Assembly: GCA_016182785.1 (NCBI GenBank)
Contig: JACPFU010000023.1
Span: 248,001 to 312,000 of the forward strand
Direction of reading: 5' to 3'
Length of the DNA stretch: 64,000 nucleotides
Origin: Lysobacterales bacterium
GTDB taxonomy: Bacteria; Pseudomonadota; Gammaproteobacteria; Xanthomonadales; Ahniellaceae
The translations under genes were made by a program, and so were the position numbers. Below the pieces are notes generated by a model. The model was not told the origin of the DNA and did not search any database. It was given only the letters and a program-made list of their open reading frames with translations. Below are positions 1 through 64,000 of this stretch, one piece after another; within the stretch, counting starts at the first letter, position 1, and each line of letters opens with the position of its first letter.

Positions 1-319
1 CCAGGTCAAACTGGTAGTTCTGTTCGATCACGCGCGTGCCCTGCGGGTCGGTGATCGAGGCGAAGCTGACCGTGGTCGGGTCGATGCGCGTGGCGACGTC
101 GCTGAAGCGTACTTCGCCCATGCCGTCCGGCAGTTCCAGGTCACGCCGGTCGCGCACCAGTGCGTAGCCGGGAAGCTGCAGGCCGTAGTTCGCGAGTTGT
201 TCCGACGTGAGCGCGCCCGGCGCGGCGGACGAGTAGACGGTCAGCGAGAAATCGGGCGAGGACGCCGCGGCGGTGGACATGGCGAGGGCGACTCCGGTGG
301 CGATGAGGGTGCGGCGCAT
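1..319 (-). CDS. DUF4139-type secreted protein (3' end outside window)
   Basis: Reading leftwards from an ATG at 319 there is an open frame that runs off the window edge. It begins with a short signal peptide (MRRTLIATGVALAMSTAAA) followed by a sequence with the features of DUF4139/mucoidy-inhibitor-A-like proteins: 'YALVRDRRDLELPDG', then 'VRFSDVATRIDPTTVSFASI' and 'VIEQNYQFDL'. Members of this family are exported or periplasmic and of unknown biochemical function. Only the first 106 residues are visible, so the family call rests on the N-terminal motif block. It is transcribed in the same direction as the downstream prolyl oligopeptidase gene but lies beyond a palindromic repeat, so co-transcription is doubtful. 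Confidence 0.7.
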   Translation of the reverse strand, partial: MRRTLIATGVALAMSTAAASSPDFSLTVYSSAAPGALTSEQLANYGLQLPGYALVRDRRDLELPDGMGEVRFSDVATRIDPTTVSFASITDPQGTRVIEQNYQFDL

Positions 320-417
320 GGCAGTGTTCTCCGGGCAGTGGGGGGAAGCGTAGCCCAATAACGCGGCCGGCAAGGCGTCGGGGTTTGTTCGTTCATCGGA
401 GCGGCGTCGCCGAGCAC

Positions 418-560
418 CCCCTCACTCCCGGCCTCTCTCCCACGGGGGGAGAGAGGAGAAGTGCGGCACTGCGGCCAGCCCCCGAATGCACTGACGAACG
501 CGCCGCGCGCTTTTCCCCTCTCCCTCGATGGGAGAGGGGCAGGGGAGAGGGTGAGTTCGG
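418..560. repeat. Pair of inverted REP-like palindromic elements
   Basis: The gap between the DUF4139 gene and the peptidase gene holds two GC-rich palindromes. One is at 432-456 (cctctctccc ... gggagagagg) and the other at 515-539 (cccctctccc ... gggagagggg). Each is flanked by a similar CCCTCAC/CCCTCTCCC box, and the two copies lie in opposite orientation about 60 bp apart. This is the layout of a REP doublet (BIME-like) as seen in many gammaproteobacteria. It may also act as a transcription barrier between the converging ends of neighbouring transcripts. No coding function is proposed, although short open frames cross it. Confidence 0.65.
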
Positions 561-580
561 AGCGGTGTCGCCACGTGCCG

Positions 581-2662
581 CTATTTCAATCGCTCCCACA
601 GGAACACGTAGCCGATCGCGTCCATGAATGCCGCCTGCTGGTTGTTGGCGGAACCGCCGTGGCCACCTTCGATGTTCTCGTAGTAGGTGACGTCCTTGCC
701 GAGATCGATCAGCTTCGCCGCCATCTTGCGCGCATGGCCTGGATGCACGCGGTCGTCGCGGGTCGAGGTGGTGAACAGGATCGGCGGATAGGTCTTGCCC
801 TTGTCGACGTTGTGGTAGGGCGAATACTTGGCGATGTAGGCCCATTCCTCGGGCAGGTCCGGGTTGCCGTATTCACCCATCCAGCTCGCGCCTGCGAGCA
901 GCTTGTTGTAGCGGCGCATGTCGAGCAACGGGACTTCGCACAGCACCGCGCCCCAGAGGTCCGGGCGCTGCGTATACATGACGCCCATCAGCAGGCCGCC
1001 ATTGCTGCCACCCTGGATGCCGAGGTGCTTGCTCGACGTGATCTTGCGCGCGATCAGGTCTTCGCCGATGGCGATGAAGTCGTCGTAGGCGCGCTGCCGA
1101 TTCGCCTTCAGCGCCGCCTGGTGCCAGCGTGGTCCGAATTCGCCGCCGCCGCGGATGTTCGCGAGCACGAAGGCGCCGCCGCGCTCGAGCCAGCCGGCGC
1201 CGGCTGCGGCGTAGTAGCCCGGGGTCTCGGACACCTCGAAGCCGCCGTAACCGTAGAGCAGGGTCGGGATGCTGCCATCGCGCGCACGTGCCTTCGGCAG
1301 CACCAGGAAGTAGGGCACGCGGGTGCCATCCTTCGACGTGGCCTCGTGCTGCTCGACGACCAGCCCGGCGGAGCGGAAGTGTTCCTTCCGGCGCTTCAGC
1401 AACTCGTGCTTGCGCTCGCCGACGGTTCCGAGCGACAGCGAGGTCGGTGTCAGGAAGTCGGTCACGGTCATGAAGTAGTCGTCGCTGCGGTCCTCGTCGA
1501 TGCCGCCCAGGCTGACCTCGGCATCGGCGGGCACCGCAATCGCCAGGCGCTTCCACTTCGAGTCTTGCAGGCGCATGGCCTCGGGTTGCCCGCGCACGTT
1601 GTCGAGGATGTTCAGCAGCACCGCGTTGCGCGTGGTCGAGTGGCCGGCCAGCGAGCGCTTCGCGGTCGGTGCGAACAGCACGGTGAACGCATCCTTGCCG
1701 GCGTAGAGGTCGTCGACCTTGATCGCCAGCAGGCTGCCGGCGGTGAACGTCTGCTTGCCGGGTTTCCAGTCGCTGCGCAGGCTGAGCAGCGCGTAGTCAT
1801 GGAAGAAGTCGATCTCGGCGTCATCCGGTTTCGGCACCTTGACCAGCGTGCCGTCGCGGAACAGGTGCGTCTCGTTCTCGAAGAACGAGGGTACCCGGGT
1901 CACGCCGTCGTGGCGAAAACCGGCGCTGTGGCTGCTGAAGCCGAATGCGTAGACGTCCGCGGGTTTCGCCTCGAAGATGCGCGGCGCCTGCTGCCACGGC
2001 GTGCCGCGCTTCCACTCGTGCACGGTGCGCGGGTAGCCGGATTCGGTCAGCGAGCCCTTGCCGAAGTCGGTGCCCAGATACAGCGTGTCGCGGTCCTTCC
2101 AGCCCAGCGCCGACTTCGCCTCCGGCAGCACGAAGCCGTCCTTCACGAAGCCGAGCGTGGTCAGGTCGAACTCGCGGATCTCGACCGCGTCGCCGCCGCC
2201 GCGCGACAGCGAGATCAGGCAGCGGTCCTGCGCCGGTTCGATGCAGTCGGCGCCGTTCCATACCCAGTTCGCTTTCTCGGCCTGGTTCAGCGCATCGAGA
2301 TCGAGCACGGTCTGCCACTGCGGCTCGGCCTTGCGGTACTCGGCCAGCGTGGTGCGGCGCCAGATGCCGCGCTCGTGCCGCTCGTCCTTCCAGAAGTTGT
2401 AGTAGTGCTCCTGCAGCTTGGTGACGTTGGGAATGCGGTCGCTGGCGTTGTAGATCGCGAGCAGGCGCTCGAACAGCGGCTTGAACGAGGGGTCGGATTC
2501 GAGCGCCTTCTGGCTCTGGGCGTTGCGCGCCTTGACCCAGTCGAGCGCCTTGGTGCCCTCGACGTCCTCCAGCCAGAGATAGGGATCGGTGTCAGCCGCG
2601 GATGTGGTCATCGGGATGCCTGTGAGCAGGGCCAGGGCGAGCACGGGTTTGGTCAGGTTCAT
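581..2662 (-). CDS. Secreted prolyl oligopeptidase (S9A family)
   Basis: Serine peptidase of 693 residues that would cleave short peptides after proline, probably in the periplasm because it starts with a signal peptide (MNLTKPVLALALLTG... to about residue 22). The N-terminal block 'DPYLWLEDVEG' is the usual start of the S9A family, followed by a beta-propeller region to about residue 430. The C-terminal alpha/beta-hydrolase carries all catalytic parts: GGSNGG with Ser553, the aspartate in 'TRDDRVHPGH' (about 636-637) and His668 in 'EGGHGG'. The length matches the family. I chose the ATG at 2662 because it is the one followed by a signal peptide; the open frame continues upstream but only antisense to phaE. 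Confidence 0.92.
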   Translation of the reverse strand: MNLTKPVLALALLTGIPMTTSAADTDPYLWLEDVEGTKALDWVKARNAQSQKALESDPSFKPLFERLLAIYNASDRIPNVTKLQEHYYNFWKDERHERGIWRRTTLAEYRKAEPQWQTVLDLDALNQAEKANWVWNGADCIEPAQDRCLISLSRGGGDAVEIREFDLTTLGFVKDGFVLPEAKSALGWKDRDTLYLGTDFGKGSLTESGYPRTVHEWKRGTPWQQAPRIFEAKPADVYAFGFSSHSAGFRHDGVTRVPSFFENETHLFRDGTLVKVPKPDDAEIDFFHDYALLSLRSDWKPGKQTFTAGSLLAIKVDDLYAGKDAFTVLFAPTAKRSLAGHSTTRNAVLLNILDNVRGQPEAMRLQDSKWKRLAIAVPADAEVSLGGIDEDRSDDYFMTVTDFLTPTSLSLGTVGERKHELLKRRKEHFRSAGLVVEQHEATSKDGTRVPYFLVLPKARARDGSIPTLLYGYGGFEVSETPGYYAAAGAGWLERGGAFVLANIRGGGEFGPRWHQAALKANRQRAYDDFIAIGEDLIARKITSSKHLGIQGGSNGGLLMGVMYTQRPDLWGAVLCEVPLLDMRRYNKLLAGASWMGEYGNPDLPEEWAYIAKYSPYHNVDKGKTYPPILFTTSTRDDRVHPGHARKMAAKLIDLGKDVTYYENIEGGHGGSANNQQAAFMDAIGYVFLWERLK

Positions 2663-2741
2663 GGGTGTCCTCCGGAACGCGTCTTGTAGCAGCGGCCGAG
2701 TCGTCGTGGAAAGCAGGCTCGCGCAGGCGACCGGCTCGTTG

Positions 2742-2770
2742 TTGCACCGCACCATGTGCAGGGCTAGCAT
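2742..2770 (+). promoter_or_regulatory. Probable sigma70 promoter of phaEC with an overlapping TGC-rich palindrome
   Basis: TTGCAC at 2742-2747 and TAGCAT at 2765-2770 are separated by 17 bp, a good sigma70 spacing. A palindrome TGCAC-N8-GTGCA (2743-2760) overlaps the -35 box and spacer. PhaR-type repressors are known to bind TGC-rich inverted repeats, and a phaR gene lies 3 kb away, so this is a candidate operator (inference). Transcription from here would begin near 2777, which supports translation of phaE from 2796 rather than from the ATG at 2769. Confidence 0.5.
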
Positions 2771-2795
2771 GGCGGCCTCATTCGGGAGGGGCAAC

Positions 2796-3806
2796 ATGGC
2801 CAAGGCCGCGCAGGGTGGATTCAAGGACTGGGAGGCATTGCACCAGCAGTGGTGGAGTGCGGTCTCGGAGGGTGCAAACCGGTTTGTGCAGGGTGATTGG
2901 CGCGATGGCGCCAAGGCTTTCGGCGATCTGTTCGGCGGCAAGCTCGGCGATGGCACCGATGCCGCCACCGAGCGCTTCATCCAGGGCACCAAACAGTATC
3001 TCGACTGGGTCGAGAAGTTCTCCGGGCAACTCGCCAGCGGTTCCGGCTTTCCGAAGGATGCGGGGCAGTGGACGCAGCTGTTCCAGGGCGCGCTCGGTCC
3101 GATGGGCGAGACCCAGAACCCGTTGCGCGACCTGTTCGCGGCCATGGCCAGCCCGGACGCGCGCGGCTTCGAGCAGATGTTTAGCGGCTGGACGAATCCC
3201 GCTGACCTGTTCAAAGGAGAGGTCCAGGGCCTACTCGGCATGCCGGCTTTCGGTTTCACGCGCGAGTCGCAGGAACGCCAGCAGCGGCTGATCGCCGCGT
3301 TCCTGCAGTATCAGGACGCGATGTCGGCCTACAACCGCCTGATGCTCGAAGCGAGCAAGCGCGCGGTCAGCAAGTTCCAGACCCTGCTCGCGAGCCGCGA
3401 GGAACCCGGGCGTCAGCTGAAGTCCCTGCGTCAGGTGTATGACCTGTGGGTGGACGCGGCCGAGGAGGGCTATGCCGAGGTCGCGCTCAGCCCCGAGTTC
3501 CGCGCCGCCTACGGGGACTTGGTCAACAAGCAGATGACGCTGCGCAGCCTGGTGCAGGGCGAGGTCGAACGTGCGACCGGCCAGTTCGGCATGCCGACCC
3601 GCACCGAGGTGAACTCGACCGCGCGCCGCATGCAGGAGATGCGCCGCGAATTGCGCGCGCTGCAGGAGCGCCTCGAAGCGCTGGAAACCGGCCAGCCCGC
3701 CGCGAAGCCGGCATCGAAGCCGGCCAGCAAGCCGGTTGCCGGCAAGTCCACCTCCACCTCGACCAAGCCGGCGGCCAAGAAGGCCGCGGCCCGTCGCTCG
3801 CGCTGA
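2796..3806 (+). CDS. phaE: Class III PHA synthase subunit PhaE
   Basis: Protein of 336 residues that pairs with PhaC to form the class III polyhydroxyalkanoate synthase on the granule surface. It has no catalytic residues itself. Recognisable features are the helical start 'FKDWEALHQQWW', the middle block around 'PLRDLFAAMASPDARG' and the conserved 'KFQTLLASREEPG ... LRQVYDLWVDAAEEGYAEV' region. A predicted coiled coil follows near residues 275-300 (RRMQEMRRELRALQERLEAL), and the protein ends in a low-complexity Lys/Ala/Pro/Ser tail. The start at 2796 has a purine-rich site (GGGAGGGG) just upstream. phaC follows after 18 bp on the same strand, so the two subunits are surely co-transcribed. 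Confidence 0.9.
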   Translation: MAKAAQGGFKDWEALHQQWWSAVSEGANRFVQGDWRDGAKAFGDLFGGKLGDGTDAATERFIQGTKQYLDWVEKFSGQLASGSGFPKDAGQWTQLFQGALGPMGETQNPLRDLFAAMASPDARGFEQMFSGWTNPADLFKGEVQGLLGMPAFGFTRESQERQQRLIAAFLQYQDAMSAYNRLMLEASKRAVSKFQTLLASREEPGRQLKSLRQVYDLWVDAAEEGYAEVALSPEFRAAYGDLVNKQMTLRSLVQGEVERATGQFGMPTRTEVNSTARRMQEMRRELRALQERLEALETGQPAAKPASKPASKPVAGKSTSTSTKPAAKKAAARRSR

Positions 3807-3824
3807 TCAGGGAGCTGAAACATC

Positions 3825-4889
3825 ATGGGTCCGATCCAACTCGAACCGAACCAGGTTGCCGCCGAGCTCTCGCGCTTTGGAGAAAAGCTCGCCAAGGGCA
3901 TGAAAGTACTGAAAGAAGTTCCTGAGGTGCACTACGGTGCCAGCGACAAGCAGGAGATCTATCGCGAAGACAAGGTGGTGGTCTATCGCTTCACCAGCAA
4001 GCACAAGGTGACGCACAAGACGCCGCTGCTGATCGCCTACGCGCTGGTCAATCGCCCGTACATGGTCGACCTGCAGGACGACCGCTCGATCGTGAAGAGC
4101 CTGCTTGAAGCCGGCCACGACGTGTACCTGATCGACTGGGGCTACCCCGACCCGTCCGACCGCTACCTGACGCTGGATGACTACATCAACGGCTACCTGC
4201 GCCGTTCGGTCAAGGCCGTGGCGAAGCACACCGGCGTCGACAAGATCAACCTGCTCGGCATCTGCCAGGGCGGCGCCTTCAGCCTGTGCTACGCCAGCAT
4301 CTACCCGGAAACCCTGCAGAACCTGATCACGATGGTCACGCCGGTCGATTTCCAGACCCCGGACAACATGCTCAGCCACTGGACCCGCGGCATGGATGTG
4401 GACCTGTTCGTCGACACCCTCGGCAACGTGCCCGCCGACCTGATGAACTGGTGCTACCTGACGCTGAAGCCCTATCGGCTGCTGCAGCAGAAGTACGTCG
4501 GCCTCACCGACATCCTCGACAACCCGGCCGAGATGGAGAACTTCCTGCGCATGGAGAAGTGGATCTTCGACTCGCCCGACCAGGCCGGCGAAGCCTTCCG
4601 CCAGTTCATCAAGGACTTCTATCAGGGCAACAAGCTGATGACAGGCGGCTTGAAGATCGGATCGAAAGACGTTGATTTGAAAGCAATCAAGCTCCCGATC
4701 CTGAACATCTTCGCCGAACAGGACCACCTCGTCCCGCCGGCGGCGTCGCGCGCGCTCAAGGGCGCCACCTCGACCCGCGACTACACCGAGCTGTCGTTCA
4801 AGGGCGGCCACATCGGCATCTACGTCTCCGGCCGCGCCCAACGCGAAGTCCCACCGGCGATCGATCAGTGGTTGCGCAAGCGGGGCTAG
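3825..4889 (+). CDS. phaC: Class III polyhydroxyalkanoate synthase catalytic subunit PhaC
   Basis: Catalytic subunit of 354 residues that polymerises (R)-3-hydroxyacyl-CoA into PHA. The alpha/beta-hydrolase core carries the modified lipase box GICQGG with nucleophile Cys147, plus Asp300 ('AEQDHLVPP') and His329 ('FKGGHIGI'). These positions are within two residues of the known class III enzyme of Allochromatium vinosum (from memory). Family signatures 'VYLIDWGYPD' and 'NLLGICQGG' are intact. The length of about 355 residues separates it from class I/II enzymes of about 560-600. It sits directly behind phaE and converges on phaB with a 9-bp gap. Confidence 0.95.
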   Translation: MGPIQLEPNQVAAELSRFGEKLAKGMKVLKEVPEVHYGASDKQEIYREDKVVVYRFTSKHKVTHKTPLLIAYALVNRPYMVDLQDDRSIVKSLLEAGHDVYLIDWGYPDPSDRYLTLDDYINGYLRRSVKAVAKHTGVDKINLLGICQGGAFSLCYASIYPETLQNLITMVTPVDFQTPDNMLSHWTRGMDVDLFVDTLGNVPADLMNWCYLTLKPYRLLQQKYVGLTDILDNPAEMENFLRMEKWIFDSPDQAGEAFRQFIKDFYQGNKLMTGGLKIGSKDVDLKAIKLPILNIFAEQDHLVPPAASRALKGATSTRDYTELSFKGGHIGIYVSGRAQREVPPAIDQWLRKRG

Positions 4890-4898
4890 CGGGGCCGG

Positions 4899-5645
4899 TC
4901 AGAAGCTGATGAACAGACCGCCGTTGACCGGCAGGTTGACGCCGGTGAGGAAGCCGGCGTCGTCGGCGGTGAGGAATTCGACCGCACGGGCGATGTCTTC
5001 GGGCTCGCCGATGCGGCCGACCGGGATCTGGTTGACGATCTGGTTGCGGATGTTCTCGGGGATCGCCATCACCATGGCGGTACGGCAGTAGCCCGGCGAC
5101 ACCGAGTTGACGGTGACGCCCTTGCGCGCGACTTCGCGCGAGAGCGCCATGGTGAAGCCGTGCAGGCCGGCCTTCGAGGCCGAGTAGTTGGTCTGGCCGA
5201 ACTGGCCAGTCTGGCCGTTCACCGAGGAGATGTTGACGATGCGGCCGAAGCCCTGGTCACACATGCCGTCGATGACCGCGCGCGTCATGAAGAACACGCC
5301 GTCGAGGTTGACCCGCATCAGGTCGGTCCATTGCGCGGTCGTCATCTTGCGCAGGGTGGTGTCGCGGGTGATGCCGGCGGCGTTCACCAGCACGTCGATG
5401 TGGCCGTGGCTCGCGAGGACGCGTGCCACCAGGTCGCTGCAGGACTGCTCGTCCGCGACGTTGAGTGGCTCGAATGCCACGCGCTCGCCCAGATCCGCCA
5501 TCTCCTCGCGAAACGCGGCGATGCGCTCGGCGCGTGCATCGAGGTCGGCGGCAATGACCGTGCGGCCCGACTGCGCCAGCTTGCGGCAGATGGCAGAGCC
5601 CAGACCACCGATTCCGCCCGTGACAATGGCGACGCGCTGCGACAT
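4899..5645 (-). CDS. phaB: Acetoacetyl-CoA reductase (first copy)
   Basis: NADPH-dependent short-chain dehydrogenase of 248 residues, likely reducing acetoacetyl-CoA to (R)-3-hydroxybutyryl-CoA, the PHA precursor. It shows the Rossmann motif TGGIGGLG (residues 9-16), 'NAAGITRD', the catalytic Ser of 'NISSVNG' and the YxxxK pair in 'NYSASKAG'. The adjacent phaEC and phaR argue for PhaB rather than the fatty-acid enzyme FabG, although the two families are hard to separate by sequence. A second, clearly diverged copy lies on the other side of phaR. A CTGC-N3-GCAG site sits about 43 bp upstream of its start. Confidence 0.85.
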   Translation of the reverse strand: MSQRVAIVTGGIGGLGSAICRKLAQSGRTVIAADLDARAERIAAFREEMADLGERVAFEPLNVADEQSCSDLVARVLASHGHIDVLVNAAGITRDTTLRKMTTAQWTDLMRVNLDGVFFMTRAVIDGMCDQGFGRIVNISSVNGQTGQFGQTNYSASKAGLHGFTMALSREVARKGVTVNSVSPGYCRTAMVMAIPENIRNQIVNQIPVGRIGEPEDIARAVEFLTADDAGFLTGVNLPVNGGLFISF

Positions 5646-5687
5646 GAGTTGAACCCCTGATTCGAGAAGAGAAAGCGGAATCTATTG

Positions 5688-5698
5688 CTGCGCCGCAG
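5688..5698. promoter_or_regulatory. Candidate PhaR operator upstream of phaB
   Basis: The sequence CTGCGCCGCAG is an exact match to the CTGC-N3/4-GCAG pattern reported for PhaR of Paracoccus (recalled, not checked). It lies between phaR and the first phaB, 43 bp before the phaB start codon and 46 bp after the phaR stop. An inverted repeat of this size could occur by chance in GC-rich DNA, so its position is the main argument. Confidence 0.45.
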
Positions 5699-5743
5699 AA
5701 AAAGCCAGACGGCCGGCGCCCGTGGCAGCGACGCAATTGAAAA

Positions 5744-6226
5744 TCAGCGTTTCCGGTCGCCCGGCTTGGGCTGCGCCTTCAGCGGCGCTTCGCCGATGAA
5801 CTTCGACTGCATCTGCTTCCACAGTTCGAGGTTGCGTTCGGTCATGTCGTTCAACACCGACCACGGCGTCTGCCCGAGGATGTTGTTCATCTGGCTGCGG
5901 AACTGCGTCTGCTGGTCGAGGAAGACCTGCATGCTGCGCTCCAGGTAGCTGCCCATGAAGCCCTGCAGCGAGTCGCCGTAGAAGCGGATCAGCTGCGACA
6001 GCAGCTTGGTACTGAACAGCGGCTGGCCCTTCTCCTCGTGCTCGCTGATGATCTGCAGCAGCACGGTGCGGGTCAGGTCTTCGCCGGTCTTGGCGTCGCG
6101 CACTTCAAAGTCCTCGCCGTCGACGACGAGCTGGCGCACTTCGTCGACGGTGATGTAGCTCGAGATCTCGGTGTCGTAGAGCCGACGATTCGGGTACTTC
6201 TTGATGATGCGCGTGCTCTTGGTCAT
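5744..6226 (-). CDS. phaR: PHA synthesis repressor PhaR
   Basis: Protein of 160 residues that in known systems represses phasin and PHA genes and is released when it binds nascent polymer. The DNA-binding N-terminal domain is typical: 'RIIKKYPNRRLYDTEISSYI' (residues 6-25). It is followed by the PHB-accumulation regulatory repeat with 'FGDSL'-like and 'MGSYLERSMQVFLDQQ' segments, and ends in a short basic tail. It lies between two acetoacetyl-CoA reductase genes on the same strand and beside phaEC, so the whole block is a PHA regulon. No phasin gene was found in the window. Confidence 0.93.
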   Translation of the reverse strand: MTKSTRIIKKYPNRRLYDTEISSYITVDEVRQLVVDGEDFEVRDAKTGEDLTRTVLLQIISEHEEKGQPLFSTKLLSQLIRFYGDSLQGFMGSYLERSMQVFLDQQTQFRSQMNNILGQTPWSVLNDMTERNLELWKQMQSKFIGEAPLKAQPKPGDRKR

Positions 6227-6306
6227 GGTCCGAACCTAGCAGAAGGCTTGTGCGGCGCACCAGAGGCAGATCGACAATCGGGTGCGCGGCACAAAGCTTT
6301 TCGGCA

Positions 6307-7047
6307 CTACCAGCCCATGTAGTGGCCGCCATTGATGGACAGGTTCGCACCAGTGATCCAGGCGGCCTCGTCGTTGACCAGGAAGGCCACGGCGTAGGCG
6401 ATTTCCTCGGGTTTGCCCAGGCGACCCGTGGGGATCTGCGCGACGATCTTGGCGCGCACTTCCTCGGGCACCGCCATCACCATGTCGGTGGCGACGTAGC
6501 CGGGCGAAACGGTATTCACGGTGATGCCGAACTTCGCGCTTTCCTGCGCCAGCGAAATGGTGAAGCCATGCATGCCGGCTTTCGCCGCAGCGTAGTTGGC
6601 TTGCCCGTACTGGCCCTTCTGGCCGTTGATCGAGGAGATCTGCACGATGCGTCCCCACTGGCGCGTGCGCATGCCTTCGATCACCGCGCGGGTGACGTTG
6701 TAGCAGGAGTTCAGATTGGTGTTGATCACCTCCTGCCACTGCAGCGCACTCATGCGGTGGAAGGTGGTGTCGCGGGTAATGCCGGCGTTGTTGACCAGGA
6801 TGTCGACCGGCCCGAGCTGCGCTTCCAGCGCCTTGATCATGGTCGCCGCGGTCTGCGGGTCGGCGACGTCGCCGGGGACGATGCCGATGTCGTAGCCGAG
6901 CCGCTTCTGTTCTTCCTGCCAGGCCCGGGCGCGGGTTTCGTCGCGATAGTTGGTGGCGACGCGGTGGCCGAGTTTGGCCAGGCGCTGGCAAATGGCGGTG
7001 CCGATGCCTCCGGTGCCGCCGGTGACGAATGCAATACGTTGCGTCAT
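6307..7047 (-). CDS. phaB: Acetoacetyl-CoA reductase (second copy)
   Basis: Second NADPH-type short-chain dehydrogenase of the PHA block, 246 residues. It has TGGTGGIG at residues 9-16, 'NNAGITRD', 'QISSINGQKGQYGQ' and the YxxxK motif in 'NYAAAKAG'. These features, especially the 'GQKGQ(Y/F)GQ' segment, fit PhaB well. It is more similar to canonical PhaB than the copy at 4899-5645, judged by motifs only. The ATG at 7047 is the natural start; upstream extension only runs antisense through gluQ. Confidence 0.88.
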   Translation of the reverse strand: MTQRIAFVTGGTGGIGTAICQRLAKLGHRVATNYRDETRARAWQEEQKRLGYDIGIVPGDVADPQTAATMIKALEAQLGPVDILVNNAGITRDTTFHRMSALQWQEVINTNLNSCYNVTRAVIEGMRTRQWGRIVQISSINGQKGQYGQANYAAAKAGMHGFTISLAQESAKFGITVNTVSPGYVATDMVMAVPEEVRAKIVAQIPTGRLGKPEEIAYAVAFLVNDEAAWITGANLSINGGHYMGW

Positions 7048-7088
7048 GTTCCCTCTCCAAGTTCCGCGGGCGCGGACATGCCCGGATT

Positions 7089-7967
7089 CTAGACGTTGTC
7101 CTCCGGCATGCGGGAGGGTATGGGCAAGGGAATCGAGTCCACCGAGAACTTCGCGACCGCGGACTGCAACAGCGCAGTCACATCGCCGCAATGGGTCGGG
7201 TCGGGCTGGCCGAGGAAGCGCAGCGCCGCGCGCAGCGCGGGCAACGGGTCGTCGGCCCGCAGTGGCTGGCTCGCGAGCGACTTGCCGAGCTTGCGGCCGT
7301 GTTCGTCGAGCACCAGCGGCAGGTGCAGATAGCGCGGCGTGGGCAGGCCGAGTTGCCGTTGCAGCCAGATCTGGCGCGGCGTGGAGTCGAGCAGGTCGGC
7401 GCCGCGCACCACTTCGCTGATGCCTTGCGCGGCGTCGTCGACGACCACCGCGAGCTGGTAGGCGTGCAGCCCGTCGTTGCGCTTGAGCACGAAATCGCCG
7501 ACCTCCCGGCGCAGTTCCTGCCGGTAGCGACCGATGCGCGCATCGTCGAACTCGACCGCGAGTTCGGGTACGCGTGCGCGCCATGCGTGCGCGACCGTGG
7601 CCTCGGGGCGTGGACACGCGGCGCGATGCAGTCCTGAGCTGGCTTCAAGCTGGCGCCGGCTGCACGCACAGGGAAAGGCGATGCCGCGCGCGATGAGTTG
7701 CTCCAGCGCGGCGTCGTAGCGGGACGCGCGCTGGCTCTGGCACAGCACGGGTTCGTCCGGGCGCATGCCGTGGGCGGCCAGCATGGCAAGGATGCGATCG
7801 GCAGCGCCCGCCACCTCGCGCGGCGGGTCCAGGTCCTCGATGCGCACCAGCCAGGATCCGCCTGCGGCGCGTGCGCGCAGCCAACTGCCGAGCGCCGCCA
7901 CCAGCGACCCGAAATGCAGATCGCCGGTGGGCGAGGGGGCGAAACGACCGCGGTAGCTGCTGCTCAT
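7089..7967 (-). CDS. gluQ: Glutamyl-Q tRNA(Asp) synthetase
   Basis: Truncated class I glutamyl-tRNA synthetase paralogue (292 residues, no anticodon-binding domain). It charges glutamate onto the queuosine of tRNA-Asp. Visible are the 'FAPSPTGDLHFGSL' active-site start, a zinc region with CAC at 'FPCACSRR' and a third Cys in 'HRAACPR', 'RIEDLDPPR', and the KMSKS-like 'RKLGKSLA'. In the zinc site the usual Tyr ligand position seems to be His. Two close ATG codons exist (7979 and 7967). I prefer 7967 because the family begins a few residues before the RGRFAPSPTG motif. Confidence 0.93.
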   Translation of the reverse strand: MSSSYRGRFAPSPTGDLHFGSLVAALGSWLRARAAGGSWLVRIEDLDPPREVAGAADRILAMLAAHGMRPDEPVLCQSQRASRYDAALEQLIARGIAFPCACSRRQLEASSGLHRAACPRPEATVAHAWRARVPELAVEFDDARIGRYRQELRREVGDFVLKRNDGLHAYQLAVVVDDAAQGISEVVRGADLLDSTPRQIWLQRQLGLPTPRYLHLPLVLDEHGRKLGKSLASQPLRADDPLPALRAALRFLGQPDPTHCGDVTALLQSAVAKFSVDSIPLPIPSRMPEDNV

Positions 7968-8094
7968 GTCCTCACGCATCGATCACGATGCCGCACGACC
8001 GCGAAACGCTGCGCGTCGACGGCTTGAAAAGCGGGCCAGCATCCGCACTATCGAGGGCGCTGCCAAGGCCGGCAGCGTTGCACGGAACCGTCAC

Positions 8095-8991
8095 ATGTTG
8101 CGCATCGCGCTCTTCATCGGCACCAATCTCGCGATCATGGTGCTGCTCGGCCTGATTGGCTCGATCTTCGGCGTCGGCCGCGACAGCGGGCTGGGCGGTT
8201 TGCTGCTGATGTCGGCGGTGATCGGCATGAGCGGTTCGTTCATTTCGCTGTTCCTGTCGAAGTGGATGGCCAAGCGCAGCACCGGGGCGCAGGTGATCGC
8301 ACAGCCGCGCAACCAGACCGAGGCCTGGCTGTTCGAGACCGTGCGGCGCCAGTCGGAGCGCGTCGGCATCGGCATGCCCGAAGTGGCGGTCTACGAAGCG
8401 TCCGAGATGAATGCATTCGCCACCGGCTGGAACCGCAACAACGCGCTGGTCGCGGTCAGCACCGGGCTGTTGCGCAACATGGGCCGGAGCGAAGTCGAGG
8501 CGGTGCTTGCGCACGAGATCTCGCACGTGGCCAACGGCGACATGGTCACGCTGACCCTGATCCAGGGCGTGCTCAACACGTTCGTGGTGTTCATCAGCAA
8601 CATCGTCGCCTCGATCGTCAGTTCCGCACTGCGCCGCAACGACGACGACGGTCCGGGCGTGATCGACTCGCTGGTGCACACGCTGGTGTACATGGCGCTG
8701 CAGATCGTGCTCGGCCTGCTGGCCTCGATCATCGTCATGTGGTTCTCGCGTCGCCGCGAATACCGCGCCGACGCCGGCGGTGCCGATCTGGCCGGTCGCG
8801 ACTCGATGATCGCCGCATTGCGCCGGCTGGCGGGTGATCCGAACGACCACGTGCTGCCGGACGAGGTCAAGGCCTTCGGCATCTCCGGAGGCAAGGCCGG
8901 CGGCCTGCGCGCGCTGTTCCTGACGCATCCGCCGATCGCCGACCGTATTGCCGCGCTGGAGCAGATGCCGCGGACCGGTGTGGTCGGCTGA
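8095..8991 (+). CDS. htpX: Membrane zinc metalloprotease HtpX
   Basis: Inner-membrane M48 protease of 298 residues involved in quality control of membrane proteins with FtsH. It begins with two transmembrane segments (residues about 3-25 and 35-55). The active site is 'LAHEISHVANGD' with zinc ligands His140 and His144 and catalytic Glu141, almost the same numbering as E. coli HtpX. Two further hydrophobic segments follow (about 155-180 and 195-215). The third ligand region 'RRREYRADAGGADLAG' is intact. The start at 8095 matches the usual HtpX N-terminus. Its stop lies one base from the stop of the convergent fimX-like gene. Confidence 0.95.
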   Translation: MLRIALFIGTNLAIMVLLGLIGSIFGVGRDSGLGGLLLMSAVIGMSGSFISLFLSKWMAKRSTGAQVIAQPRNQTEAWLFETVRRQSERVGIGMPEVAVYEASEMNAFATGWNRNNALVAVSTGLLRNMGRSEVEAVLAHEISHVANGDMVTLTLIQGVLNTFVVFISNIVASIVSSALRRNDDDGPGVIDSLVHTLVYMALQIVLGLLASIIVMWFSRRREYRADAGGADLAGRDSMIAALRRLAGDPNDHVLPDEVKAFGISGGKAGGLRALFLTHPPIADRIAALEQMPRTGVVG

Positions 8992-8992
8992 C

Positions 8993-11065
8993 TCATCCGA
9001 AGTCGTAGGACATCACCTTCTCGGGTTCCTGCAGGAAGTTGCCCTGCACGAAGTTGACGCCGCAGGAGAACAGGATCGACATCGACGCCGCGTCCTCGAC
9101 GAACTCGGCCACGGTCAGCTTGTCCATCGACCGCGCCTGGTCGGCGAGTTCCTTGACCTTGGCCTGGTTTTCCTTGTTCTTCGGCAGTTCGGCCATGTAG
9201 GTGCGGTCGATCTTCAGGTACTTGGCGTCGACGTGCTTGAGCAGCTGCATCGAGTTCAGGCCGGAGCCGAACTGCTCGATCGCGAAACTGGAGTGGAACT
9301 GCTCCAGGCCCTTCTGGAAGGTGCGCGCGGCCTTGAGGTTGGTGACGACCTTGCCCTCGGGTGCCTCGAACACCAGCGCGTCGCCGCGCAGGCGCGCGGC
9401 CTGCAGCTGGGTCGCGATCCAGGGCAGGATCGCGGCGTCGTCCATGGTCTGCGGCGTGGTCTTGATGAAGAAGGTGCACTTGCGGCCTTCGCGTTCGCGT
9501 TCGGCGACGGTGCGGATGGCCTTGCCGATGACCCAGCGGTCGATCGCCGGCATCAGGCCGTTCTTTTCCGCGATCGGCAGGAAGTGCCCGGGCGAGATTT
9601 CGCCCTTCGGGCTGTTCAGGCGCAGCAGGATCTCGTAGAACTCGCCTTCCTCGCCCATCAGGCTGATGATCGGCTGGAAGTACAGGGTGAAGCCGTCGTG
9701 CGCGAGCGCATCCTTGACCAGGTTCAGCCAGGCGCGCTGCTTCTCGGCGTCGGCCTTGTCCTGCGCCGCCGGGTCGAAGATGGCGAAACGGTTGCCGCCT
9801 TCGGTCTGCGCGGTCTTCAGCACCGCGGCCGCTTCCGACAGCATGTTCTGGGTGTTGGCGATCTTCTCGCCGATGAACACGACGCCGTTGCTGATGGTCA
9901 GGTTGACCGACTTGCCGTTCAGCTCGAAGACGTGTTCCTCGAACGCCTTGCGCAGGTTCTGCGCGATGAGTTCGGCCTTCTCGTGCGACAGCCGCGGCAC
10001 GATCACGCCGAAGTTGAATTCGCCGACGCGCGCGGCGATGTCGTGCTCGCGCAGCTGCGACTTGAGCAGCTTGGCCATGTCCGCGAGCAGCAGGTCGGCA
10101 TTGCCGATGCCGACGGTGTCGAGCACCTTGCGGAAGTTGTCCGGCTCGACGAAGAACAGTGTCAGGTCGGACTTGCCGGCAGCGGCCTCGGCCGCGATCT
10201 TGTCGAGTTCGCTGATGAAGCTGCTGCGGTTGTACAGGCCGGTGACCAGGTCCTGCGAACGCAGGCGGTCGAGTTCGGCGGCCTGTTCGGCGCCGATCTC
10301 CTGGCGCCGGAACGTGATCTGGGTGCAGGGCTCGCCCTCGAAGGTCGCTTCCTCGAACTGCATCACCGCGTCGAACTCGGCGCCGTCCATGCGCCGCGCC
10401 TTGATCTCCAGCCGCTCCGGCGGCTTCTCGCCCTTGGACATCTTGCGCAGCAGCGCCTTGAACGACTCGCCGTGCGCGCCACCGATCATGTCCAGGATCG
10501 GCGTGCCTTCGATCTCCTCGAACTCCTCGTAGCCGAACATCTCGAGGTAGGCCTTGTTGGCGCGCACGTGCATGCCTTCGTGGACGAAGGCGATCGGGTC
10601 GCGCGAGGAGTCGAGCAGTGCGTCGCAACGCTTCTCGACCTCGCGCAGGCTGGTCTCCAGCCGCCGCACCGCGCGCCGGGTCATGACGTCGGTGAACTCG
10701 CGGCGCACGATCATCTGCAGGTGCTCGCCGCGCGAGAGCAGCGCGCAGGCGCGGGCGCCGGCCATCGAGGCGTCGATCACGCACTTCTCGTTGACCTCGG
10801 CGACGAGGGCAACGACCGGGATGTCCTTGCTCGACTTGCGCACCGCGGCGACGGTCTCGATCAGCGTCGGCGACTTGTTCGCGGCGTCGACCAGGATCAC
10901 GTCGGGGAGGTGTTCCTCGATCTGCGAGGCCAGCTCCGCGGCGGTTTCTGCGCGTACCGGGCGCACGGGGATGCCGCCATTGCGCAGCGTGCTGATCAGC
11001 TGCTCGGCGATTTCCATCGAGTCTTCGACGATCAGCAGCCGAACGACCTGATCCTTTTGCGCCAT
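8993..11065 (-). CDS. fimX: FimX-like c-di-GMP effector: REC-PAS-degenerate GGDEF-EAL
   Basis: Protein of 690 residues with receiver (about 8-125), PAS (about 150-265), GGDEF-like (about 275-430) and EAL-like (about 445-685) domains. This order and length equal FimX of Pseudomonas and Xanthomonas, which binds c-di-GMP and controls type IV pilus assembly. The GGDEF signature is replaced by 'GEFNF', so no cyclase activity is expected. In the EAL domain the signature reads 'EILLRL' and the catalytic DDFG loop reads 'EQFGSG', so hydrolysis is unlikely while ligand binding is possible. No pil genes are nearby. The alternative is another degenerate dual-domain protein, but length and order favour FimX. 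Confidence 0.75.
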   Translation of the reverse strand: MAQKDQVVRLLIVEDSMEIAEQLISTLRNGGIPVRPVRAETAAELASQIEEHLPDVILVDAANKSPTLIETVAAVRKSSKDIPVVALVAEVNEKCVIDASMAGARACALLSRGEHLQMIVRREFTDVMTRRAVRRLETSLREVEKRCDALLDSSRDPIAFVHEGMHVRANKAYLEMFGYEEFEEIEGTPILDMIGGAHGESFKALLRKMSKGEKPPERLEIKARRMDGAEFDAVMQFEEATFEGEPCTQITFRRQEIGAEQAAELDRLRSQDLVTGLYNRSSFISELDKIAAEAAAGKSDLTLFFVEPDNFRKVLDTVGIGNADLLLADMAKLLKSQLREHDIAARVGEFNFGVIVPRLSHEKAELIAQNLRKAFEEHVFELNGKSVNLTISNGVVFIGEKIANTQNMLSEAAAVLKTAQTEGGNRFAIFDPAAQDKADAEKQRAWLNLVKDALAHDGFTLYFQPIISLMGEEGEFYEILLRLNSPKGEISPGHFLPIAEKNGLMPAIDRWVIGKAIRTVAEREREGRKCTFFIKTTPQTMDDAAILPWIATQLQAARLRGDALVFEAPEGKVVTNLKAARTFQKGLEQFHSSFAIEQFGSGLNSMQLLKHVDAKYLKIDRTYMAELPKNKENQAKVKELADQARSMDKLTVAEFVEDAASMSILFSCGVNFVQGNFLQEPEKVMSYDFG

Positions 11066-11153
11066 GACGTCCCCGAAACGTTCTCAGGTGTCTTTTTACC
11101 GTATTCGCGCCGCCCGAGGCCAGCGTTTTGCCGATGGACGGACTTGACTGGGT

Positions 11154-12161
11154 TCAGGCGAACGGGGTTTTCGACGCCGCCCCGGCCTGCTCGCGCACGA
11201 ACTTCGGCACCAGGTACCCGGGCTGCGCAGCACGCAATCCCGCGGCCAGCGCCGCCGCGGTCGCGTCGTCCACCTCGAAGTGCGCGGCGCCGTGGACGCG
11301 GTCGAGCAGGTGCACGTAGTACGGCAGCACGCCGGCCGCAAACAGCGTTTCACCGAGCGTGGCCAGGGTCTGCACGTCGTCATTGACACCGCGCAGCAGC
11401 ACGCTCTGGTTGAGCAGCACGACCCCGGCCGCACGCAGCGCGGCCAAGGCCGCGACCACCTCGGGTCCGATCTCCTGGGCGTGGTTGGCGTGGATCACGC
11501 AGACCACCGGCCACGGCAGCGCACGCAGCCAGTCGAGCAGCTCGCGGTCGACGCGCTGAGGCAGCACCACCGGAAGGCGGGTGTGGATACGCAGCCGGCG
11601 CAGGTGCGGGATCGCGGCCAATTGTGTCGTCAGCTCGCGCAGCTTGGCAGTGGTCAGCGCCAGCGGATCGCCGCCGCTCAGCAGCACCTCGTGCAGGGAA
11701 GGGTCGCCGGCGATCGCGGCGACGGCGTCGCGCCAGCCGTTGCGCGCGGCCAGTTCCTCGGCATAGGGGAAGTGGCGCCGGAAGCAGTAGCGGCAGTGGA
11801 TCGCACAGCTTCCGGTCGCGACCAGCAGCGCGCGTCCGGCGTATTTGTGCAGCACGCCCGGGGCCTCGCGCGCGGCCAGATCGCCGACGGCATCGAAGCC
11901 GAAGCCCGGCACCAGCCGATCCTCGTCGTCGAGCGGCAGCACCTGGCGCAGCAGCGGGTCATCGCGGTCGCCCGCTCGCATGCGCGCCAGATAGCCGCGT
12001 GGCACGCGCGTCGGAAAGCGCTTGCCGTCGGCCTGGGGCAGGCGCGCGCGCAGATCGCCAAGACCAAGCGCGTCGAGCAGTTCGCCGGGGTCGGTGATGG
12101 CTTCGCGCCAGAGCTGCTGCCAGCCCGAGGGCTGCAAGGAGCGGGGGGTTGTCGGTATCAT
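11154..12161 (-). CDS. epmB: EF-P beta-lysylation radical SAM enzyme EpmB
   Basis: Radical S-adenosylmethionine protein of 335 residues that converts lysine to (R)-beta-lysine for attachment to elongation factor P. The iron-sulfur cluster motif 'CAIHCRYCFR' (CxxxCxxC) lies at about residues 119-128, and the lysine 2,3-aminomutase signature 'LLSGGDPL' follows. The gene is divergent from efp with 103 bp between the start codons, the classical arrangement. The partner ligase EpmA is not in the window. The start at 12161 gives the usual N-terminal 'WQQLWREAITDPGELL' block. Confidence 0.94.
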   Translation of the reverse strand: MIPTTPRSLQPSGWQQLWREAITDPGELLDALGLGDLRARLPQADGKRFPTRVPRGYLARMRAGDRDDPLLRQVLPLDDEDRLVPGFGFDAVGDLAAREAPGVLHKYAGRALLVATGSCAIHCRYCFRRHFPYAEELAARNGWRDAVAAIAGDPSLHEVLLSGGDPLALTTAKLRELTTQLAAIPHLRRLRIHTRLPVVLPQRVDRELLDWLRALPWPVVCVIHANHAQEIGPEVVAALAALRAAGVVLLNQSVLLRGVNDDVQTLATLGETLFAAGVLPYYVHLLDRVHGAAHFEVDDATAAALAAGLRAAQPGYLVPKFVREQAGAASKTPFA

Positions 12162-12224
12162 GCGCGCCCTGTCGCCGGGCGCTCAGCGTCCGGACCTTCG
12201 GAATTCTCGGGTTATTTCATTCTA

Positions 12225-12243
12225 GCCGCATTCCCGATGCGGC
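12225..12243 (+). promoter_or_regulatory. Perfect hairpin in the efp leader
   Basis: GCCGCAT-TCCCG-ATGCGGC forms a perfect 7-bp stem with a 5-base loop ending 21 bases before the efp start codon. It is not followed by a T-run, so it is not a typical terminator. It might modulate efp translation or be part of the epmB/efp divergent control region. Only the palindrome itself is seen; function is unknown. Confidence 0.35.
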
Positions 12244-12264
12244 TCTTCGCACTGGAGCAATGGC

Positions 12265-12831
12265 ATGGCCAGCTATGGCATGAACGACGTCAAGAACGGC
12301 ATGAAGATCATGGTCGACGGCGCGCCCTGCGTCATCACCGATACCGCCTACGTGAAGCCGGGCAAGGGCCAGGCCTTTACCCGCGTCAAGTACCGCAACA
12401 TCAAGAACGGTCGCGTGGTCGAGTTGACGATGAAGGCGACCGACTCGCTCGACGGCGCCGACGTGATCGACACCGACATGGAGTACCTGTACTCTGATGG
12501 CGAGTTCTGGCACTTCATGGACCCGACCAGCCACGAGCAGTTCAGCGCCGACGCCGCGGCGATGGCCGATGCCGCGAAATGGCTGAAGGGCAACGAGACC
12601 TGCATCGTCACGCTGTTCAACGGCTCGCCGCTGGTGGTGACGCCGCCGACCTACGTCGAGCTCAACATCACCGAGACCGATCCCGGCGTACGCGGTGACA
12701 CCTCGGGTGGCGGCGGCAAGCCGGCCAAGCTCGAGACCGGCGCGGTGGTGCGCGTGCCGCTGTTCGTGCAGCAGGGCGAAACCATCAAGTGCGATACCCG
12801 CAGCGGCGAGTACGTCTCGCGCGTCAAGTAA
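12265..12831 (+). CDS. efp: Translation elongation factor P
   Basis: Standard 188-residue EF-P that rescues ribosomes stalled at polyproline stretches. The modification loop reads 'KPGKGQAF' with Lys34, the residue that EpmA/EpmB beta-lysylate, which agrees with epmB next door. The OB-domain motif '[12 protein letters not shown]' is intact. A second ATG could be read five codons in, but the first gives the canonical N-terminus. The next gene starts 20 bp later on the same strand. Confidence 0.97.
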
Positions 12832-12850
12832 TCCGGCAGTCGGAACCGGC

Positions 12851-14176
12851 ATGGACCAGATCGAGGTCGACCTGCTGATCGAGGCCGAGTGGGTGGTCCC
12901 GGTACAGCCGCACGGCGTGGTGCTGGAACAGCATGCGGTCGCCGTGCACCACGGCCGTATCGTCGCGCTGCTGCCGGTGGCGGAGGCGCGCATGCGCTAC
13001 GCCGCACGCGAAGTCGTGGCACGGCCCGGGCACGCGCTGATCCCGGGCCTGGTCAACCTGCATTGCCATTCGGCGATGGTGCTGATGCGCGGGCTGGCCG
13101 ACGACCTGCCGCTGATGACCTGGCTGCAGCAGCACATCTGGCCGACCGAGGCGAAGTTCGTCGGTGCCGAGATGGTCGCCGACGGCAGCCTGCTGGCGGC
13201 GGCCGAGTTGCTGCGCGGCGGCGTCACCTGCGTCAACGAGATGTACTACTTCCCGGAAGTGGCCGCGGCGACGTTCAAGCGCGTCGGCTTGCGTGCCGGC
13301 ATCGGTCTGACCGTGATCGAGTTCCCGACCGCCTGGGCGCGCCATGCCGAGGAGTACATCGACAAGGGCCTCGCGCTCGCCGATGAGCTCAAGCACGAGT
13401 CGATGCTGCGCGCGGTATGGGCACCGCATGCGCCGTACACGGTGTCGGACGCAAGCTTCGAGAAGATCCGGCTGTATTCCGACCAGCTCGACCTGCCGGT
13501 GCACGTGCATCTGCACGAAACCCGCTTCGAGGTCGAAGACGCACTGCGCCAGCACAAGGAACGGCCGTTCTCGCGCCTGAAGCGCCTTGGCCTGGTCAAT
13601 CGCAACCTGATCGCGGTGCACATGACCGAGCTCAGCGAGTCCGAGATCGGGCAGTGCGCCGAGGCCGGCGTCAGCATCGCGCATTGCCCGGAATCGAACC
13701 TCAAGCTGGCCAGCGGTTTCGCGCCGATCGAAGCGCTGCGGCGCGCCGGAGTGAATGTCGGCATCGGCACCGACGGCGCCGCCAGCAACAACGACCTCGA
13801 CCTGATCGGCGAAATGAAGACCGCCGCGCAGCTGGCCAAGGCGGTGGCCGGAGACGCGGCTGCGCTGGATGCGGCGGCTGCCCTGCACATGGCGACGCTC
13901 GGTGGAGCGCGCGCGCTCGGCTGGGACGAGCGCATCGGCTCGATCGAGGTCGGCAAGGACGCGGACCTGACCCTGATCGCGCTCGACCAGTTCGACACCC
14001 TGCCGGTCTACCACCCGATTTCGCAGATCGTCTACGCCAGCAACCGCCGCGACGTGCGCGATGTCTGGGTACGTGGCGAGCGCAAGCTCGACGGCGGTCG
14101 GCTCACCGGGTTCGATACCGATCGCCTTGCCGCCAGCGCGCGCAGCTGGGGCGTGCGCATGCGCGCGGAGCACTGA
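12851..14176 (+). CDS. TRZ/ATZ-family amidohydrolase, probable MTA/SAH deaminase
   Basis: Metal-dependent hydrolase of 441 residues, likely deaminating 5'-methylthioadenosine or S-adenosylhomocysteine. Metal-binding motifs are 'NLHCHSAMVLMRG' (residues about 71-83), 'HVHLHETRFE', 'IAVHMTELSE' and 'IGTDGAASNNDLD', in the order typical of the cytosine deaminase-like superfamily. Placement directly before ubiG, a SAM-dependent methyltransferase that makes SAH, fits an SAH-recycling role and is a common gammaproteobacterial order. Substrate cannot be fixed from sequence alone. The ATG at 12851 is chosen because it follows a spaced purine-rich region and gives the usual short N-terminal beta-sandwich. 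Confidence 0.85.
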   Translation: MDQIEVDLLIEAEWVVPVQPHGVVLEQHAVAVHHGRIVALLPVAEARMRYAAREVVARPGHALIPGLVNLHCHSAMVLMRGLADDLPLMTWLQQHIWPTEAKFVGAEMVADGSLLAAAELLRGGVTCVNEMYYFPEVAAATFKRVGLRAGIGLTVIEFPTAWARHAEEYIDKGLALADELKHESMLRAVWAPHAPYTVSDASFEKIRLYSDQLDLPVHVHLHETRFEVEDALRQHKERPFSRLKRLGLVNRNLIAVHMTELSESEIGQCAEAGVSIAHCPESNLKLASGFAPIEALRRAGVNVGIGTDGAASNNDLDLIGEMKTAAQLAKAVAGDAAALDAAAALHMATLGGARALGWDERIGSIEVGKDADLTLIALDQFDTLPVYHPISQIVYASNRRDVRDVWVRGERKLDGGRLTGFDTDRLAASARSWGVRMRAEH

Positions 14177-14177
14177 G

Positions 14178-14882
14178 ATGCAGACTGCCGATCCGCGCGA
14201 AATCGCCAAGTTCAACGAACAGGCGCACCGCTGGTGGGACCCGCAGGGGCCGTCGCGGGCGCTGCATGAACTGAACCCGCAGCGTCTGGCGTTCGTGCGC
14301 GAGCGCATCGGACTGAAGGGCGCGCGCGTGCTCGACCTCGGTTGTGGCGGCGGCATTCTGGCCGAGGCGCTTGCCGCCGAGGGCGCCGACGTGCTCGGCA
14401 TCGACGCCGCCGGCGAGCAGATCGAGATCGCGAAGCTGCACGCGCTCGAATCGGGCGCCAGGGTGCAGTACCGGCATGTCGATGCCGAACAGCTCGCGGC
14501 CGAGTTGCCGGGCGCCTTCGACGCCATCTGCTGCATGGAAATGCTGGAACATGTCGAGTCGCCCGATCGCGTGCTGGCGGCCTGCGCGACGCTGCTGAAA
14601 CCCGGCGGCCAGCTGTTCCTGTCGACGATCAACCGCACCGCGCGCAGTTTCGCGCTCGCGATCGTGGCCGCCGAGCACCTGCTGCAACTGCTGCCGAAAG
14701 GCACCCACCGGCACGAGCTGTTCATCCGCCCGAGCGAGCTTGCGGCCGGATTGCGCCACGCCGGCCTGGAGCTGCGCGCGCTCGAAGGGCTGCAGTACGA
14801 CCCGTTCCGGCGCAAGTCCTGGCGCAATGCCGACGTCGCCGTGAACTACCTCGCGCATGCGGAGAAGGCCGTTGCCGGCTAG
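14178..14882 (+). CDS. ubiG: Ubiquinone biosynthesis O-methyltransferase UbiG
   Basis: SAM-dependent methyltransferase of 234 residues that carries out both O-methylations of ubiquinone biosynthesis. Visible are the UbiG N-terminal signature 'EIAKFNEQAHRWWDPQGP', SAM motif I 'VLDLGCGGGILAE' (about 50-62), motif II region 'ICCMEMLEHVESPD' and the late block 'LFLSTINRTARSF'. The start codon lies one base after the stop of the upstream deaminase gene, and its 3' end overlaps gph by 26 bp, so the three genes form a tight operon. Confidence 0.95.
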   Translation: MQTADPREIAKFNEQAHRWWDPQGPSRALHELNPQRLAFVRERIGLKGARVLDLGCGGGILAEALAAEGADVLGIDAAGEQIEIAKLHALESGARVQYRHVDAEQLAAELPGAFDAICCMEMLEHVESPDRVLAACATLLKPGGQLFLSTINRTARSFALAIVAAEHLLQLLPKGTHRHELFIRPSELAAGLRHAGLELRALEGLQYDPFRRKSWRNADVAVNYLAHAEKAVAG

Positions 14883-15528
14883 GACGCGCGCGTTGCTGTT
14901 TGATCTCGACGGCACCCTGCTCGACACCGCGCCGGACATGGTCGCCGCCGCCAACGCGCTGCGTGCCGACGCCGGCCTTGAAGCCCTGCCGCTGCTGCAG
15001 TTGCGGCCGTTCGTTTCCAAGGGCGGACGTGCGCTGCTCGCGGCCGCGTTCGCGCATCTTGGCGAGGCGCAACGCGAGGCGCTGCTGCAGCCGTTCCTGG
15101 AGCGCTACCGGCACGATATCGCGGTCGCGACGCGGCCGTTCGCCGGCATCATCGAGTTGCTGCAGCACTGCGAGTCGAACGGTGTTGCGCTTGGCATCGT
15201 GACCAACAAGCCGGGCTGGCTGACCGACGCGGTGCTGGACGCGCTCGCCCTGCGTGACCGCTTCGGCGCCATCGTCAGCGGCGACACGCTGGCCGAGAAG
15301 AAACCGCATCCGGCTCCAGTGCTGCATGCACTGGGCCAGCTTGCCGTGGCGCCGACGCAGGCATGGATGTTCGGCGACGATCGTCGCGACATCGAAGCCG
15401 GCCGCGCCGCGGGCACGCGCACCGCGGCCGCCGCGTTCGGATACGTCGATGCCGGGGACGATCTGCATGCCTGGGGTGCCGATGCCGTGGTCGACGCCGC
15501 CGAGCGGCTGGTCGCCTACCTGGATTGA
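14857..15528 (+). CDS. gph: Phosphoglycolate phosphatase
   Basis: HAD-superfamily phosphatase of 223 residues that hydrolyses 2-phosphoglycolate. Motif I is 'LLFDLDGTLLDTAPDM' with the nucleophile Asp16 in DLDGT. Motif II is in 'LGIVTNKPG'. The motif III Lys lies in 'AEKKPHPAP' and motif IV is 'WMFGDDRRDIEAG'. The partner order ubiG-gph is well conserved among gammaproteobacteria. The gene starts inside the end of ubiG, which implies translational coupling. A shorter start is possible, since the first ten basic residues are not needed for the fold. Confidence 0.93.
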   Translation: MRRRPLPARTRALLFDLDGTLLDTAPDMVAAANALRADAGLEALPLLQLRPFVSKGGRALLAAAFAHLGEAQREALLQPFLERYRHDIAVATRPFAGIIELLQHCESNGVALGIVTNKPGWLTDAVLDALALRDRFGAIVSGDTLAEKKPHPAPVLHALGQLAVAPTQAWMFGDDRRDIEAGRAAGTRTAAAAFGYVDAGDDLHAWGADAVVDAAERLVAYLD

Positions 15529-15532
15529 GGCG

Positions 15533-16291
15533 ATGGCGATGGGCGATGCCGAACTCGATGCCGAGAGCTTTTTCGCGAAGTGGCTGGACGCCTGGCCGGC
15601 GCTCAGGCTGGCGCGGTTGTTCGCATCGCCGGGGGAGTGGCCGCGGTTGCGCGGCCGCGTCGGTGCGCTGTTCGAGATCGCCGAAGCCAGTTGGGTGTTG
15701 CGCGATGAAGGCGTGCGTGTGCACAAGCTGCAGTGGTGGCGCGAGGAGCTGCAGCAGCATGCCGCCGGTGCGGCGCGGCACCCGTTGCTGGTCGCGGCAG
15801 GCGCCGCGTCGTGTTCGCCGCTGCTGGCCGCGCACGCGCTGGACCAGGTTCAGCAGCCAGCACCGGCCGATGCGACCCAGGCGCTCGGCCACATCCGTCT
15901 GCTGGCCGCCGCCGCGTCCGATGCCAGCGTCGATGTCGCCTGCGCGCAGGCATTGCTCGCGGGCATGCACCTGCTGGCGCTGGACGACGCGCTGCCCGGC
16001 GCATTCGCGCTCGCGCCGCTCGATCTGCGCGCGCGCCATGCGCTGGCCGGCGCCGAGCGCGGCGCGGCACTGCGTGCACTGGTCGCGTCGCTGGCGCGGG
16101 CCTGGCAGGGCGAACTGGCCAATCACCGCGACGCCTTGCCACGCAGTCGCTGGCACGGGGCGCGCGGCATGCGCGTGCTGCACCAGCAGGCGCTGGCCCT
16201 GATCGCGGCGCTGGCCGACGGTCATGCGGCACCGCCGCTTGGCTGGCGCAGCGCGTTCTCGGCCTGGCGGGCCGTGGCCGGACTGCGCTGA
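15533..16291 (+). CDS. Squalene/phytoene synthase-family protein
   Basis: All-helical protein of 252 residues. The segment 'VHKLQWWREELQQH' (about residues 63-76) resembles the conserved 'LxWWRxxL' helix of trans-isoprenyl diphosphate synthases of the squalene/phytoene synthase family. The usual two Asp-rich DxxxD motifs are not obvious, so catalytic activity is uncertain. It may be a degenerate assembly-factor type such as those related to NDUFAF6. It starts 4 bp after gph stops and ends 36 bp before folE2, so it is part of the same operon. Confidence 0.6.
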   Translation: MAMGDAELDAESFFAKWLDAWPALRLARLFASPGEWPRLRGRVGALFEIAEASWVLRDEGVRVHKLQWWREELQQHAAGAARHPLLVAAGAASCSPLLAAHALDQVQQPAPADATQALGHIRLLAAAASDASVDVACAQALLAGMHLLALDDALPGAFALAPLDLRARHALAGAERGAALRALVASLARAWQGELANHRDALPRSRWHGARGMRVLHQQALALIAALADGHAAPPLGWRSAFSAWRAVAGLR

Positions 16292-16327
16292 GCCGATACA
16301 CTGCCGCCCTTGGATCGAGGAACCCGC

Positions 16328-17302
16328 ATGAGTACCCCCCCAGCCACGGCGCGATCGCTGCCGGACATCGCCAACGAAGCGCGGCCGGCCATCGCCGGCC
16401 AGCTCGACTGGGTCGGCATGGGCGACATCGAATTGCCGGTGCGGATCGCCGGGCCCGATGGCGGGCCGATCCACGCCCATGCCCGCGTCACTGCCTACGT
16501 CAACCTGCAGAAGCCCGAGGTGCGCGGCATCCACATGTCGCGCCTGTACCTGCTGCTCGATCGCCTGCTCGGTTCGGAAGTGCTGACCCCGTGCTCGGTG
16601 CGCCGCGTGCTGCGCGAGTTCGTCGACTCGCATGCGGAGCTGTCGAGCCGAGCGCTGCTGCGCGTCGCGTTCGACTACATGGTGCGCAGGCCGGCGCTGG
16701 TCAGCGACAACAGCGGCTGGAAGTCCTACCCGGTGGTGATCTCGGGCCTGCTCGACCGCGGTCAGTTCAGCATCGAGACCGCGTTCGAGGTGACCTATTC
16801 GAGCACCTGTCCGTGCTCGGCGGCGCTGGCGCGGCAGGTGATCCAGGAACAGTTCCAGTCCGATTTCTCGTCAGACGATGGCCTCGACTACGAGCGCGTG
16901 CTGGCCTGGCTCGGTTCGGAGCGGGGCATCGCCGCGACGCCGCACAGCCAGCGCTCCGGCGCCGAGGTGCGCGTGCGCCTGCTGCCGAGCTTCGACTCGT
17001 TCCCGCTGGTGGCGCTGATCGATCGCATCGAGGAAGCATTGAAGACGCCGGTGCAGACTGCGGTCAAGCGCGAGGACGAACAGGCCTTCGCGCGCCTGAA
17101 TGCCCAAAACCTGATGTTCTGCGAAGACGCCGCGCGCCGCATGCAGAAGGCACTCGATGCCGACGAACGCATCGCCGACTTCTGGGTGCGCGCCAGCCAC
17201 TTCGAGAGCCTGCATCCGCACAACGCCGTTGCGATCGCGACCAAGGGCATCGCCAATGGCTACAACGCCGGCATGGATTGGGTCGGGGACCTGCAGCGCT
17301 GA
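16328..17302 (+). CDS. folE2: GTP cyclohydrolase FolE2
   Basis: Type IB GTP cyclohydrolase of 324 residues that makes dihydroneopterin triphosphate for folate, and often replaces FolE under zinc shortage. Family features are 'LDWVGMGDIELPV', 'RGIHMSRLY', the catalytic cysteine in 'TYSSTCPCSAALA' (near residue 160) and the C-terminal 'ASHFESLHPHNAVA'. It ends the operon that begins with efp or the deaminase gene and converges on the M23 peptidase gene with a 6-bp gap. No Zur-like site was recognised upstream. Confidence 0.93.
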   Translation: MSTPPATARSLPDIANEARPAIAGQLDWVGMGDIELPVRIAGPDGGPIHAHARVTAYVNLQKPEVRGIHMSRLYLLLDRLLGSEVLTPCSVRRVLREFVDSHAELSSRALLRVAFDYMVRRPALVSDNSGWKSYPVVISGLLDRGQFSIETAFEVTYSSTCPCSAALARQVIQEQFQSDFSSDDGLDYERVLAWLGSERGIAATPHSQRSGAEVRVRLLPSFDSFPLVALIDRIEEALKTPVQTAVKREDEQAFARLNAQNLMFCEDAARRMQKALDADERIADFWVRASHFESLHPHNAVAIATKGIANGYNAGMDWVGDLQR

Positions 17303-17308
17303 GAGCCG

Positions 17309-18172
17309 TTATTGCCTGAGAAGGCGCACGGGCTTGCCGACTTCCGGCGAACCCGGCGCGGGCATCGGTCCGGCAATCAGCTGCGGATCGAGTCGGGTCT
17401 CGAACCAGTTCATGCCCCAGTGCAGGTGCGGGCCGGTGGCGCGGCCGGTGGCGCCGACGGCGCCGATGACCTGGCCCATCGCGATGCGTTGTTCCGCCTT
17501 CACGTCGATGCGGCTCATGTGCACGAACACGCTCGACAGGCCATGGCCGTGGTCGATCAGCACGGTGCCGCCGGTGAGATAGAGATCGTTGTGGACGAAG
17601 CTGACGATGCCATCGGCCGGCGCGTGGATCGGCGTACCGGCAGGAACGGCGATATCGACGCCGTAGTGCGGGTTCTTCGGCGTGCCATTCAAGAGCCGCT
17701 GGCTGCCGTAGACGCCACTGATGCGGCCGCTGTTCGGCCAGATGAAACCGAAGCGGAAATCCTGGCGGTCGTCGTCACGTTCGCGCGCCTTCGCGACCAG
17801 CGCCTGCTCGCGTGCGATGCGCTCGGCCAGCTTCGGGTCCGGATTGACGGTGGATTCCGCGAGGCCGTCGACCCGCTCGATCGCGAATTCGCGCGGCTGC
17901 ACCGGAATGTCGAAGTGCTTGCTGTCGCCATTTGGATAACGCACGTCGACGCCGATCGAACCCTGGATGTCGCGCCCCAGCCCGAATACGAAGGTGCCCG
18001 CCCGGTCGACGCGCAGCATGCGGCCGTCGAGGACAACGCTGGCGCCGGGCTCGGTCTGCCCGACCCAGAGCTGGCCCGGGATGGCCACCGCCGGCAGCTC
18101 GGTGCGGCGCAACTCCACGGCGTGCGTGCTCGGCAGCAAGCACCACAGCAAGCCGATCAGCAAGGCTCTCAT
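17309..18172 (-). CDS. Periplasmic M23 (LytM-type) metallopeptidase
   Basis: Exported zinc peptidase of 287 residues, probably cutting peptidoglycan peptide bridges. It has a signal peptide (MRALLIGLLWCLLPSTHA), a beta-rich N-terminal domain to about residue 130, and a C-terminal M23 domain. Zinc and active-site residues lie in 'HYGVDIAVPAGTPI' and 'TGPHLHWGMNWF' (HxH). The linker contains 'RERDDDRQDFRFGFIWPNSG', as in other gammaproteobacterial M23 proteins. Its start codon overlaps the pyrC stop by four bases (ATGA), so it is translated with pyrC. Confidence 0.9.
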   Translation of the reverse strand: MRALLIGLLWCLLPSTHAVELRRTELPAVAIPGQLWVGQTEPGASVVLDGRMLRVDRAGTFVFGLGRDIQGSIGVDVRYPNGDSKHFDIPVQPREFAIERVDGLAESTVNPDPKLAERIAREQALVAKARERDDDRQDFRFGFIWPNSGRISGVYGSQRLLNGTPKNPHYGVDIAVPAGTPIHAPADGIVSFVHNDLYLTGGTVLIDHGHGLSSVFVHMSRIDVKAEQRIAMGQVIGAVGATGRATGPHLHWGMNWFETRLDPQLIAGPMPAPGSPEVGKPVRLLRQ

Positions 18173-19512
18173 TGCGCGTCGAATTCCAGTCGCATCGGCG
18201 ACGCCGGCTGATCGAAGGCACCGGCGTGCCAGACGCGGCGGCCGTTGACGAAGGTCGAGTGCACCGAGGCGCGGAAGGTGTCGCCCTCGAACGGCGACCA
18301 GCCGCAGCGCGACAGCGTGTCCTCGCGCCGCACCAGCTGCGAACGGTTCGGATCGACCAGGACCAGGTCGGCGAAAGCGCCCTCGCGCAGGAAGCCGCGG
18401 TCGCGGATGCGGTAGCGCTTCGCCGCCGCGTGCGCGAAGCGCTCGACCAGCGTGGTCAACGCCAGATCGCCATCGAACACGCGCTCCAGCGCGCACTGCA
18501 GCGCATGCTGCACTAGCGGCAGTCCGGAAGGCGACGCCGCATAGGACTGCGCCTTCTCCTGCAGCGTGTGCGGGGCATGATCGGTGGCAAGCACGTCGAT
18601 GCGGCCCTCGGCCAGCGCACGCACGATCGCCGCGCGGTCGCTGGCCAGCTTGATTGCCGGATTGCACTTGATCAGCGCGCCGCGGCGCAGGTAGTCGCGA
18701 CTGTCGAAATGCAGGAAATGCACGCAGGTTTCCGCGGTGATGCGCTTGTGCTCGATCGGCCCCGCGGCAAACAGCTCCAGTTCCTCGGCGGTGGACAGAT
18801 GCAGCACGTGCAGGCTGCTGCCGTGGCGCCGAGCGAGTTCGAGTGCCAGCCGCGTCGATTTCAGGCAGGCCTCGCGCGAACGCAATTCGCCGTGCAGCTC
18901 GACCGGGATGTCGTCGCCGTGGCGCGCGCGGGCCGCGGCGACGTTGGCGTCGATCATCGGCGTGTCCTCGCAATGCGTGATGATCGTGCAGGGCGCTTCG
19001 CGGAAGATCGCATCCAGCGTGTCGGGATTGTCCACCAGCATGTTGCCGGTCGAGGCGCCCATGAAGATCTTGAGCCCGGGCACCCGCGTCGGATCGATGC
19101 GACGGATCTGGTCGAGATTGTCGTTGGTCGCGCCCAGGTAGAAGGCGTAGTTCGCGGCCGCGACCTCGGCGGCGCGTGCGTATTTCGCTTCCAGGGTCTC
19201 GATCGTGATCGCCGGCGGCCGCGTGTTCGGCATCTCCATGAAGCTGGTGATGCCACCCGCCACGGCGGCGCGCGACTCGCTGCCGATGTCGCCCTTGTGG
19301 GTGAGTCCGGGTTCGCGGAAGTGCACCTGCGAGTCGATCATCCCGGGCAGCAGCCACAGGCCGCTGGCGTCGATCACGTGCTCGTCGCTGCGCGCCGCGA
19401 GCCCGTGGCCGATCTGCTCGATGCGACCGTTGCGGATGCGCAGGTCGGCATGGAAGCGGCGACCCTCGTTGACCAGCAGAGCGTGGGTGATCAACCAGCG
19501 CGGTTCGTTCAT
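18169..19512 (-). CDS. pyrC: Dihydroorotase
   Basis: Class I dihydroorotase of 447 residues in de novo pyrimidine synthesis, converting carbamoyl aspartate to dihydroorotate. The metal motif 'DSQVHFREPGLTHKGDI' (residues about 60-76) is intact. Further motifs are 'KIFMGASTGNMLV', 'IITHCEDTPM', 'LHVLHLSTAEE' and 'LATDHAPHT' with the last metal Asp. The gene sits between yidD and the M23 peptidase on one strand. The 4-bp overlap with the peptidase gene indicates an operon. Confidence 0.94.
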   Translation of the reverse strand: MNEPRWLITHALLVNEGRRFHADLRIRNGRIEQIGHGLAARSDEHVIDASGLWLLPGMIDSQVHFREPGLTHKGDIGSESRAAVAGGITSFMEMPNTRPPAITIETLEAKYARAAEVAAANYAFYLGATNDNLDQIRRIDPTRVPGLKIFMGASTGNMLVDNPDTLDAIFREAPCTIITHCEDTPMIDANVAAARARHGDDIPVELHGELRSREACLKSTRLALELARRHGSSLHVLHLSTAEELELFAAGPIEHKRITAETCVHFLHFDSRDYLRRGALIKCNPAIKLASDRAAIVRALAEGRIDVLATDHAPHTLQEKAQSYAASPSGLPLVQHALQCALERVFDGDLALTTLVERFAHAAAKRYRIRDRGFLREGAFADLVLVDPNRSQLVRREDTLSRCGWSPFEGDTFRASVHSTFVNGRRVWHAGAFDQPASPMRLEFDAQ

Positions 19513-19540
19513 GGCGGGCCCGGGTCGTGGAGCGCCGATT

Positions 19541-19822
19541 CTAGCGGTCGGGCGCGTCCGCAGGCGGATCGGTCGATGCGTTGCGCGCCCAGAAGCGGCG
19601 CGTGAACTGCTCGGGCACCGGGTCGAGACCGCCCTCGCACAGCGGCTGGCAGCGCAGCAGGCGACTCGTCGCCAGCAGCGTGCCGCGCACCGTGCCGTGA
19701 CGTTCGATCGCGCTCATCGCATAGTTCGAGCAACTCGGGTAGAAGCGGCAACGCTGGCCGAGCAGCGGACTCACGATCCGCTTGTAGGCTTGCAGCGACT
19801 TGATCAGCATGCGGTCGATCAT
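19541..19822 (-). CDS. yidD: Membrane protein insertion efficiency factor YidD
   Basis: Small protein of 93 residues that aids YidC-dependent insertion of inner-membrane proteins. The hallmark segment 'YKRIVSPLLGQRCRFYPSCS' (13-32), with the CxxYPxCS pattern, is clear, followed by 'YAMSAIERHG' and 'RLLRCQPLCEGGLDPVP'. A longer reading frame exists in a different phase and was discarded. It is usually found beside rnpA and yidC near the origin; here it is beside pyrC instead, 28 bp from it. The start at 19822 gives the family N-terminus and lies 27 bp from the dksA promoter reading the other way. Confidence 0.92.
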   Translation of the reverse strand: MIDRMLIKSLQAYKRIVSPLLGQRCRFYPSCSNYAMSAIERHGTVRGTLLATSRLLRCQPLCEGGLDPVPEQFTRRFWARNASTDPPADAPDR

Positions 19823-19849
19823 GCGAATATGCTAGCCGCAGCAGCGCGG

Positions 19850-19878
19850 TTGTGAGCGCCCGCTGCATCAGCTATAAA
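19850..19878 (+). promoter_or_regulatory. Sigma70 promoter of dksA
   Basis: TTGTGA (19850-19855) and TATAAA (19873-19878) are spaced by exactly 17 bp, a strong sigma70 match. The likely start of transcription, near 19885, leaves a leader of about 63 bases before dksA, with a GGAGG ribosome site at 19933-19937. Confidence 0.65.
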
Positions 19879-19947
19879 GCGCCCCCTTTGAGATGTCGGC
19901 TTTTCCGGCTTCTTGATTGCAAGCAACTGGACGGAGGTTGTCCGATC

Positions 19948-20991
19948 ATGGCGAAACCCGCAAAGAAGCCCGCCACCAAGGCCAAGGCCGGCAAGCCGGC
20001 CGCGAAGCCGGCGAAGAAACCGGCGCCGAAGAAGGCCGCGGTCAAGGTCCCGGCGAAGAAGACGGTCGCCAAGCCCGCTGTGAAGGGTGGACTGGTCAGC
20101 AAGATCAAGTCGGTCCTGCTCGGCAAGGGCAAGGCGGCAGCCAAGCCGGTCAAGGCCGCCAAGCCGGCGAAACCGGCCAAGCCCGCCAAGCCCGCGGCGG
20201 CGAAGAAGCCGCTCAAGCCGACCAAGCCCGCCGCCCGCAAGCCCGCGCCCAAGCCGGTCGCCAAGCAAGTTGCCAAGCCCGCCAGCAAGCCCGTGGCCAA
20301 GCCGGCGACCAAGGCTGCGGCGAAGCCTGCGGTATCGCGCCAGCCGGTCAAGCCGACGGCGGCCCCCGTTGCGAAGCCGGTTGCACCAGCGCGGCCAGCC
20401 CCATCCAAGACCATCTCCGCGCCCGCTAAGCCGACTCCCGCCCCTGCGCCGACCCCGCCTTCGCGTGGTGGCGGCAACGTGCGCAAGGCCGTGGCGGTTG
20501 CGCCGAAGCTGGACAAGCACCCCAAGAAGCAGCAGAACACGATGCAGCAAGTTCGTCAGTTGGACAAGAAGAAGCCGCTCCGCGTCACCCTTCCCGCCGG
20601 CTATCGCCCGGGCCCGAAGGAGGCGTACATGAACGAGTTCCAGGTCGAGTACTTCCGCCAGAAGTTGCTGAAGTGGCGTGACGAGCTGGTCGAGGAATCG
20701 AAGCAGACCATCGACAACCTGCGCGACGAAGTGCGCGACGTCGGCGACGAAGCCGAGCGTGCGACCCGCGAGACCGAGAACTCGCTGGAACTGCGTACCC
20801 GCGATCGCTACCGCAAGCTGATCTCGAAGATCGACGATGCCCTGCGTCGCATCGAGGACGGCGACTACGGCTACTGCGTCGACACGGGCGAGGACATCGG
20901 CCTGGATCGCCTCGAAGCGCGACCGACCGCGGAGCGCACGGTCGATGCGCAGGAACGCTGGGAGCACCGCCAGCGTCAGATCGGCGACTGA
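19948..20991 (+). CDS. dksA: DksA with long Lys/Ala/Pro-rich N-terminal extension
   Basis: RNA polymerase-binding transcription factor that works with ppGpp. The C-terminal 130 residues (from 'YMNEFQVEYFRQKLLKWRDE') are the DksA coiled coil and zinc-finger region. The first 200 or so residues are low-complexity repeats of AKPA/KKPA resembling histone H1-like proteins, a form known in Xanthomonads. Of the four canonical zinc-finger cysteines only the first remains ('GYCVDTGEDIGLDRL', then 'TAERTVDAQ'), so zinc is probably not bound. Coiled-coil tip acidic residues ('DEVRDVGDEAERATRE') are present. Length is 347 residues against about 150 in E. coli. It has its own promoter and terminator. Confidence 0.92.
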   Translation: MAKPAKKPATKAKAGKPAAKPAKKPAPKKAAVKVPAKKTVAKPAVKGGLVSKIKSVLLGKGKAAAKPVKAAKPAKPAKPAKPAAAKKPLKPTKPAARKPAPKPVAKQVAKPASKPVAKPATKAAAKPAVSRQPVKPTAAPVAKPVAPARPAPSKTISAPAKPTPAPAPTPPSRGGGNVRKAVAVAPKLDKHPKKQQNTMQQVRQLDKKKPLRVTLPAGYRPGPKEAYMNEFQVEYFRQKLLKWRDELVEESKQTIDNLRDEVRDVGDEAERATRETENSLELRTRDRYRKLISKIDDALRRIEDGDYGYCVDTGEDIGLDRLEARPTAERTVDAQERWEHRQRQIGD

Positions 20992-21020
20992 TCCGTCGCG
21001 CGCATGAGCACCTTGAACGA

Positions 21021-21041
21021 CCCCGCCGCGGCGGGGTTTTT
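21021..21041 (+). terminator. Rho-independent terminator after dksA
   Basis: CCCCGCCGCGGCGGGG (21021-21036) is a perfect palindrome followed by five T residues (21037-21041), 29 bp after the dksA stop codon. It also overlaps the last base of the convergent sufE gene. Confidence 0.85.
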
Positions 21042-21460
21042 CATGCCTGCGCGGCGGTGTCGCGGATCTTCGCGATCAGCGCCGACAATCCATTCGAGCG
21101 CGTCACCGAGAGGTGCTTGCCGAGGCCGATCGCGTCGATGAAACGCGGCTCCGTGGCCAGGATCTCCGCGGCGCTGCGCCCGGAATAGACGCGCAGCGTC
21201 AGCGCGATCAGGCCGGAGACGATCGACGAGTCGCTGATCGCATGGAACACCAGCCGCTCGGCGTTGCCTTCCGCGACCACCCAGACCATCGACTGGCAAC
21301 CATGCAGGCGATTGGCTTCGGTGCGCCACTCGTCCGGGAACAGCGGCAGCTTGCGGCCGAGGTCGATCAGGTACTGGTAGCGCTCGCTCCAGTCGCCGAA
21401 GAAGCCGAACTCGTCGGCGATCTCCTGCTGGATCGGATCGAGGGCCATCGGCTCGCTCAT
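21041..21460 (-). CDS. sufE: Sulfur acceptor protein SufE
   Basis: Protein of 139 residues that accepts persulfide sulfur from SufS and passes it to the SufBCD scaffold. The active cysteine is Cys55 in '[11 protein letters not shown]', and the segment '[19 protein letters not shown]' is typical. Its start codon overlaps the cysS stop (ATGA at 21457-21460), so the two are translationally coupled. The other suf genes are not in the window. Confidence 0.93.
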
Positions 21461-22839
21461 TTTGCGGCGACCTTCCAGCGCGGTCCGGCGGGCGTGTCCT
21501 CGACCTCGATGCCCTGTTCGGCGAGCTGCTTGCGGATGGCGTCGGCGCGGGCGAAATCGCGCGCCTGCTTCGCTGCCTGGCGTTCCTGCACGCGGGCATC
21601 GATCGCGGCGGCGTCGAGCCCGCCGTCGGCGGTGCCGCGTGCGAACCACGCCGCCGGGTCCTGCTGCAGCAGCCCGAGCGCGAGACCGCCCGCGAGCAAC
21701 CCGGACTTCAGTCGCGCGCGTTCGGCATCATCGCTGGCGCGGCGTGCGTCGGCGGCGATCTGCGCCAGCGCCGCAAGTGCCTGCGGCGTGTTGAGGTCGT
21801 CGAGCAGGGCCGACTCGACCGTTTCCGGAATCGCGCCGGCGCCGACCTGGATGGAGGCGAGCTCGCGCAGCGTGCCGTAGAGCCGGTCGAGGGTGCGCAC
21901 GCACTGCTCGATCAGACCCTCGGTCCAGTCCAGCGGCTGCCGGTAATGCGCCGACATCAGCGCCAGGCGCAGCGCTTCGGCCGGATGGTTCGCCAGCACC
22001 TCGTCGATGCGAAAGACATTGCCGAGCGACTTCGACATCTTGCGCCCGTCCATGTTGAGCATGCCGTTGTGCAGCCAGTAGCGCGCAAACGGCTTGCCGC
22101 CATGCGCGCAGACCGACTGCGCGACTTCGTTCTCGTGGTGCGGGAACTGCAGGTCGATGCCGCCGCAGTGGATGTCGATGGTCTCGCCGAATGCGGCCTC
22201 GCACATGGCCGAGCACTCGATGTGCCAGCCCGGACGACCGCGGCCCCAGGGCGAGTCCCAGCCCGGCAGTTCGGGCGTGGATGGCTTCCACAGCACGAAG
22301 TCGCCGGCACTGCGCTTGTAGGGCGCCACTTCGACGCGCGCACCGGCCAGCATCTCGTCGGTCGAGCGCCGCGACAGCTGCCCGTATTCCGGGTAGGTCT
22401 CGACCGCGAACAGCACATGGCCTTCGGCGGCGTAGGCATGGCCGGACTCGATCAGGCGCTCGCACATCGCGATGATCTGCGGGATGTGCGCGGTCGCATG
22501 CGGTTCCAGGTCGGGCAGGTCGACGCCGAGTGCGCCCATGTGCTCGCGATAGGCGGCGGCGAACTTGTCGGTGATCGTGCCGATCGGCACCTGCTGTTCG
22601 ATCGCGGCCTGGTTGATCTTGTCGTCGACGTCGGTGATGTTGCGCGCGTAGACCAGGCGCGGGAAATGTCGGCGCAGCAGGCGCGCGAGGATGCCAAACA
22701 CCACCGGCCCGCGGGCATTGCCGATGTGCACGTAGTTGTAGACGGTCGGACCGCAGACGTACATCGTCACTCGGTCGGGGTGCAACGGCACGAACGGCTC
22801 GGGCTTGCGGCTCAGTGAATTGAACAGGGTCAGTGACAT
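21457..22839 (-). CDS. cysS: Cysteinyl-tRNA synthetase
   Basis: Class I synthetase of 460 residues. The zinc-binding start '[19 protein letters not shown]' includes HIGN, the HIGH-motif equivalent. '[11 protein letters not shown]' and 'FPHHENE' supply the remaining zinc ligands and 'RKMSKSLGN' is the KMSKS loop. The C-terminal helical domain with '[21 protein letters not shown]' is complete. I take the ATG at 22839 because it gives the usual '[15 protein letters not shown]' N-terminus; the much longer open reading frame upstream is antisense to the next genes. Confidence 0.97.
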
Positions 22840-22938
22840 CGGCGAGGGTCCAGGCGAGCTGCCAAGTCTATCCGCCATTAGCAGCCATTCAGACCGCACA
22901 TGCTGTAATTTTGCTGACTTCCAAGGAACGCGTCGACC

Positions 22939-23499
22939 ATGAATCGCAGCCTGATCGCCATCGCGCTCGCCCTCGCCGCATCCGTTGCCGCGGCGCAGTC
23001 GGCACCCTACGACGATCGCTACGAGCGCCAGCCGGCGGCGGAAAATGTCAGCTATGGCTATGCCGATGTGTTGCGCGTCGATCCGATCTACGAAAGCGTG
23101 GTGGTGCGCGAGCCGCGCGAGGAATGCTACGAACGCGAAGGCCAGTATCGCGGCCGTTCCGGCGGCGATCCCACCGGCGGCACCGTGCTCGGGGCCATCA
23201 TCGGCGGCGTGATCGGCAACCAGGTCGGCAAGGGCGACGGTCGTCGCGCCGCCACGGTCGCCGGAGCCGTGATCGGCGGTGCGATCGGCCACGATGTCGA
23301 CAAGAACAACGGTTCGGCCAGTGCCCGCCGTGAACGTGCGGGCGAGGTGTGCCGCGTCGTCGAAGTGCAGCGCGAGGAGCGCCGTGTGGTCGGCTACGAC
23401 GTCGAATACCGCTACCGCGGAGAGGTGTTCATGTCGCGCCTCGACTACGACCCCGGCGAGCGCATGCGCGTGCGCGTCTCGATCGCGCCGGCAGACTGA
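22939..23499 (+). CDS. Glycine-zipper 2TM-domain envelope protein
   Basis: Exported protein of 186 residues with a signal peptide ([19 protein letters not shown]). The centre contains a glycine-zipper segment '[20 protein letters not shown]' followed by '[13 protein letters not shown]', characteristic of 17-kDa surface antigen-like (Rick_17kDa_Anti) proteins that sit in the outer membrane. The C-terminal part has two further Cys-containing strands. The function is unknown. It is monocistronic as far as can be seen. Confidence 0.8.
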
Positions 23500-23607
23500 T
23501 CCGCCGCACGCTCCTCGCGCAGCGGCGGGAGCGAAATCTTCCAAACCGATCGTCGTGCTGGGGGTCTGCGCCCACGGCGACGTCTTGCCCACAGGTCGAC
23601 ACCGGGG

Positions 23608-26600
23608 ATGATTCCTCGCTTGCGGGTATGGATCATGAAGAACGACGCTGGCATGAACGGGCTTGGGCCATGGACGCGTCGCGGTTGCGCAGTCCTGCTC
23701 GGGCTGGCCTGGCTGGTGCTGGGCACCACTGCAACCGCAGCGAATGGCGGCCTCGCGCTCGGATTCGTTGATCACGACGGTGCCATCGACCGCATCGCGA
23801 TGACCGCGCTGGCGCAGGCACCGAATCCCGCAATCCGGGCGCAGGCGCGTTGGTCGGTGCAGGCCGACGATGCTTCCGGTCGCATGTTGTGGCGCTGGCC
23901 AGTGGCGGCGGTGCAGCAGTTCCATCGGCCGCCTGGAGCCCACGGCGAGTTCGTGCTGCAGGTGCCGGCGATCGCGCCCGGCACGCTGCTCAGCCTGCGC
24001 GACTCGCGCGAACGGCTGCTGTGGTCGGAGCGCTTCGATGCGGCAACGCTGGCTGCGGCGCAGGAGCGTCGGAGCGAGCTGGAAGCGCTTGTTGCTGCGA
24101 CCAGGCGCACGACCGCAGCGCTTGGCGCGCGGGCGCCGAAGGCTGCGCTGTCGCGGCAGTTGGCGGGCCTTGATCGCCAGCGCTTCGTCGAGGCGAAGGG
24201 CGAGGCCAAGGCTGGAACCGAGGCAGGGTCGCAGCCGACGGAAGTGGCGCTGCCATCGTCCCGACTCGGTGCACTTGCGGAATTCGCGGCGCCGCGCGCG
24301 TCCGATTCGGTCGATCCCGAGCTCGCCGCCAGCGTGGGTGGTGCAGCGATCACCGGCACGGTGCCGGTCCGCGTGGTCGACGAGCACGGTCTGGCACCGG
24401 CCGCGCCGGTCCATGCGCACGTGTCCGTCGGCGATGATTACCTTGGCCGCGTGGATTTCGACGCCCAGGGACAGGCGCTGCTGCCATTGGTCGCCGGCGG
24501 CCACTATGCGATCAGCTTCTTTCCGCAGGCGCCGCTGGTGGCGCAGCGCTTCGAGTTCGTCTACAGCGGCGAGCCGCTGCCACCATTCGTGCTGGAGATC
24601 GGCTGGCAGCTCGACATCGAATTGCGCGGGGCCAACGGCCTGCCGCTCGAAGGCAGCCACGAGGGGACGATCTGGGGTTCCAACGGCAGCGCCTCGCGCG
24701 TGTTTCCCTCCAGCGACACGACCGTGCCCGGGTTGCTGCGCTTCGCATTGCCCAAGGATGCGCAATGGCATCACACGCTCGGTGCCGATCCCGCCGGCGA
24801 CGCATACATCGAGATCAGCTACAGCATCGGTGCACTTGACGGGCCGCGGTCGCTGACGCTGCATCTGCTCGCCGCGACCCAGCTGCCAGGCCGGATCGTG
24901 GCGGCGGATGGGGGCGACCTGCCGGGTGCGGGAGCGATCTACTGCTTCAGTGCGGCGGTTGTCGGCGGCCTGTCGTACTCCGGATCGGCGAACTTCGGCA
25001 GCGATGGCCTGTTCGGCCTGTACCTGCCGCTCGGCTTGTCGAGCTATTGCTACGTGGCCGCACCGACTCCGCTGCTTTCGGCCACGTTCACCCGCACGTT
25101 CGCGGCGGGCGACCAGGTCGGCGTGGTGTTGTTGCGCGGCGTGCCGGTGCGGTTTCACCTGCAGGACGAGCAGGGCGTGCCCATCGCTGCATCACTGGAT
25201 GGTCGCTGGGACGACGCCCCATCCGGAACCAGCGCCAGTTGCTACGCCAACCCCTGCGAGCTGCTGGCGCCGGCCGATCGCGCCGTGCGCGTGAGGTTCC
25301 GGTTCTATTCGGGCGACTATCAGGCGATGGATCTGCCGCTGCAGCAGTACCTCGCAAACAGCGAGCACGTGCTGACGGCGCGGGCGCTGCGCAGCGTCAG
25401 CGGCAGCGTGGTCAATGCCGATCCGATCGAGGAGGGGTATCTGCGCGTGCGCGTCTATGACGCCGACAACCGCTTCGTGGTGTCGAGCACGGGCCTCGAC
25501 TTCAGCTTCCGACTGCCTGGCGGGCGCTATCGATTCGAGGCCGATCCGAACGTGCCGCACTCCTTGCAAACCACGCAGTGGCTGTATCGGCCGGTGGCGA
25601 GCAGCGACTGGGTGCAGGTGCGCGCCGATACCGAATTGCCGCCGCTGCAGCTCGCGACCGAACGCGGTGCGCTGGAACTGCTGGTCGAGCATCCCTGTGC
25701 GTTCGAGAATCGTGCCGTGCGCGTGGTGTACACCGCGCCGGATGGGCGTCGTCTCGATCGGCTGCGCTATCAGCATGGAGAACTGCCGGACCTGCCGCGC
25801 CCGCCCGGGCAGTGTGCGAGCGTGCACACGTTCGGATTGCCGCCCGGGCATCACACGCTGGACGTGGCGCCGCTCGGTTGGCCGCTGCAGCGGCTCGACC
25901 TGCGCATCGCGGCCGGGCAGACGCAGCAGCGCGTGCTGGTCTTCGAGGCCGCGGGGCGCACCGCGGTCTGGCGCGGGCGGGTGCTCGACGCGCAACAGCA
26001 GCCGCAGCCGATGGTCGGCATCCTCCTCGACGACGCCGACCAGAGCACGTTGACGATGGTGGGCGTCGATGCGCAGGGACGTTTCGAGTTGCCATTCGCG
26101 CCCGGGTGGGGTGCCAAGGTGTTCGTGCCTGGCGGCGACCAGGCACCGCTCGGTGCGACGCTGCGCTTTGGCGCCAGTACCCCGGGCCCGGTGTGGCAGC
26201 TCGATCGCCTCGCGCTGACTTCGACCGTGGATGCCGGCCTGATCCGCGTCTACGGCGACGGCGATCGCCGCAAGCGCAATCTGGTCTTCATCGCCGAGGG
26301 GTACACCCAGGTTGCCGAGACCTACACCGACCGGAACGGCAACGGCCGTTGGGACGGCATCCTCTGGTACGACCTGAACCAGAGCGGCGTGCTGGAGTGG
26401 AACAGTGACCGCATCGGGTTCTACGGCGAAGTGACGGTGCCGACCGAGGGCACGGTGCCGACACTGCAGAACGAGCCGTTCGTCGACCGGAACGGCGATG
26501 GCGTGCTCAGCATCGATGACCCCGGCTTGTTCAGTGCGAACGTGCGCGCATTCCTGCGTTCGCTGCTGAGCTCGGATGTCTGGAGCGAACATCGCGACCA

Positions 26601-27288
26601 CTTCAATGCCTGGGTGATGTTCGCGCCGTCCGCACAGGCGGGGCACGACGTGCGCGCGGCCAACGGCGAAGTGCTGCTCGCGCGCGACACCCGCTATGGC
26701 GCCACGCTCGATCTGAATGGCAGCATCCTGCAGGTCGATACCACGACGATGCTGCAGGAGGCATTGACCGCGCTGCCCGAGGCCGACCTGATGGTGGCGA
26801 TGCTGAACGAGCCGATCCCGGGTGGTCGCGCCAATGCCAGCACCGGCGATCCCGGTTTCATCGTGTTCGCCGGCGGCGTGTTGAACAACGACGGCAATGG
26901 CACGGTGCAGTCGCACGAGATGGGCCATTTCGTCGGTGCGCTGTGCGACGAGTACGCGTTCTTCGGCGGCTTCCATCCCTTCACCGGTTCGCTCAACGAG
27001 GACGTGCAGTGCGCCAACTCCACCGTGCGCGTCGATCCAGCGCTCATTCCCTGGCGCGACCTGTTGCCCGAAGCCGACGCTGCGGTGCCCACGCTGCACC
27101 GCGACGGCAGCCTCGGGGTCTACGAGGGCAGCAGCTATTTCCAGAATGGCGCCTATCGTCCGTCGATGGACTCGACCATGCGATTCAATCGTCCCTTCTT
27201 CAACACCCCCTCACGCCTCGCCCTCGAAGCTGCGATCCAGCACCACGCCATCGCCGCCGACACCCTCTTCGAGTCGGGGTTTGAGTAG
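23608..27288 (+). CDS. Large secreted metallopeptidase, M64-like, with LFESGFE tail
   Basis: Protein of up to 1226 residues. The first 860 or so residues form repeated beta-sandwich (carboxypeptidase-regulatory-like) modules. From about residue 880 comes a peptidase domain resembling the IgA-peptidase M64 family: '[20 protein letters not shown]' and the zinc site '[20 protein letters not shown]' with HExxH and the downstream DEY. Calcium-loop-like DxNGDG segments ('[10 protein letters not shown]', 'DRNGDGVLS') precede it. A signal peptide ends around residue 45. Start codons at 23608, 23635 and 23653 are all plausible and give similar signal peptides. The last residues, LFESGFE, belong to the tail shared by many genes in this window. 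Confidence 0.8.
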
Positions 27289-27335
27289 TCGGGCAATGAC
27301 GCCGCAGCCAGCGCGCCGAAACCGGAAACTGCTGG

Positions 27336-27666
27336 CTAGCGCCGGCCCAGGGTTTCCCGGATCGCGCGAAGTTCCTTGGCGACGATCAAGTCCTTGTCAC
27401 GGCCCCAGGCAGAGGTGATTCAACGCGATTCCCGGCTGCGGCTCGTCGAGGAAGGACGGACGCTGCACCGATCGTCGGTGCGTCGGGTGGGTGTCGCGGA
27501 GGGCTTCGCGCAGCTTTTCGATGTTCTCCGGCGTGAGCGGGGCACAATCATCGATGTCGCGCGTGAGGACACTGCACCCATGCAGAACCGCGGCGTAGCC
27601 GCCGACCAACACGAACTCGATGCCCGCCTCACTCAGCCGCAGCAGAAGCCGTTGCAGGTCGCTCAT
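27336..27666 (-). pseudogene. Degraded nucleotidyltransferase (internal deletion and frameshift)
   Basis: Reading leftwards from the ATG at 27666, the frame encodes a nucleotidyltransferase-like N-terminus: 'AGIEFVLVGGYAAVLHG' and 'LTRDIDDCAPLTPENI', the GGxxA...D-x-D fold of AbiEii/MNT-type proteins. After 'LNHLCLGP' it meets a stop at 27397. In another phase the next codons read 'GRDKDLIVAKELRAIRETLG' and stop at 27336, which is exactly how such proteins end. So a middle part of roughly 60-80 codons seems to be deleted, leaving head and tail out of frame. The aspartates needed for catalysis are partly present, but the protein cannot fold fully. Confidence 0.65.
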
Positions 27667-27826
27667 GCAGTTGTTGTCCGGCAAGCTCGATGGCGAGCGC
27701 CAAGTTCAGTGCATCCTGATGTTGGAGGATGCGTTCCTCGTACGACAGACGCAGGTTGTCCCGGATCAGGCCGAGGTCGATGCCGGCCTGGATCGCGATG
27801 TCGAGGGCAGAGGTGCAATCGGCCAT
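27629..27826 (-). CDS. Small partner of the broken nucleotidyltransferase
   Basis: Protein of 65 residues, beginning at an ATG at 27826. The centre reads 'ALDIAIQAGIDLGLIRDNLR' then 'YEERILQHQDALNLALAIE', the pattern of the small helical proteins that commonly precede a nucleotidyltransferase gene. It overlaps the start of that gene by 38 bp, so the two were one module, possibly of toxin-antitoxin type. Because the partner is broken, this one may be a relic without function. I know no specific role. Confidence 0.55.
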   Translation of the reverse strand: MADCTSALDIAIQAGIDLGLIRDNLRLSYEERILQHQDALNLALAIELAGQQLHERPATASAAAE

Positions 27827-27902
27827 GGGGCTGGCATATCGGGCATCCGGTGATGTCGATTGCGCTAGAGTTCGCGGCCCATTTCGAGCATCGAGTTCTC
27901 CC

Positions 27903-28832
27903 ATGTCGACACCTGCTGCCTATCCCATCGGAATTCCCGGCAAGCCCTGGGGCGCGGCGGAGCGGGCGCAGTGGTTGGCACGGCAGCGGAAGTTGCGCAG
28001 CTATGCAGACGAGGTACTGAGCCGGATCGAGGCAATGCGCGAGCGCTTCGACGTGGTGCAGTACGGTGCGATCGAATACGCGGGCGAGCCCTATCCGCTG
28101 CTGGCGCTCCGCAATCGCGACTGGAACGCGGCGCTGCCGCATGCGCTGGTCACCGGTGGCGTGCATGGCTACGAGACCAGCGGTGTGCAGGGTGCGCTGC
28201 AGTTTGTCGACGTCCACGCGCAGCGCTATGCCGGGCGCGTGAACCTGCTGGTGGCGCCGTGCATCAGCCCCTGGGCGTACGAGCGCATCCATCGCTGGAA
28301 TGCCGATGCTATCGATCCGAACCGATCGTTCAAGGGCGAAGGGCTGTGTGCCGAAGCCGCGGCCTTGATGCGGCTGGTGGCGCCGTGGCGCGATCGCTTC
28401 CTGCTGCATGTCGACCTGCATGAGACCACCGACAGCGACGAGAGCGAGTTCCGCCCGGCGCTGGCGGCGCGCGAGGGCAAGCCGTTCGAGCCCTCCGCCA
28501 TTCCCGACGGCTTCTACCTGGTCGACGACAGCGCGAATGCACAGCCCGCATTCCAGCAGGCGATCGTCGAAGCCGTGGCCCGGGTCACGCATATCGCGCC
28601 CGCGGACGAGCAGGGCGAGATCATCGGTTCGCCGGTGGTGGCGCCGGGCGTCATCCGCTACGCGTTTCGCGAACTCGGCTTGTGCGCGGGCATGACCGGC
28701 GCGCGCTTCACCACGACGACCGAGGTCTACCCGGATAGCCCGCGCGCGACGCCGGCACAGTGCAACGCGGCCCAGGTCGCGGCCGTGTGCGCGGCGCTGG
28801 ACTTCGCGTTGGCCGTGGTCGGCGCGGGGTGA
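27903..28832 (+). CDS. M14-type metallocarboxypeptidase-like protein
   Basis: Protein of 309 residues with the zinc carboxypeptidase/aspartoacylase fold. Zinc ligands appear in 'TGGVHGYETSGVQ' (HxxE, about residues 84-87) and in 'LLHVDLHETTDSDES'. The substrate-binding 'DPNRSF' is also present and 'TTTTEVYPDS' may supply the catalytic Glu. No signal peptide is seen, so it is cytoplasmic. It is followed 2 bp later by the DUF3228 gene, making a two-gene operon. Substrate is unknown. Confidence 0.8.
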   Translation: MSTPAAYPIGIPGKPWGAAERAQWLARQRKLRSYADEVLSRIEAMRERFDVVQYGAIEYAGEPYPLLALRNRDWNAALPHALVTGGVHGYETSGVQGALQFVDVHAQRYAGRVNLLVAPCISPWAYERIHRWNADAIDPNRSFKGEGLCAEAAALMRLVAPWRDRFLLHVDLHETTDSDESEFRPALAAREGKPFEPSAIPDGFYLVDDSANAQPAFQQAIVEAVARVTHIAPADEQGEIIGSPVVAPGVIRYAFRELGLCAGMTGARFTTTTEVYPDSPRATPAQCNAAQVAAVCAALDFALAVVGAG

Positions 28833-28834
28833 GC

Positions 28835-29389
28835 ATGACGATCGTCCTCACCGAATTCGCGCGTCCGCGCCTGTTTCCGCGCGAGCCGCGGCGCAACACC
28901 ATTCAGGACGTCAGCGCCGCGGAATTCGAGCGCTACCTCAACGAACACGCGCCGCTCAAGGTGCTCGACGGCTACGCGCCGTTCTGCAAGCTACACGTGC
29001 ACCGCAACTGGACCGGGACGCGCTGCCTGACGCTGCCGATCGGCGACGCCAATCGCCACCTGCTGCGCTCGGACTACGAGGCCCGCGCCGACGGCGAACT
29101 GCCGGTGCTGGTGCGCTGGTTCGAGGGCGTCGAGCCGCCGGTGGCGTTGTACCTGGTCGTGATCCTGTACAGCCGCGAGCAACTGGCGAAGGAGGGCACG
29201 CCGATCGCGGCCGACTGGGGTGTGGTCGGCTGCCTGTACACCAGCGAACCCGCGGAGATCCCGATGGCGCCGGTGACGATGATGCGCAACGCGCTCGGGG
29301 TCGCCGAAGGCGGCTCCGGCGTGGCCATCGACCGCGAGGCCTATATGCGCAGCGTCGCCTTCTGGCGCGCGCATGCGAACTGGCGCTAG
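28835..29389 (+). CDS. DUF3228 family protein
   Basis: Protein of 184 residues that matches the uncharacterised DUF3228 family along its length. Clear landmarks are 'RRNTIQDVSAAEFERYLNEH', 'LDGYAPFCKLHVHRNWTGTR', 'LPVLVRWFEGVEPPVA', 'YSREQLAKEGTPI' and 'PVTMMRNALGV'. These conserved blocks are highly similar to family members from distant bacteria, suggesting a conserved but unknown cytoplasmic function. It starts two bases after the stop of the upstream metallocarboxypeptidase gene. Confidence 0.88.
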   Translation: MTIVLTEFARPRLFPREPRRNTIQDVSAAEFERYLNEHAPLKVLDGYAPFCKLHVHRNWTGTRCLTLPIGDANRHLLRSDYEARADGELPVLVRWFEGVEPPVALYLVVILYSREQLAKEGTPIAADWGVVGCLYTSEPAEIPMAPVTMMRNALGVAEGGSGVAIDREAYMRSVAFWRAHANWR

Positions 29390-29395
29390 GCGAAC

Positions 29396-29842
29396 TCAGT
29401 TCTCGAAGCCGTCGGCGAACAGCAGCGGCGAGTCGATGACGTTGATGGTGCCGGTCATCGCGGAGTGGAACTGGCAGTTGTAGAACAGCGTCGATGGCGC
29501 GCTCACGGCGACGGTCCAGGTGATGCTGCCGACCTGCGTGCCATTGCCGACGACGCCGTCGCTGACCTGATTGCCGGTGCCGCTGCCCTGCACGGTCTTG
29601 AGCAGGAACGGATGACCGGAGGCGTTGACGTTGAAGGTATAGCTGCAGCCGCGCACGACGGTCAGGGTGGGGTCGCCGATGCCATTGATCAGGTAGTCGG
29701 AAAAGCCGCTGTTGGTGACGCTGAAGGTCGGGCCGCTGCCGGCGCTGCAGACATCGGCGGCGTGGCTCGCGAACGCAGCCAGCGCCAGCGCAAGGCCGGC
29801 GGTGACGCGGTGCGCGAAGTGATCCTGGTTGCGACGGCGCAT
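29396..29842 (-). CDS. Secreted cupredoxin-like protein with FADGFEN tail
   Basis: Small exported protein of 148 residues with a signal peptide (to about residue 29). The core is a plastocyanin/azurin-type fold. The possible type-1 copper ligands are His in 'NASGHPFLL' and the Cys-His-Met set in 'FYNCQFHSAM', near the C-terminus. It would bind copper and transfer electrons in the periplasm or outside the cell. It ends in FADGFEN, the tail shared with many secreted proteins here. Stop codons of this gene and the DUF3228 gene are separated by 6 bp (convergent). Confidence 0.75.
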   Translation of the reverse strand: MRRRNQDHFAHRVTAGLALALAAFASHAADVCSAGSGPTFSVTNSGFSDYLINGIGDPTLTVVRGCSYTFNVNASGHPFLLKTVQGSGTGNQVSDGVVGNGTQVGSITWTVAVSAPSTLFYNCQFHSAMTGTINVIDSPLLFADGFEN

Positions 29843-29945
29843 CGTGAGCTCCGGGAACGGACAAGGACTGCGCGGTGCAGCGGATCCTTGTAGTCCGTGG
29901 CTTGTAGAACAAATGTGAACTGCGCCAGGTGCTGCGTCGGCGCGA

Positions 29946-31199
29946 TCAGTCGAACCCGTCCGCGAAGATCGGATCGGGCAGGGCGCCGCCGACTTCGACC
30001 GCACCGACGTCGCAGGGTCCGGCATTGCGCAAGTAATCGCGCTGGTCGCTTGGCTCGCAGTTGGCGCCGGCGCTGTTGATCGCAGCGCTGCCGGGCTGCG
30101 GCAATAGCGTCTTGGTCGCGCCGCCGTTGCTCGCGAGGGGTCCGAGCGCGAGCGCCAGTTCGCTGACGCTGTTCTGGTTTCCGGCCGGAAAGGCGCAGGT
30201 GTTGCCAGGGCTTTCCAGGTTGCCGCTGGCGGCGATCGCCGCGCCCGCGCAAGTACCGGCGACGATGCTGTTGCGCAGCGTCACCGCCGGTGCACCGAGG
30301 AAGGCGAGTTCGGCGCTGGTCGGGTTGGCGATGTGGCGGAAGCTGACGTTGTTGATGCTGCCGCTGGTGCCGGAACCGCGGATCGACAGGCCGCTGCCCG
30401 CGCCGGTCGCGATGTTGCCGTAGAACGTGCTGTTCGCGAGCGTCATCTGGTTCACCGAGATCACCGCACCACCGCCGTCCTGCGCCGCCGTGTTCTCGGC
30501 GATCAGCGAGTTCGTGATTGTGGTCGGCGTGTTGGCGGTGTGGATGCCGCCGCCGCGGATGCCGGACTCGTTGCGCTCGATGCGCGAATGGCGCACCTCC
30601 AGCGTGCCGCCATCGATGAATACGCCGCCGCCTTCACCGCCGGCGATGTTGAAACTCAGCTCGACGTGATCGAGCAGCAACGCGGTGTCGCGCGCGTAGA
30701 TGCCGCCACCCTGGCCGCCGCTGGCAGCGTTGCCGCCGCTGATGATCGAGTCGTGGATGCGCAGTGTCGTCGGAGGGCTGGGCAGCAGCGGCGACGCCGC
30801 AATCACGCCACCCTGGCCAACGATGGTTGCGCCCAGCAGGTCCAGCTTGCGCAGGGTGATGTCGGCGTTGTGCACCAGCAGCACGCGCGCGTTCGCGACG
30901 TTCATGCGCAGTCGCGACGGCGCCGCGAGCGCGCCGACGATGGCGAACTGGCCGCTATCGATGATCAGCATGCTGTCCAGATTGCACTGTGCGACCGCGA
31001 CCAGCACGCGGTGCCCGCTGCCGATCGCGGCCTGCTGCACGGCCTCGCGCAGCGTGCACGGCTGCCCGCTTGCACAGTTGAACCCGAACGGAACATCGCC
31101 GCCATTGTTGACGACGAAGTCCGTCGCCGCCGCGCCACCGGCCAGTGCCATGCCGGGCACGATCAACCAGCGCCAGCCACCTCGCATCGCCACCCGCAT
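29946..31199 (-). CDS. Secreted right-handed beta-helix protein (CSLREA / choice-of-anchor Q) with FADGFD tail
   Basis: Exported protein of 417 residues with a signal peptide (about 1-27). Near the N-terminus 'CTLREAVQQA' is the CSLREA-type motif seen at the start of many secreted beta-helix proteins. Then come asparagine/glycine-rich repeats of parallel beta-helix coils ('IHDSIISGGNAASGGQGGGI', 'LANSTFYGNIATGAG'). The end of the helix resembles the choice-of-anchor Q domain ('GGATKTLLPQPGSAAINSAG', 'DYLRNAGPCDVGAVE'). The final residues are FADGFD. No enzymatic motif is seen; it may be an adhesin or polysaccharide-binding protein. Confidence 0.75.
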   Translation of the reverse strand: MRVAMRGGWRWLIVPGMALAGGAAATDFVVNNGGDVPFGFNCASGQPCTLREAVQQAAIGSGHRVLVAVAQCNLDSMLIIDSGQFAIVGALAAPSRLRMNVANARVLLVHNADITLRKLDLLGATIVGQGGVIAASPLLPSPPTTLRIHDSIISGGNAASGGQGGGIYARDTALLLDHVELSFNIAGGEGGGVFIDGGTLEVRHSRIERNESGIRGGGIHTANTPTTITNSLIAENTAAQDGGGAVISVNQMTLANSTFYGNIATGAGSGLSIRGSGTSGSINNVSFRHIANPTSAELAFLGAPAVTLRNSIVAGTCAGAAIAASGNLESPGNTCAFPAGNQNSVSELALALGPLASNGGATKTLLPQPGSAAINSAGANCEPSDQRDYLRNAGPCDVGAVEVGGALPDPIFADGFD

Positions 31200-31309
31200 G
31201 CCGCCTCTCCGTCGAATCCGTGCCGCCAGCGTAGCCGAGCCACCCGCGCCGGAAGCTGCTGCGGCCCACACTTGCCGGAGCCAGCCGCTATGGGGAGCGC
31301 GCGAAAGAC

Positions 31310-31912
31310 TCAGGGCTTCTGGCGGCGGTAGGTGATCTCCATCATCAGGAACTCCTTGCCGTCCGGGCCCGGGGTGTACATCGAGAAGACCTCGGTGTCG
31401 GCGTCGCTCCAATTCGAGGTCATGCGCGCATTGACCTTGGCCTTGCTGATCGGATCGTCCCAGGTGCCGCTGAAGCGACAGCTGCTGGCTTCATCGCAAT
31501 CGCCTTCGGCGACCATCAGGCCGGTGGACATGCTGTCGTTCCAGGTCGACCAGTGCTTGCCGGTGACGTTGTTGTAGCCGCTGAGCCCGAAGCCGCTGAA
31601 CGGCTGGCCGCCCATCGCCGAGCTCATTTCCTCGACCATCACGCGGCCGTCGAGAATCATCCGTCGCGTTACCGTGCCCTGGTCCAGCGTCGGCTCGGCA
31701 CCGGGCTGCTGCCAGCTCTTGACGCTGATCGCGTAGCTGCCGGCGCATTTCGCCATCCGCGTGTGCTGCGGCCCCACCGCCCCGGCCTTGGCGAAGGCCT
31801 CCATCATCGCCTGCTCCTCGGGCGACATCTTCGGCGCCTCCTCGCCAGCTGCGGCCGGCAGTGCGAGGGCGAGTGCAAGCGGAATCGATGCAAGAACGGG
31901 CAAGCGCTTCAT
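31310..31912 (-). CDS. Secreted DUF1579-like protein
   Basis: Exported protein of 200 residues with a signal peptide (to about residue 22). The mature part resembles DUF1579 (lipocalin-like, calycin fold): 'TRRMILDGRVMVEEMSS', 'FSGFGLSGYNNVTGKHWSTW', and a late 'MMEITYRRQ'. Family members bind small hydrophobic molecules in some cases, but function is not established. It lacks the GFE-type tail of its neighbours. The start is at 31912 because the signal peptide begins there. Confidence 0.7.
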   Translation of the reverse strand: MKRLPVLASIPLALALALPAAAGEEAPKMSPEEQAMMEAFAKAGAVGPQHTRMAKCAGSYAISVKSWQQPGAEPTLDQGTVTRRMILDGRVMVEEMSSAMGGQPFSGFGLSGYNNVTGKHWSTWNDSMSTGLMVAEGDCDEASSCRFSGTWDDPISKAKVNARMTSNWSDADTEVFSMYTPGPDGKEFLMMEITYRRQKP

Positions 31913-32070
31913 GGGAACCTCCGGTTGAGGAAGAGATGGCGTCGACGACGCGGCGCGAATCGGTTCGCGACGCGGCCGTGGCGCGGCGATGCTGTGCCTG
32001 CGCGTGGCGAGCGTCAAGCGGCGCGCGCCGCTGGCGCTATCCTCGCGTCGGCGGAATTCGGAGCAACCCC

Positions 32071-32337
32071 ATGGCCACCGGTTGGGCCGGCGACGGCGCG
32101 GTGCAGGACCAGATCGATGCGACGGTGAAAGACGCCGTGGAGCGCGCGCGCAGCCGGCTGGCGAAGGGGCCGTCGCGTGCGCGCTGCGAGGACTGCGGCG
32201 AGTCGATTCCCGAGGCACGGCGCAAGGCGGTGCCGGGGGTGCGCTTGTGCGTGACCTGCCAGGACACGGCCGACCGCGAGTCGCGCGCGTCCAGCGGCTA
32301 CAACCGGCGTGGCAGCAAGGACAGCCAGTTGCGCTGA
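32071..32337 (+). CDS. DksA/TraR C4 zinc-finger protein (YbiI type)
   Basis: Small protein of 88 residues with an intact C4 zinc finger: 'CEDCGESIPEARR' and 'VRLCVTCQD'. This is the TraR/DksA zinc-finger family, and the length and layout match YbiI. It may modulate RNA polymerase. Unlike the full DksA at 19948-20991, all four cysteines are kept. Start is the ATG at 32071; no other start suits. It lies between a secreted protein gene and the DUF2189 gene. Confidence 0.85.
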   Translation: MATGWAGDGAVQDQIDATVKDAVERARSRLAKGPSRARCEDCGESIPEARRKAVPGVRLCVTCQDTADRESRASSGYNRRGSKDSQLR

Positions 32338-32430
32338 CGCAACCCGGCCGCGGCGTGACGTTCGCGCGAAGACGACGTCGTGGCGACTAGCTTCGGCCTC
32401 CGATGCGACGGGGGACGGCGGGTGGATGCG

Positions 32431-33207
32431 ATGCAACAACCAGCGGACAGTGGCGACAGCGAAGCGGCGCGGCCGTTCGTGACGCCGTGCCGGACGCTCG
32501 ATGCGCGCGCGCCGTGGCGCTGGCTCGCGCTGGGCTGGCGGGACCTGCGCGCGACCCCGGCGCTGAGCGCCGGATTCGGGCTGCTGATCGTGCTGGTCAG
32601 CGCCATGGTTTCCTGGATGGCCTGGTCGCTCGGGCGGTTCGCGTTGCTGGCGATGCTGCTGTCCGGGTTCGTCTACGTCGCGCCGCTGATCGGCGTCGGG
32701 CTGTACGCGGTCAGTCGCGCGCGGCTCGTCGGGCAAACCCCGCGGCTGGCCGATTCGCTCGCGATGGCGCGGCGCGTGCTCGGCCAGGCCGGCATCTTCG
32801 CGCTGGTGCAACTGGTCATCATCCTGGTCTGGGCGCGTGCCGGGATGATGGTCACCGCCTTCATCGAGGTGCGTCCCGGCGACACCCGCGCGCTGGTCGA
32901 ATTCCTGCTGGTCGGCTCGGCGATCGGTTCGCTGTTCGCGGCGCTGACCTTCGCCGCCAGTGCCTTCTCGTTGCCGATGATCGCCGACCGTCGCGTCGAC
33001 ATGCTCACGGCCTGCGTCTCGAGCGTGCACGCGGTGCTTGCCAACAAGCGGGTATTGCTGCAGTGGGCGATGCTGCTCGCCGGCCTGACCGCGTTCGGAT
33101 TCGCGACCGCGCTGCTCGGGCTCGGCCTGGTCATGCCCTGGCTCGGCTACGCCACCTTCCACGCCTACCGCGAAACCATCGACGCCAGCGCCTGGCCGGA
33201 AGCGTGA
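32431..33207 (+). CDS. DUF2189 integral membrane protein
   Basis: Membrane protein of 258 residues with about six hydrophobic segments. It matches DUF2189, a family found with terminal oxidase genes in some species, by 'LALGWRDLRATPALSAGFGL', 'APLIGVGLYAVSRA' and 'SLPMIADRRVDMLTAC'. Function is unknown. The start at 32431 is chosen over a GTG at 32380, because the former begins just before a cytoplasmic segment typical of the family. Its last codons lie inside a direct repeat that also occurs at 35554 (see the duplication entry), so its 3' end was copied when the neighbouring gene was duplicated. Confidence 0.78.
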   Translation: MQQPADSGDSEAARPFVTPCRTLDARAPWRWLALGWRDLRATPALSAGFGLLIVLVSAMVSWMAWSLGRFALLAMLLSGFVYVAPLIGVGLYAVSRARLVGQTPRLADSLAMARRVLGQAGIFALVQLVIILVWARAGMMVTAFIEVRPGDTRALVEFLLVGSAIGSLFAALTFAASAFSLPMIADRRVDMLTACVSSVHAVLANKRVLLQWAMLLAGLTAFGFATALLGLGLVMPWLGYATFHAYRETIDASAWPEA

Positions 33208-35553
33208 TCCGGCCTCGCGCCGTTACTCGAAGCCGTTGGCGAACAGCTGGGCTTCGTCGGACGGCAGGCGCAGCAGCGTGACGCGGTAGGAGGTCTCGTT
33301 TCCAACCACGAGTTTCCGTCGCGGCGGGTCGTAGCCGATGTTCAGGGTCGGGTTGATCAGGGTCTCGAGCCCGATGATCTGGTTGACCGCTGGCACCGGT
33401 CCGGTGAGGCCGCCCGCCGGGATCATCGCGATGGCGCCGGCATCGACGATCGCACCATTGTCGAAGGCATCGCTGCGCACGGTGAAGCGCCCGTCGGGCA
33501 GGGCGTCCAGGCCGCTTGCGCCGAACTGGTCGCCAGTCTGCAGGCCGCGAAGCACCGTGCCGGCACTGAGCACACCGCTGCTCGCGTGTTCACCCGGCAG
33601 GCGGATCACTCCACCGACGTCGATGCTGCCGCCGAAATCGAAGCCGGGGGCATTCGCCAGGAAGCTGCCGTCGGCGAGAGCGGCCAAGTGGTAGCCGAGG
33701 TTGTCGGAATCGTTGGCGCCGAGCAGCGAGTTCGCGGCGCTGATCGTGCCGGACAAGCCGCTGCTGCCGGAAGCCCAGGTGACGGCGCCGAGTTCGATAC
33801 TGCCATCGGGGCTCCACGTGGGGCTGCCGACGGCGTAGTTGCCATTGCCGAGCGCCACCACCTCGGGCCCGACCGGACCGCTGCTGGTGCCGACCAGCGC
33901 GTTCGCCGCCGAGATCGGCCCGGCGCAACCGCTGTTGCCGTTGCACCAGGCGATGCTGCCGGCATTGTTGACCGGGCCGTTGTTCCAGTTCGAGCTGTGG
34001 ACGACGAAGTGGCCATTGGCGAGCGGCAGCACGTTGCCAACCCGGTCCTCGGCGCTTGATCCGACCAGCGAGTTGGTGGCGCTCACCGGTCCGGTGATGC
34101 CGGTCGTGCCGTTGCCGAAGGTCACGGCGCCGGCATTGGCGACGGCGCCGTTGTCCCAGAGCGTGCTGCTGACCGCGAAGTTGCCGTTGGCGAGTGCATC
34201 CACTCCGCTTTCGCCAACACGGTCGGCCGCGGCAGTACCGAACAGCGAGTTGGTGACGCTCACGACCCCGGAGAATGCCGCGGAGCCGTTGACCAGCGTC
34301 ACCGCGCCGGCGTCGGTAATGCCGCCGACATCGACGCGGTCGCTGGCGACGACGTAATTGCCATTGGCAAGTGCGGCCACGCCGCTACTGCCGACGGCGT
34401 CTCCGGACAATGCACCGACCAGCGAGTTGAATGGTGTGGCGGTGCCGATGCACGCGGCCGTGCCCGGGCACCAGGTGACGGCACCCACGTCGGCCACGGC
34501 GCCGTTGTCGAAGGAGGGGCTGACGATCAGGTAGTGGCCGTTGCTCAGTGCGACCAGACCGCCGGCGCCGAGCGCGCTGTTGGCGGTGCCGGCGATGCGT
34601 GCGTTGGCCGCGGTGATGGTCCCGATCAGGCCGCCGGAACCGGGGATCCGGGTCACTGCACCAACATCGACGGTTGCGCTGTCGTCCCAGTTGGGGCTGG
34701 CGATGACGGCATCACCGCTGGCGAGCGGCAGCGCTGCACCGCTGCCGACGCGGTCTTCGGCCTTGCTGCCGACCAGGGCATTCAAGGTCGAGAGGGTTCC
34801 ATTGCAGCCGCCACTGCCGCTGCACCAGGCCACGGCTCCGGCATTGGCGATCGCACCGCGGTCCCACTGCGGCGCCAGGACCAGATAGTTGCCGTTGGCC
34901 AGCGCGACCACGCTGCCGCTGAGATCGTTGCTCGTGCTGCCGACCAGCGAGTTCACGGCCGACACCGTGCCGTTGCATCCGGTCGCGGAATGGCACCAGG
35001 TGACCGCCCCGGCATCGAGCGCTGCGCCGTTCTTGAACAGCGGGCTCAAGACCACGAAATTGCCGTTGGCGAGGATGGTGACGCCGCCGCTGCCGACGGC
35101 GTCGTCTGCGCTCGCGCCGCGCAGGGTGCTGATCAAGGTTCCATCCGTCGCAAACAGGTGCACGGCGCCAGCGCCAGGGTTTGGAATCGAGGCCGAGGTG
35201 TCGCGCACCACGATGTTCCCGTTCGGCAACACGAAACTGCCATCGCCGAAGGTGTTGCTGCCTGGAGGCCGCACCAGCTCGATCTGCGCTGCCGACGCGG
35301 CCTGCGCGAGCAAGCAGGCCGTGAGCGGCATCCAGGGAACGATGCGTGTTCTTCGGTGCGGAGCGGATGCGCGTGGGCGATGCGGGGTGTTCACTGGAGG
35401 ATGCCTCGTGCAGCAGTGCGGCGGATCGGATGGCTAGACCGCGGTGATCGCGCGGACTTCACCATCGGCATACGCAGGCGAGTCCGAGAACTTTCGACGC
35501 GACGAGCGCAGGTCGCCGTGCCGTCCGTGAGCAGCTGGATGCCGGCGGGCGCG
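33175..35553. repeat. First unit of a 2379-bp tandem duplication
   Basis: The 3' end of the DUF2189 gene plus the next gene end (33175 to about 33250) occurs again at 35554-35629 with the same neighbours. The offset of 2379 bp equals the distance between the stop codons of the two 723-residue genes (33223 and 35602), so the duplication unit comprises this whole segment. The sequences have diverged mainly inside the coding repeats but the copies remain of equal length. Confidence 0.9.
33223..35394 (-). CDS. Secreted repeat protein, paralogue A, with LFANGFE tail
   Basis: Exported protein of 723 residues. After a signal peptide (to about 36) come about eleven copies of a 56-59-residue repeat. 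The core of one repeat reads 'LANGNYVVASD ... GAVTLVNG', with 'NSLVG' and 'D.VG' ends. The pattern resembles the beta-propeller type of FG-GAP-like or DUF5650-like repeats (family name from memory, not confirmed). Six Cys-containing repeats ('VTWC..', 'GC.G') suggest disulfides. The sequence ends LFANGFE, the common tail. It shares its upstream DNA pattern with its tandem copy, so both probably have related promoters. Confidence 0.8.
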   Translation of the reverse strand: MNTPHRPRASAPHRRTRIVPWMPLTACLLAQAASAAQIELVRPPGSNTFGDGSFVLPNGNIVVRDTSASIPNPGAGAVHLFATDGTLISTLRGASADDAVGSGGVTILANGNFVVLSPLFKNGAALDAGAVTWCHSATGCNGTVSAVNSLVGSTSNDLSGSVVALANGNYLVLAPQWDRGAIANAGAVAWCSGSGGCNGTLSTLNALVGSKAEDRVGSGAALPLASGDAVIASPNWDDSATVDVGAVTRIPGSGGLIGTITAANARIAGTANSALGAGGLVALSNGHYLIVSPSFDNGAVADVGAVTWCPGTAACIGTATPFNSLVGALSGDAVGSSGVAALANGNYVVASDRVDVGGITDAGAVTLVNGSAAFSGVVSVTNSLFGTAAADRVGESGVDALANGNFAVSSTLWDNGAVANAGAVTFGNGTTGITGPVSATNSLVGSSAEDRVGNVLPLANGHFVVHSSNWNNGPVNNAGSIAWCNGNSGCAGPISAANALVGTSSGPVGPEVVALGNGNYAVGSPTWSPDGSIELGAVTWASGSSGLSGTISAANSLLGANDSDNLGYHLAALADGSFLANAPGFDFGGSIDVGGVIRLPGEHASSGVLSAGTVLRGLQTGDQFGASGLDALPDGRFTVRSDAFDNGAIVDAGAIAMIPAGGLTGPVPAVNQIIGLETLINPTLNIGYDPPRRKLVVGNETSYRVTLLRLPSDEAQLFANGFE

Positions 35554-37932
35554 ACCATCGACGCCAGCGCCTGGCCGGAAGCGTGATCCGGCCTCGCGCC
35601 GTTACTCGAAGCCGTTGGCGAACAGCGGGCGCTCGTCGGGTTGCAGGCGCAGCAGCGTGACGCGGTTGTCGGGGCCGTGGCCGACCACGATCTGGCCGCG
35701 CACGGCGTCGTAGCCGTAGTACTGCGCGCTGCCCTGGTCGGGGATCAGGCCGATGACCTGGTTCGCCGCGGGCACCGGGCCGGTGAGGCCGCCGACCGGG
35801 ATCAGCGCGGTGGCGCCGGCTTCGCTGATCGCGCCGTTGTCGAAATACTCGCTCTGCACCACCAGTCGCCCGTCCGGCAATGCATCGACGTTGCTGGCCC
35901 CGAACTGGTCGCCCGCCTGCGACCCGCGCAGCGTATTCGCGCCGCTGAGCATGCCGACGCTGGCGCTGTGGCCGGGCAGCCTGAGCACCGCACCGACATC
36001 GAGCGTTGCCCCGAGATCGAAGTCGGGACTGGTGGCGACGAAGCTGCCGTCGGCGAGTTCGCGCAGGTAGCTGCCGAGGTGATCGCCGGCACTGGCGCCG
36101 ATCATCGAATTGGCGGCGCTGACGGTACCGACGCGACCGCTGGTGCCCGACGCCCAGGTGACTGCGCCGACATCGGCGCTGGCCGCGTTGTCCCACTGAG
36201 GACTGCCGACCACGTAGTTGCCGTTGGCCAGCGCCAGCACGCGAGAGCCGATCGGGCTGCCGCTGGTGCCGACCAGCGCGTTCGCCGCCGAGATCGCGCC
36301 AGTGCAGCCGCTGGTGCCACTGCACCAGGCGACGCTGCCGACGTCGGCGGCGGCGCCGTTGTCCCAGAACTGGCTGTAGACCACATAGTTGCCGTTGGCG
36401 AGCGTGTAGGCGTAGCCGACGTTGTCGTTGGCGGTGCTGCCGACCAGGGAATTCGCGACGCTGACCGGGCCAATGATGCCGCTGCTGCCGTTGCCGAAGG
36501 TGGAAGCGCCGGCATTGACGATCGCGCCGTTGTCCCAGAGCGTGCTGCGCGCGACGTAGTTGCCGTTGGCGAGCGCGCTGACGCGGTCCTCGCCGACGCG
36601 ATCCATCGCGGTGCTGCCGTGCAGCGAATTGGCGGCGCCGACGACCCCGGAGAATGCCGCGGAGCCGTTGACCAGCGTCACCGCGCCGGCATCGGTCACG
36701 CCGCCGATATCGACGCGACCGCTGGCGACGACGTAGTTGCCGTTGGCGAGTGCGGTGGCGCCGGCGCTGCCAACCGCGTCCCCGGGCAGCGCGCCGATCA
36801 GCGAATTGGCCGGCGTGACGGCACCGATGCAGGCGGAGAGGCCCGAGCACCAGGTGACGGCTCCGACGTCGGCATCGGCGCCATTGTCGAAGGAATGGCT
36901 GACGATCAGGTAATGGCCGTTGGCGAGCGCGACCAGGCCACCGGAGCCGATGCGGCTGTCGGCGGTGGTGGCCACGCGCGAGTTGGCCGCGGAAACGTTG
37001 CCGACCAGGCCGCCGCTGCCACTGATGCGAGTGACGGCACCGGTGTTGATCGCGGCACCGTTGTCCCAGAACGGGCTGGCGATCACGGCGTCGCCGTTGG
37101 CCAGCAGCAGCACCGCGCCGCTGCCGACGCTGTCGTTCGCGCTGCTGCCGACGAGCGCGTTCGCGGCGGTGAGGGTGCCGGTGCGCCCGCTGTTGCCGTT
37201 GCACCAGATCACCGCGCCGACGTTGACCAGGGCGCCGTTGTCGAAGCCGCTGCTCGCCACCAGGTAGTGGCCGTTGGCGAGCGCGATCACCTGGCCGAGC
37301 TGCTGGAAGGCACTGGTGCCGATCAGCGAGTTCGCGGCGGAGATGGTGCCGTTGCAGCCGGTGCTGGCGTGGCACCACGTCACCGCGCCGGCGTTCTCGA
37401 TCGCACCGTTGTCGAAGTAGCGACTCTCGATCACGAAATGGCCATTGGCCAGCACGCGGACGCCGAAGTTGCCGACGCTGTCGTTCGCGCTGGCACCACG
37501 CAGCGTGCTGATCAGGGTGCCGTCGGGCGCGAACAGGTGCACAGCGCCGGCGCCGGCGGCGGGGATCGATGCCTGCGAGTCACGCACCACGATGTTGCCG
37601 TTCGGCAGCACCACCACGTCATCGCCGAACGCGACGCTGCCCGCTGGCGGCGTCAGTTCGATCTGCACCGCCTGCGCCTGCAGCGCAAGCCACGACAGCG
37701 GCAACAGCAGCCAGCGCGCGATGCGGGCTGCGACGACGGGAGCGGGGAGGGTCGAGCGCTTCGGATCGTTCATCGGCGGAGGTCTCGGACAGGGGCTGGC
37801 CTTGGCATCGGTGCGGCGGTGGTCATCACGCGAGCTTCACGAACAGCATACGCCGACGCGCCGAGAATCTTTCGACGCAACAGTTCGCAACCGCCGCGCA
37901 ATCCACGACCGCCGCCGCGGTGGCACTCACTA
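35554..37932. repeat. Second unit of the 2379-bp tandem duplication
   Basis: Begins with a copy of the 3' end of the DUF2189 gene (now a nonfunctional fragment: '...GATIDASAWPEA' without a gene in front), then the second paralogue. The upstream region of both paralogues shares a diverged box, 'cttcac...gcatacgc...gagaa.tttcgacgc.ac' at about 35457-35505 and 37835-37883. This is useful for mapping the promoter of each copy. Confidence 0.88.
35602..37773 (-). CDS. Secreted repeat protein, paralogue B, with LFANGFE tail
   Basis: Second copy of the 723-residue secreted repeat protein, with the same signal peptide region, repeat number and tail LFANGFE. Same-length alignment with paralogue A is possible across the full sequence, with substitutions mainly at loops. 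Conserved parts include 'LTPPAGSVAFGDDVVVLPNG', 'SALANGNYVARSTLWDNGAI' and 'GVTDAGAVTLVNGSAAFSG'. The latter is identical in both copies, suggesting either recent duplication or gene conversion. The function is unknown; the repeats and export signal suggest a surface protein. Confidence 0.8.
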   Translation of the reverse strand: MNDPKRSTLPAPVVAARIARWLLLPLSWLALQAQAVQIELTPPAGSVAFGDDVVVLPNGNIVVRDSQASIPAAGAGAVHLFAPDGTLISTLRGASANDSVGNFGVRVLANGHFVIESRYFDNGAIENAGAVTWCHASTGCNGTISAANSLIGTSAFQQLGQVIALANGHYLVASSGFDNGALVNVGAVIWCNGNSGRTGTLTAANALVGSSANDSVGSGAVLLLANGDAVIASPFWDNGAAINTGAVTRISGSGGLVGNVSAANSRVATTADSRIGSGGLVALANGHYLIVSHSFDNGADADVGAVTWCSGLSACIGAVTPANSLIGALPGDAVGSAGATALANGNYVVASGRVDIGGVTDAGAVTLVNGSAAFSGVVGAANSLHGSTAMDRVGEDRVSALANGNYVARSTLWDNGAIVNAGASTFGNGSSGIIGPVSVANSLVGSTANDNVGYAYTLANGNYVVYSQFWDNGAAADVGSVAWCSGTSGCTGAISAANALVGTSGSPIGSRVLALANGNYVVGSPQWDNAASADVGAVTWASGTSGRVGTVSAANSMIGASAGDHLGSYLRELADGSFVATSPDFDLGATLDVGAVLRLPGHSASVGMLSGANTLRGSQAGDQFGASNVDALPDGRLVVQSEYFDNGAISEAGATALIPVGGLTGPVPAANQVIGLIPDQGSAQYYGYDAVRGQIVVGHGPDNRVTLLRLQPDERPLFANGFE

Positions 37933-37959
37933 GACTGCTGTTCGGGTGCAGAGGTGCAG

Positions 37960-40824
37960 ATGGCTCGACGCAGTCACGGACGCGCATGGTGGGGATGGCT
38001 GCTGCTGCTTGCCGGCGCGGTCGTTCACGCACAGCAGTTGCTGGCGGTGAAGTTTCAGCCGGACCTGCGCGTCTATCCGCAGTTCTTTTCGCTGGTCCAG
38101 GGCGTCGAGGGCGATCTGCTGGTCGGTGGCATGGACGGTGTGCTGCGGTTCGACGGCGGGCGCTGGCACTGGCTGGCGATGCCGCGACCCGGCGCCGTGC
38201 GCGCGCTGGCGGCTTCCGCGGACGGCCGCATCTGGGTGGGTGCGACCAACGGCTTTGGCTACATCGAGCGCAGCGACAGCGGTCGCGAGCGCTATGTCGA
38301 TGTCTCGGCGCAGTTCGCCGACGACCTGCAGGGACGCCGCTTTGCCGATGTCTGGGAAGTGGTCGAGGTCGGCGACACCGTGTACTTCCGCGCCCTCTAC
38401 GACGTGTTCGCGGTCGGCAGGGACGGTCGGCGTCGCGGCTTCTGGCACCACCCGGGGCGCTTTGGCGGCATCGCCTCGGTTGGCGGCGAACTCTGGCTGC
38501 AGTGGCGCGGGCAGGGGCTCAAGGTGCTGCGCGGACAGGACTTCGAACTGCTGCCCGGCGGCGAGCGCTTCGCCGAGGCGCTGATCTACAACCTGCTGTC
38601 GCTGTCCGATGGTCGCGTGCTGCTGCATGACGTGCGGCCCTCGCTGTGGCTGTGGCAGGACGGCACCTTCGTCGACCACACCACGCCGGAACTCGCGCGC
38701 GATCTCGCCGAGGCCGGCCGCGGCGCGCTGTTCGACGAAACCCATGTGGTGCTCGCGGCCGCGGACGGCGCGCTGCGCGTGCTCGACTTCGCTGGCGGCC
38801 AGATCGAGCGCGTGCCGCTGGGCAACAGTTATCTGGCCGACGTGATCCGCGCGCACGATGGCAGCGTGCTCGCGCTCGACGTGTCCGGCGTCTCGCGTCT
38901 GGACTGGCCACCGAGTTGGCGACGGCTCGATGCCGGCGCCGATGCCGTGAGCGGGGTCTACGCGTTGAACCGGTCCGCGGGCGTGCTCTACGCCAGCACC
39001 TGGGGCGGGGTGTTCGCGCACACGCCGGGCACCGGTGATGGCGTGCAGTCGGTGCTGCCCGCTGGCGCCGCCGACGTCGAGTACTGGGGCGTGCACGGCG
39101 ACGGGGACGACCTGCTGGTTGCATCGTCGAAGCAGTTGTTCCGACTGCGTGCCGAGGCCATGACGCCGCTGTCCGACGATGGTCTGTATCCGCGCCAGTT
39201 CCTGCCCGATCCGCTCGATCCCGCGCTGCTGTGGATCGGCACCGAGCACGGCCCGGCACTGTTCGCGAAGGTCGATGGCGAATGGCGGCTGCGACTGCAG
39301 CAGTCGTCCCCGGGCTGGCAGATCCTGTCGATGCATGCGTTTGCCGGTTCGATCTGGCTCGGCTCCAGCGACCGCGGCGTGCATCGGCTGCGACGCGACG
39401 CTGTCGATCCCGGCGCCTGGCACTTCGAACCGGTCGGTGCAGCGTCGGGCCTGCCGAGCAACGAGGAGGTGCCGGCCCTGGTCTCGATGTTCGATGGCGC
39501 GTTGTACGTGAGCCTGGCGCGCGGCCTGTATCGCGGCGACGGCGAGCGCTTCCGCAGCGACGATGCGCAGGGTCTGGCCGCCTTGCTCGACGAGAACGAA
39601 CAGGTCCTGTTTCGCACCGGCGACGATGGCATCGTCTGGGCGTTCAGCTACCACAGCGTGTACCGGCACGACGCCACGCGCGGGTGGTCGCTGGTGTTGC
39701 TCGGCGGCGTGCACACCGGCGCCGTCTTCGACCTGCTGCCGATCGCGCAGGATGCCGCCTTCATCGGCAGCGAAGCCGGCCTGCTGCGCTATGCGCCGAT
39801 GCCGACCGCGGCGCGTGCGATGCCCGCGACGGTGCGGCCGCGCATCAGCGCCGCACGCGTGCTGCATGGTCGCGCGGCGCCGATCGACCTGCCGCTGGAC
39901 CGTCCGGCGCGGGTGCAGCTCAACGGCGGCAGCGTGGAATTCGAGTTTGCCTACCCGCGCCTGGATGGCGTCGGGGTCAGCGAATTCCAGTTCACCATCG
40001 ACCCCGACGGACGCACCTGGTCGCCGTGGCGCAACCGCGCCAGCGCCGCGTTCTTCGCGCTGGCGCCGGGCGACTACCGCCTGCGCCTGCGCGCGCGCAG
40101 CCGCTACGGCGTCGCTGCCGAGGCAGATGCGTTCGAGTTCACCATCGTGCCGCGCTGGTACCAGCGCGCCTGGGTGCTTCCGCTCGCCATCGTGCTGCTG
40201 ACCGGGCTGTTGGCACTGGCACTGGTGCAACGCCAGCGGCTCAAGGTGCGGCGCCTGCGTGCGAGCAATCGCGCGCTCGATGCCGAGGTGCAGGCACGCA
40301 CGCGCGAGCTGCAGCATGCCAACGAGCAGCTGCGCGGGCTGGCGCAAAGCGATGGCCTGACCGGGCTCGCCAACCGCCGCCACTTCGATGCCGAGCTGGC
40401 GCGGCTGTCGGCCGAGGCCAGTGCCGAGGCGCGTCCGCTCAGCCTGCTGTTCGCCGACGTCGATCACTTCAAGGCCTACAACGACGACCGCGGCCACCAG
40501 GCCGGGGATGACGTGCTGCGTGCGGTCGCGCGCCTGCTGCGCGAAGCGGTGGCGCCGACGGTGCTGGTCGCGCGCTACGGCGGCGAGGAGTTCGCGCTGG
40601 TCGCCGCCGGTCTCGATGCAGCGGCTGCCGGGCAACTGGCCGAACGCATCCGCGCCACGGTCGCCGCGGCGATGGCGGGCGTCACCATCAGCATCGGCAT
40701 CGCCACACGCCCGGGTGCGGGCAACGAATCGGCTGCAGCGCTGATCGCGCGCGCCGATGCGGCGCTGTATCGCGCCAAGCACCGTGGCCGCAATCGCGTC
40801 GAAGCGGCTGCAGACGCCGCCTGA
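37960..40824 (+). CDS. Beta-propeller sensor diguanylate cyclase
   Basis: Membrane protein of 954 residues. After a signal peptide (1-24) comes a periplasmic region with two-component-regulator beta-propeller repeats (about 30-600), then a Y_Y_Y-type beta-sandwich (about 640-700, 'GVSEFQFTIDPDGRTWSPWR'), a transmembrane helix (about 708-730), a short coiled coil, and a GGDEF domain. The signature is GGEEF at 874-878, and 'FADVDHFKAYND' supplies the metal and substrate residues, so it should make c-di-GMP from GTP. No RxxD inhibitory site is seen at the usual place. The long open frame upstream of 37960 lies antisense to paralogue B. Confidence 0.88.
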   Translation: MARRSHGRAWWGWLLLLAGAVVHAQQLLAVKFQPDLRVYPQFFSLVQGVEGDLLVGGMDGVLRFDGGRWHWLAMPRPGAVRALAASADGRIWVGATNGFGYIERSDSGRERYVDVSAQFADDLQGRRFADVWEVVEVGDTVYFRALYDVFAVGRDGRRRGFWHHPGRFGGIASVGGELWLQWRGQGLKVLRGQDFELLPGGERFAEALIYNLLSLSDGRVLLHDVRPSLWLWQDGTFVDHTTPELARDLAEAGRGALFDETHVVLAAADGALRVLDFAGGQIERVPLGNSYLADVIRAHDGSVLALDVSGVSRLDWPPSWRRLDAGADAVSGVYALNRSAGVLYASTWGGVFAHTPGTGDGVQSVLPAGAADVEYWGVHGDGDDLLVASSKQLFRLRAEAMTPLSDDGLYPRQFLPDPLDPALLWIGTEHGPALFAKVDGEWRLRLQQSSPGWQILSMHAFAGSIWLGSSDRGVHRLRRDAVDPGAWHFEPVGAASGLPSNEEVPALVSMFDGALYVSLARGLYRGDGERFRSDDAQGLAALLDENEQVLFRTGDDGIVWAFSYHSVYRHDATRGWSLVLLGGVHTGAVFDLLPIAQDAAFIGSEAGLLRYAPMPTAARAMPATVRPRISAARVLHGRAAPIDLPLDRPARVQLNGGSVEFEFAYPRLDGVGVSEFQFTIDPDGRTWSPWRNRASAAFFALAPGDYRLRLRARSRYGVAAEADAFEFTIVPRWYQRAWVLPLAIVLLTGLLALALVQRQRLKVRRLRASNRALDAEVQARTRELQHANEQLRGLAQSDGLTGLANRRHFDAELARLSAEASAEARPLSLLFADVDHFKAYNDDRGHQAGDDVLRAVARLLREAVAPTVLVARYGGEEFALVAAGLDAAAAGQLAERIRATVAAAMAGVTISIGIATRPGAGNESAAALIARADAALYRAKHRGRNRVEAAADAA

Positions 40825-40827
40825 ACC

Positions 40828-40977
40828 TCAGCCGGGGACGCGTTCGGCATTGCCGGCAAGGCGCGACCACAGCGCATTCGCGGCGAGCTCGATCGCGAGC
40901 TTGGTGGCTGCGAACAACAGCAGGATGGCGCGCGGCTCGGCCGCGGACAGCGCCAGGAAGCCGCCGCCGAGCACCCA
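40828..40977 (-). pseudogene. 3' remnant of a DUF6498-like gene
   Basis: Reading leftwards from about 40977 to a stop at 40828, the frame encodes 'VLGGGFLALSAAEPRAILLL', then 'FAATKLAIELAANALW'. This is a close match to the last 50 residues of the intact protein encoded at 42141-42725 ('VLVGGFLALSAADPRLILLL'). It has no start and is cut off where the sequence changes at about 40978. The intact copy and the fragment flank the secreted cohesin-like gene, on the same strand. It is best explained as a truncated duplicate. Confidence 0.8.
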
Positions 40978-41067
40978 TCAAACCGCTGAAATGCTCTGCA
41001 ATCAGGCCCCGATCACGACCAAGCCGAGCCAAACCGACGCTTGCGCCGTCGCTGGCCATCATGCAGG

Positions 41068-41121
41068 CTGCCCCGACAGGGCGTTTGAATTTCCTTGCCT
41101 GATGGAAATGCAAAGGGGCAG
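41068..41121 (+). promoter_or_regulatory. Nested hairpin in the leader of the cohesin-like gene
   Basis: An outer inverted repeat CTGCCCC (41068-41074) / GGGGCAG (41115-41121) encloses an inner one ATTTCC (41089-41094) / GGAAAT (41104-41109) with a 9-base loop. The structure lies 48 bp before the start codon of the secreted protein at 41170. No T-run follows. It could be a leader element or a relic of the duplication boundary. Confidence 0.35.
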
Positions 41122-41169
41122 TGCCATGCACGCTATTGATCTTGTCTGCAGAATCTAGGAGCGTTTCCC

Positions 41170-42039
41170 ATGCGAATGTGTTTTCGCGTCGCCGCAGCAA
41201 ATCTATTCGCGATCTGTGTGCTGTGCAGCGGGTCTGGCGCGTCCATCGCTCAAGCCGTCGGCGTCACCAACGGCAACACCCGCCTAGCCTTCGGCAGTCC
41301 CGCTCCCATCTACGTCACCTTTGCTTCCGGAGCGACGCCGGTGGTCTCGTATTCCCTCACCGTGTCGTACATGCCGATCATGTTCGGCACGCCGACCGTG
41401 TCGATGTGCTTTGCCAACGCGAATTGCACAGTGGACGCAGGGGCCGGGACGATCAGTGTCGTCCGCACGAATCCAGTACCCATCGCACTGCAATCCGAGA
41501 ATGGATGTTTGCTCGTTTTCACGACCACTGGGTACGGCCAGATGGGCTCATTCCCGCTGGCGATCAGCAATGCGCAGGCAACCGACCCGAACGGCAATCC
41601 GGTCACGCTCGGTACCCAGGACGGCAGTATCGGCATCATCAGCGGCGGCGGCGAACCACCGCAACTGTCCTACTTGCCGCAGTTTGACGCCGACTGCGCG
41701 ACCGACCCGGTTGCCGAAGTGCACTTTGCGGATGCGCCGGATCCCACGAATGCGGAGATCAATCTCGCGGTCACGCCGGGCAGCCCGTCGGCGGAGCCGG
41801 TGCTGCTGGCGTGCACGGCGCCATCGGGTATCAGCATCGTCTCTGGCGGCAACCAAATGCTGCAGGGTGCTGCGATCGCCAACCCGATTGCCCTGCGTTG
41901 CGATACCTCGTCGCCGCAGACCCGAACTCTGATCTGCACCGAAACCACGTCCAACGGACGCTGGTTCCGACACTGGGACCTCGCCTGCGCTGGACCGCTG
42001 TTCATCGACGGATTCGAGGGTGGTACTGCCCAGCCCTGA
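41170..42039 (+). CDS. Secreted cohesin-like protein with FIDGFE tail
   Basis: Exported protein of 289 residues with a signal peptide (to about 29, ending ASIAQA). The segment between about 35 and 160 resembles a cohesin domain: 'VSYSLTVSYMPIMFG', 'PLAISNAQATDPNGNPVTLG' and 'TQDGSIGI'. A second half with several cysteines has no clear family. The C-terminus reads LFIDGFEGGTAQP, i.e. the shared tail with a few residues after it. Its base composition is lower in GC than the neighbours, suggesting recent acquisition. It lies between the DUF6498 fragment and the intact DUF6498 gene. Confidence 0.7.
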   Translation: MRMCFRVAAANLFAICVLCSGSGASIAQAVGVTNGNTRLAFGSPAPIYVTFASGATPVVSYSLTVSYMPIMFGTPTVSMCFANANCTVDAGAGTISVVRTNPVPIALQSENGCLLVFTTTGYGQMGSFPLAISNAQATDPNGNPVTLGTQDGSIGIISGGGEPPQLSYLPQFDADCATDPVAEVHFADAPDPTNAEINLAVTPGSPSAEPVLLACTAPSGISIVSGGNQMLQGAAIANPIALRCDTSSPQTRTLICTETTSNGRWFRHWDLACAGPLFIDGFEGGTAQP

Positions 42040-42140
42040 ACACCGATCCGCACGAAGTCACCCGGCGCATGCCGGAACTCGGACTCGTCGGTATCGGAGG
42101 TCATCGCGTGGTGCTGGCCGCGGCGGTCGTGGCCTGAAGC

Positions 42141-42725
42141 TCAGGTCGCCGGCTTGGCGGCGGCAGCGCCCGAGAAATGCGTCCACAGTGCTGCGGCGAT
42201 CAGTTCGATCATGAGTTTGAGCACGGCGAACAGCAGCAGGATCAGGCGCGGATCGGCCGCGGACAGGGCCAGGAACCCACCGACCAGCACGATCGCGTGC
42301 AGCACCAGCACGCGCGCGTAGGGCTCGGCCATCAGCCGGCCGCTGCTGCTGCGCGCGGCCGCGCCGCTGTGCTGCCAGTTCCGGAAACCTTGCCATTGCA
42401 GCAGCACGACCGTCGCCGCCGACAGCCACCAGCCCGCGGCAGGTTCGCGGAAGCCGCCGCTGACGAGGCCGAAGAACGCCAGCACCAGGATCCCGTGCAC
42501 GCTGGTGAAGATGCCGTAATGCATCGCGAAGAACTGGCTCATCGGGAACGGCTGTCGCGGCTCCGGCCGCAACTGCTCGACCGCACGCAGGCGCCGGTAC
42601 TGGAACCAGCCGGTGCAGGCGTTCTCGAACCAGTACAGCCCGAGCACCGGGAACACGCCCCACCAGCCGAGCCAGATCGGCACCAGCGCGGCGAGGTTCC
42701 AGAACAGGATCAGCAGGTAGGCCAT
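42141..42725 (-). CDS. DUF6498-like integral membrane protein
   Basis: Membrane protein of 194 residues with about five hydrophobic helices. The N-terminal 'NLAALVPIWLGWWGVFPVLG', 'YWFENACTGWFQYRR' and 'FFAMHYGIFTSVHGILVLAF' match the DUF6498 type of uncharacterised membrane proteins. The start at 42725 is preferred; the longer frame has a non-helical leader. The last 50 residues are duplicated in the fragment at 40828-40977. Confidence 0.7.
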   Translation of the reverse strand: MAYLLILFWNLAALVPIWLGWWGVFPVLGLYWFENACTGWFQYRRLRAVEQLRPEPRQPFPMSQFFAMHYGIFTSVHGILVLAFFGLVSGGFREPAAGWWLSAATVVLLQWQGFRNWQHSGAAARSSSGRLMAEPYARVLVLHAIVLVGGFLALSAADPRLILLLFAVLKLMIELIAAALWTHFSGAAAAKPAT

Positions 42726-42887
42726 GATCACGCATGGTACCGATGGCCGGCAGGCAGCCGCCGGATGACGTGACGGCCACCACGATCCGTTGCCGCGCGC
42801 AGGCCTACCGCGCCCCGGCTTGACCGGCGTCAATGGCGGCGGTGTCGGCACTGCCTAGGCTCGCCACAGCGATTGTGGAGAAATGTC

Positions 42888-44561
42888 ATGGGCAAGCTAC
42901 GGGGACGGATCGCGCTGGTCGCGATGCTGGCGATGGGTTGGGCGCTGTCGGCGGCGGCGCAGACGCCGATTCCGATGACGCAGACCGATTTCCACGTGCC
43001 CGGCACCCAGATCGGCAACATGCCGCTCGCCAATCTGCGCTCCGCCAGCGAGTGTGCGAGCTGCCACGGCAACTTCAACGCCGCGGCCGAGCCCTCGGCG
43101 ACCTGGGCCGGCAGCCTGATGGCGCTCGGCGGCAAGGACCCGCTGTTCTACGCGCAGATGACCACTGCCAACCAGGACGTGGCCAACGTCGGCAGCTTCT
43201 GCCTGCGCTGCCACGTGCCGGTCGCGGTGGTGACCGGGCATGTCGCGCAGGCGAACGGCAGCACGCTCGATGCCCGCGACAAGGAAGGCGTGACCTGCCA
43301 CTTCTGCCACAGCATGGTCGATCCGAACTACCAGGCCGGCGTCAGTCCGCCGGAAGATCAGGCCGTGCTCGCGGCGCTGGCAGCGGTGCCGAACTACGCC
43401 GCGAACGCGATGTTCGTGCTCGATCCGCAGGGTCGCCGGCGCGGGCCGCGCAGCGACCACGCGGCGTCGCACGAGTTGCTGGTCTCGCCGTTCCTGCGCG
43501 AGGCCAAGCTCTGCGGCACCTGCCACGACGTCGGCAATGTCGCGGTGTCGAAGCAGGGCGACGGCACCTACCAGTACAACCTGCTCAACACCGAATCGCC
43601 GAGCCACGATCCGTGGCAGCAGTTCCCGCTCGAGCGCACCTACACCGAGTGGAAACTCTCGGCGTTTGCCGCCGGCGGCGTGGATCTGGGCGACCGCTTC
43701 GGCGGCAACCGCAGCCCGGTCGTCGCCACCTGCCAGGACTGCCACATGCCGACCGTGGCGGCCAAGGCCTGCTTCTTCGGCCCGGATCGCAACGACATGG
43801 CCACGCACGACTTCGCCGGTGCCGCGGTGCCCTCGCTCGATCTGATCGCGGCCTACACCGTCGGCGACCCGGACGTGGACCCGGCGCACGTCGCCGCCGG
43901 TCGCGCCAAGGCGCTGTCGATGCTGCAGCGCGCGGCGACGGTCGAACTGTCGCGCGACGGTGCCGACGTGGTCGCACGCGTCATCAACCAGTCCGGCCAC
44001 AAGCTGCCGACCGGGCACATCGAAGGCCGTCGCGTCTGGTTGAACCTCAAGTTCTACGACATCAACGACACCCTGCTGCTCGAACGCGGCCACTACGACA
44101 GCGGCACCGCGCACCTGGACGAGGCCACCACCACGGTCTACGAAATGCAGGTGGCGCTGAGCGCCGGCGCCGCCGCCGCCACCGGCCTGCCGGCCGGCGT
44201 CACCACGCACATGGCGCTGGCCGACACCATCGCCAAGGACACCCGCATTCCGCCGCGCGGCTTCAACACCACCACTTTTGCGAACGCCGGCGCGCCGGTG
44301 GTCGGCATCAGCTACGGCGACGGCGAGTACTGGCACGAGCAGCACGTCGCCCTGCCGGCGAATACCGCGCGCGTGGTCGCAACGCTCTACTACCAGTCGC
44401 TGACCCGCCACTACATCGAGGCGCTGCGCGACGGGAATGTCACCGACAGCTGGGGCACCACGCTGCACTCGCTGTGGCAGGCCACCGGCCGCGGCGCGCC
44501 GATCGAGATGACCACGGCGACACTGGAGCTGGAGCGCGTGTTCGCCGACAGCTTCGAGTAA
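42888..44561 (+). CDS. Five-haem cytochrome c with FADSFE tail
   Basis: Exported protein of 557 residues with a signal peptide (to about 24). It contains five CxxCH haem-binding motifs: CASCH (56-60), CLRCH (105-109), CHFCH (137-141), CGTCH (near 212) and CQDCH (near 285). Such proteins carry electrons in the periplasm or outer membrane. The C-terminal 250 residues have a beta-rich domain ('VARVINQSGHKLPTGHIEGR', typical of multihaem proteins of the cytochrome c554-like group). The last residues are VFADSFE, the shared tail. A ribosome site GTGGAG precedes 42888, so that start is taken over the TTG at 42873. Confidence 0.85.
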   Translation: MGKLRGRIALVAMLAMGWALSAAAQTPIPMTQTDFHVPGTQIGNMPLANLRSASECASCHGNFNAAAEPSATWAGSLMALGGKDPLFYAQMTTANQDVANVGSFCLRCHVPVAVVTGHVAQANGSTLDARDKEGVTCHFCHSMVDPNYQAGVSPPEDQAVLAALAAVPNYAANAMFVLDPQGRRRGPRSDHAASHELLVSPFLREAKLCGTCHDVGNVAVSKQGDGTYQYNLLNTESPSHDPWQQFPLERTYTEWKLSAFAAGGVDLGDRFGGNRSPVVATCQDCHMPTVAAKACFFGPDRNDMATHDFAGAAVPSLDLIAAYTVGDPDVDPAHVAAGRAKALSMLQRAATVELSRDGADVVARVINQSGHKLPTGHIEGRRVWLNLKFYDINDTLLLERGHYDSGTAHLDEATTTVYEMQVALSAGAAAATGLPAGVTTHMALADTIAKDTRIPPRGFNTTTFANAGAPVVGISYGDGEYWHEQHVALPANTARVVATLYYQSLTRHYIEALRDGNVTDSWGTTLHSLWQATGRGAPIEMTTATLELERVFADSFE

Positions 44562-44649
44562 CCGCGGGTTCGAGCGCGATTGACCGATGTCAACGCCCCG
44601 CAACCGGGGCGAGTGCAAGCTGCGCCCGAGCTCAGCCCGGGAGACGGTC

Positions 44650-47211
44650 ATGTCGAAGCGGATGGGGTGCCTGTTTGGTGTGATGGCGGGTCTGGCGACG
44701 GCGGCCTCGGCTGCGACCGTGCACCACGACCGCTTCCATGCAACCAGCGCGGAACTGGCCTGGGGCAACCAGCGCGGCAACTGGGTCGTGGTCAATGGCG
44801 AATACGCAGCCGCGTCGCCGAGCAACGCGCCGCTGACCGCGAGCCTGTTGCCGTGGCATGCCGGTGACTTCGAGTTCGCGGTCGACCTGATCGACCCGGT
44901 CGACGGTGGGCTGTGGGTGCGCGCCGATGCCGACGCCCAGCGCGGCGTGGTGCTGGTGGTCAAGAGCAACCAGATGTACTGGCACGTGATCAGCAGCCCG
45001 AGCAGCGGGCCGTGGACGGTGCACGCGCCGGTGACGGTCAGTTTCCCCTCGGGCCGCGCGCGCATCCGCGTGGTCGGCAGCGGTGCCTTGCTGCGCGCCT
45101 ACATCGACGACGCCGCGCTGCCGGCGACTACGCTCGACCTCGGCAGCGTGAGCGTGCCGCCGGGCAGCAACTACCTCGGCGGCCGCGTCGGGTTCTACGA
45201 CTACAGCGCCAGCGGCACGCGCTTCGACAACGTGCGCTTCGCATTCGAGCCGGTGCCGGAGGCTGCCGCCGGCTGGTGGCGTGGCGAGCAGGATGCCGAC
45301 GATGCGATCGGCAGCGCCGATGGCACCCTGGTCGGCGCCGTGGCGTTTGCCGCCGGCAAGGCCGGAACCGGGTTCCGTTTCCCGGACAACGGCAACCACC
45401 ATGTTGCGATCGCGGACGGCACCACCACCGACCTTCCGGCGCAATTCGCACTCGAAGCCTGGGTGCGGCCGCGCGCGGGACTGGCCAATCCGGGCAATGC
45501 CTGGGGCGTGTTCTCGAAGGTGGGGCCGCCGTGGGTCGGCGGGATTTCGTACCAGCTCGCGCTGTCTCCGGCGGCCCCGGACGACGCCAGTGCGACCGCG
45601 CAGTTCCGCGCCGACGCCGACCCGTGGCCGGCGAATCCGCTCGCTGGCGGGCTGGTCGACGTCGGCATCTGGAGTCATCTGCTGTGGCGTTACGACGGCA
45701 GCCAGTCGCGGCTGCACGTCGACGGCCGCGAGGTTTCCAGTGTCGCCGCCGCGGGCGTGCTGGCCGCGAACGTGGCGACGCCGCTGTACCTGAACTGCGA
45801 TGGTGACGGGGCAGTCTGCGCGCCGCTCGATCTGGACGAAGCCGTGCTCTATCACCGCGCGCCGAGCGCCGCCGAAGTGCAGGCGCGCCACGAAGCACTG
45901 GCGCATGCCGAGGTCGCGTTGCCGTATCGGCAGGACCTCGCCGGAACGCTCGACGCGGCCTGGGGCGTGCGCAATCGCCAGGCGCCGACACCGCAGTTCC
46001 AGCCGGATGGCGCGCTGCGCCTGTGGACCACGCCCACCGACCTGTATGGCGCCAGCAACAACCTCGCCAACCTGCCATTGCTGCGCCTGCCGGACGGCGA
46101 AGACGCCTGGGCGCTGACCGCGGCGTTTCGCTTCGACGCACCGCCGTCGGCGCAGTGGCAGCAGGCCGGCGTGCTGGTGCTCGACCGCCGCGACGGCGTG
46201 CCCGATCCGGACAACTACCTGCGGCTCGGCTACGTCTACGAGCCGGTGCCGCGCTTCGAGGCGGTCTACGACCTGGGCGGCACGCCGAATGCAGACCTGC
46301 CGAACGGCCCGCTCCTCGATGTTCCCGCCGCGACACCGTACTGGCTGCGACTGCGCCGCCATGGCGGCAGCTTCGTGCTCGGCTACAGCCTCGACGGCGA
46401 GCGCTTCGACGACTTCCGCAGCCTCGACCTGCCGCTGCTGCCGCGCTATGCCGGCGTGTTCGCGCTGCACGGACCGAGCGCGGCCCCCGCGTTGCCGTTC
46501 GACCTGCTGAATCTCGACGTGTCCGCCGACTGCCTGGCCGAACCCGACGGCCTGCTCGCGCACTGGCGCGGCGCCGACATCACCGACTCCGCCGGGGGCT
46601 TGACGCTGACCGCGATGAACGGCGCCGGACACGCGCTGGCGCGGATCGGCAAGGGCTTCCAGTTCGACGGCAACGACGACCACTTCGCCCGCACCGCGAT
46701 CGCGTCACTCCCGGTCGGTGCCGCCGCGCGCACGGTGCTGCTGTGGGCGAAGACGCCGCGCGACCTGGTCAACGCCACCGAGTCGGCGCTGTTCCAGTAC
46801 GGCAGCGAGAGCGACAGCCACATGTTCGGCCTGATCACTTCCGGCAACGCGCCCGGCCGGCTGTACTTCTACGGCCACAACGCCGACCTCGCCGGCAGCA
46901 CCGTGCTGCGTCCGGACACCTGGTATCACCTCGGCGTCAGTTACGACGGCAGCAACGTCAGCGTCTACGTCGACGGCGTTGCCGAAGCCAGCGCCGCGCG
47001 CGTTCTCGACACCGTGCCGTCGGCCGAAGGCCTCAACATCGGTCGGCGCTGGCCGGCAACGCGCTGGCAGGGACTGATCGACGACGTGCAGGTGTACGCG
47101 CGCGCGCTCGATGCCGCGGAGATCGCCGCGATCCACCGCGCCGGCGGTGCCGGGCTGTGTCCGCGCGCGATCTTCGCCAACGGCTTCGAGGACGGCGCGA
47201 TCAGTCCGTAG
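44650..47211 (+). CDS. Secreted LamG/concanavalin-type protein with FANGFE tail
   Basis: Exported protein of 853 residues. Signal peptide 'SKRMGCLFGVMAGLATAASA' is followed by at least four beta-sandwich segments. Two of them look like LamG-type jelly rolls: 'GWWRGEQDADDAIGSADGTL ... LEAWVRPRAGL' and 'LAHWRGADITDSAGGL ... GVSYDGSNVSVYVDG'. These bind carbohydrates or act as adhesive modules. A Cys pair appears at the end ('CPRAIFANGFEDGAISP'), with the shared tail. Its stop overlaps the end of the ECF sigma gene by 11 bp (convergent). No catalytic site was found. Confidence 0.8.
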   Translation: MSKRMGCLFGVMAGLATAASAATVHHDRFHATSAELAWGNQRGNWVVVNGEYAAASPSNAPLTASLLPWHAGDFEFAVDLIDPVDGGLWVRADADAQRGVVLVVKSNQMYWHVISSPSSGPWTVHAPVTVSFPSGRARIRVVGSGALLRAYIDDAALPATTLDLGSVSVPPGSNYLGGRVGFYDYSASGTRFDNVRFAFEPVPEAAAGWWRGEQDADDAIGSADGTLVGAVAFAAGKAGTGFRFPDNGNHHVAIADGTTTDLPAQFALEAWVRPRAGLANPGNAWGVFSKVGPPWVGGISYQLALSPAAPDDASATAQFRADADPWPANPLAGGLVDVGIWSHLLWRYDGSQSRLHVDGREVSSVAAAGVLAANVATPLYLNCDGDGAVCAPLDLDEAVLYHRAPSAAEVQARHEALAHAEVALPYRQDLAGTLDAAWGVRNRQAPTPQFQPDGALRLWTTPTDLYGASNNLANLPLLRLPDGEDAWALTAAFRFDAPPSAQWQQAGVLVLDRRDGVPDPDNYLRLGYVYEPVPRFEAVYDLGGTPNADLPNGPLLDVPAATPYWLRLRRHGGSFVLGYSLDGERFDDFRSLDLPLLPRYAGVFALHGPSAAPALPFDLLNLDVSADCLAEPDGLLAHWRGADITDSAGGLTLTAMNGAGHALARIGKGFQFDGNDDHFARTAIASLPVGAAARTVLLWAKTPRDLVNATESALFQYGSESDSHMFGLITSGNAPGRLYFYGHNADLAGSTVLRPDTWYHLGVSYDGSNVSVYVDGVAEASAARVLDTVPSAEGLNIGRRWPATRWQGLIDDVQVYARALDAAEIAAIHRAGGAGLCPRAIFANGFEDGAISP

Positions 47212-47782
47212 TGGCCAGGCCCAACTGTTCGCCGATGAAGGCTCGCGCGAAGCGGGCGTCGCGTTTGACCGTGGGCGCGGAGATCGCCATCGCCGCGGCG
47301 ACTTCCTCGACTTCGAGGCCGGCGAAGAAGCGCAGCTCGAACACCTGGCGGGCGCGCGCGTCGAGCGCGTCGAGGGCGGCGAGCGCGGCATCGATGGCGA
47401 CGATCTGCTCGGCGTCGGCATCGACCGCGAAGTCGAAGTGCTCCAGTGCATCGAGCGAGGTCACCTGGCCGCCGCCGCGCTTGCCGGCGAGGCGCGCGCG
47501 GGCGTAGTCGACCAGCACCTGGCGCATCGCGGTGGCGGCGATCGCGAGGAAGTGGCCGCGGTCGCGAAAGCGCTGCTGGCCCTGCCCGAACAGCTTCAGG
47601 TAGGCCTCGTTGACCACCGCACCGGTGGACAGCGTGACACCGCGCTCGCCCCGCCGCAGCGCACTGCGCGCAAGACGCTGCATCTCGGAATGCACATAGA
47701 CCATCAACTCGCGGTCCTCGCGCGCGGCCGCGTTCAGGCGCTCGGTCAACAGCGGGGCGTGCTCGGGGTCGATCGGTGGCAT
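47201..47782 (-). CDS. ECF-type RNA polymerase sigma factor
   Basis: Sigma factor of 193 residues with sigma70 region 2 (about 20-90, 'VNEAYLKLFGQGQQ', 'LAIAATAMRQVLVDYAR') and region 4 (about 130-185, 'VFELRFFAGLEVEEVAAAMA' with the helix-turn-helix 'ISAPTVKRD'). The type resembles the ECF sigma factors (TIGR02999-like) that lie beside a TPR-containing Ser/Thr kinase in Xanthomonads; the kinase gene is at 49732. A different gene lies between, on the opposite strand. A membrane anti-sigma factor is not seen. Confidence 0.85.
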   Translation of the reverse strand: MPPIDPEHAPLLTERLNAAAREDRELMVYVHSEMQRLARSALRRGERGVTLSTGAVVNEAYLKLFGQGQQRFRDRGHFLAIAATAMRQVLVDYARARLAGKRGGGQVTSLDALEHFDFAVDADAEQIVAIDAALAALDALDARARQVFELRFFAGLEVEEVAAAMAISAPTVKRDARFARAFIGEQLGLATTD

Positions 47783-47914
47783 CGGGCGGGCTCCGGCATG
47801 GCGCCGCAAGCGTAGCGGGCCCCGCGCGTGCCTGTCGCCGCATCGGCTCGGCGGGGGCGCGAAGAACGACTGCATGGCCATCCGAGCCAATACTCTGGCC
47901 TTCGACGCACTCTG

Positions 47915-47943
47915 TTGGCACGCCGCGTCGCCCACAGTACATT
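47915..47943 (+). promoter_or_regulatory. Probable promoter of the OLD-like gene
   Basis: TTGGCA at 47915-47920 and TACATT at 47938-47943 are separated by 17 bp, a good sigma70 match, 48 bp before the start codon at 47992. It lies between the ECF sigma gene and the AAA gene, pointing to the latter. Confidence 0.55.
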
Positions 47944-47991
47944 GCCGCACAGCGCTGACGTCCGTTCAGCACGCACGTCTATGGTGTTTCA

Positions 47992-49530
47992 ATGAGCCTG
48001 CTTCGCCGCAACCTGCATCAGGTCTGGGACCAACTGCGTGGCAAGAAGACGCAAATGCCGCAGTTCCTGGAGTCCGTGCAGGTCAACAACCTGCGTGGCA
48101 TCCGCGACCTGAAGGTCAAGTTCTCGTATCCGGTCACGGTGATTGCTGGGCCGAACGGTTGCGGTAAGTCGACGGTGTTGTTCGCTTGCGCCTGCGCATA
48201 TGACGTGCCAGGCCGCCGTGACTACAGTCCGGCCGCGCTCTTCCCAAACCTCAGGGGCGGCACCCCGGAAGACCGCTTTCAGAGCCCATCTTTCGAGTAT
48301 TTTTTCGTCGATGACAACCGCGACCTGGGCATGGTGTGGCGGCGCAGCAAGTCCTGGAGCAAGAGCTATCTCGGACGCAAGAATGTGCATCAGCCCCAGC
48401 GCGCCCTCTATCTTCGTACGCTGGCCAACCTGACCAGCCCTTCAGAGGTGCGCAGCATTCTGCAGATCGGCTCCAAAGGCTTCGAGCAAAGCGACCTCGA
48501 TGCCGACCTCATCGCCTTTGCACACCGCGTGCTGCCCTTCAAGTACCGGGGGCTGAAGCTTCTCAAGCTCAAAAACAAGGATCTGCTGTTTGCGGAACGT
48601 GAAGAGGCCGATACGGCCTACTCCGAGTTCCACATGTCCGCCGGTGAGCGAGCTTTGCTCCGCATCTCCAAGGACATCGGCAGACTTTCCAATGCGCTGA
48701 TTCTCATCGACGAGGTCGAGGCCGGTCTCCACCCATATACGCAGCAGCAAGTCTTGCTCGAGCTGCAGCGTCTGGCGTTGCGCAACAATTTGCAGATCAT
48801 CGTCACTTCTCACAGCCCCGTGGTCCTGGAAAGCGTGCCGGTGGAGGCTAGGGTGTTCCTTGAGCGCAGCGCCGACAACGTGACCGTGCAGCCACCGTAT
48901 CGCGACATCTTTCAGCGCGCCTTCTATGGCCAATCACAAGACAAGTTGTCGGTGCTTTGCGAGGACTCGGTTGCCGAGGCCATGATCCTAGGTGTTCTGG
49001 ACCAGTTGAACCAGAAACTCAACATCACTCCCGACGACATCACAGTTGGGCGCGATACCGGCAAAGAACAGTTTCCGCAGCATGTGGAGACTTTGGGGAA
49101 GTTCCAGATGCTGGGCTCGTTCGTATTCGTGCTTGACGGGGACGCTCGTGCGCTAGAGTTCGACATCAGGAAGGTCGGTAATCGATTTGGCCAGGACCTG
49201 TCGCCCCTGTTTCTCCCGGGCGATGGCCCGCCCGAAGCCTGGATCTACGCCCGTCTTGAGCGCGATGCGCCTCGGTTCAGTCAGTTGCTGGGCGTACCCG
49301 CTTTGGATCATCAGCTAAGCAACATCCGTCAGGCCTTCGAGAACGCAAGTGACAAGGCGACCAACATCGTCAAGAACCAGTTCTACGCATTGGCGGAGCA
49401 ACTCCAACGGAGGCCTGAAGAGCTTGCTAGGGTTGTCGGGCGTGCCGAAAGCTCAAGTGGTGAGCTGAAAGTCTTTGCTGACGACTTGGAGCAGGCAATC
49501 CACAACTGGAGGCGCCGCGCGGGAGAGTGA
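47992..49530 (+). CDS. OLD-like AAA ATPase with C-terminal TOPRIM domain (defence candidate)
   Basis: Single protein of 512 residues. The N-terminal ABC-type ATPase has Walker A 'GPNGCGKST' (53-61), signature 'HMSAGER' (214-220), Walker B 'LILIDE' (236-241) and an H-loop 'TSHSP' (272-276). The C-terminal third resembles a TOPRIM nuclease: 'LCEDSVAEAM' with Glu324/Glu329 and 'VLDGDAR' with Asp382/Asp384. This order is that of OLD-family nucleases, many of which act in phage defence. No UvrD helicase (GajB) or separate TOPRIM partner follows, so it would be a stand-alone class. The gene is less GC-rich than its surroundings and divides the sigma factor and kinase genes. Confidence 0.8.
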   Translation: MSLLRRNLHQVWDQLRGKKTQMPQFLESVQVNNLRGIRDLKVKFSYPVTVIAGPNGCGKSTVLFACACAYDVPGRRDYSPAALFPNLRGGTPEDRFQSPSFEYFFVDDNRDLGMVWRRSKSWSKSYLGRKNVHQPQRALYLRTLANLTSPSEVRSILQIGSKGFEQSDLDADLIAFAHRVLPFKYRGLKLLKLKNKDLLFAEREEADTAYSEFHMSAGERALLRISKDIGRLSNALILIDEVEAGLHPYTQQQVLLELQRLALRNNLQIIVTSHSPVVLESVPVEARVFLERSADNVTVQPPYRDIFQRAFYGQSQDKLSVLCEDSVAEAMILGVLDQLNQKLNITPDDITVGRDTGKEQFPQHVETLGKFQMLGSFVFVLDGDARALEFDIRKVGNRFGQDLSPLFLPGDGPPEAWIYARLERDAPRFSQLLGVPALDHQLSNIRQAFENASDKATNIVKNQFYALAEQLQRRPEELARVVGRAESSSGELKVFADDLEQAIHNWRRRAGE

Positions 49531-49731
49531 CACGAGCCGTCACCCACCGGCCTCGGCGCGAGGTGCTGGCCCTCTGGCCGGGGTGGTGTGGCGGTTGCCT
49601 CATCGCCAAAGCCGTGATGGGCAGCACGGAGATTGCGCGATGGCGGGGTTGATGGCTCGCGGCTGCAGTCAAACACGACATTGATGGTCGCCACATCGGT
49701 CCCGCCGGGGGTCGCGGGTTATGCTCGGCGC

Positions 49732-52515
49732 ATGGCCTCCGACCCCGAACGCTTCGCCAAGGCGCGCGCCCTGTTTGATGAACTTGCCGCGCTGCCGGGC
49801 GCGGAGCGGGACGGCGCGCTTGCGGCGCGGGTTGATGTCGATCCGGCGGTGCGTGCGCAGGTGGCGGCTTGGCTCGAGGCCGATGATGGCGATGATGAGG
49901 ATGCGACGGCACCCGGCGCGATCGCGGCGTTGCGCGGGCAATGGCAGGCGGAGCGTGCGGCGCAGGCACAGGCGGCGTGGGCCGGGCGGCGCATTGGCCA
50001 ATTCGAGCTGGTGCGCGCGATCGGTCAGGGTGGCATGGGCACGGTCTGGCTCGGCGAGCGCCGCGACGGTGCTTTCGTGCAGCGCGTCGCGGTCAAGCTG
50101 CTCGGCGCCGGACACGACCCCGATGGCGAGCTGCTGCGCCGCTTCCGCACCGAGCGCGAGTTGCTGGCGGCGCTCGACCATCCCGGCATCGCGCGCCTGA
50201 TCGACGGTGGCGAGACCGAGGAGGGCGTGCCCTGGCTGGTCATGGAATACGTCGATGGCGAGCGCATCGACCGCTGGTGCGAGTTGCACCATTCCGACTT
50301 CGCCACGCGCGTGCGCCTGGTGCTCGCGGTCGGCGAGGCGCTGGAGGCCGCGCATGCGGCACTGATCGTGCACCGCGACCTCAAACCGGCGAACATCCTG
50401 GTCGATCGCAGCGGTCGGCCGCGCCTGCTCGACTTCGGCATCGCCAAGGCCATCGACGCGCGCGGGCTGCAGCACACGATCCAGCAGACCGCCGTCGACC
50501 AGCGGTTGATGACACTGCGCTACGCCAGCCCCGAGCAGGTGCGCGGCGGCGCCATCGGCACCGCCTCCGACCAGTATTCGCTGGCGGTGGTGCTGTACGA
50601 ACTGGTCGCCGGCCAGTCGCCCTACGGCGAGGTCGATACTTCCAGCCTCGATCTGATGCAGGCGATCTGCGAGCACGACCCCGCGCCGCCGAGTCGCGTC
50701 GCGCGCGGGCGCTCTGCCACCGGGCGCACGCTCGAGCGCGCGCGGCGCGGCTTTGGTTCGGACCTCGACGCGATCCTGCGCAAGGCCCTGCGCAAGGCGC
50801 CGGGCGAGCGCTACGCGAGCATCGGCGCATTCCTCGACGACCTGCGACGCCTGCTCGACGGCCAACCGGTCGCGGCGCGCCAGGGCGACCGCGCGTACCG
50901 GGCGCGCAAGTTCGTGCGTCGCCATCGCGTGGCGCTGACGATGCTGGCGACGGTGCTGCTGGCGCTCGCCGCGGTGGCGTTGAACTGGCGCTGGCAGCGC
51001 GACGAAATCGCGCACGAGCGCGATCGCGCCGAGCAGACCACGCGCTTCCTGACCGACCTGTTCGAGCAGGCGAATCCGATGCGCCATCGCGGCCAGGTGC
51101 CGGACGCGGTGGCGATGGCCGAGCGCGGCGCCGATGCCTTGCTCGCCGACACCGCGATGGACCGCGCCACCCGCGCCGGGCTGCTGCGCACTTCGGCGCA
51201 CGTGCTGCTGGCGCTCGGCCAGTACGCGAAGGCGCTGGAAGTGGCCAACGCCGCACTGCTCGGCAGCGAACAGTGGCGCGCGCACGACGCCGATCTGCGG
51301 GTCGCGCTGCAACTGCTGCAGGCCGACGCGCTGGCCGGCAACCGTCGCAACGACGAGGCGGTCGCGATCCTGCAGACGCTGCGCCGCGACCCGTCGCTGC
51401 GCGATGCGCTGGTGCAGGGGCGGGCGCTGCGTGCCGAGGTGCTGAACCTGCTCGCGCGCGTCGAGTTCGAGCGCAACCGCATCGATGACGCCGCTGCCGC
51501 ACTCGCGGCCGCACTCGCGTCCTGGCAGAACGTGTTCGCCGCGGACCCGGAGCGCGCGTTGCTGGCCGCGCCGCAGGCCGGAGCGGGCGGTGAGCTGCTG
51601 GCTTCGCTGCTGCTGACGCGCTGTCGCATCGCCGTGCTGCGCGCCGCCGGCGGCGAGGCGCTGGCGCGCTGCAACGAGGCGCAGCAGTACCGCGAGCGCT
51701 ACTTCCCGGCCGACCACCCCGGCCAGCTGAACGTGCTGAACGAACTCGCGGTGCTGGCCGGCAATGCCGGCGAGGCCGAGCGCGCACGCGAACTGTCGCA
51801 GCGCATCTTCGATCGCACCCGCGAGATCTTCGGCGACGCCCATCCGCGCGCCGCCGCCGCGGCGCTGAACCTCGGCATCGAGTACCGCGCCGCCGGTCGC
51901 TTCGAGGAGGCGATCGCGCTGTACCGGCTCGCGCACCAGGTGTTCCTGGCCATGCGCGGACCCGGGCACCCTCACACCTTGCTGGCGCTGAACAACTGGG
52001 CCAACGTGCTCTACGCACGCGGCGATTACGCGGCGGCGTTGCAGATGCACCGCGACGTGCAGCAGCGACGGCGCGCGTCGCTGCCGGCGGACGACGCGGA
52101 CCTGGCGCAGTCGGCCGGCAATGTCGCGAAGTGCCTGTGGCGGCTCGGTCGCCACGCCGAGGCGCAGGCAGAACTCGCGGGTGCACCGGCGCCGGTCGAT
52201 GCCGGTGCGCGGCGCACGCGCCGGCTGCTGCTGGCGCACCTCGCGCTGGCCCGCGGCGAGTCCGCGTCGGCGCTGGCCGAAGTGCTCGCGGTGCGTGCCG
52301 AGATCGAAGCCGCGGCGCCGGACGTGCGCGGTCTCGCCGCCAGTGCCTGGATCGAGACCCTGGCGCTTGCCGCCACCGGCGCCGATCGCGAAACCCTGCG
52401 CCGCGCATTGGCCGCCACCGCGGCGGCGCTCGCCCGCGACGACGGCCGCGATTTCGTGCGCGACGATGAAGTCGCGCGCTGGCGCCGCGAGCATCCCGAG
52501 CTCGCGAAGCCCTAA
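49732..52515 (+). CDS. Membrane Ser/Thr protein kinase with TPR repeats
   Basis: Protein of 927 residues. After a short N-terminal segment with an acidic stretch comes a Hanks-type kinase: G-loop 'IGQGGMG' (97-103), Lys122, catalytic 'HRDLKPAN' with Asp216, 'DFGIAKA' (234-240) and 'SPEQVRGG'. A transmembrane helix lies at about 398-418. The remaining 500 residues are tetratricopeptide-type repeats ('ALNLGIEYRAAGRFEEAIAL', 'LALNNWANVLYARGDYAAAL'), probably extracytoplasmic. Such kinases are often paired with ECF sigma factors like that at 47201-47782, and may transmit an envelope signal to it. The start at 49732 is preferred as it follows a non-coding stretch of 200 bp. Confidence 0.88.
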   Translation: MASDPERFAKARALFDELAALPGAERDGALAARVDVDPAVRAQVAAWLEADDGDDEDATAPGAIAALRGQWQAERAAQAQAAWAGRRIGQFELVRAIGQGGMGTVWLGERRDGAFVQRVAVKLLGAGHDPDGELLRRFRTERELLAALDHPGIARLIDGGETEEGVPWLVMEYVDGERIDRWCELHHSDFATRVRLVLAVGEALEAAHAALIVHRDLKPANILVDRSGRPRLLDFGIAKAIDARGLQHTIQQTAVDQRLMTLRYASPEQVRGGAIGTASDQYSLAVVLYELVAGQSPYGEVDTSSLDLMQAICEHDPAPPSRVARGRSATGRTLERARRGFGSDLDAILRKALRKAPGERYASIGAFLDDLRRLLDGQPVAARQGDRAYRARKFVRRHRVALTMLATVLLALAAVALNWRWQRDEIAHERDRAEQTTRFLTDLFEQANPMRHRGQVPDAVAMAERGADALLADTAMDRATRAGLLRTSAHVLLALGQYAKALEVANAALLGSEQWRAHDADLRVALQLLQADALAGNRRNDEAVAILQTLRRDPSLRDALVQGRALRAEVLNLLARVEFERNRIDDAAAALAAALASWQNVFAADPERALLAAPQAGAGGELLASLLLTRCRIAVLRAAGGEALARCNEAQQYRERYFPADHPGQLNVLNELAVLAGNAGEAERARELSQRIFDRTREIFGDAHPRAAAAALNLGIEYRAAGRFEEAIALYRLAHQVFLAMRGPGHPHTLLALNNWANVLYARGDYAAALQMHRDVQQRRRASLPADDADLAQSAGNVAKCLWRLGRHAEAQAELAGAPAPVDAGARRTRRLLLAHLALARGESASALAEVLAVRAEIEAAAPDVRGLAASAWIETLALAATGADRETLRRALAATAAALARDDGRDFVRDDEVARWRREHPELAKP

Positions 52516-52552
52516 GCTTCGCGCCTGGTCCACCGCAGGCATCGCCGCTTCC

Positions 52553-53845
52553 ATGATCGAATCACTGTTCGACCTCAAGGCCCACGGCAGCACGCCGCGC
52601 ACCGAACTGCTGGCCGGGTTCACCACCTTCCTGACCATGGCCTACATCCTGTTCGTGAACCCGGACATCTTGTCGGCGGCCGGCATGCCGAAGGAATCGG
52701 TGTTCGTCGCGACCTGTCTCGCGGCCGCGATCGGCTCGCTGGTGATGGGCCTGTACGCGAACTATCCGATTGCGCTCGCGCCCGGCATGGGCCTGAACGC
52801 GTACTTCGCCTTCGTCGTCTGCGGCACGCTCGGCTACGCCTGGCAGGCTGCGCTCGGTGCGGTGTTCCTGTCCGGTTGCCTGTTCGTGCTGGTGAGCCTG
52901 TTCCGCGTGCGCGAGTGGATCGTCGATGCCATCCCGCGCTCGCTCAAGCTCGCGATCTCGGCCGGCATCGGCCTGTTCCTGGCGCTGATCGGGCTCAAGA
53001 ACGCCGGCATCGTCGTTGCCGATCCGGCCACCTATCTGCGGCTCGGCGACCTGCATGCAGCGGCGCCGCTGCTGGCGCTGGCCGGCCTGGCGCTGATCGT
53101 CGCGCTCGAAGCGCGGCGCATCGTCGGCGGCGTGATCCTCGGCATCCTGGCGGTGACCGCGGCCTCGATCGCGCTCGGCCACTCCGCCTTCGCCGGCGTG
53201 TTTGCGCCGCCACCCTCGCTCGCTCCGACCTTCCTGCAACTCGATCTGCGCGCCGCGCTCGACGTCGGCCTGGTCAGCGTGGTGATGAGCTTCTTCCTGG
53301 TCGAACTGTTCGATGCCACCGGCACCCTGATCGGCGTCACTCATCGCGCCGGGTTGCTCGATGCCGATGGCAAGCTGCCGCGGCTGAAGCGAGCGCTGCT
53401 GGCGGATTCCACCGCGATCGTCGCCGGCAGCCTGCTCGGCACTTCATCGACCACGGCCTACATCGAGAGCGCTTCCGGCACCGCAGTCGGCGGACGCACC
53501 GGACTCACCGCGGTGGTGGTGGCGCTGCTGTTCCTGCTGGCGCTGTTCCTGGCACCGCTTGCCGCCAGCGTGCCGCCCTGGGCCACCGCGCCGGCGCTGA
53601 TCTACGTCGCCATCCTGATGACGCGCGGGCTGGCCGAGATCGACTGGAACGACCTCACCGAAACCGCGCCGGCGGTGCTGTGCGCACTGGCGATGCCGTT
53701 CACCTTTTCGATCGCGCACGGCATCGCGTTCGGCTTCGTCAGCTACGCCGCGATCAAGCTGCTCGCCGGCCGCGGCCGCGACGTGCCACCCGCGGTCTGG
53801 GTCATCGCCGCCGTGTTCGTCGCCAAGTTCGCGTGGTTGGGGTGA
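52553..53845 (+). CDS. NCS2-family purine permease (AzgA type)
   Basis: Membrane transporter of 430 residues with about twelve hydrophobic segments. The AzgA-like signatures are clear: 'RTELLAGFTTFLTMAYILFV' near the N-terminus, 'NYPIALAPGMGLNAYFAF', and 'LVELFDATGTLIGVTHRAGL'. It would import adenine, guanine or hypoxanthine with protons. The stop codon overlaps the GTG start of the following monooxygenase gene (GTGA). Confidence 0.9.
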   Translation: MIESLFDLKAHGSTPRTELLAGFTTFLTMAYILFVNPDILSAAGMPKESVFVATCLAAAIGSLVMGLYANYPIALAPGMGLNAYFAFVVCGTLGYAWQAALGAVFLSGCLFVLVSLFRVREWIVDAIPRSLKLAISAGIGLFLALIGLKNAGIVVADPATYLRLGDLHAAAPLLALAGLALIVALEARRIVGGVILGILAVTAASIALGHSAFAGVFAPPPSLAPTFLQLDLRAALDVGLVSVVMSFFLVELFDATGTLIGVTHRAGLLDADGKLPRLKRALLADSTAIVAGSLLGTSSTTAYIESASGTAVGGRTGLTAVVVALLFLLALFLAPLAASVPPWATAPALIYVAILMTRGLAEIDWNDLTETAPAVLCALAMPFTFSIAHGIAFGFVSYAAIKLLAGRGRDVPPAVWVIAAVFVAKFAWLG

Positions 53846-54783
53846 GCAGGCGCGTCGAGGTGCTCGTCATCGGCGCCGGCTTCGGCGGCATTGCGATGGC
53901 ACACGAGCTCGACCAACTCGGTATCGACGATTATCTGATCGTCGAGAAGTCCACAGCGGTCGGAGGCACTTGGCGCGACAACACCTATCCCGGCGCGGCC
54001 TGCGATGTGCCCTCGCATCTGTACTCGCTGTCGTTCGCGCCGAATCCGCATTGGACGCGCCTGTTCTCGCGCCAGCAGGAAATCTGCTCGCACCTGCGAG
54101 CGACCGCGGCGCCCCTGCAGGCGCGCGGCAAGATCCGTACGTCCTGGACGTTGGCGACGATGGTCTGGCAAGCGCGGTCGAAGCGCTGGCGCGTCACCAA
54201 CACGGCGCGCGAGTGCATCGAGGCGCGCTTCGTGGTGGCGGCGATGGGTGGACTGCACGTGCCGAACTGGCCGGCGATCCACGGCCGCGAGACCTTTGGC
54301 GGCGCGCATTGCCATAGTGCGCGCTGGAATCACGACATCGACTTCAGCGGTCGCGTTGGCGTGATCGGCACCGGCGCCAGCGCGATCCAGCTGATTCCCG
54401 AACTGGCGGCGAACGCCGCACGCCTGCACGTGTTCCAGCGCACGCCGGCGTGGGTGTTGCCGCGCCCGGATTTCGCGTTGCCGCGCTGGTTGCGGGCGCT
54501 GTTCGCGGCACTGCCGCCGCTGCGCCTGGCCTTTCGCGCGATGATCTACCTGCAGCTCGAAGCGCTGTCGCTGGCGCTGCTGAAACCGCGTTCCGCATTC
54601 TGGGTGCGCTGGCTCGCCAAGTGGCATCTGCGGCGGCAGGTCCCGGACACGAGTGTGCATTCGAGCCTGATGCCGGATTATCCGATCGGCTGCAAACGCA
54701 TCGCGCTCTCAAGCGACTTCTACCCGACACTGACGCGCAGCAACGTGACGCTCGAAACCGGCGACATCGCTGCGACCCGCTAG
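53842..54783 (+). pseudogene. N-terminal part of a flavin-containing monooxygenase (C-terminus lost)
   Basis: Protein of 313 residues starting at GTG. It has the FAD-binding 'GAGFGG' (11-16), the monooxygenase signature FxGxxxHxxxW in 'FGGAHCHSARW' (152-162) and the NADPH-binding 'GTGASA' (176-181). These enzymes normally have about 480-500 residues; here the frame ends after 'NVTLETGDIAATR' at 54783, before the second half. A piece that matches the expected C-terminus is found at 58075-58296. The gene is probably disrupted by the DNA between. It was co-transcribed with the upstream permease. Confidence 0.75.
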
Positions 54784-55030
54784 CGCGCGCAACGGGCGGA
54801 TTCGCCCAGAGGATCTGGCGGTCGGGATCGCGAAGACTTCCACCACACTGTCGCATCTCGCTCATCGCCCCTTTGCATCGCATCGATGGCTGGCAACGAG
54901 CGACTGGCCGACGTCACTTGGGCCTTTCGCGGATTCGAAGACTGCTTTCCTTCGATGTCCCAGCGTTGAGTCTCGCCCAGGCCCTTCGGTCGGCGTGTCC
55001 GAGTGTACGAGTCCAGCGCCTATCGCGTGC
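54784..55030. other. Intergenic stretch after the broken monooxygenase gene
   Basis: About 250 bp without a supported gene. It contains a small hairpin GGGCG-GATT-CGCCC at about 54793-54806 just past the stop codon. Composition changes here towards lower GC. No repeat that could be a transposon end was recognised. Confidence 0.4.
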
Positions 55031-55058
55031 TTGACTGCGGAGATTGTTAACCTAGACT
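55031..55058 (+). promoter_or_regulatory. Sigma70-like promoter of the metzincin operon
   Basis: TTGACT (55031-55036) and TAGACT (55053-55058) are spaced by 16 bp. The translation start is at 55137 with a strong AGGAGGAG ribosome site close before it. Confidence 0.55.
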
Positions 55059-55136
55059 CGGAGAACTGACTGCCGCTCGGTCAAAGATGCTCGAGCACCC
55101 GGGGGGATGGTTCCGTCCAACAGGAGGAGCCGGTCC

Positions 55137-56648
55137 ATGAACGAACTATTCGTCGTGCGTCATGCGTCTACCCACTCGCGTCCGTGCTTTGGCGGTGCGC
55201 CCTTTGAAAAGTCTCGGTCAGCTTGCACAACGGGCCGGGGAAGGCACCTGCTCCGAGCGGTACTAGTCCTCATGGCGATTGCAACCGCTTCGTCCGCGTG
55301 GGCGCAGAGCAATCTGTTTTCCTGGCAAGGCCAGCCCGGCTCGGTCGAGCATCCCAGGCCCAACATCCGCGGTGCGGAGCGTGAATGGCCCGTTGGCGTG
55401 AACATTCGCGCAGTCATGGCCAGTGAACGTGCACGATCGAGTATTCGCGTGCTCGTGCCTGGGCGTCCGCCGCTCGTCTTTCAACAACGAAATGTCGAAC
55501 CCCTCCGCGGTTTCCGCATTCTCGACAACTTCGACTATGAGCCGGATCCCGCCGTACCGGATTCCGGTCTCACTTACACCTGGTATGGCAGCTCGGGCTC
55601 GAAGCAGATGACCATGTCGGTCTACGAGGGCCGTGTTTCCGCAACCATCCAGTTTGACGATCGAGTTTTCTCAATTTCCAGCCGAGATGGTCAGCAGGTC
55701 GTGAGGCAGTTCGATCCTGGGCAAATGCTCGGCGATGCCGATGCCGGCATCGAGCCTGAAGTTGGTCCGAGTGAGATCGTCGCTCCTAAGAAGGCTACCC
55801 CGATGGTGGCATTCGCCGCGAAGTCGGCGGTGGACTTCGTGGATATCTTGGTGGTGCATACGCCAGCGGCCTTCGCATCGTTGGGCAATGACCAAGCGCA
55901 ACTCAATGCTGTCGGCAGCGAAGCGTTCCAGCAATCCGAGCAGTCGTTCTCGAATGCGGGCGTCAATACCCTCAGAGTGCGAAACGTCCTGGCCGGTAAC
56001 GCCAGCTTGTCTGAACCAGTGGACTACGATGAGGACAGCGGGTGGACGTGCGCAGGTTCTAACGCCGTGACATGCCGCTGGGTGGGGCACCGGGTGTGGT
56101 TGAGAACCGACGCCACGGTGCAGTCTCTGCGCAACACTTACGGTGCGGACCTAGTGGTCATGCTTGTTGCCGACAACGGGACAGGCGGACTGGCCTACAC
56201 CCAACGCACTGACTGCGGAACCATTACGAATTACGAAGCGACGCCCGGGTGCGCGGTGGGGGCAGCGTACGGCAACTTCGCCTATTCAGTCGTCTGGGTT
56301 GGCCAAGCCACGGTCTTTCAGATCTTCGCACATGAGACGGGACACCAGTTCGGGATGGAGCATCAAAGCGGCAGTGCAACGCCGTCGTATCCCTGGTCGT
56401 TTGCGAGGTCGCTGTCTGATGTGCAAACGATCATGGGAGTCTCGTTATTCACTCGGTCCTTGCAATACTCAAACCCGAACGTGCCCTTCATTGGTCGCAC
56501 GGAGCCTTCGGGCGAAACTTTGCGATTCAACGCGAGAACAGCCTATTGCCTGGCGCCCGTCATGTCGGGTTATCGCACCCCAGGGCAGATCTTGCGGCTG
56601 TTCTGGGACAGCTACGAGGATTGGCTAATTCCTACGAGTGGCTGCTAA
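55137..56648 (+). CDS. Secreted reprolysin-like metalloprotease (metzincin)
   Basis: Exported protease of 503 residues. The signal peptide is unusually long (to about residue 56), with a charged n-region. The catalytic zinc site 'HETGHQFGMEH' has the full HExxHxxGxxH of metzincins, and 'IMGV' can be the Met-turn. An N-terminal pro-region (about 57-235) precedes it. It ends with 'LRLFWDSYEDWLIPTSGC', in which LFWDSYE resembles a diverged form of the shared tail. Its stop overlaps the next start (TAATG), so translation is coupled. The ribosome site is strong. Confidence 0.85.
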   Translation: MNELFVVRHASTHSRPCFGGAPFEKSRSACTTGRGRHLLRAVLVLMAIATASSAWAQSNLFSWQGQPGSVEHPRPNIRGAEREWPVGVNIRAVMASERARSSIRVLVPGRPPLVFQQRNVEPLRGFRILDNFDYEPDPAVPDSGLTYTWYGSSGSKQMTMSVYEGRVSATIQFDDRVFSISSRDGQQVVRQFDPGQMLGDADAGIEPEVGPSEIVAPKKATPMVAFAAKSAVDFVDILVVHTPAAFASLGNDQAQLNAVGSEAFQQSEQSFSNAGVNTLRVRNVLAGNASLSEPVDYDEDSGWTCAGSNAVTCRWVGHRVWLRTDATVQSLRNTYGADLVVMLVADNGTGGLAYTQRTDCGTITNYEATPGCAVGAAYGNFAYSVVWVGQATVFQIFAHETGHQFGMEHQSGSATPSYPWSFARSLSDVQTIMGVSLFTRSLQYSNPNVPFIGRTEPSGETLRFNARTAYCLAPVMSGYRTPGQILRLFWDSYEDWLIPTSGC

Positions 56649-57250
56649 TGACGAGTGCTCGGCGAATCGCTGCACTTGCTTTGCTGCTGGCGTGCGCTGC
56701 TGCGCTGCCCGGATGGGCGAGCGCGCAAGCAGCCTTCGAAGCCGACGTTGAGATGCTTCCGGGAGGCGACATCGCTCACGGAGGCAATTCACTGTGGCGA
56801 TTATCCATGACCAACACCGGGCTGATAGCGATCGACACCCCAGTTGCAGGCACGAACTTCATCGAGGTTGGATCAGGCAAGACCATCACGCTCCACGCAG
56901 TGCCTGAGACAGCTCCATGCACAATCAACTACACCGACGTGTATCTGCCGGCAACGCAGCAAGTGCAAATCCTCGCCGACGTCTTCTTTTCGGATTCGCC
57001 GCTGCCCATCAATGCTACGTCCTCATGCGTCGTCGGAATCACGATCGATTCGGCGGCACCGAACTATTTTGTGCAGGAGTTCGGGTTCCAAGGTGGTACG
57101 GGCGTGGCCGCGGTGAATCGCCGCGTCGACATCCCTTTCCTGCTCGGTCCTCTCCGTACGCCGATACCGGTGCTTTGGCCATTCGGTCTGGTGATCCTGG
57201 GGTCTGGGGTGCTCTTGATCGCGAACTCCAAGGTTCGCGCGAGGAGCTGA
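56648..57250 (+). CDS. Small exported protein with IPTL/exosortase-like C-terminal anchor
   Basis: Protein of 200 residues with a signal peptide (to about 27). The middle resembles a small beta-sandwich ('GGDIAHGGNSLWRLSMTNTG'). The C-terminus reads 'RTPIPVLWPFGLVILGSGVL' followed by a short stretch ending in basic residues ('NSKVRARS'). This is a motif + hydrophobic + basic tail arrangement, as in IPTL-CTERM or related exosortase/archaeosortase-type sorting signals. It starts within the stop codon of the metalloprotease gene (TAATG), so they are translated together and might act together. No sortase gene is in the window. Confidence 0.7.
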   Translation: MTSARRIAALALLLACAAALPGWASAQAAFEADVEMLPGGDIAHGGNSLWRLSMTNTGLIAIDTPVAGTNFIEVGSGKTITLHAVPETAPCTINYTDVYLPATQQVQILADVFFSDSPLPINATSSCVVGITIDSAAPNYFVQEFGFQGGTGVAAVNRRVDIPFLLGPLRTPIPVLWPFGLVILGSGVLLIANSKVRARS

Positions 57251-57413
57251 AGCGACGTCGGGCGAACTCAGTTGGAGGTTCTCTTGTGGTTAATGCTCGC
57301 GAGGTCCGTTCCGTCCAAGACCCCCGGCGCCTCTGGACGCCGACCACGCTAGCCGATTCGAGCCGCTGGCGGCAAGCCACAGCAATGTCAGGGGTCGGTG
57401 AACCCTTGGTCGC

Positions 57414-57620
57414 TCACTCGCAAAGGCGCCAGTTGATGGGGGCATCCCAGATGATCTCGGGACCATGGTCCGGAACCGGCTGGTGCTTCGGCGGGCCGAA
57501 GGTCTGCGCCACGACGCGGATCTGAATGCGATCGAGATCGGGGCTCACCGCTTCGGTGTAGCCGATGAATGTCATGGACTTGTGGTCCCTGCACAGCTTG
57601 GTGCCAATGCGCCGCTTCAA
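57414..57620 (-). CDS. Small hypothetical protein
   Basis: Open frame of 68 residues, start unresolved (TTG at 57620; an ATG at 57575 would give 53 residues). It contains 'SMTFIGYTEAVSPDLDRIQI' and ends 'NWRLCE'. The frame remains open upstream to 57740 without an ATG, so it may be a remnant of a longer gene. No family recognised. The region is less GC-rich and mixed in coding character. Confidence 0.3.
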   Translation of the reverse strand: MKRRIGTKLCRDHKSMTFIGYTEAVSPDLDRIQIRVVAQTFGPPKHQPVPDHGPEIIWDAPINWRLCE

Positions 57621-57748
57621 CGGCGCAAGGCTATCTTCGGATTGTTGCGCGGTGATCGCCGCGTCCGTCGCCAGTTCCTCGCAGAAATGCGCGAGCGTGC
57701 GCGGCGAGATCAGGTGATGGAAGGTGGGTTCACCGGACGCCTAACTAC

Positions 57749-57991
57749 ATGTCTGTGGCGTGCGCATTCGACATGCTTCCGCGCGTGCTGCACGCGCACT
57801 GGCCACTCCGACATGGCTGGGAGAACCTGTTTGCCTGCCTGGATCGCATCTTCTGGAAGCGCGTGTACGTGAACGGCGCCTACTACGAGTTTCCGATTGA
57901 GACCGTGCGAGCTGGCTTGGATATGCTCGATGCCGATCCCGCAACAGAGCTTCCGGTCAAGATCGCCAAGCGAAAGCGAGGTTCGAGGTGA
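57749..57991 (+). CDS. Small hypothetical protein
   Basis: Open frame of 80 residues starting at an ATG, with 'RIFWKRVYVNGAYYEFPIET' in the middle and a basic end ('KIAKRKRGSR'). Its GC3 is moderate and plausible for coding. I recognise no family. It may be a truncated piece of a larger gene, since it lies in the disrupted segment between the two monooxygenase parts. Confidence 0.3.
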   Translation: MSVACAFDMLPRVLHAHWPLRHGWENLFACLDRIFWKRVYVNGAYYEFPIETVRAGLDMLDADPATELPVKIAKRKRGSR

Positions 57992-58074
57992 AGTGGCGGA
58001 AGACAAGTAGTGATCGGCCGCGACATCGCGGAGCCAGATGCGCGGCGCTTCGGTGATCTGGTCGCGCCGGATCG

Positions 58075-58296
58075 GTGGCGATGATCAACCATCGGCAGTC
58101 TAGTGATCAGGGGGTCCAGGCGCGCGCATTCATGCACGACATCGACCGTGTGTTCCCCAACACCGCCTGGGCCGGTGGCTGCAAGAGCTGGTACCTCGAC
58201 GCCAGAGGCCACAACATCGCACTATGGGTCGGCCCGTCACTGGCCTATCGCTGGCGCCTGTGGCGGGCGCGGACGCGGGATTATGTGATGGGCTAG
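58075..58296 (+). pseudogene. C-terminal remnant of the flavin monooxygenase
   Basis: Frame ending at 58296 that encodes 'AFMHDIDRVFPNTAWAGGCK', then 'SWYLDARGHNIALW' and a basic end. This fits the C-terminal block of flavin-containing monooxygenases ('NTxW..GC.SWYLD..G.N..LWP'). The N-terminal 313 residues of such a protein are encoded at 53842-54783. The middle of the enzyme (roughly 100 residues) is missing between the two, so the gene has suffered an insertion-deletion event. The exact 5' limit of the remnant is uncertain. Confidence 0.65.
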
Positions 58297-58343
58297 AGGC
58301 CACGCTATCGTTTCACGCGTCGCAAAGGGGAAGCAGCGGAATC

Positions 58344-61238
58344 ATGCGCGCAGGGTGCTATCGGTCGATCGGACTTCTCGCAGGACTGCTTGCGTCGTCG
58401 TGCGTGTACGCGGATGCGCTGCCCTTCTGGCGCGATGGCGAACTGATCGCGATAGCGAGCGCTGCGCCAGCGAGCGATCTTCAGCAGCGTGTGCAGGCGC
58501 TGCTGTTCCCGGAGGACGCCCTCGCCGTCGATCGATTATTGCCAGCGGGCGGTCGCGTGGCTTCGCTGCATCGCGCCGCGCCGGCGCTGGTGGTCAGGCT
58601 CGAATTGCCGCGAGCGTTTCTCGAAGGCGGGCGCGTAGATGACGCCCTGCTGGAGCGCCTGAGCACGCAACTGCAGCTCGGCCTCGAACCCTGGCCGGAG
58701 CTGCGCGAACTGCACCTGGTGGCACGCGCGATCGAAACGCCGCAGGCAAGATTCCGCGCGCTGAGCGACTACCTGCCGACGTTCGATCGGGCCAGCTTGC
58801 GCAAGGACGCCGACATCGAAGGCGTCAGCGCCGCGCCGCTGGTGCGCCGCGAGCGTGGGTTGGATCGACAGCAGGGCGCAGCCGCGCCGGCACTCGCCGG
58901 CAAGCAGATCTTCGTCAGCCAGGCGCACGGCTTCATCGACTATGACAACAGCGGTGCCTGGAGCACGCAACGCGGTATCACCCACGGCATCGTCGAGGAT
59001 TTCGTCAATGCCGAGGCGATCAACCAGTACCTGCTTCACTATCTGCGCAACGCCGGCGCGCAGCTGTTCACGCTGCGCGAGCTCGATCGCAACCCGGACC
59101 TGGTGATCGTCGACAATGCCGACGGCAGCGCGTTTCCATCCAATGGCAGCTACGTCGAAAGCGGTACAGCGGTCGCGTTCTCGAACTCCGGGCTGCAGGC
59201 ATTTCGCAATTTCCAGGCGCCGTATGCGCCGACGACGGATCCGTTTCGCAATGGCGGCTCTGATCGCCTGATCACGACCGCGGCCAACGAGACCGCGCGC
59301 GCGACCTGGACGCCGACGATTGCGGCGAGCGGCGACTACGATGTCTACGTGGCCTACACCCGCAATGGCAACCTGCGTGCGAACGATGCGCACTACATCG
59401 TGCGTCACAGCGGAGGCAGCAGTCACTTCCGCGTGAACCAGGAATTGCATGGCTGGGTCTGGGTGCACCTCGGGCGATTTCACTTCGACGCTGGACAGGA
59501 TCCGCTTCGCGCTGCAGTCGTGCTCGCGAACGATTCCTCCGAGCCGGGACAGACCGTGTCAGCCGACGCCGTGCGTTTCGGCGGCGGCATCGGCGATATC
59601 CGCGGTGAGTTCCACAGCACGCTGAGCGGGCGTCCGCGCTGGGAGGAAGGGGCGCGCTATTACACGCAGTACCAGGGCGCATCGTCGGCGGTGTATGCCG
59701 GCGGCGATGTCGGTGCACGCTCGAAGTTCGCGGCCTGGGAGAACTACCAGGGCATCGAGGACTCGCTGTACGTGTCCTGGCACTCGAACGCGTTCGATGG
59801 TTCGGCGCGCGGCACCAACAGCTACATCTACAGCGCGAACCCGCCCGACGGCAGCTACGACCCGAACCAGAGTGTGCCGGGTTCTGCGGCACTGGCGACG
59901 GCCATCCACAACGAACTGGTCGCCGACATCCGCGCGGCATGGGACCCGGCCTGGCAGGATCGTGGCCTGCGCTCCGCGTACTTCGGTGAGATCAACCCGG
60001 CCTACAACGACGAGATGCCCTCGGTGCTGCTCGAAGTCGCGTTCCACGACAACGCCAGCGATGCCGCGGCACTCGCGCATCCGCGTTTCCGCCAGTTGCT
60101 GGCGCGCGCCATCTACCAGGGCATCGTCAAGTATTTCGCGCAGCGTGATGGCATCGCCGTGAAGTTGCTGCCCGAGCCGCCGCAGGCGCCAGCGGTGCAG
60201 GTGACCGGCGCGACCAGCGCGCTGGTGAGCTGGGAAGCGCCGCCAGCAGGCGGCGTCTTCGGTGATGCCGCCACCTGTTATCGCGTCTATCGCAGCAGCG
60301 ACGGGCGCGGCTTCGACGAAGGCAGCGAAGTGCTCACGACGTCGATGACGATCAACGGCCTGGTGCCAGGGGCACTGCAATACCTGCGCGTGACTGCCTG
60401 CAACGACGGCGGAGAATCGCTGCCAACCGAGACCCTGGTCGTGCGCAGCAGTGCAGCGCCGATGCGGCGCGTGTTGCTGGTCGAAGCGTTCGATCGTCTC
60501 GATCGATCGCAGTTGATCGTCGACAACGACGCCGAACTCGGTGGCCTGGTCGATCGCATGTTCCTCGAACGCATGAATCCGCAGGACGACCTGGTCTGGT
60601 ACGGACTGGCGCTGCAAGGCCTGCCGGTGGCGATCGAATCGGCCGCCAACGAGGCGGTCGCGAACGGTCGCGTGGCCCTCGACGTGGCCGCGCATTCGGC
60701 GGTGCTGTGGGAGCTCGGCGAGGAGAGCACCGTGGATGAGACCTTCAGCAGCGTCGAGCAGGCGCGGATCAAGACCTATCTCGCGGCCGGCGGGCGCGTG
60801 CTCGCGGCCGGCGCCGAGATCGGCTGGGACCTCGACCTGCTCGGCTCGGCCGCCGATCGCGCGTTCTATAACGATGATCTTGGCGTCGACTATGTCAACG
60901 ACGATGCGACTGCGACGAACCTCGTGCAGGGCAGTGCCGCCGGCATATTCGCCGGGCTCGGCGGCATCCACTTCGAGGACGGCAGCGGCGCGCGTTACGG
61001 CGTCGACTATCCGGACGCAATCACGGCGATGCCCGGTGGCCTCGTCGCGATGCACTACAGCGGCACTGGCTTCGACGCCGCGGTCCAGCGCGACACCGGT
61101 GTCTGGCGCACGCTGACGTTCGGGTTTCCGATCGCGGCGATCAGCGATGACGCGCCGCGTGCCGAGGTGCTGCGGCGCGCGTTGATCTATTTCGGCGCCG
61201 ACGGCTTGACTACCCTCTTCAGCGACAGCTTCGAGTAG
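58344..61238 (+). CDS. Large multidomain N-acetylmuramoyl-L-alanine amidase with FSDSFE tail
   Basis: Exported protein of 964 residues. After a signal peptide (to about 24) and a pro-region comes an Amidase_3 domain that is split by an insertion. The first part (about 190-260) contains 'FVSQAHGFIDYDNSG' with a zinc His, and the second (about 460-615) contains 'YVSWHSNAFDG' and 'VLLEVAFHDN' with the remaining ligands. The insertion (about 300-430) resembles a golvesin/Xly carbohydrate-binding module ('DYDVYVAYTRNGN'). A fibronectin type III domain (about 620-705) and a putative glutamine-amidotransferase-like domain (about 710-940) follow. The tail reads LFSDSFE. It likely cuts peptidoglycan. 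Confidence 0.82.
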   Translation: MRAGCYRSIGLLAGLLASSCVYADALPFWRDGELIAIASAAPASDLQQRVQALLFPEDALAVDRLLPAGGRVASLHRAAPALVVRLELPRAFLEGGRVDDALLERLSTQLQLGLEPWPELRELHLVARAIETPQARFRALSDYLPTFDRASLRKDADIEGVSAAPLVRRERGLDRQQGAAAPALAGKQIFVSQAHGFIDYDNSGAWSTQRGITHGIVEDFVNAEAINQYLLHYLRNAGAQLFTLRELDRNPDLVIVDNADGSAFPSNGSYVESGTAVAFSNSGLQAFRNFQAPYAPTTDPFRNGGSDRLITTAANETARATWTPTIAASGDYDVYVAYTRNGNLRANDAHYIVRHSGGSSHFRVNQELHGWVWVHLGRFHFDAGQDPLRAAVVLANDSSEPGQTVSADAVRFGGGIGDIRGEFHSTLSGRPRWEEGARYYTQYQGASSAVYAGGDVGARSKFAAWENYQGIEDSLYVSWHSNAFDGSARGTNSYIYSANPPDGSYDPNQSVPGSAALATAIHNELVADIRAAWDPAWQDRGLRSAYFGEINPAYNDEMPSVLLEVAFHDNASDAAALAHPRFRQLLARAIYQGIVKYFAQRDGIAVKLLPEPPQAPAVQVTGATSALVSWEAPPAGGVFGDAATCYRVYRSSDGRGFDEGSEVLTTSMTINGLVPGALQYLRVTACNDGGESLPTETLVVRSSAAPMRRVLLVEAFDRLDRSQLIVDNDAELGGLVDRMFLERMNPQDDLVWYGLALQGLPVAIESAANEAVANGRVALDVAAHSAVLWELGEESTVDETFSSVEQARIKTYLAAGGRVLAAGAEIGWDLDLLGSAADRAFYNDDLGVDYVNDDATATNLVQGSAAGIFAGLGGIHFEDGSGARYGVDYPDAITAMPGGLVAMHYSGTGFDAAVQRDTGVWRTLTFGFPIAAISDDAPRAEVLRRALIYFGADGLTTLFSDSFE

Positions 61239-61283
61239 GAGCGCCGCTCGCCGGCGCGATGCTCTTCGAAGCGTTGCGTACCC

Positions 61284-62837
61284 TCACACACGCGCCAATC
61301 GCGGCCACGAGAACCCGAGTGCGAACCAGGCCGGGATCAACAACAGCGCGTGCCACTGCGCGGTGATCAGTGGCTGCTCGAACACGTCGAACACCGCTGC
61401 GCCCTGCACGGCGATGTAGGCGAGCGCAGTCATCGCCAGTTCGAACGGGCGAGGGTTGCGAAAGATGGCGCCAAGGCAGAGGCCCCAGCTGACGATCGAG
61501 GCGCTGATCACCACGCAGGCCAGGGCTGCACTCGGCTCGGTAAACGCCAGGCGCAGCACGCCGACCGCGGTCAAGCCGAGCAACAACGCGAAGCCACTGA
61601 GGAAGCGTGAGGCGAGCAGGCGGCCGACGATGCCCGAGGCGGTGTACATCAGGCCGCCGGTGCCGTGTTCGGATTCGCGCAGGATGCTGCGCGCGAGCAG
61701 GTCGAGCGGCAGCATCCAAGCGATCAGCAGCCCGATGCCGAGGCCCTTGTCGCTGGCGAAGGCTTGCAGGCCAAAGGCGACCAGCGCCAGCAACCACCAC
61801 CACCAGCGGCGCTGGCGCAGCGCGAGCTTCAGTTCGGCGCTGGCGAGCAGGGTGAGCGGATGGCGTGCGAACGGCGCCAGGGCGCGGTCGAGCCAGCGCA
61901 ATCGGGAACCGCCTTCGTTGCGCGCGCGCGCCTTCGCTGACGTGCGTGCAGCGGCCCAATCGAGAAGCGGCGCGGCGGCGGCGACGGCGCCGATCGACGC
62001 CAACAGCCACAGCAGGCGTCCGAACAGATCGAGCGGGCGCGGCTCGATTGACGTCCACTGGATCAGCTTGACGCCGGACTTCGGTCGATTGGTGCCGATG
62101 TTGAAGCCGAATCCCGCATCCTTGCCAGTTTGCTGCATGCGCACGCGGTTGAACTCGCGCGCGACCACGGCGAGCCCGTTCGGGTCGCTGCGCCAGTTTG
62201 CGCGGAGTGCGTCGTGGTCCTTGCTTTCGAACTGCGACACGGAGCCGGCGATCAGGAACACCCAGACGAAGAAGAACAGCACATTGCCGGCAGTGCGACG
62301 CAGCCACGGCAGCAGGTCGAACCAGATCGCGAACATCGCAGTCACGGCCATGCCGGGCACGGCGAGCAGCAGCGTCGGCTTGACCAATTCGATCAGGTCG
62401 ATGCTGCGGTCCTCGGCGCGCACCCATTGCGCGACTAGGCCGACCAGCATGCCGACACCGGCGATCAACATCAGCACCAGCATGTGGCTCGCCCATTTCG
62501 CGAGCAGATACCCGCTGCGCGTCATCGGCGTGCTCACCAGCAGCTGCCAGACGCGGGTGTCGAAGTCGCGCGCGAGCGTGCCGCGCACCAGATAGAAGCC
62601 GCCGAGGCCGAGCAGGATGCTGTAGGCCATCGCCAGCACGAGGCCGACCCAGGCACTCGAATAGGCGCCGCGAACGCCACCGGGCATCGACAGGATCAAA
62701 TAGCCTTCTTCATGCGTCGGAAAGCACCACCAAATGACGACGGTCATCAGGACCAGCATGGTCCAGAAGCGCGTGCTGCGCGTGCGCTCGCGCAGGTCGG
62801 CGAGCAGGATTGCGCCGAAGCGTTGCAGTGCGGCCAT
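61284..62837 (-). CDS. ABC-2-type transporter permease
   Basis: Integral membrane protein of 517 residues with roughly ten hydrophobic segments. The N-terminal soluble part 'FGAILLADLRERTRSTRFWT' and the pattern of a long periplasmic loop after the second helix are those of ABC-2 type permeases. It would need an ATPase; the gene just upstream (1 bp away) is a 5'-truncated ABC ATPase. Export substrate is unknown. The start at 62837 is supported by the position of the first helix. It converges on the amidase gene. Confidence 0.8.
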   Translation of the reverse strand: MAALQRFGAILLADLRERTRSTRFWTMLVLMTVVIWWCFPTHEEGYLILSMPGGVRGAYSSAWVGLVLAMAYSILLGLGGFYLVRGTLARDFDTRVWQLLVSTPMTRSGYLLAKWASHMLVLMLIAGVGMLVGLVAQWVRAEDRSIDLIELVKPTLLLAVPGMAVTAMFAIWFDLLPWLRRTAGNVLFFFVWVFLIAGSVSQFESKDHDALRANWRSDPNGLAVVAREFNRVRMQQTGKDAGFGFNIGTNRPKSGVKLIQWTSIEPRPLDLFGRLLWLLASIGAVAAAAPLLDWAAARTSAKARARNEGGSRLRWLDRALAPFARHPLTLLASAELKLALRQRRWWWWLLALVAFGLQAFASDKGLGIGLLIAWMLPLDLLARSILRESEHGTGGLMYTASGIVGRLLASRFLSGFALLLGLTAVGVLRLAFTEPSAALACVVISASIVSWGLCLGAIFRNPRPFELAMTALAYIAVQGAAVFDVFEQPLITAQWHALLLIPAWFALGFSWPRLARV

Positions 62838-62838
62838 G

Positions 62839-63003
62839 TCAGTGCAGCTCGGTGTTGCTGCCGAGCAACCAGGTGTAGGCATCTTCCAGCGTCGGCGCCA
62901 CGGTCTGCGCGTCGGCATGCGGCGCTTCGTCGTGAACGACACGCACGCGGATGCCGTCCGGTCGGCGCAGCGATGCGCACAGCGTGTACTTGAGCCTTGG
63001 CCG
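62839..63003 (-). pseudogene. 3' remnant of an ABC transporter ATPase
   Basis: Frame reading leftwards from 63003 to a stop at 62839, without a start codon. The residues 'LKYTLCASLRRPDGIRVRVV' and 'VAPTLEDAYTWLLGSN' are typical of the C-terminal end of an ABC ATPase ('xPTLEDxYLWLL'). The Walker motifs are gone, since an in-frame stop (TAA at 63004-63006) and unrelated sequence lie upstream. Its stop is one base before the permease start, as in intact ABC-2 operons. So the operon was broken at about 63003, and the permease lacks its cognate ATPase here. Confidence 0.75.
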
Positions 63004-63054
63004 TTAATTGAGGGAAACACAGCCGTTCCAACGTAAGTTGACGTTAATTAAGGG
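63002..63054. repeat. Short direct repeats at the breakpoint of the ABC operon
   Basis: CGTTAATTGAGGG (63002-63014) and CGTTAATTAAGGG (63042-63054) are 13-bp direct repeats with one mismatch and 40-bp period. Between them lies an inverted repeat AACGT...ACGTT. The unit starts exactly where the ABC ATPase remnant ends. It may be a transposon end or a recombination site; I recognise no known element. Confidence 0.55.
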
Positions 63055-63089
63055 TTTTTTGCAACTATCGACCCTGAATCGGCCTGCTT

Positions 63090-63827
63090 TCAGTGAATCT
63101 TGGTCTTGATGTGAGAGAGCATCGTGCGAAACCGATTCATTATCGAAGGTGCCGCAGCAGGCAGGTGCAGGAAGGCACCGGTCTTTCGCACATGCGTCTG
63201 GTCCGCTCCAGCGATCGACATTTCAATGCCCATTTCGGGAATGTCGGCCGAATCAATCAGCCAGAGGCGTAACGTTCCAAATCCGTCCAGGTCTTCGTCA
63301 TGTACCTGGAATTGATCGACGGAAAAGGCGGCGCCCGATACGGCTTCTTCGGTCGCGAGTACATACTCGCGCCGATCAACACTGTTCTTCATCATCCGGT
63401 GGACGAGGATCACAGGTTCGCCGGCGAGTTCCTCGAATTGGCGGACCTGCTTGATCACGATGTCGCCAACGTGTACGAACGCCTTGAGCTTGAGATCGGC
63501 GATGTTGCTGCAAGCATCGCAATCGCAATGGCTGCGCTCCGAACGAAGCCGCACAAGCCGCTCATGGAACGCGGGGAAGAAGTCGCGGACTTGGGCGAAG
63601 ACATCGCGCGCTGCTTCGGTGTTGCCAAGTTCCGCTTCGCGAAACAACAGTGCGGCGTCACCTTCAAGCTTGTTCAACACCATCGGGTGACGCGCTCGAT
63701 CGAGCACGGCGTTGATCAGGTCGGTGATGACCTGTTCGGCATGCGCGAGCGTCAGCGTGCGCTCGGTGATGAAACGTGTGTAGCCGCTGATGTCGACGAC
63801 CACCAGAAAAGCACGACTGGGTCGCAT
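63090..63827 (-). CDS. DUF2652 cyclase-like protein
   Basis: Protein of 245 residues with the class III nucleotide cyclase-like start 'LVVVDISGYTRFITE'. The features of DUF2652 follow: 'VLNKLEGDAALLFRE', a Cys-rich segment 'HCDCDACSNI', then 'AFVHVGDIVI' and 'PVILVHRMMKNSV'. Members resemble adenylate/guanylate cyclases but catalytic activity has not been established. It is not GC-rich compared with the rest, and probably arrived with the breakpoint at 63.0 kb. The gene is followed (to its left) by 86 bp before the broken ABC operon. Confidence 0.8.
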   Translation of the reverse strand: MRPSRAFLVVVDISGYTRFITERTLTLAHAEQVITDLINAVLDRARHPMVLNKLEGDAALLFREAELGNTEAARDVFAQVRDFFPAFHERLVRLRSERSHCDCDACSNIADLKLKAFVHVGDIVIKQVRQFEELAGEPVILVHRMMKNSVDRREYVLATEEAVSGAAFSVDQFQVHDEDLDGFGTLRLWLIDSADIPEMGIEMSIAGADQTHVRKTGAFLHLPAAAPSIMNRFRTMLSHIKTKIH

Positions 63828-63867
63828 AGTCTGAAAGCTCCATCAAGTCGTTTGAGGCGTAAACATG

Positions 63868-64000
63868 TCAGGCAGCCGATGTCGTCATTGTTGCGCATTC
63901 GGCGAGCCAGGCTTTCAAATCGCCACGACGGTCTGCTGCCGTCAATTCATCGAAGCCGCCTATGTGCCGTTCGCCAACGAAGATCTGCGGCACCGTGCGC
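63868..64000 (-). CDS. grx: Glutaredoxin, C-terminal part (gene continues beyond window)
   Basis: Partial frame of 44 codons at the right edge, ending at 63868. It encodes 'RTVPQIFVGERHIGGFDELT', the conserved cis-proline and GG.D segment of glutaredoxin 3 (GrxC-type), and ends with 'ECATMTTSAA'. The active CPYC part must lie to the right of the window. It is upstream of and on the same strand as the DUF2652 gene. Confidence 0.85.
   Translation of the reverse strand, partial: RTVPQIFVGERHIGGFDELTAADRRGDLKAWLAECATMTTSAA

Follow-up and report, generated by a model that had tools for sequence, protein, structure and literature searches.

Nine genes in a window of 64 kb, the whole stretch of Lysobacterales DNA that was analysed, raise the question of why secreted proteins of differing architecture end in the same few residues, and of what those residues might do. 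The original prediction was a C-terminal secretion or maturation signal. The answer favoured here is that these residues, the FE tail, probably form a hitherto unrecognised tag that addresses proteins to the cell surface, because they are located where related proteins carry known surface sorting signals.

The tail in the window and its genome

Tails were found at all the stops at which they had been proposed (9/9; Table 1). The pattern F..[GS]F[ED] occurred nine times in the six frames of the window, in every case 0 to 6 codons before a stop (9/9), and its placement at or near the last residue was thus borne out. The nine proteins had been called unrelated; eight unrelated architectures were counted rather than nine, because the genes at 33223 and 35602 are DUF5650 paralogues. 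The 148-residue protein had a weak At5g54830-like match (PF25489; 19.2 bits, below the cut-off of 27). The putative metzincin does not end in LFWDSYE, as had been stated; in its final stretch, LFWDSYEDWLIPTSGC, the diverged motif lies nine residues before the end and is doubtful.

Table 1. Tailed genes of the 64-kb window and one doubtful member; positions are those of the window.
Gene product	Position	Strand	Tail and its position	Matches and signal peptide
M64-family peptidase, secreted	23635..27288	+	LFESGFE 27265-27285	PF09471, 60.4 bits; signal peptide
148-aa secreted protein	29396..29842	-	LFADGFE + N 29422-29399	signal peptide
Choice-of-anchor Q protein, secreted	29946..31199	-	IFADGFD 29969-29949	NF041518, 53.1 bits (cut-off 25); signal peptide
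DUF5650 repeat protein copy 1, secreted	33223..35331	-	LFANGFE 33246-33226	PF18888; signal peptide
DUF5650 repeat protein, paralogue of copy 1	35602..37773	-	LFANGFE 35625-35605	PF18888; hydrophobic N-terminus
Secreted protein, family unassigned	41170..42039	+	LFIDGFE then GGTAQP 41998-42036 (LFIDGFEGGTAQP)	signal peptide
Multihaem c-type cytochrome-like, secreted	42888..44561	+	VFADSFE 44538-44558	weak multihaem matches; signal peptide
LamG-domain protein, secreted	44650..47211	+	IFANGFE then DGAISP 47170-47208 (IFANGFEDGAISP)	PF13385; signal peptide
N-acetylmuramoyl-L-alanine amidase/fn3, secreted	58344..61238	+	LFSDSFE 61215-61235	PF01520, PF00041, PF25275; signal peptide
Putative metzincin, doubtful member	55107..56648	+	diverged LFWDSYE nine residues before end (LFWDSYEDWLIPTSGC)	

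The strict DNA form, F-x-x-[GS]-F-E-stop, gave 41 matches in the genome (3.80 Mb in 43 contigs) and 0 in the reversed control; 41 is an undercount, because this form does not capture GGA/GGG or TCN codons, tails ending in FD or tails with an extension. Chance origin was ruled out by the genome count against its control together with the six-frame count of the window. Five tailed genes lay in 205 kb of stretches picked irrespective of tails. In 419 called genes (194,580 residues), a set in which tailed genes are over-represented, the core [LIV]F.[DN][GS]F[ED] occurred 33 times and was C-terminal in 32/33; the only internal copy lay in a C25 peptidase. Among 34 tail occurrences, from the window and 30 loci of the strict genome scan, 31 distinct 21-mers were found; this codon diversity means that the tail is not a DNA repeat, as had been argued from the window.

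The core of the tail is [LIV]-F-x-[DN]-[GS]-F-E, about seven residues, and the last position was E or D across 111 distinct tails. Aspartate was favoured three residues upstream of the first F (40% of the 111). Positions -4 to -20 held 0.3 bits or less each. The last E/D was the exact C-terminus in 92/111 tails and was followed by 1 to 12 extra residues in 19/111; one protein (L041) carried two tails in tandem. Alignment of 115 C-terminal regions (one of 116 references excluded) gave a mean column identity of 7%, and no shared sequence, such as that of a common folded domain, was found upstream of the tail. The low conservation upstream of -3 therefore indicates a free module and not the edge of one shared domain.

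A membrane-like stretch within the last 40 residues was present in 3/111 tails and two or more K/R among the last eight residues in 2/111, by a measure that two of three presumed GlyGly positives passed (L266, L268) and one failed (L269). The lack of a hydrophobic anchor and of a basic end, by which the tail had been set apart from PEP-CTERM, IPTL and LPXTG signals, thus held with rare exceptions. Cysteine occurred within the last 12 residues in 10/111. The tail set kept 44 of 115 named stretches; those dropped were 30 in which the match ran into TGG and not a stop, 26 in frames of fewer than 80 residues and 15 longer frames of other taxa. Among these 15, the F is preceded by L, I or V in five (L055, L056, L100, L114, L125). 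The pattern by which the named stretches were collected fixes D at position 3 and so inflates the D frequency of the tail set. Two AlphaFold models had mean pLDDT of 47.7 and 36.0 and were left unused.

Proteins and genomes that carry the tail

A signal peptide was predicted in 29/33 tailed and 103/344 untailed genes of the same stretches by a lax test (Fisher p approximately 7e-11), and in 25/33 and 58/344 with a stricter start rule. The predictor was a rough, home-made one, the sample was biased towards tailed genes, and the tailed genes counted were those whose N-terminus is complete. The tail was thus concentrated on exported proteins, as had been proposed, and within these limits the motif did not stand at random frequency among genes without a signal peptide. 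At least one of the four signal-negative tailed genes has a miscalled start (L189; compare L024).

Families were scanned over 115 tailed proteins, with 330 or fewer last residues of each, and the results below are those of the 25 commonest of 61 families and the 25 commonest of 70. Choice-of-anchor matches were found in 17 (Q) and 3 (J) of the tailed regions, and M36 matches of the myxosortase-dependent (8), rhombosortase-dependent (7) and T9SS-dependent (1) kinds, necessarily partial over 330 residues and in sets that may overlap. The ExeM/NucH nuclease matched in 2/115, and further matches were to beta-helices, cadherin/Ig domains, propellers, M28, M64, RoxA-like cytochromes and one C25. No Pfam or NCBIfam model of the tail was among these commonest families, and no match fell on the tail in scans of 9, 9 and 10 single proteins; no paper on the tail was found in the open-access literature searched.

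The PA-domain protease of the window's genome had a match in 10 of 229 genomes of the class, its own included, and its catalytic part ends in DIGW. In tail-rich genomes (G000, G191, G073) DIGW is followed by an FE tail, diverged in G073, and in tail-poor relatives of the order (G032, G242) by 70 to 80 unrelated residues. Outside the order, the ends were read by us as GlyGly-CTERM-like in two gammaproteobacteria (L266, L268), as a Gly/Ser-rich segment with a basic end in L269, as dockerin- or repeat-like in L262 to L264, and as other ends in L265 and L267, with L270 open. Rhombosortase was well over cut-off in the source genome of L266 (G492), gave no match in that of L268 (G345; 88% complete) and was not over cut-off in that of L269 (G467). 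From this swap of ends it follows that the FE tail takes the slot of a sorting signal, and the choice-of-anchor and M36 families agree with its standing in place of known ones. The tail is accordingly a short module at the protein level, C-terminal on signal-peptide proteins in the window's genome, which replaces other sorting signals.

At least one strict match was found in 189 of 299 genomes of the order, single matches being at control level. Maxima per family were 53 (f1), 35 (f4), 51 (f8) and 43 (f11) strict tails; f2 and f12 were mostly at background, with the tail-rich exceptions G236 (27), G149 (15), G090 (13), G260 (11) and G280 (10), and most genera of f7 and f9 are likewise tail-less. 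In a scan of 369 genomes of the class, the 364 outside the order had 0 to 7 matches each, like the reversed control. The tail is thus patchy within the order, though common there, and does not rise above control level in the rest of the class. Among the matches listed, tailed frames of 80 to 991 residues occurred in Chiayiivirga, Dokdonella, Tahibacter, Pseudofulvimonas, Pseudomarimonas, Aquimonas and Marinicella, as well as in Lysobacterales, gammaproteobacterial and proteobacterial metagenome-assembled genomes (MAGs). The scope of Xanthomonadales that the original prediction had suggested holds as far as it goes and is incomplete, since a second class is rich in a longer form.

This long form, [LIV]F-x-DGFESG[DN]-xxx-W, measures 14 to 19 residues and ends proteins of a Thermoanaerobaculia MAG (for example IFNDGFEAGNTTAWSATVP), where DGFE[..]G[DN] gave 30 matches and the control 0; in 37 genomes of the order it was found once each in two. 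One of these two matches (L272, genome G036) ends in IFADGFESGDVSSWSMTCP, so that G036 holds the short and the long form alike. In the class of the MAG the long form was found in 61 of 147 genomes, with up to 132 per genome and one control match overall. It was read at 20 loci from six genomes, with 18 of the 30 places in G663. Of 38 distinct places, 31 reach the C-terminus no more than 20 residues after the motif begins, five continue beyond that, by 25 residues in two cases, and the last two are open at the end of the stretch. Tryptophan stood at the same place in 31/31 near-terminal copies, though the search pattern was without W, and the residue three before D was L, I, V or F in these copies. 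The long form was also found directly after the signal peptide (L282, L287) and internally (L280, L310), with about 150 more residues after it in L280.

Candidate partners and competing readings

The reading favoured on balance, from sequence patterns, is that the FE tail is a C-terminal sorting tag read by a partner at the surface or outer membrane. As for the localisation, cleavage and attachment of tailed proteins, we infer that they would leave the cytoplasm by Sec, with type II secretion as the main route through the outer membrane, and that the partner would then read the tag and hold, cut or attach the protein. Partner candidates were compared in 62 of the 299 genomes of the order, 31 with at least 9 tails and 31 with 0 or 1, a subset of the qualifying genomes. 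In the class of the Thermoanaerobaculia MAG, the panel of 80 comprised all 40 genomes with at least 12 long-form matches and 40 of the 86 with none. The co-occurrence counts from both panels ignore shared ancestry.

The C13 legumain family was considered because the Asx-Gly/Ser-Phe core of the tail suggests legumain; the substrate tail of asparaginyl ligases is, we assume, Asx-small-hydrophobic. C13 was found in 18/31 tail-rich and 16/31 tail-poor genomes and was rejected for this lack of discrimination; five genomes with 42 to 53 strict tails (G003, G008, G028, G107, G191) had no C13 match, and the C13 genes that could be read encoded a membrane protein next to methionine-salvage or histidine genes. 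Rhombosortase (TIGR03902), over cut-off in 2/31 tail-rich and 5/31 tail-poor genomes, was likewise rejected as partner.

The cysteine peptidase family C25 (gingipain/PorU family) was associated with the tail in both groups, with 20/31 tail-rich vs 2/31 tail-poor genomes in the order (p = 2e-6; one of the two weak and partial) and 38/40 tail-rich vs 17/40 tail-less genomes in the class of the MAG (p = 4e-7; 36 vs 17 at E 1e-20). No C25 match was found in 11/31 tail-rich genomes of the order, including the complete G236 (27 tails) and G090 (13 tails). A correlation of the tail with one transporter or peptidase family had been suggested as a check; these 11 genomes rule out a universal role for C25, which was rejected as sole universal partner.

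In the C25 proteins, of which 88 genes were read as a subset of those listed, the most tail-like 7-mer lay 45 to 102 residues before the catalytic domain in 27/41 from tail-rich genomes of the order, where a 7-mer of this band scored at least 10 in 17/41, and in 0/22 from tail-poor genomes, of which 3/22 held a score of 16.1 elsewhere (LFADG-x-E); the band was chosen after the data had been seen, and some genomes are near relatives. A score of 10 was reached anywhere in 5/88 shuffled controls. Of the 20 genomes with C25, four (G002, G149, G260, G280) had short-type C25 only, with the internal motif absent. In the class of the MAG the best 7-mer was in the band in 7/25, and the motif before C25 largely coincided with a native strand, [FY][VIL]D[GS][FV][DE][LV]xYxR, which also occurred in C25 proteins of tail-less genomes of that class. 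Internal motifs were initially counted in 20/66 C25 proteins, a figure then reduced because five acidobacterial matches are part of the native strand; in the other genes of the C25 loci no internal match to the strict motif was found in 124,946 residues. Three of 66 C25 proteins from tail-rich genomes had their own C-terminal tail, and the co-occurrence may therefore be that of cargo.

In sequence, then, C25 and the tail are genuinely linked, but what the link means is ambiguous: C25 could be the enzyme, co-distributed cargo or an instance of strand mimicry. PorU, the sortase of the type IX secretion system (T9SS), is a gingipain-family member (PMC7468200). A C25 cysteine peptidase acting as sortase is the best lead for a partner, and a tentative one, well short of likely; if it were the partner, other lineages would need a different one.

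The first competing reading, possible though unlikely, is that the tail stays uncut and is inserted as a beta-strand or short peptide ligand into a surface receptor, like cargo on a scaffold. The extra residues tolerated after the core (19/111), the tandem copy in L041, the occurrence of the long form inside proteins or after a signal peptide (L280, L282, L287, L310) and the similar strand beside C25 would all suit such docking, and the long form presumably resembles the opening strand of beta-sandwich modules. The exact E/D end of 92/111 tails, however, exceeds what a free docking motif would need.

That the tail itself selects substrates for type II secretion (T2SS), for example via the PDZ domain of GspC, is improbable. 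The cargo types of the tailed proteins are typical of T2SS, and GspD was over cut-off in 31/31 tail-rich and 27/31 tail-poor genomes (p = 0.056), a weak association; G019, the sole strict-tail-free genome of 33 in the tail-rich family f8, had no GspD match at all. The 27 tail-poor genomes, however, use no such tail, and the residues that follow FE in some tails speak against a PDZ domain recognising a free carboxylate. T2SS alone was rejected as explanation, being present in most genomes with or without tails.

A protective or quality-control cap, by which the tail would shield exported proteins from a periplasmic tail-specific protease or deliver them to it, would account for the C-terminal position, the acidic end and the use of one tag over many folds. 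It is nevertheless highly improbable: the tail is patchy within one order, whereas tail-specific periplasmic proteases are to our knowledge near universal, and it occupies the place of sorting signals in homologues. Scarcely credible is a neutral relic of a lost C-terminal domain with the opening strand FESGDxSxW, for which the residues after the long form in L280 could be cited, but in which neither a core fixed across synonymous codons beside linkers of varying length and sequence, nor a W kept in all near-terminal long-form copies under a pattern without W, would be expected.

If the tail is indeed a sorting tag, many exported proteins of two distant groups that now lack annotation could be approached functionally through it, and a soluble tag of seven residues, shared by dozens of secreted proteins, would represent a new route of surface addressing. 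Among Gram-negative C-terminal sorting tags, those known to us either contain a segment that spans the membrane or make up a whole folded domain. Bolder, and decidedly doubtful, is the suggestion of a new sorting system free of membrane segments, common to Lysobacterales and the class of the Thermoanaerobaculia MAG, in which soluble tails of about 7 or 14 to 19 residues, carried by dozens to more than a hundred proteins per genome, would be recognised at the cell surface by C25 peptidases or a related beta-domain, the tail mimicking the strand before the C25 catalytic domain; the enzyme would then be a second Gram-negative sortase family, independent of T9SS. Because the tail is patchy within one order, its partner should be findable by ordinary comparative genomics.

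Comparison with known sorting systems

GlyGly-CTERM, the tag of rhombosortase, is short like the FE tail and likewise stands at the C-terminus of unrelated proteins exported by Sec, among which are several T2SS substrates (PMC13393428, PMC3237569), and some protein families carry either tag. GlyGly-CTERM consists of a Gly/Ser motif, a hydrophobic stretch and a basic end, whereas nearly all FE tails are without a hydrophobic or basic part; with rhombosortase over cut-off in only 2/31 tail-rich genomes, the FE tail falls outside this system.

T9SS tags 10 to more than 100 cargo proteins per species, which a gingipain-family sortase handles, by a signal of about 80 residues (PMC7468200) that forms a beta-sandwich (PMC4804311), and is described in PMC5445135 as confined to some Bacteroidetes. 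The likeness to T9SS and PorU would lie in the C25 peptidases associated with the tail. The T9SS C-terminal domain has about 80 conserved residues, in contrast to an FE tail of about 7 or 14 to 19 residues with 0.3 bits or less at -4 to -20, and the sortase of T9SS is of the C25 family, which here was found in 20/31 tail-rich vs 2/31 tail-poor and in 38/40 tail-rich vs 17/40 tail-less genomes and was missing from 11/31 tail-rich ones of the order.

MYXO-CTERM, the tag of myxosortase, resembles the FE tail in marking dozens of proteins per genome and in the M36-type relatives that both have in common. It is tripartite with an invariant cysteine (PMC11980579); it has that cysteine and a membrane segment, whereas cysteine was found in 10/111 FE tails and membrane-like segments were rare. 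PEP-CTERM, the tag of exosortase, is likewise C-terminal and sporadic in distribution (PMC1569441). Its PEP motif, hydrophobic anchor and basic tail differ from the consensus and the ends of the FE tail. The choice-of-anchor domains of NCBIfam, which precede the tail in the 17 and 3 of 115 tailed proteins counted above, are presumably named as domains that come before an anchor, and the FE tail would then be a further, unlisted type of anchor. On the features compared, the FE tail is a member of neither GlyGly-CTERM nor T9SS, and the best-supported reading is that it would work in the manner of their cargo tags.

Variants and placement of the tail

The strict tail (F-x-x-[GS]-F-E before the stop) was missing from G019 alone among the 33 genomes of family f8; in this genome, a profile search gave no match to GspD of the type II secretion system, and the model of M36, a peptidase family represented among tailed proteins, had no match at E 1e-10. 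In one protein, two FE tails stood in tandem at a single C-terminus (FFADGFEGSDDLFSDGFE). Non-terminal copies of the long motif DGFESG[DN] occurred in sequence stretches L282, L287, L280 and L310, where, by our reading of the sequences, they lay directly behind a signal peptide, between domains, and within an Rhs-like protein.

Tailed genes and their neighbours

Both members of a neighbouring pair of DUF5650 repeat paralogues carried the tail, and downstream of the two stops the translation was identical over the 14 codons read. Small proteins of roughly 85-120 aa had F-x-LK-[SA]-T-x-A-x-C-x-PL in common directly upstream of the tail.

Coordinates of tailed and neighbouring features
Feature	Location	Context
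Putative ECF sigma factor-like gene (sequence reading)	window 47201-47782	among tailed genes
Putative serine/threonine kinase-like gene (sequence reading)	window 49732-52515	among tailed genes
DUF5650 pair	window 33223-37773	
Small protein with pre-tail motif	L180:12569-12826	
Small protein with pre-tail motif	L192:13775-14038	
Small protein with pre-tail motif	L203:13165-13527	
Tandem tails	L041:2828-3817	

Surroundings of the C13-type and C25 genes

The C13-type (legumain-type) membrane protein was about 440-540 aa long in several tail-rich genomes (at least nine strict tails) and about 345-354 aa in several tail-poor genomes (none or one), and its gene adjoined methionine-salvage or histidine genes (L211-L230). 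Another short C-terminal tail, PV[EQS]L[QLK][SE][FY]S[VI][DE], ended five small proteins (in sequence stretches L159, L161 and L163, from genomes G260, G076 and G004, respectively), whose genes shared a 20-kb stretch with that of a short-type peptidase of the C25 (gingipain/PorU) family, a candidate partner family of the FE tail.
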